Part shown: positions 1-64,000 of the stretch, piece by piece
Layout of the letters: each line of letters starts with the position of its first letter
How positions within the stretch are numbered: position 1 is the first letter of the stretch
Origin: Closterium sp. NIES-65
Taxonomy: Eukaryota > Streptophyta > Zygnematophyceae > Desmidiales > Closteriaceae
Reading direction: 5' to 3'
Assembly: GCA_948144175.1 (NCBI GenBank)
Contig: CANXME010002454.1
Location: 62,001-126,000, forward strand
DNA: 64,000 nt
Translations under genes and position numbers: made by a program
Notes under the pieces: model-generated
What the model was told of the DNA's origin: nothing
The model's database searches: none
What the model saw: only the letters and a program-made list of their open reading frames with translations

Positions 1-570
1 GTCCCTGCGGCCTCACCTGCTGCAGTCTGTGCGGCCTCACCTGCTAGAATCTGCTCAACCTCAACTGCTGCGGCTATTTCAGCCTCACCTGCTGCGCTCC
101 CTGCGGCCTCACCTGCCCTGGTCCCGCCTGCAGCCTCATCCGCTGTGGTCCCTGCAGCCTCACCTGCTGCAGTCCCTGCTGCCTCACCTATTGCAGTCCC
201 TGCGACCTCACCAGCTGTAGACTGTGCAGCCTCACCTGCTAGAGTCTGCCCAACCTTACATGCTGCAGCCCTCGCAGCCTCACCTGCTGCGTCCGCCGCA
301 GCCTCACCTGCTGCGGCCCCTGCAGCCCCGCCTGCTGCGCTCCCCGCAGCCTCGCCTGCTGCGCTCCCTGCAGCCTCGCCTGCTGCGCTCCCTGCGGCCT
401 CACCTGCTGCGCTCTCTGCAGCCTCCCCTACTGCGCTCCCTACAGCCTCACCTGCTGCGCTCCCTGCAGCCTCACCTACTGCGCTCTCTGCGGCTTCACC
501 TGCCATGGTCCCTCCTGCAGCCTCACCCGTTGTGATCCCTGCAGCCACACCTGCTGTGGTCTGTGCGGCC
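1..570 (-). repeat. 24-bp coding minisatellite in the LINE reading frame (L0)
   Basis: Imperfect tandem 24-bp units, of the type GTCCCTGCAGCCTCACCTGC plus TGCA on the + strand, encode an octapeptide close to A-A-G-E-A-A-G-T on the minus strand. Units vary mainly at third positions and at the T/S/A residue. Unit number differs between LINE copies, always in frame in the copies with an open frame. Confidence 0.85.
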
Positions 571-1391
571 TCGCCTGGTGCGGTCCCTATAGCCTCCTCT
601 GCTGCGGTTCCCCCAGCCAACACAGCTGCAGGTTCCGTGGCCCCTACTCCTGCAAAACCTGTCTCCATGGCCTCTGCCCTTTGCCTGGCTAGAGTCACGG
701 TCCCTGCCGCCCCTTCCCGTGCAGCCTCTGCCGCCCTTTCCCGTGCAGCCGCTGCTGCCCCTTCCCTTGCAGCCTCTGCTGCCCTTTCCTCTGCAACCTC
801 TGCTGCCCCTTCCCCCACAACCCCCATTGCCCCTTCCCGTGCAGCCTTTGCTGCCCCATCCTCTGCAGCCTCTGCTGCTCCTTCGCACACACATTCACTT
901 ACCCCTTCCCGTGCAGTGTTAGCTGCAAGTTCCCCCCTGGCTCTGCCCCCTCCCGCTTCTATGTGCTTGGGGGTGCTAGTAGGATTAAGTGTTTTCACAA
1001 GTAATCTGGTTTGCGAATGGGAAGTAGCGAGTGAGTTGGGGGATCTCTCCACTTGGCATGCATGGGTGCCGTCCCCGCTGTCACCTGAAGGGGGGGTAGG
1101 CTGGGATGGGGCCGCGGGGGTAGGGCGCGGTTTTGAGCGTGCTGGCTCCTCTTTGTGTATTTCCTCCAGTGGGGCTTGGCGTTCCTCTGTTCCATCCTCT
1201 TCAAGGGTACGCTTCTGGCCCCTAGGGTCGGATTGTGTGAGTGTTTTCGCTTGGTCAGGTGTGTGTTGTTTCTTCCTGACTGTTGAAGTGGGGGGAGTGG
1301 GAGAGTAGGGGGTGGCTCGGCTGCGGGACCTCCCAGATCGCCGAGGGGCTCCCGGGTCTGCCTTTTCCCCACTCGCGGGGTGCTGGGGCAT
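3..1391 (-). CDS. LINE polyprotein, N-terminal part (copy L0)
   Basis: The first ATG (MPQHPASGEK...) is at 1391-1389 and the frame stays open to the window edge. I chose it because the same ATG opens the frame in L1-L4 and lies 2 nt after the stop of an upstream C-rich frame. The visible residues are a basic, Ser/Thr/Arg-rich N terminus (about 1-160), then an Ala/Gly/Glu-rich low-complexity region encoded by the 24-bp minisatellite. L0 keeps 441 bp (316-756) that L1 lacks, so it represents the longer form of this region. No catalytic domain is in view, and intactness beyond the window cannot be judged. Confidence 0.75.
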   Translation of the reverse strand, partial: MPQHPASGEKADPGAPRRSGRSRSRATPYSPTPPTSTVRKKQHTPDQAKTLTQSDPRGQKRTLEEDGTEERQAPLEEIHKEEPARSKPRPTPAAPSQPTPPSGDSGDGTHACQVERSPNSLATSHSQTRLLVKTLNPTSTPKHIEAGGGRARGELAANTAREGVSECVCEGAAEAAEDGAAKAAREGAMGVVGEGAAEVAEERAAEAAREGAAAAARERAAEAAREGAAGTVTLARQRAEAMETGFAGVGATEPAAVLAGGTAAEEAIGTAPGEAAQTTAGVAAGITTGEAAGGTMAGEAAESAVGEAAGSAAGEAVGSAVGEAAESAAGEAAGSAAGEAAGSAAGEAAGSAAGGAAGAAAGEAAADAAGEAARAAACKVGQTLAGEAAQSTAGEVAGTAIGEAAGTAAGEAAGTTADEAAGGTRAGEAAGSAAGEAEIAAAVEVEQILAGEAAQTAAGEAAG

Positions 1392-3978
1392 TGTTACGGA
1401 GGCAGCATGCCTGGCGGTGGCGGTGTGAGTTGCTGGAGTTGGCTCAAGAGGGCGTCAAAGGGGGAAGGGACTCCCTGGCAGAGGCCGGGGTGCGGGGGGT
1501 TAGCTTGGGGAAATGGAAAAAGGGTGGGGAAAGCGGTGCGCAGTGGGTGGAAGAGAGGGTAGAGGGGGCCTGGCAGTTGGAGGGGATTGGGGCCCAAGGG
1601 GGGGGCGGGCTGGGGGCCGGTTGAGAGGGGAAGTGTTGGCGGGCTGTAGTGGAGGTGGGGGGGGCGGGGGTGATGTAGTGGTGGGTGAGCAGGGTGTGGG
1701 GACAGGTGGTGGGCCAGAGGTGGGGAGGGCAGGGCAGAATTCCACGGGAGGTGGGGGTGGGCAGGTGGAGCCAAGTGGGGAAGGAAGGGTGGGGAACAGA
1801 GAGGAAGGGGCAAAGGGTAGTGGGTAGTCGAGTTGGCGTGAGCCTGGTAGCGGGTAATGAGAAGGTTGGAAGGCGGGGGGTGAGAACGTGGGAGAGCCGA
1901 GAGGGCACCGAAAGGAGGCGCTGTGGTAAATGCAGAATAGGATGCGGGGCCGGGAAACAGGGGACAGAGGGAATTGGGGAATTGATGAAGGGTGATGAGT
2001 GCGGATGGGCGAGCCCCAGGGGGGAGGAAATATGGAGGGTGTTGGAGAAGGGGGAGACTGGGGGGGGTTGGGGTAGGGTGTTGGAAGGCACCAGGGGCAG
2101 GAACAGGGGGTGCAGAGGTTGGCTGGGGGAGGGAGAGGCGGTCTGGTGCCGCGGAAAGGCGGACGGAGGTTGGGGACGGCACAGCGCAGGGAGCAAAAGC
2201 AAGGGGTGTAGACCCTGGCTGGGGGTAGGAACGGCAGTGTGGAGTTAGGGAGAGGTAGAGGGAGGCTGGGGTAGGTGGCTGGATTGCGCAGGGAGCAGGG
2301 GCAGGGGGTGTAGAGATTGGATGGGGGTGGGAAAGGCGGCGTGGTGTCGGGTGGCCGCAGTTGGGTCCTCGAAGGGCCTGGCAGGGCAGGATGCAGAGGT
2401 GCAGCCCACGCTGGATGCGGAAGTAGCTGGGGGGGAAAAGGGAGGCTGGAGGGGGAGGGACGGCTCGTAGAGGTGTGGGGGGCAGAGTGGGAGTGGGGAA
2501 GGCAGGAGGGGGGGTGGAGGAGGGACGTTGTGGACAGTGGAGTGGGGGAACATGCGGGTGATGATAGGGAGAAGCCGGGGGGGGGGGGGGGGGGGAGAAG
2601 GGGGAGGTGGTATGAAGTGGGCGAGGGTGACGCACGGGCGGAGCGCGGCGGTACTAAGGGCACGGAGACGGGGGGCTGGGGGGAGAAAGGCCTGCTTGAG
2701 GGCGTGGTGGGGGATAAGGGGAGAGGGGCGGTAATGCTGGTGGGCAAAAGGGGAGGGTGTGGTGTAGTATGATGAAACAGAATGGGGGGGTGGCGGACTG
2801 GATGGGGCCCTGGAGGGTTGGGAGAACAAGGTGTAAGCTGCCGTTCTGATTTTTCCTGTTTTTTTTTTCCGATTTATATGAATTTCTTTTTCTTTTCTTT
2901 TTTCCTTGAAGTTGTTTCCTCTTATTTCCTACGGTTTCCAGAAACAGGGCGGCCTCTGCTAGCTAAGCGCCGTTAGGGAAAGAGGTTAGGTGGCGGGGTG
3001 GCTAAAGCGCGTGTGTGAGGGGGAAAGGGGCGGTGTGAGCAGGGAGGTGACTATGTGGGTGGCGACGGGGTAAGATTACGACGTGTGGGTGGCATGCACG
3101 AGTGCGCGACGAGGCATGGCAGGGTGGGAGTGAGCAAAAGGGGAGTGGGGCGGCTTGTGTGCCAAACGTGGGCGGCTAAAACGCTCTAGGCAGAAAACGC
3201 GCTTCGGGAGGCGCGCAAGGGGAGGGCTGCTTAAACGCTACGAACGCAGCAATTTCGCCTCCCTCCGCGCTGCCTTTCCCTGGCGGTAAGCGCCCCGTGC
3301 GCGGTTCCGTCTACGTTGCGGCTAGATTGAACGGGCGGGGAAAACGAGTGCGTGACTAAACATGATAGGCGACGAGAAAGCGTGCTTGGAAACGCGCGGC
3401 TCTTCGAATTAGGGTTTCGATAAAGGAGGGCGCACCGAAAGGGAAGGAAGAGTGCTAACTACGGGCGGAAGCTAAGCTCAGTGACTTCGAGAGAGGGAAA
3501 CCGCGGGAAAAAACTCGGTATTTGCTAATCGCTTCGAATAGCAAAGCCGTGGGCAGAAAAGAGCGGGGGGATAAGGGAGAGTGTCGAGAGAGGGGATGGG
3601 CGGGAACACCGTGTCTGGCGGAGTTGTGGTTGTGAGTCGCGCGCGCTGTTACACTCCGCGGGCGAACTTCGCGTCAACGCCCCACCTCCCGTTACACCGG
3701 CTGCAGCGCGTCCGCAGCGATCCCGCGATGGCGGGGTCGAACAAACGGTTCCGTAACACCCCGCGAGTTCCGTTTCCGAGACTCCTGAGGGTCGCGCGCG
3801 AAACTCGCGACCCCCGTTCCGTCGAACTCCACAGTCGAAACTGGAAAACTAACCGTTGGAAACGCTTATAACTATAACATAAACAACTATCACAATCACT
3901 TTGTCCTTAAGCAACTCGAAATAGTAGGTTTAGGAGGCTCCTTAGTAGGCAGCCATGGCTAGGTAAGCTAGGTCAAGG
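1392..3978 (-). other. LINE 5' leader (L0)
   Basis: No gene is recognised here. Three zones are visible. 1392-2840 is almost homopurine and G-rich on the + strand, including a G run of about 20 at 2577. 2850-2935 is T-rich on the + strand. 2940-3978 is a balanced, CpG-rich kilobase. An exact 12-base match to 5S positions 50-61 (AGCTAAGCGCCG) sits at 2961-2972. A perfect 8-bp inverted repeat with a 9-nt loop (GGGTCGCG...CGCGACCC) lies at 3789-3813. Frames on the C-rich strand are open in all three phases because C/T-rich DNA lacks stop codons, so I do not call them genes. The promoter is presumably here but no element can be assigned. Confidence 0.6.
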
Positions 3979-4047
3979 GCTAAGCGCCAGTGGGCGAGAG
4001 CAGTACTGGGCTGGGTGACCTCCCGGGAAGTCCTCGTGTTGTACCCA
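3979..4047 (+). pseudogene. 5S rRNA gene, 3' part (positions 51-119) next to L0
   Basis: This matches positions 51-119 of the intact 119-bp 5S genes in the window, with one substitution in box A (GCGCCAG for GCGCCGG). The first 25 bases (3979-4003) are the right copy of the L0 target-site duplication. Box A lacks only position 50. The intermediate element and box C are complete, so the internal promoter may survive although the first 50 nt of the rRNA are replaced by LINE sequence. Confidence 0.92.
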
Positions 4048-5543
4048 TTTATGCCCCTTGCTCGGCACGTGCCGGGGGAGGGGCAAGCGGGAAAAAGAAA
4101 GGACGATTTTAGCGCGTCCGATTCTTTCATTTTCGTTTTTTTGCCCAAACAACGACCCAGCGGGGTGGGGGGCCCCCGGGGAGGCTTGCCCGTGCGAAGA
4201 AACGCCCCGTGCGCACCACCGTTGGGCGGTTGGAAGCCGCACACGGTCGCGGGGGTGCAGAGCGGAAACGGGCAGCCGGGGGAGGGTGGGGGCGGTTGGA
4301 TGGGACTTGGGGTGTACGGGGGGCAGGGGAGTTGAGGGGGCAAGGGGAGGGGCAGCAACGGGCAGGGGCTGGGCCAACTGAGGGCACGGAAAAGGGGCGG
4401 GCAGAGGGTGAGCAGAGGGGCGAGCGATGCAAGGGTGGCACCATAGGGGGGAAACCAGTTGCACGGAGGTGGGAGGTGAGGGGCGTGCGAGGGGGTGGGA
4501 AAGGGGCAGGGAGGGGCAGAATGGGAGGATGTAGGTGGGGGGGGTGGGGGAGGGGAGTGTGCGTGTGTGTGTGTGTGTGTGAGAAAGAGAGAGAGAGAGA
4601 GAGAGAGGGAGGGGGGGATTGAAGGGTGGGAGGGGGGCTGGTCGTGGGGATGGGCTGATGGTGGTAAGAGGGCAGCAGGGATGGGGAGAAGGGAGCGTAA
4701 CGAGGGGAGAGCAAAGGGCAGGGGGGGAGGAAGGGAGGGGCAGGGAGGGAAGAGGCTGAACGTACAAAGGGGGGAAACGAGGGGCATGGATGATAGGAAA
4801 CGAGGGCAGGGGTGTGGGAAATCAAGGGCAGGGAGGAGAGAAGCAATGGGTGAGGGGAAAACAAGGGAGGGGCAGACGGGGGGCAGGGAGGGAAGAAACG
4901 TGGGGCAGGGAGGGGAGAAGCCAAAGACAGGGGCATGGGCAGGCGGGGGCAGGGAGGGAGCAAAGGAGAGGCACGGAGAAAGAAAGGGAGGCGCGGGGAG
5001 GGGAGAAACCGGGCGTGGGGGGGGCGGAAAATGAGGGGCAGGGCGGGGAGGAGGGAGGGGCAGGGAGGGGAGAAGCTGAGCACACGGAGGGGGGAAAGGT
5101 GAGGCAGGGAGGTAGGAAGCCAAGGACAAGGGGGGGGAGAGTGGGGGGGGGCAGGGAGAGGGGGGAGGTGGGGAGCGGGGAAAGGCGGCGAGGGGCAGGG
5201 AGGGGAGAAACCAAGCATAGGGGGGCGAGATACGAGGGGCAGGGTGCGGATTGAGGAGGGGCAGGGAGTGGAGTGGGTCGGCGAGGGGAAGGAAGAGGCG
5301 TGCAGCAGAGGAGGGGAGGGGGGAGGAGAAGGTAAAGGAGGGGAGCGCACGGGCGGGGAGGAGCGAATGGCGGGCGGTGGGAAACGGCGAGGGGGGGCAG
5401 GGAGGGTCAAAAGAGGCGGCAAGGGAGCGGGCACGCGGAGGGTAGGGGCGGGGGGAGCGGATGGCATGAGGGGGCAGGGGGTGTGACTATGAAGGGGGGG
5501 ACCCGGGCAAGGGGTGTGTAGCGGTCGGGGCACGAGGTTGACG
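4048..5543 (+). repeat. 5S intergenic spacer, unit 1
   Basis: Non-transcribed spacer of the 5S repeat, about 1.5 kb. The first 100 bp hold T runs (TTTT about 60 bp after the gene, then T7-T8) that could stop Pol III. The rest is strongly purine-rich on the + strand, with degenerate subrepeats of the type GGGGCAGGGAGGGGAGAAAC and many G runs. A (GT)n(GA)n microsatellite lies at 4557-4607. The open frames found on either strand are compositional, and no gene is supported. Confidence 0.85.
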
Positions 5544-5617
5544 TGGTACGATCATACCTCGGCTACTACGCCGGACCCATCAGAACTCCGAAGCTAAGCG
5601 CCGGTGGGCGAGAGCAG
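5544..5617 (+). pseudogene. 5S rRNA gene, 5' part (to position 75) next to L1
   Basis: The 5' part of a 5S gene, from TGGTACGATCATACC to ...GAGAGCAG. It has one base missing in the GGATCCCAT segment relative to intact copies. It ends at native position 75, where the L1 3' end begins. Box A and the intermediate element remain, but box C and the 3' end are lost, so this fragment cannot make 5S rRNA. Confidence 0.93.
5593..5617 (+). repeat. Target-site duplication of L1, left copy (25 bp)
   Basis: Identical over 25 bp to 22622-22646 on the other side of L1; it corresponds to 5S positions 51-75. A duplication this long is typical of target-primed reverse transcription with widely staggered nicks. 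Confidence 0.93.
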
Positions 5618-5970
5618 ATATTCATTATTAGGGGAAGAGCAAATACAAGCCGAATATAATGGTTTTTCCAAGACTAGGAAATTTTGACATAGCCTTATCG
5701 CTATGAGGACGGTATATATATTTTGTAGGAAAAGGGGGAAAGAAAGGAAAGGAAGGAAGGATGAAGGAGTAAGAAGAAGTGGTAGGGAAAAGAAGAGGGT
5801 GGGAGGAAGAGAAGGGAAGGATAGAAGAAGGGAACTGAAAGAGGGAGGTGGGAAGAGAAAAGGAGAGAGGGAGAGAGACTAAGGAGGAGGAAGCACCAAA
5901 GGACCACAACACGGCAGCAACCCGCACGACCGCACGGGCACAGCGTTTCAAGCACAGCCACTATTGTTTT
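5618..5970 (-). other. LINE 3' UTR (L1)
   Basis: About 350 bp between the stop codon and the 5S junction. It is GA-rich on the + strand (GGAAAGAAAGGAAAGGAAGG type). It has no poly(A) or simple 3' tail. The last bases are probably the part read first by the element's reverse transcriptase. Confidence 0.75.
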
Positions 5971-8900
5971 TTACACATATGCATCATATATATACTGCAT
6001 ATCAGCCACACTCTCGAAGCACCCTGTGACGTGGTGCCAAGTACCCTGCCCCGCACCCAGTGGGACTGGTGCGGGCATCCACCCGTCGTCGGATCTCCCT
6101 AACTGCCGCACCGCATGCTGGATCATGCATTGAGCCTGCGCGCGCTGCAGTGCAACGGAGAGGCGTGTAGTGAGTCCTGCCTCAAATATCCGTGCCGATC
6201 CGTCATCCCCCCCACCTCTATCCCTTCTCCGCTGTGCTATCCTCTTTGCGCAGAGCCCCAGAAACTGACGCAGCGGCTCACTGAGAAGGCCAAAGGTCTC
6301 CGCCACGCACGCGTAAAAGTGTGGTGCCGGCTGCAGCCCCTCTAAATGCGGCCCCCAGTGCCGCAGCTTCTCCTGCACCCGCCTAGCTGCTGCCACTCCA
6401 ATTTGTGTGGGGGTCGCCCGTCTCAGCTGCACGTTCCCCTCCCGCTGTGGATCCGCTATGGAGACATCCACAAGAACCATCAGACCCTGGCTAACGTCGC
6501 GGCAGGTGAGGTCTGGGATGCGGGAGGCGGTGCCTACACGGCCTGTGTGTCCGACTGGTCCCTGCTGTTGCGCTGGCTGCTGCCCTGTCTGGTCCCTTGG
6601 TGCCTCCTCTCCGATCGTCTCTCTCCCCCTCTCCTCTCCTCCATCCACCTGTCCTCTCCCCTCCCCCTCTCTACCCTCCCCCAACCCTCCCAACCCCCCT
6701 GCTCCATCCCCTGCTGCCTCTCTCACTCCCTGGCCCTCCCCTCCCAATCCCGCTGCCCCTCCTGTACCTCCGTCCGCTCTCTGCTGCTCCCGCCCCTGCC
6801 CCACCTCCGAGGCCGAACCTGGAGGCGCGGCGCCCTGGGCCCGCGGCCTCCACTGGCTCTCCTGCTGCTGCCTGTGTTGTCTCCCCTCCCCGTCCTGGCC
6901 CGTCTGCTCCCCCTGCCGTCCCCTCTGCCCACCTGTCCCTCGCTCCACCTGACCCCGCAGCTGGTGCTGTCCCCAATGTCCCCCGCCACCCGGCTGTCCC
7001 GCCTCGCCTCTCTGCTCCCCCGGTCCCTCAGCCCGCGTCCCCTCTCCCACCACTGGCTGTCCCAGTAGTCTCGCTCGAGCCGCCTCCAACTGTGTGAACA
7101 GCGTAGAGTCCTCCACCTTTACCGCGAAGCCCGCCTCGACCGCAAAGTCTCGAAGCATGTACTTCACCGTGTCGTGGATGGTAGTGGCGACCCCGTAGCG
7201 CGGGCACCGGACCGCGTGATGAGGCACCATCATGTCGTCAATCGCCTGTCCGCAGGAGCACTGACCTGCAAGGGCTAATTGGGGGATCGGGAGGCCAAGA
7301 CGAGAAGATGAAGCCGCCTGCCACAGCGCCTCCGGGATGCGCAGTGGGTCAGCGTACGGCACCGACGTCAACCACGCCCCTGCACCTCCTCCCTGAAGGG
7401 AAGTCAAACGGGCAAGGTGCAAGGGAGAGGCGTGACGGGCACGCACGGCCTCCAAGGCCTGCGCCTCCAGAAGACGGCTCGCTCCTGCAAAAAGGGAATC
7501 GGGGGAGGCAGAAGCGCAGGAGGGCCAGGGGGGAAGGAGAGAGAGAACGTCAGGTGGGAGACCCTCTAGCGCCGTCTGCAGAGCCCGGTCGATCTGCTCT
7601 GGCTCACCTGAAGCGAAGCTCTGCCGAAACACCTCGCCACACGCAGGGAGAGAACAGAGAATGGGAGCACACTGCACCCAGGAGCACACGAAACTCACCG
7701 GGGCAATGCGTGCCATGCGACGAATGCCGAAACCCCCGAGACGAATGGGGAGGAAGATCTGGTCTAGGGCGGCCTCTCGGACGTCCTCGCAACAAGCCCA
7801 GGTCCCTGAAGCTAAAAGCTGCTGAAATGTCTCTCCCAGGCGTGCGTTCCACCGTGTAAAACTAGAGATCACTGCGGGCGAATGAGGGACGGTCCTCGAC
7901 AGGTACTGCGGACGAGTGCTGACACACGCCGACAGAAGGCGGGCAGCTGTCTGGGGCTGGCGCAACCTCGGAAGCCAAGGTAGCACCCGCCCCATCCTCT
8001 CGAGACGATCCGGGAGACTCTGCTCCACGAACGAAACGGTGCCTACCGGTACGCCTGTCACGGTGAGCCCTCGGCGTGCGACCTCGATCCCTAGGCCCGT
8101 GAAGGCCTCCAGATCCCTGGACAGAAAGGACTCTGTCTGGTAGACGAGGCACTTGTGCGGCTGGGCTGCAAGGCCCATCTCGCCCAAGCGCCTCACGATC
8201 TCGGTAAAGTGGTGCAGCACCCTGTCTGGGGGACCTAGCACGTACGTGTCATCGGCGTACGACCAGAGCTGGACATCCCCCTCCACCAGAACCGGCTCCA
8301 AAGCAAGACGCTGTGTCAGAGCGTACAAGAAGGGGCTGAGAGGGTCTCCCTGGCGAGTGCCCCGCTCCGAGTGCATCGTGACCACTCCCGTGCCTGACCT
8401 GTAGTGGAGATCCGAGGGCGTCCCGTAGAAGAGGCCGATGAAGGGGATCAGGCACTGAAACTCCGGGCTGGCCTGCAGCGCCTGGAACATCCTGTCTCGG
8501 TGGAAGGAGTTAAAGGCATTCGCCACATCTGGCTGCAGGACCACCCAGTCTGGGTGGTCAGCCAGAGCGCGGCGGACGCCTCTAACTACGACCTCTGTCC
8601 CGCACGTAACCCCCACCCCAAACTGCTGTGACGCCAAGAAGACCCTCGCCATCTGGTCACGTAGCTGGAGACAGACTGCACGAGAAAGAATGCGGACCAA
8701 AACCTCGCCGATGGCAATCGGCCGAACATCCATGTTCGACTTCGCCAGAGCCACGAGGGTGGAAGACGCTAGCAAGGAGCGCGCAGCTGGAGCGCAACGG
8801 CCTCGAAGCCACTGCTGGTACACGGCAAGGAGGAAATGGAGACTCTGAGGGAAAGCTAGGAAAGTGTCTCGCAGGTGCTCAGCGACCCAACCGGACGGTA

Positions 8901-11900
8901 CTCCCGAAGAGCCCCGCGGAGCTGTGAAGATCGCGCGGCGTAAGTGATCCACCGAGAGCACGAGAGGGGACCTCTGGAAGCCAGACTGCCAAGCTGGGGT
9001 CGGCCTCTCCGCGTTGGGGTGCTTCGACTGCAGGCGCTGTATCGTCCCCTGTGTATCTGGGGCTGCCTCCGCGGACTCGAGAGCCGCGCACGCCCGTGAG
9101 GTCTCATTGCACGCTGCCAGACGAAGGCAACGTGCAATGCGGCGCTCATCTGCTGTAGAGGGATCGGTGGCGGTGCGTGACCGGTGACCTGTGCGCCGAG
9201 GAAGGGGTGTGCGACGGCCTAGTGCATCTGAGACTAGCTCAGCCCACTCACCTCGACCAAAGCGGGAGATGCGCGTTGCAATGGCAGCCGTGTGCGAGCG
9301 GTCGGGTGGCGTCGCTGGAACAAGGAAAAGAGTCGGCGCTGCAGCGAGGAGGAAGGTAGGGCCAGCAGCCTCCGGGTCCTGGGCAATGCGGACTAGGATC
9401 GCACTGAGGACGTTGAGATATCCTCCGCGGACCCTCTCCGGGACACGTCGGAGAGGGCGTGCATGGATACGCTCGGGCGAGAAGTACTCTGTCCAGTCCA
9501 CCGAGTCGAGCGTCTGCCACTGTGCGTCGGTGAACTGTATCCCGGTTGCACGGGGCTGTGAGAGGGAAGGGATGATCGAGGCGGTATCATGGGCAGCCTG
9601 CGCCCTGCGAGCCGCGTCTGCAGGATGGCAGAAGGGAATGTGGTGCTGGAGCGCGCGTCGGTTCGCGAAAGAGCTCCTGCAGGTGGGGCAACTCACGACC
9701 TGGTCGGGTGATGTCGCCGTGTCGGCGGGGTCGATCGGGGCCATGGCGTCGGAACTGGCTGTAGAGGGGACCCCGTGGGCGGCCTGAGCTCCGAGAGGAT
9801 CGCCTGGGATGAGGGGAGGAGACGACTCACCAGCCCCGTGCGGGGGGGGTGTCAGCGAAGATAGAGGTGGTGTCGCACAGGATAGGGCCGGGCCTCGTGC
9901 CGGTACCGGTGTCGAAGCTGGGGAGGGGGGACGTGGAGGTGAGCCTGAAGTGTGTACCGTGGTGTGCTCCTGCCCCTCGGCGGGGTGCGGTTCAAGTGAC
10001 GGCTCTGCTACCCCAGGCGGAGGGGTCTCGGTAGGGGCGGATGCCTCATCCCTACTGCTGGTGACCTCCTGCGCCACGGGCTGAACGGGGGGAGGCGCCA
10101 CCCCCTCTAGGTGCGCGTGACACGGCCTCAGAACCCGGTCCGTCTCCATTGGGGTCGGGAGTGACGCGCCTGGCTGAGTGGCGGGGGGGATAAAAGAAGG
10201 GACAGACCGGGTGACTTCCGCATACGTCCGGGTCCGGTCCTGTGGGACTGGAAGGGTGGGGGCAGCCGGAGAGCTGCTCGGGCGGTGTATCGCCAGCAAA
10301 TCTGAAATGCCAGCCCTCACCTCCTCTGGGGTCTCGAAGACCTGCCTGCCTGTAGGTGAGAGTAGGAGGGCTGGCAGGGTAGAGGGTGGAGTGGGGCTTG
10401 CTGGCTGAGCGGAGCTCGGGTGTGGACCCTGCCCTAGAAGGCCCCCTTGGCCCTCCCCAATCACCATGGGTTGCGGTAGGGGGTCGTCGACATGGAAGGG
10501 GTGGGAGGGATGGGAGGGGGAGTCGGTGGCGTCTTCCATGGGCGCATCCCTCAACCCGACGGCCTCCATCCCCGTAGCGATCGCGGCCGCCGCCACCTGG
10601 GAGGGGGACACAGCAAGGGAGGGGCAGAATGGGGGAGAGTGGGCTGGTCCGCTCCCATGGCCCTGTGGAGGTGTAGGAGCGGGGCGGGAGTGTGGGTTTG
10701 GTGGTCGGGCTGTAGCGGTAGGGCCTGGTAAGGGTTCAACAGGATGCGGGGTGGGGAGGGGCTCTTGGTGGGGGAGGGAGGGAGGGGGGAGTACGTGGGC
10801 TGACCCTCTGCCTCCTCTGCCCCTGTTCTTCCGCCGGCGGCCAACCCGGTTGTCCGCGCCTGTTTGTGAAGGAAGGGGGGGCTGTGGGGCCAAAGGGGTG
10901 GTTGGAGGGAGGATGGGTGGTTCGCCGGGCGGGGGGTGCTCTGTGTGCATCCCCTCTCTCCTCGAGACATCCCCCTCCGTGGGGACAGATCGGGCAGGCT
11001 GTGTGTGGGGGGTGATGGCTGCCCAACGGGGCCACTCGTGGGGAACCCGGCCGGGAGGGGGGGTTGAAGGTGGGGGTCGAGGGGCTGGGCCAGTGTGGAG
11101 GTTAGAGCGAGGTACAAACGGTGGGGGGAGAGGGGTTTGTGTGGGCTCTGTGGTGGCCTCTCCTGTGGGCCCCTCTACCCGGGTGCCGCCGCTCCCATGA
11201 GCCTGGGGCGCAAGCCCTTGCGGGTGGGTCTCGGCTGCCTGGGGGGGGTGGTGTGAGGGGGGCAGCCTGTTGGGTGGGCGTGTTGGGGCTGTGCGGCGAC
11301 TCGGGTGGTTTGGGTGCCTGTAGCGTGTGGGAGAGGGATTTGGCCGCAGAGATGCTTCAACCTCCGAGATGTGTGTACTACCGGGTGGGGGGGGGCCTGG
11401 TGGAGGGGGGGGTAGTGGGCCGGTAGGGGGTGGCTGGGTGTTGGTAGGGGTCGGGGAGCATGGCTCCTCTAGGAAGGCCAGAGCCCTGGCTGCTCCACGT
11501 GGTGCTCTAAGGAGCCCCTGAGGGTGGGGGCAGAGGTGTGCTGCCCTTGGGGGTGAGGGGAGGAGTGAGGGAAGGGGCGGGGAGGGGTGAGAGGTGAGAG
11601 AAGGGGTGCCCTCGGGTGACTCTGCTCTTGTCGCACCCGCGTGCTCTCCCGGTGGACCGCCTGCAACCGTGGGGTCAGGGGTTGGGGACGGAGAGGGGGG
11701 CTGGCCATGGAGCAACGTGGGGGTCGGGGAGCACGGCTCCGCCAAGAAGGCCAGGGCCTTGGCTGCCCCCCTGGATACTACCGGGACCTGAGGGTGGGGG
11801 TGGGGAAATGGTGCTCCTGGGGGTGGGTGGGCTGGAGGACGGGAGGTGAGGATGGGGGCTCCCTCGTGCGGCTCTGTCCTCAAGGTCTCCCCCAGCCCCT

Positions 11901-13563
11901 CCATCGGTCCTTCTGCTAGCATGTGGACGGGCATGGGGGGTAGAGGGGGAACCTCGACGTGAGGCTGCAGGGGGGCCGGGTCGGCCTCACCGTCAGGCGT
12001 GAGGTATTGGGCCAGTGGCCCGTCAATGTGCATCACATCCTCTCCCTCATCCTTCTCTATCGCTATCACATCCCCCTCTTCCGTGCCCACCCCGGTCGGG
12101 ACCACACTCACCTCTCCTTCCCCTGTTGCCCCTATGTCCCCCGAGCCCACCCCGCCTGCTGCCGCTTTACTGCTAGCCCCTTTTGCGGTCTCTGCCGGCC
12201 CTGTTGTGTGTTTCCCCGCGTTTGCTGCGGCCCCTGCCGCCCCTATTGGCCGTGCTATGGCCCTCCCTGCTGCTTCAGCTGCAGCCTCACCTTCTGCCTT
12301 TGAGGCCACTGCTGTCCCTTCTCCCACTCTAGCCCCTGCCGTACCCTCTCTTGCTACAACCGAGGCAGCACTCTCCCTCGCACCAGTCCCCGTTACCCCC
12401 TTCCCCGCTGCACCCGTAGCACCTCCCCCTGTACCGGCCCCCACTGTGGCCTCTGTCGCTCCTGCTGCAGTCCTTGCAGCCTCGACTGCTGCAGTCTGTA
12501 AAACCTCACCTGCCGTAATCTGCTCAGCCTCACCAGCCGCGGTCCCTGCAGCCTTGCCTGCCGCGGTCCCTGCAGCCTCACGTGCAGCAGTCCCTGCAGC
12601 CTCACCTGCTGCAGTCCCTGCGGCCTCACCTGCTGCAGTCTGTGCGGCCTCACCTGCTAGAATCTGCTCAACCTCAACTGCTGCGGCTATTTCAGCCTCA
12701 CCTGCTGCGCTCCCTGCGGCCTCACCTGCCCTGGTCCCGCCTGCAGCCTCATCCGCTGTGGTCCCTGCAGCCTCACCTGCTGCAGTCCCTGCTGCCTCAC
12801 CTATTGCAGTCCCTGCGACCTCACCAGCTGTAGACTGTGCAGCCTCACCTGCTAGAGTCTGCCCAACCTTACATGCTGCAGCCCTCGCAGCCTCACCTGC
12901 TGCGTCCGCCGCAGCCTCACCTGCTGCGGCCCCTTCCCTTGCAGCCTCTGCTGCCCTTTCCTCTGCAACCTCTGCTGCCCCTTCCCCCACACCCCCCATT
13001 GCCCCTTCCCGTGCAGCCTTTGCTGCCCCATCCTCTGCAGCCTCTGCTGCTCCTTCGCACACACATTCACTTACCCCTTCCCGTGCAGTGTTAGCTGCAA
13101 GTTCCCCCCTGGCTCTGCCCCCTCCCGCTTCTATGTGCTTGGGAGTGCTAGTAGGATTAAGTGTTTTCACAAGTAATCTGGTTTGCGAATGGGAAGTAGC
13201 GAGAGAGTTGGGGGATCTCTCCACTTGGCATGCATGGGTGCCGTCCCCGCTGTCACCTGAAGGGGGGGTAGGCTGGGATGGGGCCGCGGGGGTAGGGCGC
13301 GGTTTTGAGCGTGCTGGCTCCTCCTTGTGTATTTCCTCCAGTGGGGCTTGGCGTTCCTCTGTTCCATCCTCTTCAAGGGTACGCTTCTGGCCCCTAGGAT
13401 CAGATTGTGTGAGTGTTTTCGCTTGGTCAAGTGTGTGTTGTTTCTTCCTGACTGTTGAAGTGGGGGGAGTGGGAGAGTAGGGGGTGGCTCGGCTGCGGGA
13501 CCTCCTAGATCGCCGAGGGGCTCCCGGGTCTGCCTTTTCCCCACTCGCGGGGTGCTGGGGCAT
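5971..13563 (-). CDS. LINE polyprotein: zinc finger, reverse transcriptase, RLE endonuclease (L1)
   Basis: An uninterrupted frame of 2530 codons from the ATG at 13563; an in-frame GTG lies two codons upstream. It has the same domain order as L3: low-complexity Ala/Gly/Glu and Pro-rich N-terminal half, C2H2 finger (CPTC...H-X4-H), RT with RQGDPLSP and YADD, CCHC knuckle, Gly/Gln-rich insert, and RLE (RIPDL...LVDVSI). Compared with L0 and L3/L4 it lacks 147 codons in the Ala-rich region; the junction falls at a GCCCCT microhomology (12929-12934), which keeps the frame. The key RT and RLE residues are present. Expected activity is nicking of 5S DNA and reverse transcription of its own RNA at the nick. 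Whether it is expressed cannot be seen. Confidence 0.9.
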   Translation of the reverse strand: MPQHPASGEKADPGAPRRSRRSRSRATPYSPTPPTSTVRKKQHTLDQAKTLTQSDPRGQKRTLEEDGTEERQAPLEEIHKEEPARSKPRPTPAAPSQPTPPSGDSGDGTHACQVERSPNSLATSHSQTRLLVKTLNPTSTPKHIEAGGGRARGELAANTAREGVSECVCEGAAEAAEDGAAKAAREGAMGGVGEGAAEVAEERAAEAAREGAAAGEAAADAAGEAARAAACKVGQTLAGEAAQSTAGEVAGTAIGEAAGTAAGEAAGTTADEAAGGTRAGEAAGSAAGEAEIAAAVEVEQILAGEAAQTAAGEAAGTAAGEAAGTAAREAAGTAAGKAAGTAAGEAEQITAGEVLQTAAVEAARTAAGATEATVGAGTGGGATGAAGKGVTGTGARESAASVVAREGTAGARVGEGTAVASKAEGEAAAEAAGRAIARPIGAAGAAANAGKHTTGPAETAKGASSKAAAGGVGSGDIGATGEGEVSVVPTGVGTEEGDVIAIEKDEGEDVMHIDGPLAQYLTPDGEADPAPLQPHVEVPPLPPMPVHMLAEGPMEGLGETLRTEPHEGAPILTSRPPAHPPPGAPFPHPHPQVPVVSRGAAKALAFLAEPCSPTPTLLHGQPPSPSPTPDPTVAGGPPGEHAGATRAESPEGTPSLTSHPSPPLPSLLPSPPRAAHLCPHPQGLLRAPRGAARALAFLEEPCSPTPTNTQPPPTGPLPPPPPGPPPPGSTHISEVEASLRPNPSPTRYRHPNHPSRRTAPTRPPNRLPPSHHPPQAAETHPQGLAPQAHGSGGTRVEGPTGEATTEPTQTPLPPPFVPRSNLHTGPAPRPPPSTPPPGRVPHEWPRWAAITPHTQPARSVPTEGDVSRREGMHTEHPPPGEPPILPPTTPLAPQPPLPSQTGADNRVGRRRKNRGRGGRGSAHVLPPPSLPHQEPLPTPHPVEPLPGPTATARPPNPHSRPAPTPPQGHGSGPAHSPPFCPSLAVSPSQVAAAAIATGMEAVGLRDAPMEDATDSPSHPSHPFHVDDPLPQPMVIGEGQGGLLGQGPHPSSAQPASPTPPSTLPALLLSPTGRQVFETPEEVRAGISDLLAIHRPSSSPAAPTLPVPQDRTRTYAEVTRSVPSFIPPATQPGASLPTPMETDRVLRPCHAHLEGVAPPPVQPVAQEVTSSRDEASAPTETPPPGVAEPSLEPHPAEGQEHTTVHTSGSPPRPPSPASTPVPARGPALSCATPPLSSLTPPPHGAGESSPPLIPGDPLGAQAAHGVPSTASSDAMAPIDPADTATSPDQVVSCPTCRSSFANRRALQHHIPFCHPADAARRAQAAHDTASIIPSLSQPRATGIQFTDAQWQTLDSVDWTEYFSPERIHARPLRRVPERVRGGYLNVLSAILVRIAQDPEAAGPTFLLAAAPTLFLVPATPPDRSHTAAIATRISRFGRGEWAELVSDALGRRTPLPRRTGHRSRTATDPSTADERRIARCLRLAACNETSRACAALESAEAAPDTQGTIQRLQSKHPNAERPTPAWQSGFQRSPLVLSVDHLRRAIFTAPRGSSGVPSGWVAEHLRDTFLAFPQSLHFLLAVYQQWLRGRCAPAARSLLASSTLVALAKSNMDVRPIAIGEVLVRILSRAVCLQLRDQMARVFLASQQFGVGVTCGTEVVVRGVRRALADHPDWVVLQPDVANAFNSFHRDRMFQALQASPEFQCLIPFIGLFYGTPSDLHYRSGTGVVTMHSERGTRQGDPLSPFLYALTQRLALEPVLVEGDVQLWSYADDTYVLGPPDRVLHHFTEIVRRLGEMGLAAQPHKCLVYQTESFLSRDLEAFTGLGIEVARRGLTVTGVPVGTVSFVEQSLPDRLERMGRVLPWLPRLRQPQTAARLLSACVSTRPQYLSRTVPHSPAVISSFTRWNARLGETFQQLLASGTWACCEDVREAALDQIFLPIRLGGFGIRRMARIAPVSFVCSWVQCAPILCSLPACGEVFRQSFASGEPEQIDRALQTALEGLPPDVLSLLPPWPSCASASPDSLFAGASRLLEAQALEAVRARHASPLHLARLTSLQGGGAGAWLTSVPYADPLRIPEALWQAASSSRLGLPIPQLALAGQCSCGQAIDDMMVPHHAVRCPRYGVATTIHDTVKYMLRDFAVEAGFAVKVEDSTLFTQLEAARARLLGQPVVGEGTRAEGPGEQRGEAGQPGGGGHWGQHQLRGQVERGTGGQRGRQGEQTGQDGEGRQHRQQQESQWRPRAQGAAPPGSASEVGQGREQQRADGGTGGAAGLGGEGQGVREAAGDGAGGLGGLGEGREGEGRGQVDGGEERGRETIGEEAPRDQTGQQPAQQQGPVGHTGRVGTASRIPDLTCRDVSQGLMVLVDVSIADPQREGNVQLRRATPTQIGVAAARRVQEKLRHWGPHLEGLQPAPHFYACVAETFGLLSEPLRQFLGLCAKRIAQRRRDRGGGDDGSARIFEAGLTTRLSVALQRAQAQCMIQHAVRQLGRSDDGWMPAPVPLGAGQGTWHHVTGCFESVADMQYIYDAYV
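12464..12930 (-). repeat. 24-bp coding minisatellite (L1, short form)
   Basis: Same 24-bp unit as in L0, but the array is shortened by the 441-bp in-frame deletion that joins it directly to the following Ala/Ser-rich segment. Confidence 0.8.
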
Positions 13564-14390
13564 TGTCACAGAGGCAGCATGCCTGGCGGTGGCGGTGTGA
13601 GTTGCTGGAGTTGGCTCAAGAGGGCGTCAAAGGGGGAAGGAACTCCCTGGCAGAGGCCGGGGTGCGGGGGGTTAGCTTGGGGAAATGGAAAAAGGGTGGG
13701 GAAAGCGGTGCGCAGTGGGTGGAAGAGAGGGTAGAGGGGGCCTGACAGTTGGAGGGGATTGGGGCCCAAGGGGGGGGCGGGCTGGGGGCCGGTTGAGAGG
13801 GGAAGTGTTGGCGGGCTGTAGTGGAGGTGGGGGGGCGGGGGTGATGTAGTGGTGGGTGAGCAGGGTGTGGGGACAGGTGGTGGGCCAGAGGTGGGGAGGG
13901 CAGGGCAGAATTCCACGGGAGGTGGGGGTGGGCAGGTGGAGCCAAGTGGGGGAGGAAGGGTGGGGAACAGAGAGGAAGGGGCAAAGGGTAGTGGGTAGTC
14001 GGGTTGGCGTGAGCCTGGTAGCGGGTAATGAGAAGGTTGGAGGGCGGGGGGTGAGAACGTGGGAGGTCCGAGAGGGCACCGAAAGGAGGCGCTGTGGTAA
14101 ATGCAGAGAAAGATGCGGGGCCGGGAAACAGGGGACAGAGGGAATTGGGGAATTGATGAAGGGTGATACCTGCGGATGGGCGAGCCCCAGGGGGGAGGAA
14201 ATATGGAGGGTGTTGGAGAAGGGGGAGACTGGGGGGGGTTGGGGTAGGGTGTTGGAAGGCACAAGGGGCAGGAACAGGGGGTGCAGAGGTTGGCTGGGGG
14301 AGGGAGAGGCGGTCTGGTGCCGCGGAAAGGCGGACGGAGGTTGGGGACGGCACAGCACAGGGAGCAAAAACAAGGGGTGTAGACCCTGGC
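13564..14390 (-). other. LINE 5' leader, 3' part (L1, left of copia)
   Basis: G-rich, nearly homopurine on the + strand, colinear with 1392-2220 of L0. It is interrupted at 14390 by the copia insertion. No gene is recognised. Confidence 0.6.
14386..14390. repeat. Copia target-site duplication, left copy (CTGGC)
   Basis: CTGGC occurs here and at 20860-20864. The uninterrupted leader of L0 (around 2216) has a single CTGGC followed by TGGGGGTAGG, which proves the insertion point. Confidence 0.92.
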
Positions 14391-15221
14391 TGTTATAGTC
14401 ACAGTAGGCTCCAATGTGCCTAAAACGAAAGATAGAGTGCACAGTCGGATTTCTGCACAGCGGCTTCAAACGTTCATAGCGTTCTGGTGACAGCTTCAAA
14501 TGACTTGATTCAACTTGGATCTGGAGCGTCTTATTGTCGCCTACAATAGGCAATTTAGATCGCACGATTTGACCAAGTATTGACGACACAGTGTCGGTTT
14601 GAACGAACGGCACTATGGCAGCCACTCTAGTCTTAGAACACAAAATAGGAAGAGATCTGAAGAGTTACGAGTTGGGAATGACTCCCAGCTCCTACAAACC
14701 CCAAGAGCCGAGGTACAGTGATGTGGAACAGTGCCACACTGTCCCCAACCACGAAGGGTCTCGAAACTACCCTTCACTAGGGCCTACACCAAGTGAAATG
14801 TTACACTACACAAAGTAATGTAACTATCTTCAATATCTTGAGGTGTACCCTTTTGGCGAGCTTTGAAATCACTTGAGGCTTGACACCAAGGCTCGGGCTC
14901 TTCATCACAAACTCATCCTTGAGTTCTTGATGGGTCTGCTGCACACACCTGCGACACACCGAACGTTCGACACAGGACAAAATAGAAACCGCGCACGACA
15001 AAATAGAAACCGCGCGCGAGACACAAACGACCGCGTAACACGCGTCTAGCGATAACTCGCTATTGACCCGACACATACACTCGACATCATGACTCAACAT
15101 TCACACACAATTATAAGCATGAAATATATATTATCCCATGCCCTCATACCATTCCATACACACACACACATGCACGCACATGGACAACAAGCCGAGTGCA
15201 AACCATAGGGTTGCACCAACA
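14391..15221 (-). repeat. Copia 3' LTR
   Basis: 831 bp, from TGTTATAGTC to GCACCAACA on the + strand. It matches 20069-20859 except for a segment of about 40 bp near its left end. It contains a tandem pair of GACAAAATAGAAACCGCGC units (around 14972-15018), an AC microsatellite and an AT-rich TATA-like stretch near 15120. Confidence 0.93.
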
Positions 15222-15234
15222 AACTCCCCCTCGG
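15222..15234 (-). other. Copia polypurine tract
   Basis: On the minus strand CCGAGGGGGAGTT lies immediately before the 3' LTR, the usual place of the plus-strand primer. Confidence 0.8.
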
Positions 15235-15263
15235 ATTGTTGGCCCTTCGGATATGTTGCTCTC

Positions 15264-18200
15264 TCAGTTCAGAGCCATCCCAGCCAGCTTGCAACACTTC
15301 CAATGCTGCTGCTCCACCAGCCTCTTGGTCATCATGTCAGCCGGCTGCCCCGTGGTTTTCACGTAGCGCAACTCAACTTCACCCGCGGTTACCATGCTCC
15401 TCGTCCAATGCCACTTCACCCTCATGTGCTTCGTGAGTCCATGCAACACAGGGTTCTTAGCAAGAGCAATGGCACCCTGGCTGTCACAATATAGTGGGGT
15501 AGGTCCTTGCTGCTCCTCCCCCAATTCAGCCAACAAACGCCGCTGCCACACAATCTCCCGTACGGCACGGAAGAGTGCCATGTACTCGGACTCCACTGAG
15601 CTCAAAGCTTGGTCAACCTGCTTCTTGCTCTCCCAAGCAGTTGGGCCTCCACCAACACAGCATATGAAGCCTCCCACACTTGTCATGTCCTCTGGTTCTG
15701 ATGCATATGAAGCATCCGAGTAGGCGGTGAGGAACAAACGCCCGGGTTCAACACCATCCGCGCCCTTTTGGCGCCTTTGTGCCGCCGCCGAGTATTGCAG
15801 CCCAACGGTCGGTGTTTGGCCAAGGTACTTGGCCACCCTCATTCCAGCTGCTACCTGCTCCTCATTAGGGCATTGCACAACCCTAGCCAGCTGCCCGGTA
15901 GCAAACGCGACGTCCGGTCGGGTGTTTACCGCCGCATACATGAGGCTGCCCACCAACGAGTGAAATCGGCGCCTCTCCTCTTCTCCAACGCTCTCCTCCT
16001 CTGGCCCCTTCACACACTTGAACCCAGAGGGAAAGGGAGTAGCCACATGACCTTCACTCTGGCCAAAGTTGGCAGCCAACGCCTCCAGGTACTTCCGTTG
16101 GTGCACTCGCATGCTCCGCTTCTCCACGTCTCGTTCGATGTGGAGCCCAAGGTAGAAGTTCACGTCACCAAGGGACTTGCACTTGAACTTGTCATGCAGC
16201 TTCAGCATCACCTCCTTCACAAGGTCAGAGGAGGGTGAGAATATGAGAATGTCATCCACATAAACCACCATGAAGCTCCTCTGTTCCCCCTCGCCAAGCA
16301 TGAACAAGGAGTGATCGGCCGTTGAGGGAGTGAAGCCGATCTCCTCCAACACTTCGCGCAGCTTCATGTACCATTGCCTAGGGGCCTGCTTCAGCCCATA
16401 GAGGGCCTTCTTCAGCTTCCACACTCTGCCACTACCATCATCAAACCCCTCTGGCTGCGCCATAAAAATCTCCTCCTCAAGGATGCCGTTGAGGAATGCC
16501 GTCACAATGTCCATTTGCTTCACCACCCATCCTTTGATGGCGGCTCCCGCGAATAGGGTTCGCAGCGTCGTCGGCTTCACCACAGGGGCAAACAGCTCCT
16601 TGAAGTCCACCTTCTCCTTCTGCTGGTACCCCTTGGCTACAAGCCTAGACTTGTAACGCTCGATCTTGCCGTCGGCATCCGACTTGATTTTGAAGAGCCA
16701 CTTGGACGTTATCGCCGTACGCCCCTCCGGTAGCTCCACCAATTCAAACGTGTCATTCTCCTCGATGCTCTTCAGCTCACTCTCCATGGCCTTCTTCCAC
16801 TCCTCAGCATCACTACTCTCCAAAGCCTCCTTGAGAGTTGCTGGTTCTCCTGGCATCTCCACCGGAGAGAAGAACGCGAAGGCACACTCCTCGTAGTCAC
16901 TCTCCTCGTCGTCTCCGACCATCATTGCCGCTCCGGCCAGGGCTGTCTTGCCTTGCTTTCCAAGTGCATCATAGGTCAGCCTATTAGGGGGTTGAACTCT
17001 CCTCTTCCCCCTTCCTTCCTCCTCAGCTGCAGGGACTTGAAGGCCTTGGCGTTGCTGGGGTGTGGCTCGATTCCGTGGAGCACTCGTGGTACGGGAAGGG
17101 AGTGACGGTGCACGCTCGCTCACTTGCTGCACCTCCTCCTCTTCTTCCTCTGCATCAGTGGCCTCCTCTCCCCCATGCACAAGGGAGGATTGCCTCGTGG
17201 TTGTGCTGCCGCTGCTCAGCTCCAAAGGCAGCTCCACATGCTCCAAACCGGAACTCTTCACCTCCCCAAACCGCACGCCTATCTTCGCCTCATTCTCCGC
17301 CTTCCAATCCTTGTACATGAAGTTCTCCATGAACTTGCAGTCCCTGCTCACCAAGAACTTCTTGGTGAATGGGTCCCAAAGAAGCCATCCCTTGCTGTTT
17401 TGAGCCATGCCCAAGTGCACGGCCCACACCGCCTTGGCACCAAGCTTGTTGTGCCGAAGATGCTTAGGCACAAGCGCCATGCACATGCACCCGAACACCC
17501 GAAGCATATCCACCTTTGGCTTCCTTCCTAGCCACTCCACATAGGGCACCCATTTGTCTGCTCCCACATGAGTCAAGGCTCTGTTCTTGGCCACACATGC
17601 GCTCCGCACCGCATCAGGCCAGAAATAGTCGGGTAGCCCGGCTTCAATGAGCAACCCGCGTGCCGCCTCCGTGATTGTGCGGTTCGCTCGCTCAGCGATG
17701 CCGTTCATTGCAGGGGAGTATGGCATGGTGAGGGAGTGCCGAATACCATTCTTCTTCAGCCACAACCCAAACTCCTTGCTCAGGAACTCTCCCCCTCGAT
17801 CGGTGCGGATTGACTTGACTAGACGGTCTTGTTGCCGCTCCACCATCGGGAACCAATCCGCCTTCAACGTTTCAGCCACGTCGCTCTTCTTGGCCAGCAC
17901 GTACACCCAAGTCATACGGGTGTAGACGTCCACAATAGTGAGGAAGTACTCAGCTCCAGCAGCTCCAAGCTTCAGGGGGCCCACCACGTCCATCACCACC
18001 TCATCAAGTGGTGCCTTAGCCGTTGCCTCCGAACTAGAGAATGGGAAACGGGTGAACTTGGCTTGCATGCACGTCGGGCAGCCAAGTACCTCATCGGGCT
18101 CCCCCTTCACACGTATGCCAGCAACCATCTCATTCTTCACTAGCTGCTGCAAGATGGGCAGGGCCACATGCCCCATGCGCCGATGCAAGGTGAGCCAATC

Positions 18201-18878
18201 ACACTCCCCCGTAGCCGAAGTTGGATTGGAGAATGCCGCGCTCGCAATAGCGCCCCACATACTCTCTCCGTAGTCCTCCTCCGCTGTTGCCTCGGGGTTC
18301 TCCTCACCCTTTTGCTGCTCCTTGGTTGCTGCACCACTCTCCTTAGGTTCACTGAACTTGCTGGTCCCTCCAAGATTGCACTTCTTGGACTCCTTCTCCT
18401 TAGCGCGACCGTCCGCGCAATCGCCGCTACCAATCGCTCCACCTTTAGTGCTGACGCTTGCTGCCACTTGCCTCTCCTTAGGCATTGGGACCACAGGGAT
18501 CTGCCACATCTCGTTGTAGACATCTCTGTCCTCATGAAGGTCCCAAAGAATCCGATCGCCAAGCTTTGCGGTGTAGGTCTTGGCTCCCTTCGAGTTAGTG
18601 TCCATGCCGGCCTTTGCCAACCGCCGCACGGAAATCAGGTTCGCAGCAAGGCTGGGCACCCAAAGCACGTTCTTGAGGCCCACCATCTTCCCATCAGCAC
18701 CCTTGAACATGGCCTTCCCCATGCCTTTCACCTCTGCTCGCTGCCCCAAAGCCGATGTGACATGCTTCACCGGTGACGGCTCGAGTTCGGTGAGCAAGTC
18801 CGGGCGAGATGTCATGCTATAGGTAGCGCCACTATCAATCACCCAATAGTCCAGGGGGTGTAGGGTCACCTTCCCCAC
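15264..18878 (-). CDS. pol: Copia pol region
   Basis: A long frame of about 1200 codons. In order it shows an aspartic protease motif (DSGA), a GAG-pre-integrase HRRMGH motif, an integrase core, a copia-type RT with YVDD, and an RNase H region ending near the 3' LTR. This order defines Ty1/copia. It is an old mobile-element gene, not a host gene. Confidence 0.92.
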   Translation of the reverse strand: MGKVTLHPLDYWVIDSGATYSMTSRPDLLTELEPSPVKHVTSALGQRAEVKGMGKAMFKGADGKMVGLKNVLWVPSLAANLISVRRLAKAGMDTNSKGAKTYTAKLGDRILWDLHEDRDVYNEMWQIPVVPMPKERQVAASVSTKGGAIGSGDCADGRAKEKESKKCNLGGTSKFSEPKESGAATKEQQKGEENPEATAEEDYGESMWGAIASAAFSNPTSATGECDWLTLHRRMGHVALPILQQLVKNEMVAGIRVKGEPDEVLGCPTCMQAKFTRFPFSSSEATAKAPLDEVVMDVVGPLKLGAAGAEYFLTIVDVYTRMTWVYVLAKKSDVAETLKADWFPMVERQQDRLVKSIRTDRGGEFLSKEFGLWLKKNGIRHSLTMPYSPAMNGIAERANRTITEAARGLLIEAGLPDYFWPDAVRSACVAKNRALTHVGADKWVPYVEWLGRKPKVDMLRVFGCMCMALVPKHLRHNKLGAKAVWAVHLGMAQNSKGWLLWDPFTKKFLVSRDCKFMENFMYKDWKAENEAKIGVRFGEVKSSGLEHVELPLELSSGSTTTRQSSLVHGGEEATDAEEEEEEVQQVSERAPSLPSRTTSAPRNRATPQQRQGLQVPAAEEEGRGKRRVQPPNRLTYDALGKQGKTALAGAAMMVGDDEESDYEECAFAFFSPVEMPGEPATLKEALESSDAEEWKKAMESELKSIEENDTFELVELPEGRTAITSKWLFKIKSDADGKIERYKSRLVAKGYQQKEKVDFKELFAPVVKPTTLRTLFAGAAIKGWVVKQMDIVTAFLNGILEEEIFMAQPEGFDDGSGRVWKLKKALYGLKQAPRQWYMKLREVLEEIGFTPSTADHSLFMLGEGEQRSFMVVYVDDILIFSPSSDLVKEVMLKLHDKFKCKSLGDVNFYLGLHIERDVEKRSMRVHQRKYLEALAANFGQSEGHVATPFPSGFKCVKGPEEESVGEEERRRFHSLVGSLMYAAVNTRPDVAFATGQLARVVQCPNEEQVAAGMRVAKYLGQTPTVGLQYSAAAQRRQKGADGVEPGRLFLTAYSDASYASEPEDMTSVGGFICCVGGGPTAWESKKQVDQALSSVESEYMALFRAVREIVWQRRLLAELGEEQQGPTPLYCDSQGAIALAKNPVLHGLTKHMRVKWHWTRSMVTAGEVELRYVKTTGQPADMMTKRLVEQQHWKCCKLAGMALN

Positions 18879-18900
18879 AGCTGCTGGCTCCTCAAAGCCT

Positions 18901-20067
18901 TCATCCTTCTCTGGACCAGCCGGGTACTTGCGTCGACACGAAGTAGAATAGACCCGGGTATCGATCGTCGCTCGGGTCCTTGTCGTTGTCTCCGCTCTTC
19001 ATGTTTGCAGCTCCGCCACCGCGACCGCCACGGCCTCCACGGCCTCGTCCTCTCCCTCCTCCTGCTCCTCTACCCTCTTGGCCTTGAGCAGGGGTCCAAC
19101 CATCAGGGAGTTTGTAGCAGTCGCGCCACATGTGTCCGCTCTTGTGGCAATAGTGACACTCGCCGTCGAATCGGCCGCGACCGCGTCCGTAGCTCTTGTC
19201 GTCGCTGCCGTAACCGCCACTCCTGCGGCCTCCGCCGAAGTTGCTGCCACCAAACCTTCCTCCCCCTCGTCCTCTGCCTCTTCCTCGACCATATCCACGG
19301 CCGATGCTCGCTGCCCCAGCGCCATCCGCACTCGCCAACTCACGGCGGCGGAAATCCTCTTGAAGGATAGCTCGCTTCACGTCTTCAAGCGAGAGGCGGG
19401 GCAAGTCGCGATTAAGGTTGATGATGAGCGAGGACCATGACTCCGGGAGTAGGGCCAGCAACTTGGTCTTCTTTTGGAGCTCACTATAGTTCAAATCAGC
19501 TCCCTCAAGCCGCGTCAACAAGTCGAAGAATTTCTGCACCCCTTCTTCAACCGCTTCATCCTCTTCAATTCGTAACGTCGCCATTTGCCGTTCCAACACC
19601 ACAGCTACCGCCGCTGTTGCAGGAGCGTGTACACCCTTGAGAGCAGCCCATGCTTTTGGTCCCTTCTCTGGTTCACGCTGGAAAGGCTTGATGTGACGGA
19701 TTTGGCTGCTCCCCAACGCTTGCCCAAGTAGGAGGTAGCCTTGTGCGCTCTTCCGCACCCACGGGCTCTTCTCCGGGTCGTTCTCGGGACGCTTCTCCGT
19801 TCCTTCCATCACCTCCAGCAGGTCATAGTGGTCAAATATGTTCTCCATTCTGAAGGACCACTCAGCAAAGTTGTCACCATTGAACTTGTCAAGGCCAAAC
19901 ACTCTAGGCTCATCCCTAGATGGGCCAACACTTGGTTGCACGGGCGCCATGGCTGAGTCACGGGGTTGGCCTTGAGCTTGGGCTTCTCCTCTGCCACCAG
20001 CACCTCTGCCACCCCTTTCCTCAGGTCCAGCCATTGTCGAAACTGCTCCAAGGGGCTCTGATACCAC
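18901..20067 (-). CDS. gag: Copia gag region
   Basis: A frame of about 390 codons just inside the 5' LTR. It has a UBN2-type gag core, then a Gly/Arg-rich stretch, then a CX2CX4HX4C zinc knuckle (CHYCHKSGHMWRDC). Confidence 0.88.
   Translation of the reverse strand: MVSEPLGAVSTMAGPEERGGRGAGGRGEAQAQGQPRDSAMAPVQPSVGPSRDEPRVFGLDKFNGDNFAEWSFRMENIFDHYDLLEVMEGTEKRPENDPEKSPWVRKSAQGYLLLGQALGSSQIRHIKPFQREPEKGPKAWAALKGVHAPATAAVAVVLERQMATLRIEEDEAVEEGVQKFFDLLTRLEGADLNYSELQKKTKLLALLPESWSSLIINLNRDLPRLSLEDVKRAILQEDFRRRELASADGAGAASIGRGYGRGRGRGRGGGRFGGSNFGGGRRSGGYGSDDKSYGRGRGRFDGECHYCHKSGHMWRDCYKLPDGWTPAQGQEGRGAGGGRGRGRGGRGGRGGGAANMKSGDNDKDPSDDRYPGLFYFVSTQVPGWSREG
20052..20066 (-). other. Copia primer-binding site
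   Basis: On the minus strand TGGTATCAGAGCCCC lies 2 nt after the 5' LTR. TGGTATCAGAGC is the primer-binding site common in plant copia elements, complementary to the 3' end of initiator tRNA-Met. Confidence 0.93.
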
Positions 20068-20068
20068 T

Positions 20069-20859
20069 TGTTATAGTCACAGTAGGATTTCTGCACAGCG
20101 GCTTCAAACGTTCATAGCGTTCTGGTGACAGCTTCAAATGACTTGATTCAACTTGGATCTGGAGCGTCTTATTGTCGCCTACAATAGGCAATTTAGATCG
20201 CACGATTTGACCAAGTATTGACGACACAGTGTCGGTTTGAACGAACGGCACTATGGCAGCCACTCTAGTCTTAGAACACAAAATAGGAAGAGATCTGAAG
20301 AGTTACGAGTTGGGAATGACTCCCAGCTCCTACAAACCCCAAGAGCCGAGGTACAGTGATGTGGAACAGTGCCACACTGTCCCCAACCACGAAGGGTCTC
20401 GAAACTACCCTTCACTAGGGCCTACACCAAGTGAAATGTTACACTACACAAAGTAATGTAACTATCTTCAATATCTTGAGGTGTACCCTTTTGGCGAGCT
20501 TTGAAATCACTTGAGGCTTGACACCAAGGCTCGGGCTCTTCATCACAAACTCATCCTTGAGTTCTTGATGGGTCTGCTGCACACACCTGCGACACACCGA
20601 ACGTTCGACACAGGACAAAATAGAAACCGCGCACGACAAAATAGAAACCGCGCGCGAGACACAAACGACCGCGTAACACGCGTCTAGCGATAACTCGCTA
20701 TTGACCCGACACATACACTCGACATCATGACTCAACATTCACACACAATTATAAGCATGAAATATATATTATCCCATGCCCTCATACCATTCCATACACA
20801 CACACACATGCACGCACATGGACAACAAGCCGAGTGCAAACCATAGGGTTGCACCAACA
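20069..20859 (-). repeat. Copia 5' LTR
   Basis: 791 bp with TG...CA ends. It matches the 3' LTR apart from the length difference noted there. Confidence 0.93.
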
Positions 20860-20864
20860 CTGGC
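20860..20864. repeat. Copia target-site duplication, right copy (CTGGC)
   Basis: Second copy of CTGGC, followed by TGGGGGTAGG, where the LINE leader resumes. Confidence 0.92.
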
Positions 20865-22621
20865 TGGGGGTAGGAACGGCAGCGTGGAGTTAGGGAGAGG
20901 TAGAGGGAGGCTGGGGTAGGTGGCTGGATTGCGCAGGGAGCAGGGGCAGGGGGTGTAGAGATTGGATGGGGGTGGGAAAGGCGGCGTGGTGTCAGGTGGC
21001 GGCAGTTGGGTCCTCGGAGGGCCTGGCAGGGCAGGATGCAGAGGTGCAGCCCACGCTGGATGCGGAAATAGCTGGGGGGGAAAAGGGAGGCTGGAGGGGG
21101 AGGTACGGCTCGTAGAGGTGTGGGGGACAGAGTGGGAGTGGGGAAGGCAGGAGGGGGGGTGGAGGAGGGACGTTGTGGACAGTGGAGTGGGGGAACATGC
21201 GGGTGATGATAGGGAGAAGCCGGGGGGGGGGGGGGGGGGAGAAGGGGGAGGTGGTATGAAGTGGGCGAGGGTGACGCACGGGCGGAGCGCGGCGGTACTA
21301 AGGGCACGGAGACGGGGGGCTGGGGGAGAAAGGCCTGCTTGAGGGCGTGGTGGGGGATAAGGGGAGAGGGGCGGTAATGCTGGTGGGCAAAAGGGGAGGG
21401 TGTGGTGTAGTATGATGAAACAGAATGGGGGGGTGGCGGACTGGATGGGGCCCTGGAGGGTTGGGAGAACAAGGTGTAAGCTGCCGTTCTGATTTTCCCT
21501 GTTTTTTTTTTCCGATTTATATGAATTTCTTTTTCTTTTCTTTTTTCCTTGAAGTTGTTTCCTCTTATTTCCTACGGTTTCCAGAAACAGGGCGGCCTCT
21601 GCTAGCTAAGCGCCGTTAGGGAAAGAGGTTAGGTGGCGGGGTGGCTAAAGCGCGCGTGTGAGGGGGAAAGGGGCGGTGTGAGCAGGGAGGTGACTATGTG
21701 GGTGGCGACGGGGTAAGATTACGACGTGTGGGTGGCATGCACGAGTGCGCGACGAGGCATGGCAGGGTGGGAGTGAGCAAAAGGGGAGTGGGGCGGCTTG
21801 TGTGCCAAACGTGGGCGGCTAAAACGCTCTAGGCAGAAAACGCGCTTCGGGAGGCGCGCAAGGGGAGGGCTGCTTAAACGCTACGAACGCAGCAATTTCG
21901 CCTCCCTCCGCGCTGCCTTTCCTTGGCGGTAAGCGCCCCGTGCGCGGTTCCGTCTACGTTGCGGCTAGATTGAACGGGCGGGGAAAACGAGTGCGTGACT
22001 AAACATGATAGGCGACGAGAAAGCGTGCTTGGAAACGCGCGGCTCTTCGAATTAGGGTTTCGATAAAGGAGGGCGCACCGAAAGGGAAGGAAGAGTGCTA
22101 ACTACGGGCGGAAGCTAAGCTCAGTGACTTCGAGAGAGGGAAACCGCGGGAAAAAACTCGGTATTTGCTAATCGCTTCGAATAGCAAAGCCGTGGGCAGA
22201 AAAGAGCGGGGGGATAAGGGAGAGTGTCGAGAGAGGGGATGGGCGGGAACACCGTGTCTGGCGGAGTTGTGGTTGTGAGTCGCGCGCGCTGTTACACTCC
22301 GCGGGCGAACTTCGCGTCAACGCCCCACCTCCCGTTACACCGGCTGCAGCGCGTCCGCAGCGATCCCGCGATGGCGGGGTCGAACAAACGGTTCCGTAAC
22401 ACCCCGCGAGTTCCGTTTCCGAGACTCCTGAGGGTCGCGCGCGAAACTCGCGACCCCCGTCCCGTCGAACTCCACAGTCGAAACTGGAAAACTAACCGTT
22501 GGAAACGCTTATAACTATAACATAAACAACTATCACAATCACTTTGTCCTTAAGCAACTCGAAATAGTAGGTTTAGGAGGCTCCTTAGTAGGCAGCCATG
22601 GCTAGGTAAGCTAGGTCAAGG
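20865..22621 (-). other. LINE 5' leader, 5' part (L1, right of copia)
   Basis: Continuation of the L1 leader: homopurine zone to about 21480, T-rich zone 21497-21580, then the CpG-rich terminal kilobase. The 12-base 5S match is at 21604-21615 and the hairpin at 22432-22456. The element ends at 22621, directly before 5S position 51. Confidence 0.65.
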
Positions 22622-22646
22622 GCTAAGCGCCGGTGGGCGAGAGCAG
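22622..22646 (+). repeat. Target-site duplication of L1, right copy (25 bp)
   Basis: Identical to 5593-5617; 5S positions 51-75. Confidence 0.93.
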
Positions 22647-22690
22647 TACTGGGCTGGGTGACCTCCCGGGAAGTCCTCATGTTGTACCCA
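22622..22690 (+). pseudogene. 5S rRNA gene, 3' part (positions 51-119) next to L1
   Basis: A perfect-looking 3' part including box A from position 51, the intermediate element and box C. Pol III could in principle start inside the LINE end about 50 bp upstream and make a chimeric RNA. One base differs near the 3' end (CCTCAT for CCTCGT). Confidence 0.93.
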
Positions 22691-23223
22691 TTTATGCCCC
22701 TTGCTCGGCACGTGCCGGGGGAGGGGCAAGCGGGAAAAAGAAAGGACGATTTTAGCGCGTCCGATTCTTTCATTTTCGTTTTTTTGCCCAAACAACGACC
22801 CAGCGGGGTGGGGGGCCCCCCGGGAGGCTTGCCCGTGCGAAGAAACGCCCCGTGCGCACCACCGTTGGGCGGTTGGAAGCCGCACACGGTCGCGGGGGTG
22901 CAGAGCGGAAACGGGCAGCCGGGGGAGGGTGGGGGCGGTTGGATGGGACTTGGGGTGTACGGGGGGCAGGGGAGTTGAGGGGGCAAGGGGAGGGGCAGCA
23001 ACGGGCAGGGGCTGGGCCAACTGAGGGCACGGAAAAGGGGCGGGCAGAGGGTGAGCAGAGGGGCGAGCGATGCAAGGGTGGCACCATAGGGGGGAAACCA
23101 GTTGCACGGAGGTGGGAGGTGAGGGGCGTGCGAGGGGGTGGGAAAGGGGCAGGGAGGGGCAGAATGGGAGGATGTAGGTGGGGGGGGGGTGGGGGAGGGG
23201 AGTGTGCGTGTGTGTGTGCGTGT

Positions 23224-23274
<51 letters not shown>

Positions 23275-24204
23275 GGGGATTGAAGGGTGGGAGGGGGGCT
23301 GGTCGTGGGGATGGGCTGATGGTGGTAAGAGGGCAGCAGGGATGGGGAGAAGGGAGCGTAACGAGGGGAGAGCAAAGGGCAGGGGGGGAGGAAGGGAGGG
23401 GCAGGGAGGGAAGAGGCTGAACGTACAAAGGGGGGAAACGAGGGGCATGGATGATAGGAAACGAGGGCAGGGGTGTGGGAAATCAAGGGCAGGGAGGAGA
23501 GAAGCAATGGGTGAGGGGAAAACAAGGGAGGGGCAGACGGGGGGCAGGGAGGGAAGAAACGTGGGGCAGGGAGGGGAGAAGCCAAAGACAGGGGCATGGG
23601 CAGGCGGGGGCAGGGAGGGAGCAAAGGAGAGGCACGGAGAAAGAAAGGGAGGCGCGGGGAGGGGAGAAACCGGGCGTGGGGGGGGCGGAAAATGAGGGGC
23701 AGGGCGGGGAGGAGGGAGGGGCAGGGAGGGGAGAAGCTGAGCACACGGAGGGGGGAAAGGTGAGGCAGGGAGGTAGGAAGCCAAGGACAAGGGGGGGGGA
23801 GAGTGGGGGGGGCAGGGAGAGGGGGGAGGTGGGGAGCGGGGAAAGGCGGCGAGGGGCAGGGAGGGGAGAAACCAAGCATAGGGGGGCGAGATACGAGGGG
23901 CAGGGTGCGGATTGAGGAGGGGCAGGGAGTGGAGTGGGTCGGCGAGGGGAAGGAAGAGGCGTGCAGCAGAGGAGGGGAGGGGGGAGGAGAAGGTAAAGGA
24001 GGGGAGCGCACGGGCGGGGAGGAGCGAATGGCGGGCGGTGGGAAACGGCGAGGGGGGGCAGGGAGGGTCAAAAGAGGCGGCAAGGGAGCGGGCACGCGGA
24101 GGGTAGGGGCGGGGGGAGCGGATGGCATGAGGGGGCAGGGGGTGTGACTATGAAGGGGGGGACCCGGGCAAGGGGTGTGTAGCGGTCGGGGCACGAGGTT
24201 GACG
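22691..24204 (+). repeat. 5S intergenic spacer, unit 2
   Basis: Same structure as unit 1. The (GT)n(GA)n microsatellite at 23202-23269 is longer, with an interrupted GT part. Confidence 0.85.
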
Positions 24205-24323
24205 TGGTACGATCATACCTCGGCTACTACGCCGGATCCCATCAGAACTCCGAAGCTACGCGCCGGTGGGCGAGAGCAGTACTGGGCTGGGTGACCTCCC
24301 GGGAAGTCCTCGTGCTGTACCCA
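24205..24323 (+). rRNA. 5S ribosomal RNA (intact gene 1)
   Basis: 119 bp aligned to the streptophyte 5S consensus: GATCATACC near position 7, GGATCCCATCAGAACTCCG, GGGCGAGAGCAGTACTGGG, GGGTGACCTCCCGGGAAGTC, ending GTACCCA. The internal promoter (box A about 50-64, intermediate element 67-72, box C 80-97) spans 24254-24301. Box A carries GCTACGCGCC where intact gene 3 and the split genes have GCTAAGCGCC. A second variant (GTGCTG for GTGTTG) lies near the 3' end. There is no obvious TATA box upstream. Transcribed by Pol III to give the 5S component of the large ribosomal subunit. Confidence 0.95.
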
Positions 24324-25822
24324 TTTATGCCCCTTGCTCGGCACGTGCCGGGGGAGGGGCAAGCGGGAAAAAGAAAGGACGATTTTAGCGCGTCCGATTC
24401 TTTCATTTTCGTTTTTTTGCCCAAACAACGACCCAGCGGGGTGGGGGGGCCCCCGGGGAGGCTTGCCCGTGCGAAGAAACGCCCCGTGCGCACCACCGTT
24501 GGGCGGTTGGAAGCCGCACACGGTCGCGGGGGTGGAGAGCGGAAACGGGCAGCCGGGGGAGGGTGGGGGCGGTTGGATGGGACTTGGGGTGTACGGGGGG
24601 CAGGGGAGTTGAGGGGGCAAGGGGAGGGGCAGCAACGGGCAGGGGCTGGGCCAACTGAGGGCACGGAAAAGGGGCGGGCAGAGGGTGAGCAGAGGGGCGA
24701 GCGATGCAAGGGTGGCACCATAGGGGGGAAACCAGTTGCACGGAGGTGGGAGGTGAGGGGCGTGCGAGGGGGTGGGAAAGGGGCAGGGAGGGGCAGAATG
24801 GGAGGATGTAGGTGGGGGGCGTGGGGGAGGGGAGTGTGCGTGTGTGTGTGTGTGTGAGAAAGAGAGAGAGAGAGAGAGAGAGAGGGAGGGGGGGGATTGA
24901 AGGGTGGGAGGGGGGCTGGTCGTGGGGATGGGCTGATGGTGGTAAGAGGGCAGCAGGGATGGGGAGAAGGGAGCGTAACGAGGGGAGAGCAAAGGGCAGG
25001 GGGGGAGGAAGGGAGGGGCAGGGAGGGAAGAGGCTGAACGTACAAAGGGGGGAAACGAGGGGCATGGATGATAGGAAACGAGGGCAGGGGTGTGGGAAAT
25101 CAAGGGCAGGGAGGAGAGAAGCAATGGGTGAGGGGAAAACAAGGGAGGGGCAGACGGGGAGCAGGGAGGGAAGAAACGTGGGGCAGGGAGGGGAGAAGCC
25201 AAAGACAGGGGCATGGGCAGGCGGGGGCAGGGAGGGAGCAAAGGAGAGGCACGGAGAAAGAAAGGGAGGCGCGGGGAGGGGAGAAACCGGGCGTGGGGGG
25301 GGGTGGAAAATGAGGGGCAGGGCGGGGAGGAGGGAGGGGCAGGGAGGGGAGAAGCTGAGCACACGGAGGGGGGAAAGGTGAGGCAGGGAGGTAGGAAGCC
25401 AAGGACAAGGGGGGGGGAGAGTGGGGGGGGCAGGGAGAGGGGGGAGGTGGGGAGCGGGGAAAGGCGGCGAGGGGCAGGGAGGGGAGAAACCAAGCATAGG
25501 GGGGCGAGATACGAGGGGCAGGGTGCGGATTGAGGAGGGGCAGGGAGTGGAGTGGGTCGGCGAGGGGAAGGAAGAGGCGTGCAGCAGAGGAGGGGAGGGG
25601 GGAGGAGAAGGTAAAGGAGGGGAGCGCACGGGCGGGGAGGAGCGAATGGCGGGCGGTGGGAAACGGCGAGGGGGGGCAGGGAGGGTCAAAAGAGGCAGCA
25701 AGGGAGCGGGCACGCGGAGGGTAGGGGCGGGGGGAGCGGATGGCATGAGGGGGCAGGGGGTGTGACTATGAAGGGGGGGACCCGGGCAAGGGGTGTGTAG
25801 CGGTCGGGGCACGAGGTTGACG
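24324..25822 (+). repeat. 5S intergenic spacer, unit 3
   Basis: As unit 1; the microsatellite is at 24833-24885. The unit length from gene start to gene start is 1618 bp. Confidence 0.87.
24383..24418 (+). terminator. Probable Pol III termination region of 5S gene 1
   Basis: TTTT at 24383-24386 and T7 at 24412-24418 are the first T runs of four or more after the gene; only TTT follows the mature end directly. The distance of about 60 bp is long for 5S genes, so the assignment is tentative. Confidence 0.5.
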
Positions 25823-25941
25823 TGGTACGATCATACCTCGGCTACTACGCCGGATCCCATCAGAACTCCGAAGCTACGCGCCGGTGGGCGAGAGCAGTAC
25901 TGGGCTGGGTGACCTCCCGGGAAGTCCTCGTGTTGTACCCA
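25823..25941 (+). rRNA. 5S ribosomal RNA (intact gene 2)
   Basis: 119 bp, with all conserved 5S blocks present. It shares the box A variant GCTACGCGCC with gene 1 but has the usual GTGTTGTACCC 3' end. The internal promoter is at about 25872-25919. Confidence 0.95.
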
Positions 25942-26473
25942 TTTATGCCCCTTGCTCGGCACGTGCCGGGGGAGGGGCAAGCGGGAAAAAGAAAGGACGA
26001 TTTTAGCGCGTCCGATTCTTTTCTTTTCGTTTTTTTGCCCAAACAACGACCCAGCGGGGTGGGGGGCCCCCGGGGAGGCTTGCCCATGCGAAGAAACGCC
26101 CCGTGTGCACCACCGTTGGGCGGTTGGAAGCCGCACACGGTCGCGGGGGTGGAGAGCGGAAACGGGCAGCCGGGGGAGGGTGGGGGCGGTTGGATGGGAC
26201 TTGGGGTGTACGGGGGGCAGGGGAGTTGAGGGGGCAAGGGGAGGGGCAGCAACGGGCAGGGGCTGGGCCAACTGAGGGCACGGAAAAGGGGCGGGCAGAG
26301 GGTGAGCAGAGGGGCGAGCGATGCAAGGGTGGCACCATAGGGGGGAAACCAGTTGCACGGAGGTGGGAGGTGAGGGGCGTGTGAGGGGGTGGGAAAGGGG
26401 CAGGGAGGGGCAGAATGGGAGGATGTAGGTGGGGGGGGGTGGGGGAGGGGAGTGTGCGTGTGTGTGTGTGTGT

Positions 26474-26528
<55 letters not shown>

Positions 26529-27436
26529 GGGCTGGTCGTGGGGATGGGCTGATGGTGGTAAGAGGGCAGCAGGGATGGGGAGAAGGGAGCGTAACGAGGG
26601 GAGAGCAAAGGGCAGGGGGGGAGGAAGGGAGGGGCAGGGAGGGAAGAGGCTGAACGTACAAAGGGGGGAAACGAGGGGCATGGATGATAGGAAACGAGGG
26701 CAGGGGTGTGGGAAATCAAGGGCAGGGAGGAGAGAAGCAATGGGTGAGGGGAAAACAAGGGAGGGGCAGACGGGGGGCAGGGAGGGAAGAAACGTGGGGC
26801 AGGGAGGGGAGAAGCCAAAGACAGGGGCATGGGCAGGCGGGGGCAGGGAGGGAGCAAAGGAGAGGCACGGAGAAAGAAAGGGAGGCGCGGGGAGGGGAGA
26901 AACCGGGCGTGGGGGGGGCGGAAAATGAGGGGCAGGGCGGGGAGGAGGGAGGGGCAGGGAGGGGAGAAGCTGAGCACACGGAGGGGGGAAAGGTGAGGCA
27001 GGGAGGTAGGAAGCCAAGGACAAGGGGGGGGAGAGTGGGGGGGGCAGGGAGAGGGGGGAGGTGGGGAGCGGGGAAAGGCGGCGAGGGGCAGGGAGGGGAG
27101 AAACCAAGCATAGGGGGGCGAGATACGAGGGGCAGGGTGCGGATTGAGGAGGGGCAGGGAGTGGAGTGGGTCGGCGAGGGGAAGGAAGAGGCGTGCAGCA
27201 GAGGAGGGGAGGGGGGAGGAGAAGGTAAAGGAGGGGAGCGCACGGGCGGGGAGGAGCGAATGGCGGGCGGTGGGAAACGGCGAGGGGGGGCAGGGAGGGT
27301 CAAAAGAGGCGGCAAGGGAGCGGGCACGCGGAGGGTAGGGGCGGGGGGAGCGGATGGCATGAGGGGGCAGGGGGTGTGACTATGAAGGGGGGGACCCGGG
27401 CAAGGGGTTTGTAGCGGTCGGGGCACGAGGTTGACG
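25942..27436 (+). repeat. 5S intergenic spacer, unit 4
   Basis: As unit 1. The GT/GA microsatellite (26452-26522) has the longest GA part, and the unique segment that normally follows it (containing GGATTGAAGGGTGGG) is missing here. This looks like replication slippage or deletion. Confidence 0.87.
26001..26036 (+). terminator. Probable Pol III termination region of 5S gene 2
   Basis: TTTT at 26001-26004 and a T7 run at 26030-26036, at the same distance as for gene 1. Confidence 0.5.
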
Positions 27437-27555
27437 TGGTACGATCATACCTCGGCTACTACGCCGGATCCCATCAGAACTCCGAAGCTAAGCGCCGGTG
27501 GGCGAGAGCAGTACTGGGCTGGGTGACCTCCCGGGAAGTCCTCGTGTTGTACCCA
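27437..27555 (+). rRNA. 5S ribosomal RNA (intact gene 3)
   Basis: 119 bp, with box A GCTAAGCGCC as in the LINE-split genes, so it is the best reference for the unoccupied target. The LINE insertion point would fall after 27511 (position 75). The internal promoter is at about 27486-27533. Confidence 0.96.
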
Positions 27556-28087
27556 TTTATGCCCCTTGCTCGGCACGTGCCGGGGGAGGGGCAAGCGGGA
27601 AAAAGAAAGGACGATTTTAGCGCGTCCGATTCTTTTCTTTTCGTTTTTTTGCCCAAACAACGACCCAGCGGGGTGGGGGGCCCCCGGGGAGGCTTGCCCA
27701 TGCGAAGAAACGCCCCGTGCGCACCACCGTTGGGCGGTTGGAAGCCGCACACGGTCGCGGGGGTGGAGAGCGGAAACGGGCAGCCGGGGGAGGGTGGGGG
27801 CGGTTGGATGGGACTTGGGGTGTACGGGGGGCAGGGGAGTTGAGGGGGCAAGGGGAGGGGCAGCAACGGGCAGGGGCTGGGCCAACTGAGGGCACGGAAA
27901 AGGGGCGGGCAGAGGGTGAGCAGAGGGGCGAGCGATGCAAGGGTGGCACCATAGGGGGGAAACCAGTTGCACGGAGGTGGGAGGTGAGGGGCGTGCGAGG
28001 GGGTGGGAAAGGGGCAGGGAGGGGCAGAATGGGAGGATGTAGGTGGGGGGGGGTGGGGGAGGGGAGTGTGCGTGTGTGTGTGTGTGT

Positions 28088-28134
<47 letters not shown>

Positions 28135-29069
28135 GGGGATTGAAGGGTGGGAGGGGGGCTGGTCGTGGGGATGGGCTGATGGTGGTAAGAGGGCAGCAGG
28201 GATGGGGAGAAGGGAGCGTAACGAGGGGAGAGCAAAGGGCAGGGGGGGAGGAAGGGAGGGGCAGGGAGGGAAGAGGCTGAACGTACAAAGGGGGGAAACG
28301 AGGGGCATGGATGATAGGAAACGAGGGCAGGGGTGTGGGAAATCAAGGGCAGGGAGGAGAGAAGCAATGGGTGAGGGGAAAACAAGGGAGGGGCAGACGG
28401 GGGGCAGGGAGGGAAGAAACGTGGGGCAGGGAGGGGAGAAGCCAAAGACAGGGGCATGGGCAGGCGGGGGCAGGGAGGGAGCAAAGGAGAGGCACGGAGA
28501 AAGAAAGGGAGGCGCGGGGAGGGGAGAAACCGGGCGTGGGGGGGGGGGGGCGGAAAATGAGGGGCAGGGCGGGGAGGAGGGAGGGGCAGGGAGGGGAGAA
28601 GCTGAGCACACGGAGGGGGGAAAGGTGAGGCAGGGAGGTAGGAAGCCAAGGACAAGGGGGGGGGAGAGTGGGGGGGGCAGGGAGAGGGGGGAGGTGGGGA
28701 GCGGGGAAAGGCGGCGAGGGGCAGGGAGGGGAGAAACCAAGCATAGGGGGGCGAGATACGAGGGGCAGGGTGCGGATTGAGGAGGGGCAGGGAGTGGAGT
28801 GGGTCGGCGAGGGGAAGGAAGAGGCGTGCAGCAGAGGAGGGGAGGGGGGAGGAGAAGGTAAAGGAGGGGAGCGCACGGGCGGGGAGGAGCGAATGGCGGG
28901 CGGTGGGAAACGGCGAGGGGGGGCAGGGAGGGTCAAAAGAGGCGGCAAGGGAGCGGGCACGCGGAGGGTAGGGGCGGGGGGAGCGGATGGCATGAGGGGG
29001 CAGGGGGTGTGACTATGAAGGGGGGGACCCGGGCAAGGGGTGTGTAGCGGTCGGGGCACGAGGTTGACG
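27556..29069 (+). repeat. 5S intergenic spacer, unit 5
   Basis: As unit 1; the microsatellite is at 28066-28129. It has a longer G run near 28539 than units 2-4. Confidence 0.87.
27615..27650 (+). terminator. Probable Pol III termination region of 5S gene 3
   Basis: TTTT at 27615-27618 and T7 at 27644-27650. Confidence 0.5.
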
Positions 29070-29144
29070 TGGTACGATCATACCTCGGCTACTACGCCGG
29101 ATCCCATCAGAACTCCGAAGCTAAGCGCCGGTGGGCGAGAGCAG
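29070..29144 (+). pseudogene. 5S rRNA gene, 5' part (positions 1-75) next to L2
   Basis: Positions 1-75 of the gene without change, cut after GAGAGCAG by the L2 3' end. The last 25 bases are the left copy of the target duplication. Confidence 0.93.
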
Positions 29145-29474
29145 TTATTCATTAATAGGGGAAGAGCAAATACAAGCCGAATATAATGGTTTTTCCAAAA
29201 CTAGGAAATTTCGACATAGCCTTATCGCTATGGGGACGGTATATATATTTTGTAGGAAAAGGGGGAAAGAAAGGAAAGGAAGGAAGGATGAAGGAGTAAG
29301 AAGAGGTGGTAGGGAGAAGAAGAGGGTGGTAGGAAGAGAAGGGAAGGACAGGAGAAGGGAACAGAAAGAGGGAGGTGGGGAGAGAAGAGGAGAGAGGGAG
29401 AGAGACTAAGGAGGAGGAAGCACCAAAGGACCACAACACGGCAGCAACCCGCACGACCGCACGGGCACAGCGTT
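29145..29474 (-). other. LINE 3' UTR (L2)
   Basis: GA-rich on the + strand. The element end is ...AATGAATAA on the minus strand, with no poly(A). Confidence 0.7.
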
Positions 29475-32400
29475 TCAAGCACAGCCACTATTTTTTTTTT
29501 CCACATATGCATCATATATATACTGCATATCAGCCACACTCTCGAAGCACCCTGTGACGTGGTGCCAAGTACCCTGCCCCGCACCCAGTGGGACTGGTGC
29601 GGGCATCCACCCGTCGTCGGATCCCCCTAACTGCCGCACCGCATGCTGGATCATGCATTGAGCCTGCGCGCGCTGCAGTGCAACGGAGAGGCGTGTAGTG
29701 AGTCCTGCCTCAAATATCCGTGCCGATCCGTCATCCCCCCCACCTCTATCCCTCCTCCGCTGTGCTATCCTCTTTGCGCAGAGCCCCAGAAACTGACGTA
29801 GCGGCTCACTCAGAAGGCCAAAGGTCTCCGCCACGCACGCGTAAAAGTGTGGTGCCGGCTGCAGCCCCTCTAAGTGCGGCCCCCAGTGCCGCAGCTTCTC
29901 CTGCACCCGCCTAGCTGCTGCCACTCCAATCTGTGTGGGGGTCGCCCGTCTCAGCTGCACGTTCCCCTCCCGCTGTGGATCCGCTATGGAGACATCCACA
30001 AGAACCATCAGACCCTGGCCAACGTCGCGGCAGGTGAGGTCTGGGATGCGGGAGGCGGTGCCTACACGGCCTGTGCGTCCGACTGGTCCCTGCTGTTGCG
30101 CTGGCTGCTGCCCTGTCTGGTCCCTTGGTGCCTCCTCTCCGATCGTCTCTCTCCCCCTCTCCTCTCCTCCATCCACCTGTCCTCTCCCCTCCCCCTCTCT
30201 ACCCTCCCCCAACCCTCCCGACCCCCCTGCTCCATCCCCTGCTGCCTCTCTCACTCCCTGGCCCTCCCCTCCCAATCCCGCTGCCCCTCCTGTACCTCCG
30301 TCCGCTCTCTGCTGCTCCCGCCCCTGCCCCTCCTCCGAGGCCGAACCTGGAGGCGCGGCGCCCTGGGCCCGCGGCCTCCCCTGGCTCTCCTGCTGCTGCC
30401 TGTGCCGTCTCCCCTCCCCGTCCTGGCCCGTCTGCTCCCCCTGCCGTCCCCTCCGCCCACCTATCCCTCGCTCCACCTGACCCCGCAGCTGGTGCTGTCC
30501 CCACTGTCCCCCGCCACCCGGCTGTCCCGCCTCGCCTCTCTGCTCCCCCGGTCCCTCAGCCCGCGTCCCCTCTCCCACCACTGGCTGTCCCAGTAGTCTC
30601 GCTCGAGCCGCCTCCAACTGTGTGAACAGCGTAGAGTCCTCCACCTTTACCGCGAAGCCCGCCTCGACCGCAAAGTCTCGAAGCATGTACTTCACCGTGT
30701 CGTGGATGGTAGTGGCGACCCCGTAGCGCGGGCACCGAACCGCGTGATGAGGCACCGTCATGTCGTCAATCGCCTGTCCGCAGGAGCACTGACCTGCAAG
30801 GGCTAACTGGGGGATAGGGAGACCGAGACGAGAAGATGAAGCCGCCTGCCACAGCGCCTCCGGGATGCGCAGTGGGTCAGCGTACGGCACCGACGTCAAC
30901 CACGCCCCTGCACCTCCGCCCTGAAGGGAAGTCAAACGGGCAAGGTGCAAGGGAGAGGCGTGACGGGCACGCACGGCCTCCAAGGCATGCGCCTCCAGAA
31001 GACGGCTCGCTCCTGCAAAAAGGGAATCGGGGGAGGCAGAAGCGCAAGAGGGCCAGGGGGGAAGGAGAGAGAGAACGTCGGGTGGGAGACCCTCTAGCGC
31101 CGTCTGCAGAGCCCGGTCGATCTGCTCTGGCTCACCTGAAGCTGAAGCTCTGCCGAAACACCTCGCCACACGCAGGGAGAGAACAGAGAATGGGAGCACA
31201 CTGCACCCAGGAGCACACGAAACTCACCGGGGCGATGCGTGCCATGCGACGAATGCCGAAAACCCCCGAGACGGATGGGGAGGAAGATCTGGTCTAGGGC
31301 GGCCTCTCGGACGTCCTCGCGACAAGCCCAGGTCCCTGAAGCTAAAAGCTGCTGAAATGTCTCTCCCAGGCGTGCGTCCCACCGTGTAAAACTAGAGATC
31401 ACTGCGGGCGAAGGAGGGACGGTCCTCGACAGGTACTGCGGACGAGTGCTGACACACGCCGACAGAAGGCGGGCAGCTGTCTGGGGCTGGCGCAACCTCG
31501 GAAGCCAAGGTAGCACCCGCCCCATCCTCTCGAGACGATCCGGGAGACTCTGCTCCACGAACGAAACGGTGCCTACTCGGTACGCCTGTCACGGTGAGCC
31601 CTCGGCGTGCGACCTCGATCCCTAGGCCCGTGAAGGCCTCCAGATCCCTGGACAGAAAGGACTCTGTCTGGTAGACGAGGCACTTGTGCGGCTGGGCTGC
31701 AAGGCCCATCTCGCCCAAGCGCCTCACGATCTCGGCAAAGTGGTGCAGCACCCTGTCTGGGGGACCTAGCACGTACGTGTCATCGGCGTACGACCAGAGC
31801 TGGACATCCCCCTCCACCAGAACCGGCTCCAAAGCAAGACGCTGTGTCAGAGCGTACAAGAAGGGGCTGAGAGGGTCTCCCTGGCGAGTGCCCCGCTCCG
31901 AGTGCATCGTGACCACTCCCGTGCCTGACCTGTAGTGGAGATCCGAGGGCGTCCCGTAGAAGAGGCCGATGAAGGGGATCAGGCACTGAAACTCCGGGCT
32001 GGCCTGCAACGCCTGGAACATCCAGTCTCGGTGGAAGGAGTTAAAGGCATTCGCCACGTCTAGCTGCAGGACCACCCAGTCTGGGTGGTCAGCCAGAGCG
32101 CGGCGGACGCCTCTAACTACGACCTCTGTCCCGCACGTAACCCCCACCCCAAACTGCTGTGACGCCAAGAAGACCCTCGCCATCTGGTCACGCTAGCTGG
32201 AGACAGACTGCACGAGAAAGAATGCGGACCAAAACCTCGCCGATGGCAATCGGCCGAACATCCATGTTCGACTTCGCCAGAGCCACGAGGGTGGAAGACG
32301 CTAGCAAGGAGCGCGTAGCTGGAGCGCAACGGCCTCGGAGCCACTGCTGGTACACGGCCAGGAGGAAATGGAGACTCTGAGGGAAAGCTAGGAAAGTGTC

Positions 32401-35400
32401 TCGCAGGTGCTCAGCGACCCAACCGGACGGTCCTCCCGAAGAGCCCCGCGGAGCTGTGAAAATCGCGCTGGCGTAAGTGATCCACCGAGAGCACGAGAGG
32501 GGACCCCTGGAAGCCAGACTGCCAAGCTGGGGTCGGCCTCTCCGCGTTGGGGTGCTTCGACTGCAGGCGCTGTATCGTCCCCTGTGTATCTGGGGCTGCC
32601 TCCGCGGACTCGAGAGCCGCGCACGCCCGTGAGGTCTCATTGCACGCTGCCAGACGAAGGCAACGTGCAATGCGGCGCTCATCTGCTGTAGAGGGATCGG
32701 TGGCGGTGCGTGACCGGTGACCTGTGCGCCGAGGAAGGGGTGTGCGACGGCCTAGTGCATCTGAGACTAGCTCAGCCCACTCACCTCGACCAAAGCGGGA
32801 GATGCGCGTTGCAATGGCAGCCGTGTGCGAGCGGTCGGGTGGCGTCGCTGGAACAAGGAAAAGAGTCGGCGCTGCAGCGAGGAGGAAGGTAGGGCCAGCA
32901 GCCTCCGGGTCCTGGGCAATGCGGACTAGGATCGCACTGAGGACGTCGAGATATCCTCCGCGGACCCTCTCCGGGACACGTCGGAGAGGGCGTGCTATGG
33001 ATACGCTCGGGCGAGAAGTACTCTGTCCAGTCCACCGAGTCGAGCGTCTGCCACTGTGCGTCGGTGAACTGTATCCCGGTCGCACGGGGCTGTGAGAGGG
33101 AAGGGATGATCGAGGCGGTAGTCATGGGCAGCCTGCGCCCTGCGAGCCGCGTCCGCAGGATGGCAGAAGGGAATGTGGTGCTGGAGCGCGCGTCGGTTCG
33201 CGAGAGAGCTCCTGCAGGTGGGGCAACTCACGACCTGGTCGGGTGATGTCGCCGTGTCGGCGGGGTCAATCGGGGCCGTGGCGTCGGAACTGGCTGTAGA
33301 GGGGACCCCGTGGGCGGCCTGAGCTCCGAGAGGATCGCCTGGGATGAGGGGAGGAGACGACTCACCAGCCCCGTGCATGGGGGGGTGTCAGCGAAGATAG
33401 AGGTGGTGTCGCACAGGATAGGGCCGGGCCTCGTACCGGTACCGGTGTCGAAGCTGGGGAGGGGGGACGTGGAGGTGAGCCTGAAGTGTGTGCCGTGGTG
33501 TGCTCCTGCCCCTCGGCGGGGTGCGGTTCAAGTGACGGCTCTGCTACCCCAGGCGGAGGGGTCTCGGTAGGGGCGGATGCCTCATCCCTACTGCTGGTGA
33601 CCTCCTGCGCCACGGGGCTGAACGGGGGGAGGCGCCACCCCATCTAGGTGCGCGTGACACGGCCTCAGAACCCTGGTCCGTCTCCATTGGGGTCGGGAGT
33701 GACGCGCCTGGCTGAGTGGCGGGGGGGATAAAAGAAGGGACAGACCGGGTGACCTCCGCATACGTCCGGGTCCGGTCCTGTGGGACTGGAAGGGTGGGGG
33801 CAGCCGGAGAGCTGCTCGGGCGGTGTATCGCCAGCAAATCTGAAATGCCAGCCCTCACCTCCTCTGGGGTCTCGAAGACCTGCCTGCCTGTAGGTGAGAG
33901 TAGGAGGGCTGGCAGGGTAGAGGGTGGGAGTGGGGCTTGCTGGCTGAGCGGAGCTCGGGTGTGGACCCTGCCCTAGAAGGCCCCCTTGGCCCTCCCCAAT
34001 CACCATGGGTTGCGGTAGGGGGTCGTCGACATGGAAGGGGTGGGAGGGATGGGAGGGGGAGTCGGTGGCGTCTTCCATGGGCGCATCCCTCAACCCGACG
34101 GCCTCCATCCCAGTAGCGATCGCGGCCGCCGCCACCTGGGAGGGGGACACAGCACGAGAGGGGCAGAATGGGGGTGAGTGGGCTGGTCCGCTCCCATGGC
34201 CCTGTGGAGGTGCAGGAGCGGGGCGGGAGTGTAGGTTTGGTGGTCGGGCTGTAGAGGTAGGGCCTGGTAAGGGTTCAACGGGATGTGGGGTGGGGAGGGG
34301 CTCTTGGTGGGGGAGGGAGGGAGGGGGGAGTACGTGGGCTGACCCTCTGCCTCCTCTGCCCCTGTTCTTCCGCCGGCGGCCAACCTGGTTGTCCGCGCCT
34401 GTTTGTGAAGGAAGGGGGGGCTGTGGGGCCAAAGGGGTGGGTGGAGGGAGGATGGGTGGTTCGCCAGGCGGGGGGTGCTCTGTGTGCATCCCCTCTCTCC
34501 TCGAAACATCCCCCTCCGTGGGAACAGATCGGGCAGGCTGTGTGTGGGGGGTGATGGCTGCCCAACGGGGCCACTCGTGGGGAACCCGGCCGGGAGGGGG
34601 GGTTGGAGGTGGGGGTCGAGGGGCTGGGCCAGTGTGGAGGTTAGAGCGAGGTACAAGCGGTGGGGGGAGAGAGATTTGTGTGGGCTCTGTGGTGGCCTCT
34701 CCTGTGGGCCCCTCTACCCGGGTGCCGCCGCTCCCATGAGCCTGGGGCGCAAGCCCTTGTGGGTGGGTCTCGGCTGCCTGGGGGGGGTGGTGTGAGGGGG
34801 GCAGCCTGTTGGGTGGGCGTGTTGGGGCTGTGCGGCGACTCGGGTGGTTTGGGTGCCTGTAGCGTGTGGGAGAGGGATTTGGCCGCAGAGATGCTTCAAC
34901 CTCCGAGATGTGTGTACTACCGGGTGGGGGGGGGCCTGGTGGAGGGGGGGGTAGTGGGCCGGTAGGGGTGGCTGGGTGTTGGTAGGAGTCGGGGAGCATG
35001 GCTCCTCTAGGAAGGCCAGAGCCCTGGCTGCTCCACGTGGTGCTCTAAGGAGCCCCTGAGGGTGGGGGCAGAGGTGTGCTGCCCTTGGGGGTGAGGGAAG
35101 GAGTGAGGGAAGGGGCGGGGAGGGGTGAGAGGTGAGAGAAGGGGTGCCCTCGGGTGACTCTGCTCTTGTCGCACCCGCGTGCTCTCCCGGTGGACCGCCT
35201 GCAACCGTGGGGTCAGGGGTTGGGGACGGAGAGGGGGGCTGGCCATGGAGCAACGTGGGGGTCGGGGAGCACGGCTCCGCCAAGAAGGCCAGGGCCTTGG
35301 CTGCCCCCCTGGATACTACCGGGACCTGAGGGTGGGGGTGGGGAAGTGGTGCTCTTGGGGGTGGGTGGGCTGGAGGACGGGAGGTGAGGATGGGGGCTCC

Positions 35401-37526
35401 CTCGTGCGGCTCTGTCCTCAAGGTCTCCCCCAGCCCCTCCATCGGTCCTTCTGCTAGCATGGGGACGGGCATGGGGGGTAGAGGGGGAACCTCGACGTGA
35501 GGCTGCAGGGGGGCCGGGTCGGCCTCACCGTCAGGCGTGAGGTATTGGGCCAGTGGCCCGTCAATGTGCATCACATCCTCTCCCTCATCCTCCTCTATCG
35601 CTATCACATCCCCCTCTTCAGTGCCCACCCCGGTCGGGACCACCCTCCCCTCTCCTTCCCCTGTTGCCCCTATGTCCCCCAAGCCCACCCCGCCTGCTGC
35701 CGCTTTACTGCTAGCCCCTTTTGCAGTCTCTGCCGGCCCTGCCGGCCCTGCTGTGTGTTTCCCCGAGTTTGCTGCGGCCCCTGCCGCCCCTACTGGCCGT
35801 GCTATGGCCCTCCCTGCTGCTTCAGCTGCAGCCTCACCTTCTGCCTTTGAGGCCCCTGCCGTACCCTCTCTTGCTACAGCCGGGGCGGCACTCTCCCTCG
35901 CACCAGTCCCCGTTACCCCCTTCCCCGCTGCACCCGTAGCACCTCCCCCTATACCAGCCCCCGCTGTGGCCTCTGTCGCTCCTGCTGCAGTCCTTGCAGC
36001 CTCGACTGCTGCAGTCTGTAAAACCTCGCCTACCGTAATCTGCTCAGCCTCACCAGCCGCGGTCCCTGCAGCCTCACGTGCTGCAGTCCCTGCAGCCTCA
36101 CCTGCTGCAGTCCCTGCGGCCTCGCCTGCTGCAGTCTGTGCTAGCCTCACCTGCTAGAATCTGCTCAACCTCACATGCTGCGGCCTCTGCAGCCTCACCT
36201 GCTGCGGCTATTTCAGCCTCACCTGCTGCGCTCCCTGCCACCTGCCCTGGTCCCGCCTGCAGCCTCATCCGCTGTGGTCCCTGCAGCCTCACCTGCTGCA
36301 GTCCCTGCGGCCTCACCTGTTGCAGTCCCTGCGACCTCACCAGCTGTAGACTGTGCAGCCTCACCTGCTAGAGTCTGCCCAACCTTACATGATGCAGCCC
36401 TCGCAGCCTCACCTGCTGCGTCCGCCGCAAGCCTCACCTGCTGCGGCCCCTGCAGCCCCGCCTGCTGCGCTCCCTGCAGCCTCGCCTGCTGCGCTCCCTG
36501 CAGCCTCGCCTGCTGCGCTCCCTGCGGCCTCACCTGCTGCGCTCTCTGCAGCCTCACCTGCTGCGCTCCCTACAGCCTCACCTGCTGCGCTCCCTGCAGC
36601 CTCACCTACTGCGCTCCCTGCGGCTTCACCTGCCATGGTCCCTCCTGCAGCCTCACCCGTTGTGATCCCTGCAGCCACACCTGCTGTGGTCTGTGCGGCC
36701 TCGCCTGGTGCGGTCCCTATAGCCTCCTCTGCTGCGGTTCCCCCAGCCGACACAGCAGCAGGTTCCGTGGCCCCTACTCCTGCAAAACCTGTCTCCATGG
36801 CCTCTGCCCTTTGCCTGGCCAGAGTCACGGTCCCTGCCGCCCCTTCCCGTGCAGCCTCTGCCGCCCTTTCCCGTGCAGCCGCTGCTGCCCCTTCCCTTGC
36901 AGCCTCTGCTGCCCTTTCCTCTGCAACCTCTGCTGCCCCTTCCCCCACAACCCCCTATTGCCCCTTCCCGTGCAGCCTTTGCTGCCCCACCCTCTGCAGC
37001 CTCTGCTGCTCCTTCGCACACACATTCACTTACCCCTTCCCGTGCAGTGTTAGCTGCAAGTTCCCCCCTGGCTCTGCCCCTCTCCCGCTTCTATGTGCTT
37101 GGGGGTGCTAGTAGGATTAAGTGTTTTCACAAGTAATCTGGTTTGCGAATGGGAGGTAGCGAGTGAGTTGGGGGATCTCTCCACTTGAGCATGCATGGGT
37201 ACCGTCCCCGCTGTCACCTGAAGGGGGGGTAGGACTGGGATGGGGCAGCGGGGGTAGGGCGCGGTTTTGAGCGTGCTGGCTCCTCCTTGTGTATTTCCTC
37301 CAGTGGGGCTTGGCGTTCCTCTGTTCCATCCTCTTCAAGGGTACGCTTTCTGGCCCCTAGGGTCAGATTGTGTGAGTGTTTTCGCTTGGTCAGGTGTGTG
37401 TTGTTTCTTCCTGACTGTTGAAGTGGGGGGAGTGGGAGAGTAGGGGGTGGCTCGGCTGCGGGACCTCCCAGATCGCCGAGGGGCTCCCGGGTCTGCCTTT
37501 TCCCCACTCGCGGGGTGCTGGGGCAT
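29475..37526 (-). pseudogene. LINE polyprotein, frame-disrupted (L2)
   Basis: The start ATG at 37526 and all domains can be followed, but the frame changes about eighteen times, mostly by single-base gains or losses. Recognisable blocks include the N terminus 37335-37526, Ala-rich segments 34714-36948, the Pro-rich segment 33665-34999, the C2H2 finger in 32995-33378, the RT with YADD in 31392-32183, and the CCHC-to-RLE part in 29475-31199. The normal stop after DAYV is also lost, so the last block runs nine residues further. Either this is a decayed copy, or the indels are consensus errors in a hard, GC-rich repeat; the low substitution load makes the second explanation worth testing. Confidence 0.85.
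35987..36740 (-). repeat. 24-bp coding minisatellite (L2)
   Basis: Same unit as in L0. It includes the extra segment (around 36175-36210) shared with L3/L4 and absent from L0/L1. Confidence 0.82.
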
Positions 37527-40112
37527 TGTTACAGAGGCAGCATGCCTGGCGGTGGCGGTGTGAGTTGCTGGAGTTGGCTCAAGAGGGCGTCAAAGGGGGA
37601 AGGAACTCCCTGGCAGAGGCCGGGGTGCGGGGGGTTAGCTTGGGAAGATGGAAAAAGGGTGGGGAAAGCGGTGCGCAGTGGGTGGAAGAGAGGGTAGAGG
37701 GGGCCTGACAGGTTGGAGGGGATTGGGGCCCAAGGGGGGGGCGGGCTGGGGGCCGGTTGAGAGGGGAAGTGTTGGCGGGCTGTAGTGGAGGTGGGGGGGC
37801 GGGGGTGATGTAGTGGTGGGCGAGCAGGGTGTGGGGACAGGTGGTGGGCCAGAGGTGGGGAGGGCAGGGCAGAATTCCACGGGAGGTGGGGGTGGGCAGG
37901 TGGAGCCAAGGTGGGGAAGGAAGGGTGGGGAACAGAGAGGAAGGGGCAAAGGGTAGTGGGTAGTCGAGTTGGCGTGAGCCTGGTAGCGGGTAATGAGAAG
38001 GTTGGAAGGCGGGGGGTGAGAACGTGGGAGGGCAGAGAGGGCACCGAAAGGAGGCGCTGTGGTAAATGCAGAAATAGATGCGGGGCCGGGAAGCAGGGGA
38101 CAGAGGGAATCGGGGAATTGATGAAGGGTGATACCTGCGGATGGGCGAGCCCCAGGGGGGAGGAAATATGGAGGGTGTTGGAGAAGGGGGAGACTGGGGG
38201 GGGTTGAGGTAGGGTGTTGGAAGGCACAAGGGGCAGGAACAGGGGGTGCAGAGGTTGGTTGGGGGAGGGAGAGGCGGTCTGGTGCCGCGGAAGGGCGGAC
38301 GGAGGTTGGGGACGGCACAGCACAGGGAGCAAAAGCAAGGGGTGTAGACCCTGGCTGGGGGTAGGAACGGCAGGTGTGGAGTTAGGGAGAGGTAGAGGGA
38401 GGCTGGGGTAGGTGGCTGGATTGCGCAGGGAGCAGGGGCAGGGGGTGTAGAGATTGGATGGGGGTGGGAAAGGCGGCGTGGTGTCAGGTGGCGGCAGTTG
38501 GGTCCTCGAAGGGCCTGGCAGGGCAGGATGCAGAGGTGCAGCCCACGCTGGATGCGGAAGTAGCTGGGGGGGAAAGGGAAGGCTGGAGGGGGAAGGTACG
38601 GCTCGTAGAGGTGTGGGGGGCAGAGTGGGAGTGGGGAAGGTAGGAGGGGGGTGGAGGAGGGACGTTGTGGACAGGGGAGTGGGGGAACATGCGGGTGATG
38701 ATAGGGAGAAGCCGGGGGGAGGGAGAAGGGGGAGGTGGTATGACGTGGGCGAGGGTGACGCACGGGCAGAGCGCGGCGGTACTAAGGGCAGGGAGACGGG
38801 GGGCTGGGGGGAGAAAGGCCTGCTTGGGGGCGTGGTGGGGGATAAGGGGAGAGGGGCGGTAATGCTGGTGGGCAAAAGGGGAGGGTGTGGTGTAGTATGA
38901 TGAAACAGAATGGGGGGGGTGGCGGACTGGATGGGGCCCTGGAGGGTTGGGAGAACAAGGTGTAAGCTGCCTTTCTGATTTTTCCTGGTTTTTTTCGGAT
39001 TTATATGAATTTCTTTTTCTTTTCTTTTTTTTTTCCTTGAAGTTGTTTCCTCTTATTTCCTACGGTTTCCAGAAACAGGGCGGCCTCTGCTAGCTAAGCG
39101 CCGTTAGGGAAAGAGGTTAGGTGGCGGGGTGGCTAAAGCGCGCGTGTGAGGGGGAAAGGGGCGGTGTGAGCAGGGAGGTGACTATGTGGGTGGCGACGGG
39201 GTAAGGTTACGACGTGTGGGTGGCATGCACGAGTGCGCGACGAGGCATGGCAGGGTGGGGAGTGAGCAAAAGGGGAGTGGGGCGGCTTGTGTGCCAAACG
39301 TGGGCGGCTAAAACGCTCTAGGCAGAAAACGCGCTTCGGGAGGCGCGCAAGGGGAGGGCTGCTTAATCGCTACGAACGTAGCAATTTCGCCTCCCTCCGC
39401 GCTGCCTTTCCCTGGCGGTAAGCGCCCCGCGCGGTTCCGTCTACGTCGCGGCTAGATTGAACAGGCGGGGAAAACGAGTGCGTGACTAAACATGATAGGC
39501 GACGAGAAAGCGTGCTTGGAAACGCGCGGCTCTTCGAATTAGGGTTTCGACAATGAAGGGCGCACCGAAAGGGAAGGAAGAGTGCTAACTACGGGCGGAA
39601 GCTAAGCTCAGTGACTTCGAGAGAGGGAAACCGCGGGAAAAAACTCGGTATTTGCTAATCGCTTCGAATGGAAAAGCCGTGAGCAGAAAAGAGCGGGGGG
39701 ATAAGGGAGAGTGTCGAGAGAGGGGATGGGCGGGAACACCGTGTCTGGCGGAGTTGTGGTTGTGAGTCGCGCGCGCTGTTACACTCCGCGGGCGAACTTC
39801 GCGTCCACGCCCCACCTCCCGTTACACCGGCTGCAGCGCGTCCGCAGCGATCCCGCGATGGCGGGGTCGAACAAACGGTTCCGTAACACCCCGCGAGTTC
39901 CGTTTCCGAGACTCCTGAGGGTCGCGCGCGAAACTCGCGACCCCCGTCCCGTCGAACTCGACAGTCGAAACTAAAAAACTAACCGTTGGAAACGCTTATA
40001 ACTATAACATAAACAACTATCACAATCACTTTGTCCTTAAGCAACTCGAAATAGTAGGTTTAGGAGGCTCCTTAGTAGGCAGCCATGGCTAGGTAAGCTA
40101 GGTCAAGGTAAG
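37527..40112 (-). other. LINE 5' leader (L2)
   Basis: Homopurine zone to about 38960, T-rich zone about 38980-39065, CpG-rich terminal kilobase to 40112. The 5S-like 12-mer is at 39092-39103 and the hairpin at 39919-39943. The long G run present in L0/L1 is short here (near 38715). Confidence 0.62.
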
Positions 40113-40177
40113 AGCGCCGGTGGGCGAGAGCAGTACTGGGCTGGGTGACCTCCCGGGAAGTCCTCGTGTTGTACCCA
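40113..40177 (+). pseudogene. 5S rRNA gene, 3' part (positions 55-119) next to L2
   Basis: Matches from position 55, so the start of box A is altered while the intermediate element and box C are intact. It is less likely than the L0/L1 fragments to keep promoter function. Confidence 0.9.
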
Positions 40178-40710
40178 TTTATGCCCCTTGCTCGGCACGT
40201 GCCGGGGGAGGGGCAAGCGGGAAAAAGAAAGGACGATTTTAGCGCGTCCGATTCTTTTCTTTTCGTTTTTTTTGCCCAAACAACGACCCAGCGGGGTGGG
40301 GGGCCCCCGGGGAGGCTTGCCCATGCGAAGAAACGCCCCGTGCGCACCACCGTTGGGCGGTTGGAAGCCGCACACGGTCGCGGGGGTGGAGAGCGGAAAC
40401 GGGCAGCCGGGGGAGGGTGGGGGCGGTTGGATGGGACTTGGGGTGTACGGGGGGCAGGGGAGTTGAGGGGGCAAGGGGAGGGGCAGCAACGGGCAGGGGC
40501 TGGGCCAACTGAGGGCACGGAAAAGGGGCGGGCAGAGGGTGAGCAGAGGGGCGAGCGATGCAAGGGTGGCACCATAGGGGGGAAACCAGTTGCACGGAGG
40601 TGGGAGGTGAGGGGCGTGCGAGGGGGTGGGAAAGGGGCAGGGAGGGGCAGAATGGGAGGATGTAGGTGGGGGGGGGTGGGGGAGGGGAGTGTGCGTGTGT
40701 GTGTGTGTGT

Positions 40711-40761
<51 letters not shown>

Positions 40762-41695
40762 GGGGATTGAAGGGTGGGAGGGGGGCTGGTCGTGGGGATG
40801 GGCTGATGGTGGTAAGAGGGCAGCAGGGATGGGGAGAAGGGAGCGTAACGAGGGGAGAGCAAAGGGCAGGGGGGGAGGAAGGGAGGGGCAGGGAGGGAAG
40901 AGGCTGAACGTACAAAGGGGGGAAACGAGGGGCATGGATGATAGGAAACGAGGGCAGGGGTGTGGGAAATCAAGGGCAGGGAGGAGAGAAGCAATGGGTG
41001 AGGGGAAAACAAGGGAGGGGCAGACGGGGGGCAGGGAGGGAAGAAACGTGGGGCAGGGAGGGGAGAAGCCAAAGACAGGGGCATGGGCAGGCGGGGGCAG
41101 GGAGGGAGCAAAGGAGAGGCACGGAGAAAGAAAGGGAGGCGCGGGGAGGGGAGAAACCGGGCGTGGGGGGGGGGGGCGGAAAATGAGGGGCAGGGCGGGG
41201 AGGAGGGAGGGGCAGGGAGGGGAGAAGCTGAGCACACGGAGGGGGGAAAGGTGAGGCAGGGAGGTAGGAAGCCAAGGACAAGGGGGGGGGAGAGTGGGGG
41301 GGGCAGGGAGAGGGGGGAGGTGGGGAGCGGGGAAAGGCGGCGAGGGGCAGGGAGGGGAGAAACCAAGCATAGGGGGGCGAGATACGAGGGGCAGGGTGCG
41401 GATTGAGGAGGGGCAGGGAGTGGAGTGGGTCGGCGAGGGGAAGGAAGAGGCGTGCAGCAGAGGAGGGGAGGGGGGAGGAGAAGGTAAAGGAGGGGAGCGC
41501 ACGGGCGGGGAGGAGCGAATGGCGGGCGGTGGGAAACGGCGAGGGGGGGCAGGGAGGGTCAAAAGAGGCGGCAAGGGAGCGGGCACGCGGAGGGTAGGGG
41601 CGGGGGGAGCGGATGGCATGAGGGGGCAGGGGGTGTGACTATGAAGGGGGGGACCCGGGCAAGGGGTGTGTAGCGGTCGGGGCACGAGGTTGACG
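40178..41695 (+). repeat. 5S intergenic spacer, unit 6
   Basis: As unit 1; the microsatellite is at 40689-40755. From about 41403 on it appears identical to unit 7 at a constant offset of 12163. Confidence 0.86.
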
Positions 41696-41770
41696 TGGTA
41701 CGATCATACCTCGGCTACTACGCCGGATCCCATCAGAACTCCGAAGCTAAGCGCCGGTGGGCGAGAGCAG
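41696..41770 (+). pseudogene. 5S rRNA gene, 5' part (positions 1-75) next to L3
   Basis: Unchanged positions 1-75, cut at the same base as the fragments next to L1, L2 and L4. Confidence 0.93.
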
Positions 41771-42122
41771 TTATTCATTAATAAGGGAAGAGCAAATACA
41801 AGCCGAATATAATGGTTTTTCCAAGACTAGGAAATTTCGACATAGCCTAAGCGCTATGAGGACGATTTATATATTTTGTAGGAAAAGGGGGAAAGAAAGG
41901 AAAGGAAGGAAAGATGAAGGAGTAAGAAGAAGTGGTAGGGAAAGGAAGAGGGTGGTAGGAAGAGAAGGGAAGGATAGAAGAAGGGAACAGAAAGAGGGAG
42001 GTGGGAAGAGAAGAGGAGAGAGAGAGAGAGACTAAGGAGAAGGAAGCACCAAAGGACCAAACACGGCAGCAACCCGCACGACCGCACGGGCACAGCGTTT
42101 CAAGCACAGCCACTATTGTTTT
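41771..42122 (-). other. LINE 3' UTR (L3)
   Basis: GA-rich on the + strand; ends ...AATGAATAA (minus strand) at the 5S junction, with no poly(A). Confidence 0.72.
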
Positions 42123-45100
42123 TTACACATATGCATCATATATATACTGCATATCAGCCACACTCTCGAAGCACCCTGTGACGTGGTGCCAAGTTCCCTG
42201 CCCCGCACCCAGTGGGACTGGTGCGGGCATCCACCCGTCGTCGGACCTCCCTAACTGCCGCACCGCATGCTGGATCATGCATTGAGCCTGCGCGCGCTGC
42301 AGTGCAACGGAGAGGCGTGTAGTGAGTCCTGCCTCAAATATCCGTGCCGATCCGTCATCCCCCCCACCTCTATCCCTCCTCCGCTGTGCTATCCTCTTTG
42401 CGCAGAGCCCCAGAAACTGACGCAGCGGCTCACTCAGAAGGCCAAAGGTCTCCGCCACGCACGCGTAAAAGTGTGGTGCCGGCTGCAGCCCCTCTAAGTG
42501 CGGCCCCCAGTGACGCAGCTTCTCCTGCACCCGCCTAGCTGCTGCCACTCCAATCTGTGTGGGGGTCGCCCGTCTCAGCTGCACGTTCCCCTCCCGCTGT
42601 GGATCCGCTATGGAGACATCCACAAGAACCATCAGACCCTGGCCAACGTCGCGGCAGGTGAGGTCTGGAATGCGGGAGGCGGTGCCTACACGGCCTGTGC
42701 GTCCGACTGGTCCCTGCTGTTGCGCTGGCTGCTGCCCTGTCTGGTCCCTTGGTGCCCCCTCTCCGATCGTCTCTCTCCCCCTCTCCTCTCCTCCATCCAC
42801 CTGTCCTCTCCCCTCCCCCTCCCTACCCTCCCCCAAACCTCCCGACCCCCCTGCTCCATCCCCTGCTGCCTCTCTCACTCCCTGGCCCTCCCCTCCCAAT
42901 CCCGCTGCCCCTCCTGTACCTCCGTCCGCTCTCTGCTGCTCCCGCCCCTGCCCCGCCCCCGAGGCCGAACCTGGAGGCGCGGCGCCCTGGGCCCGCGGCC
43001 TCCACTGGCTCTCCTGCTGCTGCCTGTGCCGTCCCCCCTCCCCGTCCTGGCCCGTCTGCTCCCCCTGCCGTCCCCTCTGCCCACCTGTCCCTCGCTCCAC
43101 CTGACCCCGCAGCTGGTGCCGTCCCCACTGTCCCCCGCCACCCGGCTGTCCCGCCTCGCCTCTCCGCTCCCCCGGTCCCTCAGCCCGTGTCCCCTCTCCC
43201 ACCACTGGCTGTCCCAGTAGTCTCGCTCGAGCCGCCTCCAACTGTGTGAACAGCGTAGAGTCCTCCACCTTTACCGCGAAGCCCGCCTCGACCGCAAAGT
43301 CTCGAAGCATGTACTTCACCGTGTCGTGGATGGTAGTGGCGACCCCGTAACGCGGGCACCGAACCGCGTGATGAGGCACCGTCATGTCGTCAATCGCCTG
43401 TCCGCAGGAGCACTGACCTGCAAGGGCTAACTGGGGGATAGGGAGACCAAGACGAGAAGATGAAGCCGCCTGCCACAGCGCCTCCGGGATGCGCAGTGGG
43501 TCGGCGTACGGCACCGACGTCAACCACGCTCCTGCACCTCCGCCCTGAAGGGAAGTCAAACGGGCAAGGTGCAAGGGAGAGGTGTGACGGGCACGCACGG
43601 CCTCCAAGGCATGCGCCTCCAGAAGACGGCTCGCTCCTGCAAAAAGGGAATCGGGGGAGGCAGAAGCGCAAGAGGGCCAGGGGGGAAGGAGAGAGAGAAC
43701 GTCAGGAGGGAGACCCTCTAGCGCCGTCTGCAGAGCCCGGTCGATCTGCTCTGGCTCACCTGAAGCGAAGCTCTGCCGAAACACCTCGCCACACGCAGGG
43801 AGAGAACAGAGAATGGGTGCACACTGCACCCAGGAGCACACGAAACTCACCGGGGCCATGCGCGCCATGCGACGAATGCCGAAACCCCCGAGACGGATGG
43901 GGAGGAAGATCTGGTCTAGGGCGGCCTCTCGGACGTCCTCGCGACAAGCCCAGGTCCCTGAAGCTAAAAGCTGCTGAAAAGTCTCTCCCAGGCGTGCGTC
44001 CCACCGTGTAAAACTGGAGATCACTGCGGGCGAAGGAGGGACGGTCCTCGACAGGTACTGCGGACGAGTGCTGACACACGCCGAAAGAAGGCGGGCAGCT
44101 GTCTGGGGCTGGCGCAACCTCGGAAGCCAAGGTAGCACCCGCCCCATCCTCTCGAGACGATCCGGGAGACTCTGCTCCACGAACGAAACGGTGCCTACCG
44201 GTACGCCTGTCACGGTGAGCCCTCGGCGTGCGACCTCGATCCCTAGGCCCGTGAAAGCCTCCAGATCCCTGGACAGAAAGGACTCTGTCTGGTAGACGAG
44301 GCACTTGTGCGGCTGGGCTGCAAGGCCCATCTCGCCCAAGCGCCTCACGATCTCGGCAAAATGGTGCAGCACCCTGTCTGGGGGACCTAGCACGTACGTG
44401 TCATCGGCGTACGACCAGAGCTGGACATCCCCCTCCGCCAGAACCGGCTCCAAAGCAAGACGCTGTGTCAGAGCGTACAAGAAGGGGCTGAGAGGGTCTC
44501 CCTGGCGAGTGCCCCGCTCCGAGTGCATCGTGACCACTCCCGTGCCTGACCTGTAGTGGAGATCCGAGGGCGTCCCGTAGAAGAGGCCGATGAAGGGGAT
44601 CAGACACTGAAACTCCGGACTGGCCTGCAGCGCCTGAAACATCCTGTCTCGGTGGAAAGAGTTAAAGGCATTCGCCACGTCTAGCTGCAGGACCACCCAG
44701 TCTGGGTGGTCAGCCAGAGCGCGGCGGACGCCTCTAACTACGACCTCTGTCCCGCACGTAACCCCCACCCCAAACTGCTGTGATGCCAAGAAGACCCTCG
44801 CCATCTGGTCACGTAGCTGGAGACAAACTGCCCGAGAAAGAATGCGGACCAAAACCTCGCCGATGGCAATCGGCCGAACATCCATGTTCGACTTCGCCAG
44901 AGCCACGAGGGTGGAGGACGCTAGCAAGGAGCGCGCAGCTGGAGCGCAACGGCCTCGGAGCCACTGCTGGTACACGGCCAGGAGGAAATGGAGACTCTGA
45001 GGGAAAGCTAGGAAAGTGTCTCGCAGGTGCTCAGCGACCCAACCGGACGGTCCTCCCGAAGAGCCCCGCGGAGCTGTGAAAATCGCGCGGCGTAAGTGAT

Positions 45101-48100
45101 CCACCGAGAGCACGAGAGGGGACCCCTGGAAGCCAGACAGCCAAGCTGGGGTCGGCCTCTCCGCGTTGGGGTGCTTCGACTGCAGGCGCTGTATCGTCCC
45201 CTGTGTATCTGGGGCTGCCTCCGCGGACTCGAGAGCCGCGCACGCCCGTGAGGTCTCATTGCACGCTGCCAGACGAAGGCAACGTGCAATGCGGCGCTCA
45301 TCTGCTGCAGAGGGATCGGTGGCGGTGCGTGACCGGTGACCTGTGCGGCGAGGAAGGGGTGTGCGACGGCCTAGTGCATCTGAGACTAGCTCAGCCCACT
45401 CACCTCGACCAAAGCGAGAGATGCGCGTTGCAATGGCAGCCGTGTGCGAGCGGTCGGGTGGCGTCGCTGGAACAAGGAAAAGAGTCGGCGCTGCAGCGAG
45501 GAGGAAGGTAGGGCCAGCAGCCTCCGGGTCCTGGGCAATGCGGACTAGGATCGCACTGAGGACGTCAAGATATCCTCCGCGGACCCTCTCCGGGACACGT
45601 CGGAGAGGGCGTGTATGGATACGCTCGGGCGAGAAGTACTCTGTCCAGTCCACCGAGTCGAGCGTCTGCCACTGTGCGTCGGTGAACTGCATCCCGGTCG
45701 CACGGGGCTGTGAGAGGGAAGGGATGATCGAGGCGGTATCATGGGCAGCCTGCGCCCTGCGAGCCGCGTCCGCAGGATGGCAGAAGGGAATGTGGTGCTG
45801 GAGCGCGCGTCGGTTCGCGAGAGAGCTCCTGCAGGTGGGGCAACTCACGACCTGGTCGGGTGATGTCGCCGTGTCGGCGGGGTCAATCGGGGCCGTGGCG
45901 TCGGAACTGGCTGTAGAGGGGACCCCGTGGGCGGCCTGAGCTCCGACAGGATCGCCTGGGATGAGGGGAGGAGACGACTCACCAGCCCCGCGCGGGGGGG
46001 GTGTCAGCGAAGATAGAGGTGGTGTCGCACAGGATAGGGCCGGGCCTCGTGCCGGCACCGGTGTTGAAGCTGGGGAGGGGGGACGTGGAGGTGAGCCTGA
46101 AGTGTGTGCCGTGGTGTGCTCCTGCCCCTCGGCGGGGTGCGGTTCAAGTGACGGCTCTGCTACCCCAGGCGGAGGGGTCTCGGTAGGGGCGGATGCCTCA
46201 TCCCTACTGCTGGTGACCTCCTGCGCCACGGGCTGAACGGGGGGAGGCGCCACCCCGTCTAGGTGCGAGTGACACGGCCTCAGACCCCGGTCCGTCTCCA
46301 TTGGGGTCGGGAGTGACGCGCCTGGCTGAGTGGCGGGGGGGATAAAAGAAGGGACAGACCGGGTGACCTCCGCATACGTCCGGGTCCGGTCCTGTGGGAC
46401 TGGAAGGGTGGGGGCAGCCGGAGAGCTGCTCAGGCGGTGTATCGCCAGCAAATCTGAAATGCCAGCCCTCACCTCCTCTGGGGTCTCGAAGACCTGCCTG
46501 CCTGTAGGTGAGAGTAGGAGGGCTGGCAGGGTAGAGGGTGGAGTGGGGCGTGCTGGCTGAGCGGAGCTCGGGTGTGGACCCTGCCCTAGAAGGCCCCCTT
46601 GGCCCTCCCCAATCACCATGGGTTGCGGTAGGGGGTCGTCGACATGGAAGGGGTGGGAGGGATGGGAGGGGGAGTCGGTGGCGTCTGCCATGGGCGCATC
46701 CCTCAACCCGACGGCCCCCCTCCCAGTAGCGATCGCGGCCGCCGCCACCTGGGAGGGGGACACAGCACGGGAGGGGCAGAATGGGGGTGAGTGGGCTGGT
46801 CCGCTCCCATGGCCCTGTGGAGGTGCAGGAGCGGGGCGGGAGTGTAGGTTTGGTGGACGGGCTGTAGAGGTAGGGCCTGGTAATTGTTCAACGGGATGTG
46901 AGGTGGGGAGGGGCTCTTGGTGGGGGAGGGAGGGAGGGGGGAGTACGTGGGCTGACCCTCTGCCTCCTCTGCCCCTGTTCTTCCGCCGGCGGCCAACCTG
47001 GTTGTCCGCGCCTGTTTGTGAAGGAAGGGGGGGCTGTGGGGCCAAAGGGGTGGGTGGAGGGAGGATGGGTGGTTCGCCAGGCAGGGGGTGCTCTGTGTGC
47101 ATCCCCACTCTCCTCGAAACATCCCCCTCCGTGGGAACAGATCGGGCAAGCTGTGTGTGGGGGGTGATGGCTGCCCAACGGGGCCACTCGTGGGGAACCC
47201 GGCCGGGAGAGGGGGTTGGAGGTGGGGGTCGAGGGGCTGGGCCAGTGTGGAGGTTAGAGCGAGGTACAAACGGTGGGGGGAGAGAGATTTGTGTGGGCTC
47301 TGTGGTGGCCTCTCCTGTGGGCCCCTCTACCCGGGTGCCGCCGCTCCCATGAGCCTGGGGCGCAAGCCCTTGCGGGTGGGTCTCGGCTGCCTGGGGGGGG
47401 TGGTGTGGGGAGGGCAGCCTGTTGGGTGGGCGTGTTGGGGCTGTGCGGCGACTCGGGTGGTTTGGGTGCCTGTAGCGTGTGGGAGAGGGATTTGGCCGCA
47501 GAGATGCTTCAACCTCCGAGATGTGTGTACTACCGGGTGGGGGGGGGCCTGGTGGAGGAGGGGGTAGTGGGCCGGTAAGGGGTGGCTGGGTGTTGGTAGG
47601 AGTCGGGGAGCATGGCTCCTCTAGGAAGACCAGAGCCCTGGCTGCTCCACGTGGTGCTCTAAGGAGCCCCTGAGGGTGGGGGCAGAGGTGTGCTGCCCTT
47701 GGGGGTGAAGGAAGGAGTGAGGGAAGGGGCGGGGAGGGGTGAGAGGTGAGAGAAGGGGTGCCCTCGGGTGACTCTGCTCTTGTCGCACCCGCGTGCTCTC
47801 CCGGTGGACCGCCTGCAACCGTGGGGTCAGGCGTTGGGGACGGAGAGGGGGGCTGGCCATGGAGCAGCGTGGGGGTCGGGGAGCACGGCTCCGCCAAGAA
47901 GGCCAGGGCCTTGGCTGCCCCCCTGGACACTACCGGGACCTGAGGGTGGGGGTGGGGAAGTGGTGCTCCTGGGGGCTGGTGGGCTGGAGGACGGGAGGTG
48001 AGGATGGGGGCTCCCTCGCGCGGCTCTGTCCTCAAGGTCTCCCCCAGCCCCTCCATCGGTCCTTCTGCTAGCATGGGGACGGGCATGGGGGGTAGAGGGG

Positions 48101-50162
48101 GAACCTCGACGTGAGGCTGCAGGGGGGCCGGGTCGGCCTCACCGTCAAGCGTGAGGTATTGGGCCAGTGGCCCGTCAATGTGCATCACATCCTCTCCCTC
48201 ATCCTCCTCTATCGCTATCACATCCCCCTCTTCAGTGCCCACCCCGGTCGGGACCACCCTCCCCTCTCCTTCCCCTGTTGCCCCTATGTCCCCCAAGCCC
48301 ACCCCGCCTGCTGCCGCTTTACTGCTAGCCCCTTTTGCAGTCTCTGCCGGCCCTGCCGGCCCTGCTGTGTGTTTCCCCGAGTTTGCTGCGGCCCCTGCCG
48401 CCCCTACTGGCCGTGCTATGGCCCTCCCTGCTGCTTCAGCTGCAGCCTCACCTTCTGCCTTTGAGGCCCCTGCCGTACCCTCTCTTGCTACAGCCGGGGC
48501 GGCACTCTCCCTCGCACCAGTCCCCGTTACCCCCTTCCCCGCTGCACCCGTAGCACCTCCCCCTATACCAGCCCCCGCTGTGGCCTCTGTCGCTCCTGCT
48601 GCAGTCCTTGCAGCCTCGACTGCTGCAGTCTGTAAAACCTCGCCTACCGTAATCTGCTCAGCCTCACCAGCCGCGATCCCTGTAGCCTCACGTGCTGCAG
48701 TCCCTGCAGCCTCACGTGCTGCAGTCCCTGCAGCCTCACCCGCTGCAGTCCCTGCGGCCTCACCTGCTGCAGTCTGTGCAGCCTCACCTGCTAGAATCTG
48801 CTCAACCTCACATGCTGCGGCCTCTGCAGCCTCACCTGCTGCGGCTATTTCAGCCTCACCTGCTGCGCTCCCTGCGGCCTCACCTGCCATGGTCCCGCCT
48901 GCAGCCTCATCCGCTGTGGTCCCTGCCGCCTCACCTGCTGCAGTCCCTGCGGCCTCACCTGTTGCAGTCCATGCGACCTCACCAGCTGTAGACTGTGCAG
49001 CCTCACCTGCTAGAGTCTGCCCAACCTTACATGATGCAGCCCTCGCAGCCTCACCTGCTGCGTCCGCCGCAGCCTCACCTGCTGTGGCCCCTGCAGTCCC
49101 GCCTGCTGCGCTCCCTGCAGCCTCGCCTGCTGCGCTCCCTGCAGCCTCGCTTGCTGCGCTCCCTGCGGCCTCACCTGCTGCGCTCTCTGCAGCCTCACCT
49201 GCTGCGCCCCCTACAGCCTCACCTGCTGCGCTCCCCGCAGCCTCACCTACTGCGCTCCCTGCGGCCTCACCTGCCATGGTCCCTCCTGCAGCCTCACCCG
49301 TTGTGATCCCTGCAGCCACACCTGCTGTGGTCTGTGCGGCCTCACCTGGTGCGGTCCCTATAGCCTCCTCTGCTGCGGTTCCCCCAGCCGACACAGCAGC
49401 AGGTTCCGTGGCCCCTACTCCTGCAAAACCTGTCTCCATGGCCTCTGCCCTTTGCCTGGCCAGAGTCACGGTCCCTGCCGCCCCTTCCCGTGCAGCCCCT
49501 GCCGCCCTTTCCCGTGCAGCCGCTGCTGCCCCTTCCCTTGCAGCCTCTGCTGCCCTTTCCTCTGCAGCCTCTGCTGCCCCTTCCCCCACAACCCCCATTG
49601 CCCCTTCCCGTGCAGCCTTTGCTGCCCCATCCTCTGTAGCCTCTGCTGCTCCTTCACACACAAACTCACTTACCCCTTCCCGTGCAGTGTCAGCTGCAAG
49701 TTCCCCCCTGGCTCTGCCCTCTCCCGCTTCTATGTGCTTGGGGGTGCGGGTAGGATTAAGTGTTTTCACAAGTAATCTGGTTTGCGAATGGGAGGTAGCG
49801 AGTGAGTTGGAGGATCTCTCTACTGAGCATGCATGGGTGCCGCCCCCGCTGTCACCTGAAGGGGGGGTAGACTGGGATGGGGCAGCGGGGGTAGGGCGCG
49901 GTTTTGAGCGTGCTGGCTCCTCCTCGTGTATTTCCTCCAGTGGGGCTTGGCGTTCCTCTGTTCCATCCTCTTCAAAGGTACGCTTCTGGCCCCTAGGGTC
50001 AGATTGTGTGAGTGTTTTCGCTTGGTCAGGTGTGTGTTGTTTCTTCCTGACTGTTGAAGTGGGGGGAGTGGGAGAGTAGGGGGTGGCTCGGCTGCGGGAC
50101 CTCCCAGATCGCCGAGGGGCTCCCGGGCCTGCCTTTCCCCCACTCGCGGGGTGCTGGGGCAT
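42123..50162 (-). CDS. LINE polyprotein: zinc finger, reverse transcriptase, RLE endonuclease (L3)
   Basis: Best reference copy, 2679 residues from the ATG at 50162. The basic N terminus (1-160) is followed by Ala/Gly/Glu repeats (about 170-640) and a Pro-rich region (about 680-1420). A C2H2 finger is at 1441-1462 (C-X2-C-X12-H-X4-H). The RT spans about 1760-2020, with first Asp 1828 (LDVANAFN), RQGDPLSP at 1886 and YADD at 1918-1921. The CCHC knuckle is C2251-X-C2253...H2264-X4-C2269. A Gly/Gln/Glu-rich insert fills about 2310-2480. The RLE motif is P2499-D2500...D2515, with a candidate Lys at 2548. R2-type elements have this order in about 1000-1200 residues, so the N-terminal half and the insert are unusual. 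Inferred role: sequence-specific nicking of 5S DNA and target-primed cDNA synthesis. Confidence 0.92.
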   Translation of the reverse strand: MPQHPASGGKAGPGAPRRSGRSRSRATPYSPTPPTSTVRKKQHTPDQAKTLTQSDPRGQKRTFEEDGTEERQAPLEEIHEEEPARSKPRPTPAAPSQSTPPSGDSGGGTHACSVERSSNSLATSHSQTRLLVKTLNPTRTPKHIEAGEGRARGELAADTAREGVSEFVCEGAAEATEDGAAKAAREGAMGVVGEGAAEAAEERAAEAAREGAAAAARERAAGAAREGAAGTVTLARQRAEAMETGFAGVGATEPAAVSAGGTAAEEAIGTAPGEAAQTTAGVAAGITTGEAAGGTMAGEAAGSAVGEAAGSAAGEAVGGAAGEAAESAAGEAAGSAASEAAGSAAGEAAGSAAGGTAGATAGEAAADAAGEAARAASCKVGQTLAGEAAQSTAGEVAWTATGEAAGTAAGEAAGTTADEAAGGTMAGEAAGSAAGEAEIAAAGEAAEAAACEVEQILAGEAAQTAAGEAAGTAAGEAAGTAAREAAGTAAREATGIAAGEAEQITVGEVLQTAAVEAARTAAGATEATAGAGIGGGATGAAGKGVTGTGARESAAPAVAREGTAGASKAEGEAAAEAAGRAIARPVGAAGAAANSGKHTAGPAGPAETAKGASSKAAAGGVGLGDIGATGEGEGRVVPTGVGTEEGDVIAIEEDEGEDVMHIDGPLAQYLTLDGEADPAPLQPHVEVPPLPPMPVPMLAEGPMEGLGETLRTEPREGAPILTSRPPAHQPPGAPLPHPHPQVPVVSRGAAKALAFLAEPCSPTPTLLHGQPPSPSPTPDPTVAGGPPGEHAGATRAESPEGTPSLTSHPSPPLPSLLPSPPRAAHLCPHPQGLLRAPRGAARALVFLEEPCSPTPTNTQPPLTGPLPPPPPGPPPPGSTHISEVEASLRPNPSPTRYRHPNHPSRRTAPTRPPNRLPSPHHPPQAAETHPQGLAPQAHGSGGTRVEGPTGEATTEPTQISLPPPFVPRSNLHTGPAPRPPPPTPSPGRVPHEWPRWAAITPHTQLARSVPTEGDVSRRVGMHTEHPLPGEPPILPPPTPLAPQPPLPSQTGADNQVGRRRKNRGRGGRGSAHVLPPPSLPHQEPLPTSHPVEQLPGPTSTARPPNLHSRPAPAPPQGHGSGPAHSPPFCPSRAVSPSQVAAAAIATGRGAVGLRDAPMADATDSPSHPSHPFHVDDPLPQPMVIGEGQGGLLGQGPHPSSAQPARPTPPSTLPALLLSPTGRQVFETPEEVRAGISDLLAIHRLSSSPAAPTLPVPQDRTRTYAEVTRSVPSFIPPATQPGASLPTPMETDRGLRPCHSHLDGVAPPPVQPVAQEVTSSRDEASAPTETPPPGVAEPSLEPHPAEGQEHTTAHTSGSPPRPPSPASTPVPARGPALSCATPPLSSLTPPPRGAGESSPPLIPGDPVGAQAAHGVPSTASSDATAPIDPADTATSPDQVVSCPTCRSSLANRRALQHHIPFCHPADAARRAQAAHDTASIIPSLSQPRATGMQFTDAQWQTLDSVDWTEYFSPERIHTRPLRRVPERVRGGYLDVLSAILVRIAQDPEAAGPTFLLAAAPTLFLVPATPPDRSHTAAIATRISRFGRGEWAELVSDALGRRTPLPRRTGHRSRTATDPSAADERRIARCLRLAACNETSRACAALESAEAAPDTQGTIQRLQSKHPNAERPTPAWLSGFQGSPLVLSVDHLRRAIFTAPRGSSGGPSGWVAEHLRDTFLAFPQSLHFLLAVYQQWLRGRCAPAARSLLASSTLVALAKSNMDVRPIAIGEVLVRILSRAVCLQLRDQMARVFLASQQFGVGVTCGTEVVVRGVRRALADHPDWVVLQLDVANAFNSFHRDRMFQALQASPEFQCLIPFIGLFYGTPSDLHYRSGTGVVTMHSERGTRQGDPLSPFLYALTQRLALEPVLAEGDVQLWSYADDTYVLGPPDRVLHHFAEIVRRLGEMGLAAQPHKCLVYQTESFLSRDLEAFTGLGIEVARRGLTVTGVPVGTVSFVEQSLPDRLERMGRVLPWLPRLRQPQTAARLLSACVSTRPQYLSRTVPPSPAVISSFTRWDARLGETFQQLLASGTWACREDVREAALDQIFLPIRLGGFGIRRMARMAPVSFVCSWVQCAPILCSLPACGEVFRQSFASGEPEQIDRALQTALEGLPPDVLSLLPPWPSCASASPDSLFAGASRLLEAHALEAVRARHTSPLHLARLTSLQGGGAGAWLTSVPYADPLRIPEALWQAASSSRLGLPIPQLALAGQCSCGQAIDDMTVPHHAVRCPRYGVATTIHDTVKYMLRDFAVEAGFAVKVEDSTLFTQLEAARARLLGQPVVGEGTRAEGPGERRGEAGQPGGGGQWGRHQLRGQVERGTGGQRGRQGEQTGQDGEGGRHRQQQESQWRPRAQGAAPPGSASGAGQGREQQRADGGTGGAAGLGGEGQGVREAAGDGAGGSGGLGEGREGEGRGQVDGGEERGRETIGEGAPRDQTGQQPAQQQGPVGRTGRVGTASRIPDLTCRDVGQGLMVLVDVSIADPQREGNVQLRRATPTQIGVAAARRVQEKLRHWGPHLEGLQPAPHFYACVAETFGLLSEPLRQFLGLCAKRIAQRRRDRGGGDDGSARIFEAGLTTRLSVALQRAQAQCMIQHAVRQLGRSDDGWMPAPVPLGAGQGTWHHVTGCFESVADMQYIYDAYV
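48592..49380 (-). repeat. 24-bp coding minisatellite (L3, long form)
   Basis: Long array of the AAGEAAGT-type octapeptide units, in frame, with repeated GCCTCACCTGCTGC cores on the + strand. Confidence 0.85.
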
Positions 50163-52297
50163 TGTTACAGAGGCAGCATGCCTGGCGGTGGCGGTGTGAG
50201 TTGCTGGGGTTGGCTCAAGAGGGCGTCAAAGGGGGAAGGAACTCCCTGGCAGAGGCCGGGGTGCGGGGGGTTAGCTTGGGGAAAGGGGAAAAGGGTGGGG
50301 AAAGCGGTGCGCAGTGGGTGGAAGAGAGGGTAGAGGGGGCCTGACAGTTGGAGGGGATTGGGGCCCAAGGGGGGGGCGGGCTGGGGGCCGATTGAGAGGG
50401 GAAGTGTTGGCGGGCTGTAGTGGAGGTGGGGGGGCGGGGGTGGTGTAGCGGTGGGTGAGCAGGGTGTGGGGACAGGTGGTGGGCCAGAGGTGGGGAGGGC
50501 AGGGCAGAATTCCACGGGAGGTGGGGGTGGGCAGGTGGAGCCAGGTGGGAAAGGAAGGGTGGGGAACAGAGAGGAAGGGGCAAAGGGTAGTGGGTAGTCG
50601 AGTTGGCGTGAGCCTGGTAGCGGGTAATGAGAAGGTTGGGAGGCGGGGGGTGAGAACGTGGGAGGGCAGAGAGGGCACCGAAAGGAGGTGCTGTGGTAAA
50701 TGCAGGATAGGATGCGGGGCCGGGAAACAGGGGACAGAGGGAATTGGGGAATCGATGAAGGGTGATAGCTGCGGATGGGCGAGCCCCAGGGGGGAGGAAA
50801 TATGGAGGGTGTTGGAGAAGGGGGAGACTGGGGGGGGTTGAGGTAGGGTGTTGGAGGGCACAAGGGGCAGGAACAGGGGGTGCAAAAGTTGGCTGGGGGA
50901 GGGAGAGGCGGTCTGGTGCCGCGGAAAGGCGGAGGGAGGTTGGGGACGGCACAGCCCAGGGAGCAAAAGCAAGGGGTGTAGACCTTGGCTGGGGGTAGGA
51001 ACGGCGGTGTGGAGTTAGGGAGAGGTAGAGGGAGGCTGGGGTAGGTGGCTGGATTGCGCAGGGAGCAGGGGCAGGGGGTGTAGAGATTGGATGGGGGTGG
51101 GAAAGGCGGCGTGGTGCCAGGTGGCGGCAGTTGGGTCACCGAAGGGCCTGGCAGGGCGGGATGCAGAGGTGCAGCCCACGCTGGATGCGGAAGTAGCTGG
51201 GGGGGAAAGGGAGGCTGGAGGGGGAAGTACGGCTCGTAGAGGTGTGGGGGGCAGAGTGGGAGTGGGGAAAGCAGGAAGGGGGGTGGAGGGACGTTGTGGA
51301 CAGGGGAGTGGGGGAACATGCGGGTGATGATAGGGAGAAGCCGGGGGGGGGGGAGAAGGGGGAGGTGGTATGAAGTGGGCAAGGGTGACGCACGGGCAGA
51401 GCGCGGCGGTACTAAGGGCAGGGAGACGGGAGGCTGGGGGGAGAAAGGCCTGCTTGGGGGCGTGGTGGGGGATAAGGGGAGAGGGGCGGTAATGCTGGTG
51501 GGCAAAAGGGGAGGGTGTGGTGTAGTATGATGAAACAGAATGGGGGGGTGGCGGACTGGGTGGGGCCCTGGAGGGTTGGGAGAACAAGGTGTAAGCTGCC
51601 TTTCTGATTTTTCCTGGTTTTTTCGGATTTATATGAATTTCTTTTTCTTTTCTTTTTTCCTTGAAGTTGTTTCCTCTTATTTCCTACGGTTTCCAGAAAC
51701 AGGGCGGCCTCTGCTAGCTAAGCGCCGTTAGGGAAAGAGGTTAGGTGGCGGGGTGGCTAAAGCGCGCGTGTGAGGGGGAAAGGGGCGGTGTGAGCAGGGA
51801 GGTGACTATGTGGGTGGCGACGGGGTAAAATTACGACGTGTGGGTGGCATGCACGAGTGCGCGACGAGGCACGGCAGGGTGGGAGTGAGCAAAAGGGGAG
51901 TGGGGCGGCTTGTGTGCCAAACGTGGGCGGCTAAAACGCTCTAGGCAGAAAACGCGCTTCGGGAGGCGCGCAAGGGGAGGGCTGCTTAATCGCTACGAAC
52001 GTAGCAATTTCGCCTCCCTCCGCGCTGCCTTTCCCTGGCGGTAAGCGCCCCGTGCGCGGTTCCGTCTACGTCGCGGCTAGATTGAACAGGCGGGGAAAAC
52101 GAGTGCATGACTAAACATGATAGGCGACGAGAAAGCGTGCTTGGAAACGCGCGGCTCTTCGAATTAGGGTTACGATAAAGAAGGGCGCACCGAAAGGGAA
52201 GGAAGAGTGCTAACTACGGGCGGAAGCTAAGCTCAGTGACTTCGAGAGAGGGAAACCGCGGGAAAAAACTCGGTAGCAGCTAATCGCTTACCGGGCT
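50163..52297 (-). other. LINE 5' leader (L3, shortened)
   Basis: Homopurine zone to about 51590, T-rich zone about 51615-51690, then only part of the CpG-rich terminal domain. The 5S-like 12-mer is at 51716-51727. The hairpin region of L0-L2 is missing. Confidence 0.62.
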
Positions 52298-52349
52298 GAG
52301 AGCAGTACTGGGCTGGGTGACCTCCCGGGAAGTCCTCGTGTTGTACCCA
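52298..52349 (+). pseudogene. 5S rRNA gene, 3' part (positions 68-119) next to L3
   Basis: Box A is lost and box C kept, so no internal promoter remains. Confidence 0.9.
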
Positions 52350-52881
52350 TTTATGCCCCTTGCTCGGCACGTGCCGGGGGAGGGGCAAGCGGGAAAAAGA
52401 AAGGACGATTTTAGCGCGTCCGATTCTTTTCTTTTCGTTTTTTTTGCCCAAACAACGACCCAGCGGGGTGGGGGGCCCCCGGGGAGGCTTGCCCATGCGA
52501 AGAAACGCCCCGTGCGCACCACCGTTGGGCGGTTGGAAGCCGCACACGGTCGCGGGGGTGGAGAGCGGAAACGGGCAGCCGGGGGAGGGTGGGGGCGGTT
52601 GGATGGGACTTGGGGTGTACGGGGGGCAGGGGAGTTGAGGGGGCAAGGGGAGGGGCAGCAACGGGCAGGGGCTGGGCCAACTGAGGGCACGGAAAAGGGG
52701 CGGGCAGAGGGTGAGCAGAGGGGCGAGCGATGCAAGGGTGGCACCATAGGGGGGAAACCAGTTGCACGGAGGTGGGAGGTGAGGGGCGTGCGAGGGGGTG
52801 GGAAAGGGGCAGGGAGGGGCAGAATGGGAGGATGTAGGTGGGGGGGGGTGGGGGAGGGGAGTGTGCGTGTGTGTGTGGTGT

Positions 52882-52924
<43 letters not shown>

Positions 52925-53858
52925 GGGGATTGAAGGGTGGGAGGGGGGCTGGTCGTGGGGATGGGCTGATGGTGGTAAGAGGGCAGCAGGGATGGGGAGA
53001 AGGGAGCGTAACGAGGGGAGAGCAAAGGGCAGGGGGGGAGGAAGGGAGGGGCAGGGAGGGAAGAGGCTGAACGTACAAAGGGGGGAAACGAGGGGCATGG
53101 ATGATAGGAAACGAGGGCAGGGGTGTGGGAAATCAAGGGCAGGGAGGAGAGAAGCAATGGGTGAGGGGAAAACAAGGGAGGGGCAGACGGGGGGCAGGGA
53201 GGGAAGAAACGTGGGGCAGGGAGGGGAGAAGCCAAAGACAGGGGCATGGGCAGGCGGGGGCAGGGAGGGAGCAAAGGAGAGGCACGGAGAAAGAAAGGGA
53301 GGCGCGGGGAGGGGAGAAACCGGGCGTGGGGGGGGGGGGGCGGAAAATGAGGGGCAGGGCGGGGAGGAGGGAGGGGCAGGGAGGGGAGAAGCTGAGCACA
53401 CGGAGGGGGGAAAGGTGAGGCAGGGAGGTAGGAAGCCAAGGACAAGGGGGGGGAGAGTGGGGGGGGCAGGGAGAGGGGGGAGGTGGGGAGCGGGGAAAGG
53501 CGGCGAGGGGCAGGGAGGGGAGAAACCAAGCATAGGGGGGCGAGATACGAGGGGCAGGGTGCGGATTGAGGAGGGGCAGGGAGTGGAGTGGGTCGGCGAG
53601 GGGAAGGAAGAGGCGTGCAGCAGAGGAGGGGAGGGGGGAGGAGAAGGTAAAGGAGGGGAGCGCACGGGCGGGGAGGAGCGAATGGCGGGCGGTGGGAAAC
53701 GGCGAGGGGGGGCAGGGAGGGTCAAAAGAGGCGGCAAGGGAGCGGGCACGCGGAGGGTAGGGGCGGGGGGAGCGGATGGCATGAGGGGGCAGGGGGTGTG
53801 ACTATGAAGGGGGGGACCCGGGCAAGGGGTGTGTAGCGGTCGGGGCACGAGGTTGACG
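52350..53858 (+). repeat. 5S intergenic spacer, unit 7
   Basis: As unit 1; the microsatellite (52861-52919) has a GT part interrupted by GGTG and a short GA part. It differs from unit 6 in this part and in two G-run lengths, then becomes indistinguishable from it. Confidence 0.86.
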
Positions 53859-53933
53859 TGGTACGATCATACCTCGGCTACTACGCCGGATCCCATCAGA
53901 ACTCCGAAGCTAAGCGCCGGTGGGCGAGAGCAG
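53859..53933 (+). pseudogene. 5S rRNA gene, 5' part (positions 1-75) next to L4
   Basis: Unchanged positions 1-75, followed by the L4 3' end. Confidence 0.93.
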
Positions 53934-54285
53934 TTATTCATTAATAAGGGAAGAGCAAATACAAGCCGAATATAATGGTTTTTCCAAGACTAGGAAATTT
54001 CGACATAGCCTAAGCGCTATGAGGACGATTTATATATTTTGTAGGAAAAGGGGGAAAGAAAGGAAAGGAAGGAAAGATGAAGGAGTAAGAAGAAGTGGTA
54101 GGGAAAGGAAGAGGGTGGTAGGAAGAGAAGGGAAGGATAGAAGAAGGGAACAGAAAGAGGGAGGTGGGAAGAGAAGAGGAGAGAGAGAGAGAGACTAAGG
54201 AGAAGGAAGCACCAAAGGACCAAACACGGCAGCAACCCGCACGACCGCACGGGCACAGCGTTTCAAGCACAGCCACTATTGTTTT
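53934..54285 (-). other. LINE 3' UTR (L4)
   Basis: Same sequence as 41771-42122. Confidence 0.72.
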
Positions 54286-57200
54286 TTACACATATGCATC
54301 ATATATATACTGCATATCAGCCACACTCTCGAAGCACCCTGTGACGTGGTGCCAAGTTCCCTGCCCCGCACCCAGTGGGACTGGTGCGGGCATCCACCCG
54401 TCGTCGGACCTCCCTAACTGCCGCACCGCATGCTGGATCATGCATTGAGCCTGCGCGCGCTGCAGTGCAACGGAGAGGCGTGTAGTGAGTCCTGCCTCAA
54501 ATATCCGTGCCGATCCGTCATCCCCCCCACCTCTATCCCTCCTCCGCTGTGCTATCCTCTTTGCGCAGAGCCCCAGAAACTGACGCAGCGGCTCACTCAG
54601 AAGGCCAAAGGTCTCCGCCACGCACGCGTAAAAGTGTGGTGCCGGCTGCAGCCCCTCTAAGTGCGGCCCCCAGTGACGCAGCTTCTCCTGCACCCGCCTA
54701 GCTGCTGCCACTCCAATCTGTGTGGGGGTCGCCCGTCTCAGCTGCACGTTCCCCTCCCGCTGTGGATCCGCTATGGAGACATCCACAAGAACCATCAGAC
54801 CCTGGCCAACGTCGCGGCAGGTGAGGTCTGGAATGCGGGAGGCGGTGCCTACACGGCCTGTGCGTCCGACTGGTCCCTGCTGTTGCGCTGGCTGCTGCCC
54901 TGTCTGGTCCCTTGGTGCCCCCTCTCCGATCGTCTCTCTCCCCCTCTCCTCTCCTCCATCCACCTGTCCTCTCCCCTCCCCCTCCCTACCCTCCCCCAAA
55001 CCTCCCGACCCCCCTGCTCCATCCCCTGCTGCCTCTCTCACTCCCTGGCCCTCCCCTCCCAATCCCGCTGCCCCTCCTGTACCTCCGTCCGCTCTCTGCT
55101 GCTCCCGCCCCTGCCCCGCCCCCGAGGCCGAACCTGGAGGCGCGGCGCCCTGGGCCCGCGGCCTCCACTGGCTCTCCTGCTGCTGCCTGTGCCGTCCCCC
55201 CTCCCCGTCCTGGCCCGTCTGCTCCCCCTGCCGTCCCCTCTGCCCACCTGTCCCTCGCTCCACCTGACCCCGCAGCTGGTGCCGTCCCCACTGTCCCCCG
55301 CCACCCGGCTGTCCCGCCTCGCCTCTCCGCTCCCCCGGTCCCTCAGCCCGTGTCCCCTCTCCCACCACTGGCTGTCCCAGTAGTCTCGCTCGAGCCGCCT
55401 CCAACTGTGTGAACAGCGTAGAGTCCTCCACCTTTACCGCGAAGCCCGCCTCGACCGCAAAGTCTCGAAGCATGTACTTCACCGTGTCGTGGATGGTAGT
55501 GGCGACCCCGTAACGCGGGCACCGAACCGCGTGATGAGGCACCGTCATGTCGTCAATCGCCTGTCCGCAGGAGCACTGACCTGCAAGGGCTAACTGGGGG
55601 ATAGGGAGACCAAGACGAGAAGATGAAGCCGCCTGCCACAGCGCCTCCGGGATGCGCAGTGGGTCGGCGTACGGCACCGACGTCAACCACGCTCCTGCAC
55701 CTCCGCCCTGAAGGGAAGTCAAACGGGCAAGGTGCAAGGGAGAGGTGTGACGGGCACGCACGGCCTCCAAGGCATGCGCCTCCAGAAGACGGCTCGCTCC
55801 TGCAAAAAGGGAATCGGGGGAGGCAGAAGCGCAAGAGGGCCAGGGGGGAAGGAGAGAGAGAACGTCAGGAGGGAGACCCTCTAGCGCCGTCTGCAGAGCC
55901 CGGTCGATCTGCTCTGGCTCACCTGAAGCGAAGCTCTGCCGAAACACCTCGCCACACGCAGGGAGAGAACAGAGAATGGGTGCACACTGCACCCAGGAGC
56001 ACACGAAACTCACCGGGGCCATGCGCGCCATGCGACGAATGCCGAAACCCCCGAGACGGATGGGGAGGAAGATCTGGTCTAGGGCGGCCTCTCGGACGTC
56101 CTCGCGACAAGCCCAGGTCCCTGAAGCTAAAAGCTGCTGAAAAGTCTCTCCCAGGCGTGCGTCCCACCGTGTAAAACTGGAGATCACTGCGGGCGAAGGA
56201 GGGACGGTCCTCGACAGGTACTGCGGACGAGTGCTGACACACGCCGAAAGAAGGCGGGCAGCTGTCTGGGGCTGGCGCAACCTCGGAAGCCAAGGTAGCA
56301 CCCGCCCCATCCTCTCGAGACGATCCGGGAGACTCTGCTCCACGAACGAAACGGTGCCTACCGGTACGCCTGTCACGGTGAGCCCTCGGCGTGCGACCTC
56401 GATCCCTAGGCCCGTGAAAGCCTCCAGATCCCTGGACAGAAAGGACTCTGTCTGGTAGACGAGGCACTTGTGCGGCTGGGCTGCAAGGCCCATCTCGCCC
56501 AAGCGCCTCACGATCTCGGCAAAATGGTGCAGCACCCTGTCTGGGGGACCTAGCACGTACGTGTCATCGGCGTACGACCAGAGCTGGACATCCCCCTCCG
56601 CCAGAACCGGCTCCAAAGCAAGACGCTGTGTCAGAGCGTACAAGAAGGGGCTGAGAGGGTCTCCCTGGCGAGTGCCCCGCTCCGAGTGCATCGTGACCAC
56701 TCCCGTGCCTGACCTGTAGTGGAGATCCGAGGGCGTCCCGTAGAAGAGGCCGATGAAGGGGATCAGACACTGAAACTCCGGACTGGCCTGCAGCGCCTGA
56801 AACATCCTGTCTCGGTGGAAAGAGTTAAAGGCATTCGCCACGTCTAGCTGCAGGACCACCCAGTCTGGGTGGTCAGCCAGAGCGCGGCGGACGCCTCTAA
56901 CTACGACCTCTGTCCCGCACGTAACCCCCACCCCAAACTGCTGTGATGCCAAGAAGACCCTCGCCATCTGGTCACGTAGCTGGAGACAAACTGCCCGAGA
57001 AAGAATGCGGACCAAAACCTCGCCGATGGCAATCGGCCGAACATCCATGTTCGACTTCGCCAGAGCCACGAGGGTGGAGGACGCTAGCAAGGAGCGCGCA
57101 GCTGGAGCGCAACGGCCTCGGAGCCACTGCTGGTACACGGCCAGGAGGAAATGGAGACTCTGAGGGAAAGCTAGGAAAGTGTCTCGCAGGTGCTCAGCGA

Positions 57201-60200
57201 CCCAACCGGACGGTCCTCCCGAAGAGCCCCGCGGAGCTGTGAAAATCGCGCGGCGTAAGTGATCCACCGAGAGCACGAGAGGGGACCCCTGGAAGCCAGA
57301 CAGCCAAGCTGGGGTCGGCCTCTCCGCGTTGGGGTGCTTCGACTGCAGGCGCTGTATCGTCCCCTGTGTATCTGGGGCTGCCTCCGCGGACTCGAGAGCC
57401 GCGCACGCCCGTGAGGTCTCATTGCACGCTGCCAGACGAAGGCAACGTGCAATGCGGCGCTCATCTGCTGCAGAGGGATCGGTGGCGGTGCGTGACCGGT
57501 GACCTGTGCGGCGAGGAAGGGGTGTGCGACGGCCTAGTGCATCTGAGACTAGCTCAGCCCACTCACCTCGACCAAAGCGAGAGATGCGCGTTGCAATGGC
57601 AGCCGTGTGCGAGCGGTCGGGTGGCGTCGCTGGAACAAGGAAAAGAGTCGGCGCTGCAGCGAGGAGGAAGGTAGGGCCAGCAGCCTCCGGGTCCTGGGCA
57701 ATGCGGACTAGGATCGCACTGAGGACGTCAAGATATCCTCCGCGGACCCTCTCCGGGACACGTCGGAGAGGGCGTGTATGGATACGCTCGGGCGAGAAGT
57801 ACTCTGTCCAGTCCACCGAGTCGAGCGTCTGCCACTGTGCGTCGGTGAACTGCATCCCGGTCGCACGGGGCTGTGAGAGGGAAGGGATGATCGAGGCGGT
57901 ATCATGGGCAGCCTGCGCCCTGCGAGCCGCGTCCGCAGGATGGCAGAAGGGAATGTGGTGCTGGAGCGCGCGTCGGTTCGCGAGAGAGCTCCTGCAGGTG
58001 GGGCAACTCACGACCTGGTCGGGTGATGTCGCCGTGTCGGCGGGGTCAATCGGGGCCGTGGCGTCGGAACTGGCTGTAGAGGGGACCCCGTGGGCGGCCT
58101 GAGCTCCGACAGGATCGCCTGGGATGAGGGGAGGAGACGACTCACCAGCCCCGCGCGGGGGGGGTGTCAGCGAAGATAGAGGTGGTGTCGCACAGGATAG
58201 GGCCGGGCCTCGTGCCGGCACCGGTGTTGAAGCTGGGGAGGGGGGACGTGGAGGTGAGCCTGAAGTGTGTGCCGTGGTGTGCTCCTGCCCCTCGGCGGGG
58301 TGCGGTTCAAGTGACGGCTCTGCTACCCCAGGCGGAGGGGTCTCGGTAGGGGCGGATGCCTCATCCCTACTGCTGGTGACCTCCTGCGCCACGGGCTGAA
58401 CGGGGGGAGGCGCCACCCCGTCTAGGTGCGAGTGACACGGCCTCAGACCCCGGTCCGTCTCCATTGGGGTCGGGAGTGACGCGCCTGGCTGAGTGGCGGG
58501 GGGGATAAAAGAAGGGACAGACCGGGTGACCTCCGCATACGTCCGGGTCCGGTCCTGTGGGACTGGAAGGGTGGGGGCAGCCGGAGAGCTGCTCAGGCGG
58601 TGTATCGCCAGCAAATCTGAAATGCCAGCCCTCACCTCCTCTGGGGTCTCGAAGACCTGCCTGCCTGTAGGTGAGAGTAGGAGGGCTGGCAGGGTAGAGG
58701 GTGGAGTGGGGCGTGCTGGCTGAGCGGAGCTCGGGTGTGGACCCTGCCCTAGAAGGCCCCCTTGGCCCTCCCCAATCACCATGGGTTGCGGTAGGGGGTC
58801 GTCGACATGGAAGGGGTGGGAGGGATGGGAGGGGGAGTCGGTGGCGTCTGCCATGGGCGCATCCCTCAACCCGACGGCCCCCCTCCCAGTAGCGATCGCG
58901 GCCGCCGCCACCTGGGAGGGGGACACAGCACGGGAGGGGCAGAATGGGGGTGAGTGGGCTGGTCCGCTCCCATGGCCCTGTGGAGGTGCAGGAGCGGGGC
59001 GGGAGTGTAGGTTTGGTGGACGGGCTGTAGAGGTAGGGCCTGGTAATTGTTCAACGGGATGTGAGGTGGGGAGGGGCTCTTGGTGGGGGAGGGAGGGAGG
59101 GGGGAGTACGTGGGCTGACCCTCTGCCTCCTCTGCCCCTGTTCTTCCGCCGGCGGCCAACCTGGTTGTCCGCGCCTGTTTGTGAAGGAAGGGGGGGCTGT
59201 GGGGCCAAAGGGGTGGGTGGAGGGAGGATGGGTGGTTCGCCAGGCAGGGGGTGCTCTGTGTGCATCCCCACTCTCCTCGAAACATCCCCCTCCGTGGGAA
59301 CAGATCGGGCAAGCTGTGTGTGGGGGGTGATGGCTGCCCAACGGGGCCACTCGTGGGGAACCCGGCCGGGAGAGGGGGTTGGAGGTGGGGGTCGAGGGGC
59401 TGGGCCAGTGTGGAGGTTAGAGCGAGGTACAAACGGTGGGGGGAGAGAGATTTGTGTGGGCTCTGTGGTGGCCTCTCCTGTGGGCCCCTCTACCCGGGTG
59501 CCGCCGCTCCCATGAGCCTGGGGCGCAAGCCCTTGCGGGTGGGTCTCGGCTGCCTGGGGGGGGTGGTGTGGGGAGGGCAGCCTGTTGGGTGGGCGTGTTG
59601 GGGCTGTGCGGCGACTCGGGTGGTTTGGGTGCCTGTAGCGTGTGGGAGAGGGATTTGGCCGCAGAGATGCTTCAACCTCCGAGATGTGTGTACTACCGGG
59701 TGGGGGGGGGCCTGGTGGAGGAGGGGGTAGTGGGCCGGTAAGGGGTGGCTGGGTGTTGGTAGGAGTCGGGGAGCATGGCTCCTCTAGGAAGACCAGAGCC
59801 CTGGCTGCTCCACGTGGTGCTCTAAGGAGCCCCTGAGGGTGGGGGCAGAGGTGTGCTGCCCTTGGGGGTGAAGGAAGGAGTGAGGGAAGGGGCGGGGAGG
59901 GGTGAGAGGTGAGAGAAGGGGTGCCCTCGGGTGACTCTGCTCTTGTCGCACCCGCGTGCTCTCCCGGTGGACCGCCTGCAACCGTGGGGTCAGGCGTTGG
60001 GGACGGAGAGGGGGGCTGGCCATGGAGCAGCGTGGGGGTCGGGGAGCACGGCTCCGCCAAGAAGGCCAGGGCCTTGGCTGCCCCCCTGGACACTACCGGG
60101 ACCTGAGGGTGGGGGTGGGGAAGTGGTGCTCCTGGGGGCTGGTGGGCTGGAGGACGGGAGGTGAGGATGGGGGCTCCCTCGCGCGGCTCTGTCCTCAAGG

Positions 60201-62325
60201 TCTCCCCCAGCCCCTCCATCGGTCCTTCTGCTAGCATGGGGACGGGCATGGGGGGTAGAGGGGGAACCTCGACGTGAGGCTGCAGGGGGGCCGGGTCGGC
60301 CTCACCGTCAAGCGTGAGGTATTGGGCCAGTGGCCCGTCAATGTGCATCACATCCTCTCCCTCATCCTCCTCTATCGCTATCACATCCCCCTCTTCAGTG
60401 CCCACCCCGGTCGGGACCACCCTCCCCTCTCCTTCCCCTGTTGCCCCTATGTCCCCCAAGCCCACCCCGCCTGCTGCCGCTTTACTGCTAGCCCCTTTTG
60501 CAGTCTCTGCCGGCCCTGCCGGCCCTGCTGTGTGTTTCCCCGAGTTTGCTGCGGCCCCTGCCGCCCCTACTGGCCGTGCTATGGCCCTCCCTGCTGCTTC
60601 AGCTGCAGCCTCACCTTCTGCCTTTGAGGCCCCTGCCGTACCCTCTCTTGCTACAGCCGGGGCGGCACTCTCCCTCGCACCAGTCCCCGTTACCCCCTTC
60701 CCCGCTGCACCCGTAGCACCTCCCCCTATACCAGCCCCCGCTGTGGCCTCTGTCGCTCCTGCTGCAGTCCTTGCAGCCTCGACTGCTGCAGTCTGTAAAA
60801 CCTCGCCTACCGTAATCTGCTCAGCCTCACCAGCCGCGATCCCTGTAGCCTCACGTGCTGCAGTCCCTGCAGCCTCACGTGCTGCAGTCCCTGCAGCCTC
60901 ACCCGCTGCAGTCCCTGCGGCCTCACCTGCTGCAGTCTGTGCAGCCTCACCTGCTAGAATCTGCTCAACCTCACATGCTGCGGCCTCTGCAGCCTCACCT
61001 GCTGCGGCTATTTCAGCCTCACCTGCTGCGCTCCCTGCGGCCTCACCTGCCATGGTCCCGCCTGCAGCCTCATCCGCTGTGGTCCCTGCCGCCTCACCTG
61101 CTGCAGTCCCTGCGGCCTCACCTGTTGCAGTCCATGCGACCTCACCAGCTGTAGACTGTGCAGCCTCACCTGCTAGAGTCTGCCCAACCTTACATGATGC
61201 AGCCCTCGCAGCCTCACCTGCTGCGTCCGCCGCAGCCTCACCTGCTGTGGCCCCTGCAGTCCCGCCTGCTGCGCTCCCTGCAGCCTCGCCTGCTGCGCTC
61301 CCTGCAGCCTCGCTTGCTGCGCTCCCTGCGGCCTCACCTGCTGCGCTCTCTGCAGCCTCACCTGCTGCGCCCCCTACAGCCTCACCTGCTGCGCTCCCCG
61401 CAGCCTCACCTACTGCGCTCCCTGCGGCCTCACCTGCCATGGTCCCTCCTGCAGCCTCACCCGTTGTGATCCCTGCAGCCACACCTGCTGTGGTCTGTGC
61501 GGCCTCACCTGGTGCGGTCCCTATAGCCTCCTCTGCTGCGGTTCCCCCAGCCGACACAGCAGCAGGTTCCGTGGCCCCTACTCCTGCAAAACCTGTCTCC
61601 ATGGCCTCTGCCCTTTGCCTGGCCAGAGTCACGGTCCCTGCCGCCCCTTCCCGTGCAGCCCCTGCCGCCCTTTCCCGTGCAGCCGCTGCTGCCCCTTCCC
61701 TTGCAGCCTCTGCTGCCCTTTCCTCTGCAGCCTCTGCTGCCCCTTCCCCCACAACCCCCATTGCCCCTTCCCGTGCAGCCTTTGCTGCCCCATCCTCTGT
61801 AGCCTCTGCTGCTCCTTCACACACAAACTCACTTACCCCTTCCCGTGCAGTGTCAGCTGCAAGTTCCCCCCTGGCTCTGCCCTCTCCCGCTTCTATGTGC
61901 TTGGGGGTGCGGGTAGGATTAAGTGTTTTCACAAGTAATCTGGTTTGCGAATGGGAGGTAGCGAGTGAGTTGGAGGATCTCTCTACTGAGCATGCATGGG
62001 TGCCGCCCCCGCTGTCACCTGAAGGGGGGGTAGACTGGGATGGGGCAGCGGGGGTAGGGCGCGGTTTTGAGCGTGCTGGCTCCTCCTCGTGTATTTCCTC
62101 CAGTGGGGCTTGGCGTTCCTCTGTTCCATCCTCTTCAAAGGTACGCTTCTGGCCCCTAGGGTCAGATTGTGTGAGTGTTTTCGCTTGGTCAGGTGTGTGT
62201 TGTTTCTTCCTGACTGTTGAAGTGGGGGGAGTGGGAGAGTAGGGGGTGGCTCGGCTGCGGGACCTCCCAGATCGCCGAGGGGCTCCCGGGCCTGCCTTTC
62301 CCCCACTCGCGGGGTGCTGGGGCAT
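54286..62325 (-). CDS. LINE polyprotein: zinc finger, reverse transcriptase, RLE endonuclease (L4)
   Basis: 2679 residues from the ATG at 62325, with no difference from the L3 protein that I can find by reading. YADD is encoded around 56563-56574 and the RLE PD near 54826-54831. A full-length frame in a copy this similar to L3 points to very recent copying or exchange, or to an assembly duplication. Confidence 0.9.
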   Translation of the reverse strand: MPQHPASGGKAGPGAPRRSGRSRSRATPYSPTPPTSTVRKKQHTPDQAKTLTQSDPRGQKRTFEEDGTEERQAPLEEIHEEEPARSKPRPTPAAPSQSTPPSGDSGGGTHACSVERSSNSLATSHSQTRLLVKTLNPTRTPKHIEAGEGRARGELAADTAREGVSEFVCEGAAEATEDGAAKAAREGAMGVVGEGAAEAAEERAAEAAREGAAAAARERAAGAAREGAAGTVTLARQRAEAMETGFAGVGATEPAAVSAGGTAAEEAIGTAPGEAAQTTAGVAAGITTGEAAGGTMAGEAAGSAVGEAAGSAAGEAVGGAAGEAAESAAGEAAGSAASEAAGSAAGEAAGSAAGGTAGATAGEAAADAAGEAARAASCKVGQTLAGEAAQSTAGEVAWTATGEAAGTAAGEAAGTTADEAAGGTMAGEAAGSAAGEAEIAAAGEAAEAAACEVEQILAGEAAQTAAGEAAGTAAGEAAGTAAREAAGTAAREATGIAAGEAEQITVGEVLQTAAVEAARTAAGATEATAGAGIGGGATGAAGKGVTGTGARESAAPAVAREGTAGASKAEGEAAAEAAGRAIARPVGAAGAAANSGKHTAGPAGPAETAKGASSKAAAGGVGLGDIGATGEGEGRVVPTGVGTEEGDVIAIEEDEGEDVMHIDGPLAQYLTLDGEADPAPLQPHVEVPPLPPMPVPMLAEGPMEGLGETLRTEPREGAPILTSRPPAHQPPGAPLPHPHPQVPVVSRGAAKALAFLAEPCSPTPTLLHGQPPSPSPTPDPTVAGGPPGEHAGATRAESPEGTPSLTSHPSPPLPSLLPSPPRAAHLCPHPQGLLRAPRGAARALVFLEEPCSPTPTNTQPPLTGPLPPPPPGPPPPGSTHISEVEASLRPNPSPTRYRHPNHPSRRTAPTRPPNRLPSPHHPPQAAETHPQGLAPQAHGSGGTRVEGPTGEATTEPTQISLPPPFVPRSNLHTGPAPRPPPPTPSPGRVPHEWPRWAAITPHTQLARSVPTEGDVSRRVGMHTEHPLPGEPPILPPPTPLAPQPPLPSQTGADNQVGRRRKNRGRGGRGSAHVLPPPSLPHQEPLPTSHPVEQLPGPTSTARPPNLHSRPAPAPPQGHGSGPAHSPPFCPSRAVSPSQVAAAAIATGRGAVGLRDAPMADATDSPSHPSHPFHVDDPLPQPMVIGEGQGGLLGQGPHPSSAQPARPTPPSTLPALLLSPTGRQVFETPEEVRAGISDLLAIHRLSSSPAAPTLPVPQDRTRTYAEVTRSVPSFIPPATQPGASLPTPMETDRGLRPCHSHLDGVAPPPVQPVAQEVTSSRDEASAPTETPPPGVAEPSLEPHPAEGQEHTTAHTSGSPPRPPSPASTPVPARGPALSCATPPLSSLTPPPRGAGESSPPLIPGDPVGAQAAHGVPSTASSDATAPIDPADTATSPDQVVSCPTCRSSLANRRALQHHIPFCHPADAARRAQAAHDTASIIPSLSQPRATGMQFTDAQWQTLDSVDWTEYFSPERIHTRPLRRVPERVRGGYLDVLSAILVRIAQDPEAAGPTFLLAAAPTLFLVPATPPDRSHTAAIATRISRFGRGEWAELVSDALGRRTPLPRRTGHRSRTATDPSAADERRIARCLRLAACNETSRACAALESAEAAPDTQGTIQRLQSKHPNAERPTPAWLSGFQGSPLVLSVDHLRRAIFTAPRGSSGGPSGWVAEHLRDTFLAFPQSLHFLLAVYQQWLRGRCAPAARSLLASSTLVALAKSNMDVRPIAIGEVLVRILSRAVCLQLRDQMARVFLASQQFGVGVTCGTEVVVRGVRRALADHPDWVVLQLDVANAFNSFHRDRMFQALQASPEFQCLIPFIGLFYGTPSDLHYRSGTGVVTMHSERGTRQGDPLSPFLYALTQRLALEPVLAEGDVQLWSYADDTYVLGPPDRVLHHFAEIVRRLGEMGLAAQPHKCLVYQTESFLSRDLEAFTGLGIEVARRGLTVTGVPVGTVSFVEQSLPDRLERMGRVLPWLPRLRQPQTAARLLSACVSTRPQYLSRTVPPSPAVISSFTRWDARLGETFQQLLASGTWACREDVREAALDQIFLPIRLGGFGIRRMARMAPVSFVCSWVQCAPILCSLPACGEVFRQSFASGEPEQIDRALQTALEGLPPDVLSLLPPWPSCASASPDSLFAGASRLLEAHALEAVRARHTSPLHLARLTSLQGGGAGAWLTSVPYADPLRIPEALWQAASSSRLGLPIPQLALAGQCSCGQAIDDMTVPHHAVRCPRYGVATTIHDTVKYMLRDFAVEAGFAVKVEDSTLFTQLEAARARLLGQPVVGEGTRAEGPGERRGEAGQPGGGGQWGRHQLRGQVERGTGGQRGRQGEQTGQDGEGGRHRQQQESQWRPRAQGAAPPGSASGAGQGREQQRADGGTGGAAGLGGEGQGVREAAGDGAGGSGGLGEGREGEGRGQVDGGEERGRETIGEGAPRDQTGQQPAQQQGPVGRTGRVGTASRIPDLTCRDVGQGLMVLVDVSIADPQREGNVQLRRATPTQIGVAAARRVQEKLRHWGPHLEGLQPAPHFYACVAETFGLLSEPLRQFLGLCAKRIAQRRRDRGGGDDGSARIFEAGLTTRLSVALQRAQAQCMIQHAVRQLGRSDDGWMPAPVPLGAGQGTWHHVTGCFESVADMQYIYDAYV
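60755..61543 (-). repeat. 24-bp coding minisatellite (L4, long form)
   Basis: Same as the array in L3 (48592-49380). Confidence 0.85.
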
Positions 62326-64000
62326 TGTTACAGAGGCAGCATGCCTGGCGGTGGCGGTGTGAGTTGCTGGGGTTGGCTCAAGAGGGCGTCAAAGGGGGAA
62401 GGAACTCCCTGGCAGAGGCCGGGGTGCGGGGGGTTAGCTTGGGGAAAGGGGAAAAGGGTGGGGAAAGCGGTGCGCAGTGGGTGGAAGAGAGGGTAGAGGG
62501 GGCCTGACAGTTGGAGGGGATTGGGGCCCAAGGGGGGGGCGGGCTGGGGGCCGATTGAGAGGGGAAGTGTTGGCGGGCTGTAGTGGAGGTGGGGGGGCGG
62601 GGGTGGTGTAGCGGTGGGTGAGCAGGGTGTGGGGACAGGTGGTGGGCCAGAGGTGGGGAGGGCAGGGCAGAATTCCACGGGAGGTGGGGGTGGGCAGGTG
62701 GAGCCAGGTGGGAAAGGAAGGGTGGGGAACAGAGAGGAAGGGGCAAAGGGTAGTGGGTAGTCGAGTTGGCGTGAGCCTGGTAGCGGGTAATGAGAAGGTT
62801 GGGAGGCGGGGGGTGAGAACGTGGGAGGGCAGAGAGGGCACCGAAAGGAGGTGCTGTGGTAAATGCAGGATAGGATGCGGGGCCGGGAAACAGGGGACAG
62901 AGGGAATTGGGGAATCGATGAAGGGTGATAGCTGCGGATGGGCGAGCCCCAGGGGGGAGGAAATATGGAGGGTGTTGGAGAAGGGGGAGACTGGGGGGGG
63001 TTGAGGTAGGGTGTTGGAGGGCACAAGGGGCAGGAACAGGGGGTGCAAAAGTTGGCTGGGGGAGGGAGAGGCGGTCTGGTGCCGCGGAAAGGCGGAGGGA
63101 GGTTGGGGACGGCACAGCCCAGGGAGCAAAAGCAAGGGGTGTAGACCTTGGCTGGGGGTAGGAACGGCGGTGTGGAGTTAGGGAGAGGTAGAGGGAGGCT
63201 GGGGTAGGTGGCTGGATTGCGCAGGGAGCAGGGGCAGGGGGTGTAGAGATTGGATGGGGGTGGGAAAGGCGGCGTGGTGCCAGGTGGCGGCAGTTGGGTC
63301 ACCGAAGGGCCTGGCAGGGCGGGATGCAGAGGTGCAGCCCACGCTGGATGCGGAAGTAGCTGGGGGGGAAAGGGAGGCTGGAGGGGGAAGTACGGCTCGT
63401 AGAGGTGTGGGGGGCAGAGTGGGAGTGGGGAAAGCAGGAAGGGGGGTGGAGGGACGTTGTGGACAGGGGAGTGGGGGAACATGCGGGTGATGATAGGGAG
63501 AAGCCGGGGGGGGGGGAGAAGGGGGAGGTGGTATGAAGTGGGCAAGGGTGACGCACGGGCAGAGCGCGGCGGTACTAAGGGCAGGGAGACGGGAGGCTGG
63601 GGGGAGAAAGGCCTGCTTGGGGGCGTGGTGGGGGATAAGGGGAGAGGGGCGGTAATGCTGGTGGGCAAAAGGGGAGGGTGTGGTGTAGTATGATGAAACA
63701 GAATGGGGGGGTGGCGGACTGGGTGGGGCCCTGGAGGGTTGGGAGAACAAGGTGTAAGCTGCCTTTCTGATTTTTCCTGGTTTTTTCGGATTTATATGAA
63801 TTTCTTTTTCTTTTCTTTTTTCCTTGAAGTTGTTTCCTCTTATTTCCTACGGTTTCCAGAAACAGGGCGGCCTCTGCTAGCTAAGCGCCGTTAGGGAAAG
63901 AGGTTAGGTGGCGGGGTGGCTAAAGCGCGCGTGTGAGGGGGAAAGGGGCGGTGTGAGCAGGGAGGTGACTATGTGGGTGGCGACGGGGTAAAATTACGAC
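62326..64000 (-). other. LINE 5' leader (L4, cut by window edge)
   Basis: Homopurine zone, T-rich zone and the start of the CpG-rich domain. The 5S-like 12-mer is at 63879-63890. Confidence 0.62.

Follow-up and report, generated by a model that had tools for sequence, protein, structure and literature searches.

A probably RLE-type non-LTR retrotransposon inserted at one nucleotide of the 5S rRNA genes of Closterium sp. NIES-65

Element copies and 5S rRNA genes in the window

The stretch of DNA analysed here, hereafter the window, comprises 64,000 nt of Closterium sp. NIES-65 (CANXME010002454.1, positions 62,001-126,000). It contains five copies of a non-LTR retrotransposon (L0-L4), all lying antisense within 5S rRNA genes (Table 1). 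The full element length is ~10.97 kb, with L2 as the full-length representative, while L1 measures 17,004 bp because a copia-type element is nested inside it. The ORF of L2 is broken, chiefly through single-base indels.

The 3' junctions of L1, L2, L3 and L4 (5617, 29144, 41770 and 53933, respectively) all fall after 5S position 75, with the same element end next to them. On the 5' side, the 5S sequence resumes at position 51 for L0 (3979) and L1 (22622) and at position 55 for L2 (40113). An earlier note on this DNA had placed the junctions at 5S position 75 and, for L0-L2, at positions 51-55, and both placements were confirmed. In L3, 5S resumes at about position 68, after 8 extra nucleotides, at 52298. 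The 5' end of L4, which lies outside the window and was read from the contig, differs from that of L3.

Table 1. Features of the window (positions within the 64,000 nt)
Feature	Position	Strand	Remarks
L0, 5' part, 3' end beyond window	1..3978	-	5S restarts at 5S position 51 at 3979
5S positions 1-75, left half of L1-interrupted gene	5544..5617	+	74 nt, one base missing
L1, with nested copia element	5618..22621	-	2551-aa ORF
Copia-type LTR element nested in L1	14440..20859	-	LTRs 14440-15221 and 20078-20859, 99.87%
5S positions 51-119, right half of L1-interrupted gene	22622..22690	+
Intact 5S rRNA gene	24205..24323	+	Rfam RF00001, 88.3 bits
Intact 5S rRNA gene	25823..25941	+	Rfam RF00001, 91.9 bits
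Intact 5S rRNA gene, empty site (counterpart on contig C235 filled)	27437..27555	+	Rfam RF00001, 97.5 bits; neighbouring spacers match those on C235 in order
L2, full-length	29145..40112	-	10,967 bp counted from 29146; base 29145 not fixed by 5S
Element positions 437-467 (in L2), start zone of ten near-full-length truncated copies	39646..39676	-
5S positions 55-119, right half of L2-interrupted gene	40113..40177	+
L3, from element position 449 plus 8 extra nt	41771..52297	-	ORF intact
3' UTR of L3	41771..42122	-	Amplified 346-bp truncated form falls inside
Single long ORF of L3	42123..50225	-	2700 aa, first Met is residue 22
Candidate restriction-like endonuclease, RIPDX14D	42372..42674	-	Residues 2518-2618; motif
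CCHC motif after RT	43356..43412	-	Residues 2272-2290; motif
Reverse transcriptase, YADD	44289..44894	-	Residues 1778-1979; Pfam RVT_1, E 8.5e-18
CCHH zinc finger	45777..45842	-	Residues 1462-1483; motif
L4, extends past window end	53934..64000	-	Identical to L3 over 10,066 bp, different 5' junction

Target specificity across the assembly

Throughout the assembly, the element 3' terminus was matched 252 times and the 5S-to-element junction at 251 sites, whereas control patterns read backwards gave no match at all. The element is inserted into the 5S rRNA gene at one nucleotide, genome-wide, and the earlier reading of the locus as site-specific insertion rather than chance is thereby borne out. 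The 5S sequence 1-75 was present in 20 of the 20 flanks examined (drawn from 40 scored of 267 rows), and all listed element 3' ends in C253 and in 10-90 kb of C571 adjoin 5S 1-76. Two direct filters on the assembly identified two stray copies outside 5S, on C676 and C1922. Set against the 251 junction sites, they agree with the expectation that most flanks would end at 5S position 75; copies in unrelated DNA, which the note had named as counter-evidence, exist in these two cases. An estimate of the stray number as 252 minus 251 was rejected, since neither match set is contained in the other.

The assembly also contains 123 uninterrupted 5S genes, and therefore about 67% of the assembled 5S genes are occupied. 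These pattern counts (252, 251, 123, and 346 for 5S 64-96) are whole counts that take in a second haplotype or a duplicated contig; the 346 matches were left out of the occupancy estimate, as they also include right halves of interrupted genes. Another search scored 47 of 32806 candidates.

A sister lineage in the same genome, with 81-86% RT identity, provided a control for 5S targeting: its 3' terminus was matched 12 times, 0/12 of them in 5S. At the RT level, among 101 rows scored of 2728, the sister copies mostly carry stops, so that they may be remnants of old insertions and serve less well as a control than active copies would.

Independent insertion and array amplification

In the junction table, 29 5' junctions were read, two of them stray, and the 27 on-target junctions comprised 15 different ones. 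Of one set of 20 regions, three (C220:94563, C989:29919 and C235:25176) yielded no 5' junction and were left out of this table; a 1435-bp insert lacking an anchor there is known from separate insert comparisons. Short inserts represent 5'-truncated forms of the element, and one copy has an internal deletion. The divergence between L2 and L3 is 1.83%, whereas the spacers next to them show, over ~1.5 kb, 0-1 mismatched base and 3-4 small gaps. In addition, the intact gene at 27437 is empty and its counterpart on C235 is filled, with adjoining spacers matching in order. L3 and L4 were considered as a tandem duplicate, which was rejected because their 5' junctions differ.

The junction diversity, the empty/filled pair and the divergence of the elements, far above that of the adjacent spacers, show that the insertions were independent. 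They bear directly on the alternative that unequal crossing-over and gene conversion within the 5S arrays propagated one or very few original insertions, such that the constant 3' junction merely reflects common descent. Common descent would fit the 5' junction common to L0 and L1, the 62-fold recurrence of one full-length junction (see below), and a class of 344-348 bp inserts with one 5' junction. In the window, taken together with C253 and 80 kb of C571, 48 inserts were paired and 38 of them belong to this class; of the 52 left halves, 4 lacked a partner, at the window edge or at contig or stretch ends. Common descent fails to explain the 15 distinct on-target junctions, the 1.8% divergence beside spacers with 0-1 mismatch, the identity of L3 and L4 despite different 5' junctions, the empty/filled pair, and stray copies with duplications of their own. 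As an account of the whole set it is refuted, and we give it next to no credence. For the 346-bp truncated form alone it is true: this one class is multiplied by array turnover. Accordingly, the suspicion that the five copies trace to one amplified insertion does not hold for the set, but does for this subclass.

Coding capacity and affiliation of the element

The single ORF combines a long repetitive N-terminal part with a CCHH finger, RT, CCHC motif and endonuclease candidate, and a low-complexity insert lies inside the C-terminal region. From the RT to the end, pN/pS values of 0.20 and 0.18 reveal purifying selection, and a frame of exactly 2700 aa is open in 19 of the 101 rows scored (of 2728). 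A second ORF upstream, suggested by open frames of 452-539 aa in longer copies, was rejected: the one frame tested had no Pfam match, and the frames showed no codon-position signal, with indels mostly not in threes.

The element shows the signature of target-primed reverse transcription: a fixed 3' end, variable 5' truncation and the lack of LTRs. When ranked against the PDB, the RT found R2 chains as its best matches (1.7e-7, versus 0.005 for L1). The core of the endonuclease candidate is kept in sister copies, and the residue preceding its PD is I, not K/R. A four-sequence profile of this region matched no R2 chain in the PDB; its lone match was DNA gyrase B, at chance level (E 0.89; 0.07 in another run). 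The RLE-type C terminus claimed previously is thus favored by motif, domain order and the absence of an APE match, rather than by a profile or structure match. Taken together, the sequence features indicate that the element is most likely a LINE of the RLE (R2-group) type.

Mutsu, a LINE of the Tx1 group with an APE-type endonuclease, is the natural alternative affiliation. Mutsu of zebrafish also targets the 5S rRNA gene (PMC3706591, PMC11202950), but is described as about 5.5 kb long with two ORFs (PMC11202950), compared with ~10.97 kb and a single ORF in a different host here. The shared target is what speaks for a Mutsu-like element. Against it stand the lack of any APE family match (E ≤ 1) in two long ORFs and one upstream frame, upstream frames without selection, the C-terminal CCHC and PDX14D motifs, an RT nearer to R2 than to L1 in the PDB, and the organization of Mutsu itself. 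We therefore regard a Mutsu-like origin as exceedingly improbable.

Other searches were negative. NCBIfam returned one match, a group II intron RT scoring 40 bits where the cut-off is 300, and no relatives were confirmed in viral contigs or prokaryote genomes. An HDV-type ribozyme at the 5' end is a feature of R2; Rfam detected none over window positions 38600-40177. For the 3' UTR, no conserved structure emerged from the one fold computed (z -0.92; 21/100 shuffles equally good).

Stray copies and the start of the template RNA

Both strays are full-length, and neither has 5S next to the element 3' terminus, where the copy ends. The copy on C676 is flanked by an 11-bp duplication of local DNA and carries 40 nt of 5S on its 5' side, and that on C1922 by a 9-bp duplication with 33 nt of 5S. 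Compared with the 5S nick, 6/8 and 4/8 bases before the nick are alike (7/14 and 5/14); the C1922 site also has TACT after the nick, and its resemblance to 5S is weak.

These sites are relevant to the idea that targeting is mediated by a host Pol III factor, as for TRE5 or Ty3, rather than by DNA sequence. The insertion site probably lies within the 5S internal control region, a point in favor of such a factor. Insertion at one exact nucleotide, however, and the partial likeness of both stray sites to the 5S nick, weak as it is on C1922, make Pol III factor targeting unlikely.

The junction between 5S 55 and element position 1 was matched 62 times, strays included. Given that both full-length strays have 33-40 nt of 5S adjoining the element 5' end, a new observation, the template RNA probably originates within 5S, on its antisense strand. 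Alternatively, the invariant junction could stem from one full-length insertion that was amplified, with no antisense 5S leader, the strays being array pieces displaced by recombination. The junction is indeed common to all 62 matches and 5S arrays clearly turn over, so amplification of a few insertions could partly account for its invariance. A displaced array piece, though, would be expected to have 5S on both sides, whereas the strays have none at the 3' terminus; they are flanked by local duplications (11 and 9 bp), their 5S lengths differ (40 and 33 nt), and the same signature occurs in published non-28S copies of Drosophila R1 (PMC2718515). We hold this alternative to be possible but distinctly less probable than an antisense 5S leader.

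Discussion

We consider it very probable that the element is an autonomous, recently active LINE, most likely of the RLE type, that targets 5S rRNA genes in the following manner. The element protein would nick the 5S sense strand after nucleotide 75, as the junctions suggest, and the resulting 5S end would serve as primer for copying the element RNA into DNA; the element would in this way come to lie antisense to 5S, its 3' end being constant. The second strand would be cut a variable distance upstream, apparently 7-16 bp in 11 of the 13 truncated junction types, and this offset would create short duplications or, rarely, a deletion. Transcription of full-length template RNA would start on the 5S antisense strand, at 5S position 94 or farther from the element, and continue into the element; its 5S leader, which matches the target, would then yield the precise 5' junction (5S 55 to element 1). 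Leaderless RNAs, many starting near element positions 437-467, would produce junctions that vary and include additional or microhomologous bases. The 437-467 cluster is seen mostly in copies that were selected by 100% RT identity and read over an interval picked to contain it. Unequal exchange within the 5S arrays would later multiply some of the occupied units.

We lean slightly towards a broader, joint proposal: that an RLE-type LINE with close sister copies outside 5S gained 5S specificity independently of the APE-type Mutsu, and that an antisense 5S/element co-transcript, initiated on the antisense strand of a Pol III gene, serves as its retrotransposition template, the 5S leader of this RNA guiding the precise 5' junction.

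With R2 and its group (CRE, NeSL, R4 and Hero) the element shares a single long ORF with CCHH finger, RT, CCHC and PD...D motifs, exact insertion into a multicopy RNA gene, and 5' truncations. Unlike R2, it targets the Pol III-transcribed 5S gene, in antisense, and not the R2 site of 28S; unlike the group, its ORF reaches 2700 aa with the repetitive N-terminal part and the C-terminal insert. R1 of Drosophila is APE-type, and its leader is sense. R1 of the melanogaster type likewise has full-length strays with upstream target sequence, precise full-length 5' junctions, and truncated copies with variable junctions and duplications, but its strays carry a leader of 7-28 bp of 28S (PMC2718515), as against 33-40 nt of antisense 5S here. 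Utopia and the NeSL clade are RLE-type LINEs with a comparable finger-RT-finger-RLE layout that target small RNA genes (PMC4640811), namely U2 snRNA or spliced-leader genes rather than 5S. Dada-5S elements and Jockey-like LINEs of Tribolium freemani occur in 5S genes or arrays (PMC8869645, PMC11202950); the former are DNA transposons. Cassandra carries 5S-like sequence in its LTRs, whereas this element has no LTRs and the 5S lies outside it. In the papers searched, we found no description of a 5S-specific RLE-type LINE, which is consistent with its being undescribed.

These findings would add the 5S gene to the targets reached by an apparently RLE-type LINE. R2 proteins are under development for targeted transgene insertion (PMC11371274, PMC11331408), and the 5S-specific family and its non-5S sister copies (81-86% RT identity), residing in one genome, offer a natural comparison for residues that govern target choice. 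The strays yield a testable claim on where the template RNA starts. Finally, with roughly two in three assembled 5S genes occupied, the question arises as to how the host keeps up its 5S rRNA.

Insertion at one site in the 5S rRNA genes

In the window (C2156:62001–126000; assembly of 874 Mb, 2400 contigs), 5S rRNA genes form an array of ~1.6-kb units; three of the genes are intact. Further genes are interrupted by L0–L4, five copies of one non-LTR retrotransposon, all antisense to 5S. On the element strand, 5S-antisense sequence precedes the full-length copy L2, which begins 5′-CTTACCTTGACC... and ends ...TTAATGAATA, where 5S-antisense resumes. The 3′ join lies directly after 5S nucleotide 75. 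The adjoining base is T, A or C and is not fixed by the target; in a copy outside the 5S genes (contig C676) the insert has T and the target goes on with G. The spacers contain a GT/GA microsatellite, its length varying among units. In contig C253 the array flips head to head, which is either a real inversion or an assembly artefact. The copia-type element nested in L1 is young; as drawn, its ends show no clear 6-bp target duplication.

Coordinates of features in the 5S arrays and in the 2700-aa ORF
Feature	Position	Strand	Detail
GT/GA microsatellite	window 24840–24890, 26470–26525, 28090–28130		5S spacer
Array orientation flip	C253 ~88,840–88,960		at 5S right half
Copia-type LTR element	window 14440–20859	−	nested in L1; LTRs 99.87% identical; gag + pol ORFs
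Ala/Gly-rich repeats	window 48574–49400, other copies		N-terminal part of ORF
CCHH finger	residue 1462
RT with YADD	residues 1778–1979		Pfam E 8.5e-18
CCHC	residue 2272		after RT; then low-complexity stretch
RIPDX14D	residue 2518		motif; candidate RLE

The site-specific 5S insertion proposed in the earlier note was borne out genome-wide. The element 3′ terminus (31 places, ≤2 mismatches) gave 252 matches and its junction with 5S 64–75 (35 places, ≤3 mismatches) gave 251, with zero matches for the read-backwards controls. All 20 fetched 3′ flanks (eight contigs; picked from the 40 rows scored out of 267 candidates) have 5S 1–75, as do two further flanks missing from the zero-mismatch junction list. 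Given 123 uninterrupted 5S genes (60-mer, ≤3 mismatches), the element occupies 251 of 374 assembled genes (67%), counts that include second-haplotype or duplicated contigs and from which unresolved arrays are absent; array assembly may hide copies or duplicate them.

Since the terminus and junction sets are not strictly nested, stray copies were searched directly. Filtering for a base other than G at 5S position 64 returned three matches, namely C676 and two 5S flanks that carry a single-base change; at position 65 it returned C676 and C1922. Both filters need an exact element end, and a stray with G at both positions would escape. Copies in unrelated DNA, which the earlier note had set against its claim, were found at two places, with most flanks being 5S 1–75.

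A related lineage in the same genome served as control. Among the 101 rows scored of 2728 candidates in the RT search, 94 shared ≥96% identity with the query, and the other seven, mostly with stop codons, shared 81–86%. The 3′ side was fetched for four of these sister rows; the terminus was readable in three, two sharing one flank, and the fourth (C1642) passes into other sequence. The sister terminus (18 specified bases, ≤1 mismatch) had 12 genome matches with at least seven different flanks, only three tied to an RT, and none of the 12 was in 5S. Therefore, the 5S flanks belong to the element family and are not an effect of the method, although the control copies may be old. At C1655:355425, C1904:414277 and C1904:422057, sister termini are followed, after variable bases, by a common flank, ACTACTACCTATT; these may represent a sister with its own repeated target, or duplicates.

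Independent insertions and amplification

One insertion amplified by duplication was the rival raised in the earlier note. Across the window, C253 and an 80-kb part of C571, 52 5S left halves end at 75–77, and 48 were paired with a right half. The inserts derive from one element by 5′ truncation (346, 1435 and 1485 bp, ~10.5 kb and 10,967–10,969 bp), one copy being internally deleted. The 346-bp class (344–348 bp), inside the 3′ UTR, fills 38 of the 48 paired genes (window, C253, C571 10–90 kb) and seems to be one truncated insertion multiplied together with its 5S unit. Amplification holds for this class, but not for the full set, in which the 29 junctions read comprise 27 on target, with 15 distinct 5′ junctions. 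The 1435-bp insert had no anchor in this reading and rests on half-pairing and insert alignment; L3 and the C1491 copy resemble each other closely enough that they may be one event.

The neighbouring spacers lead the same way. S4, B and C differ by 0–1 base in ~1.5 kb, plus three to four small gaps, and L2 and L3, which they flank, diverge by 1.83%. L3 equals L4 over 10,066 bp, yet their 5′ junctions differ. The spacers of contig C235 match those of the window in order (S1 0/1502, S2 1/1497, S3 2/1478 mismatches; the S3 match includes 37 gap bases, and the next best match for S3 is 11); this contig may be the second haplotype or may have arisen by recent duplication. The third 5S gene, empty in the window (27437–27555), is filled in C235 by a copy with a full-length 5′ junction; the spacer after it matches S4 (0/1512 mismatches), and the gene beyond that spacer carries L2 in the window versus a 346-bp insert in C235. 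This empty and filled gene, like the 15 junctions, argues against a single amplified insertion.

Stray copies and the 5S leader

In the 5S sense direction, C676 reads local DNA AGAAATAGCAG, element, 5S 55–94 and AGAAATAGCAG repeated; C1922 reads AAAGGCAAG, element, 5S 55–87 + AGAGCAGT, then AAAGGCAAG. The 3′ ends are normal and 5S lies only on the element 5′ side. With such 3′ ends and short local duplications (11 bp in C676, 9 bp in C1922), the strays look like insertions, not moved array pieces. The simplest reading would be that the template RNA started in the 5S antisense strand. The junction of 5S position 55 to element position 1 has 62 genome matches, both strays counted. Stray full-length copies of Drosophila R1 bear 7–28 bp of upstream 28S, as these strays bear 5S; full-length R1 copies join the target precisely, and the junctions of truncated ones vary and come with duplications (PMC2718515). 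Before the nick, 6/8 and 4/8 bases at the stray sites match 5S, which hints, weakly for C1922, at sequence recognition.

Ten truncated copies of nearly full length begin at element 437–467 with differing junctions; the C220:45525 start was taken as 450 from alignment (480 by exact-word script). Extra bases at some of these junctions look copied from 5S antisense. The cluster hints that some RNAs may form a second class with its own start, but eight of the ten copies had been selected for RT identity and were read over an interval set so as to cover this zone.

Protein and selection

The single ORF has a repetitive N-terminal part, whose repeats differ in number among copies (441-bp in-frame gap in L1). 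In Pfam, no family besides RT passed the cut-off and no APE was found. In PDB, the RT matched R2 (1.7e-7, 3e-6, 6e-6) ahead of human L1 (0.005). The RLE motif is K/R-PD-X12–14-D/E; the candidate has I before PD. Its PD...D-region profile found no R2 chain in PDB; its one hit, gyrase B, was at chance level (E 0.89; 0.07 with a longer query). The RLE-type C terminus of the earlier note therefore stays a candidate, favoured by motif, domain order and conservation in sister copies but not by this profile.

From the RT to the end, L1 versus copy C253c shows 47 synonymous and 27 nonsynonymous differences (pN/pS 0.20), and L2 versus the same copy 34 and 17 (0.18); the synonymous excess is absent from wrong frames. 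The full ORF is kept in six of 11 copies or part copies, and of the 101 rows scored among 2728 RT-search candidates, 19 carry an uninterrupted reading frame of exactly 2700 aa. These patterns indicate that the family is recent and that its coding sequence was under selection.

Proposed mechanism

The sequences themselves show that the 3′ site is exact and the orientation constant, that copies are truncated and flanked by duplications, that insertions occurred independently, that the coding part was under selection, and that the strays carry a 5S leader. The first nick would be made after nucleotide 75 in the sense strand of 5S, followed by target-primed reverse transcription, with an RLE as the putative nuclease, an antisense 5S co-transcript as template and the 5′ junction guided by the 5S leader. 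Across the 13 types of truncated junction, 5S resumes at 60, 62–69 or 75, and once at 81 (small deletion), with apparent duplications of ≤16 bp; the upstream cut seems loose. Full-length copies have longer overlaps, of 21 and 25 bp, which may stem from the leader.

Among described elements, Mutsu targets 5S (PMC3706591, PMC11202950), Dada-5S is a known 5S-linked element (PMC8869645), Tribolium freemani 5S arrays contain Jockey-like LINEs (PMC11202950), TRE5 lies near 5S genes (PMC5911963), and RLE clades and Utopia are described in PMC4640811. No RLE-type 5S-specific LINE was found in the literature covered, with Repbase and most subscription journals outside its scope. CRE and R4 elements produce target duplications, and NeSL and most R2 elements deletions (PMC3636483); the target duplications of the present element would fit CRE or R4.
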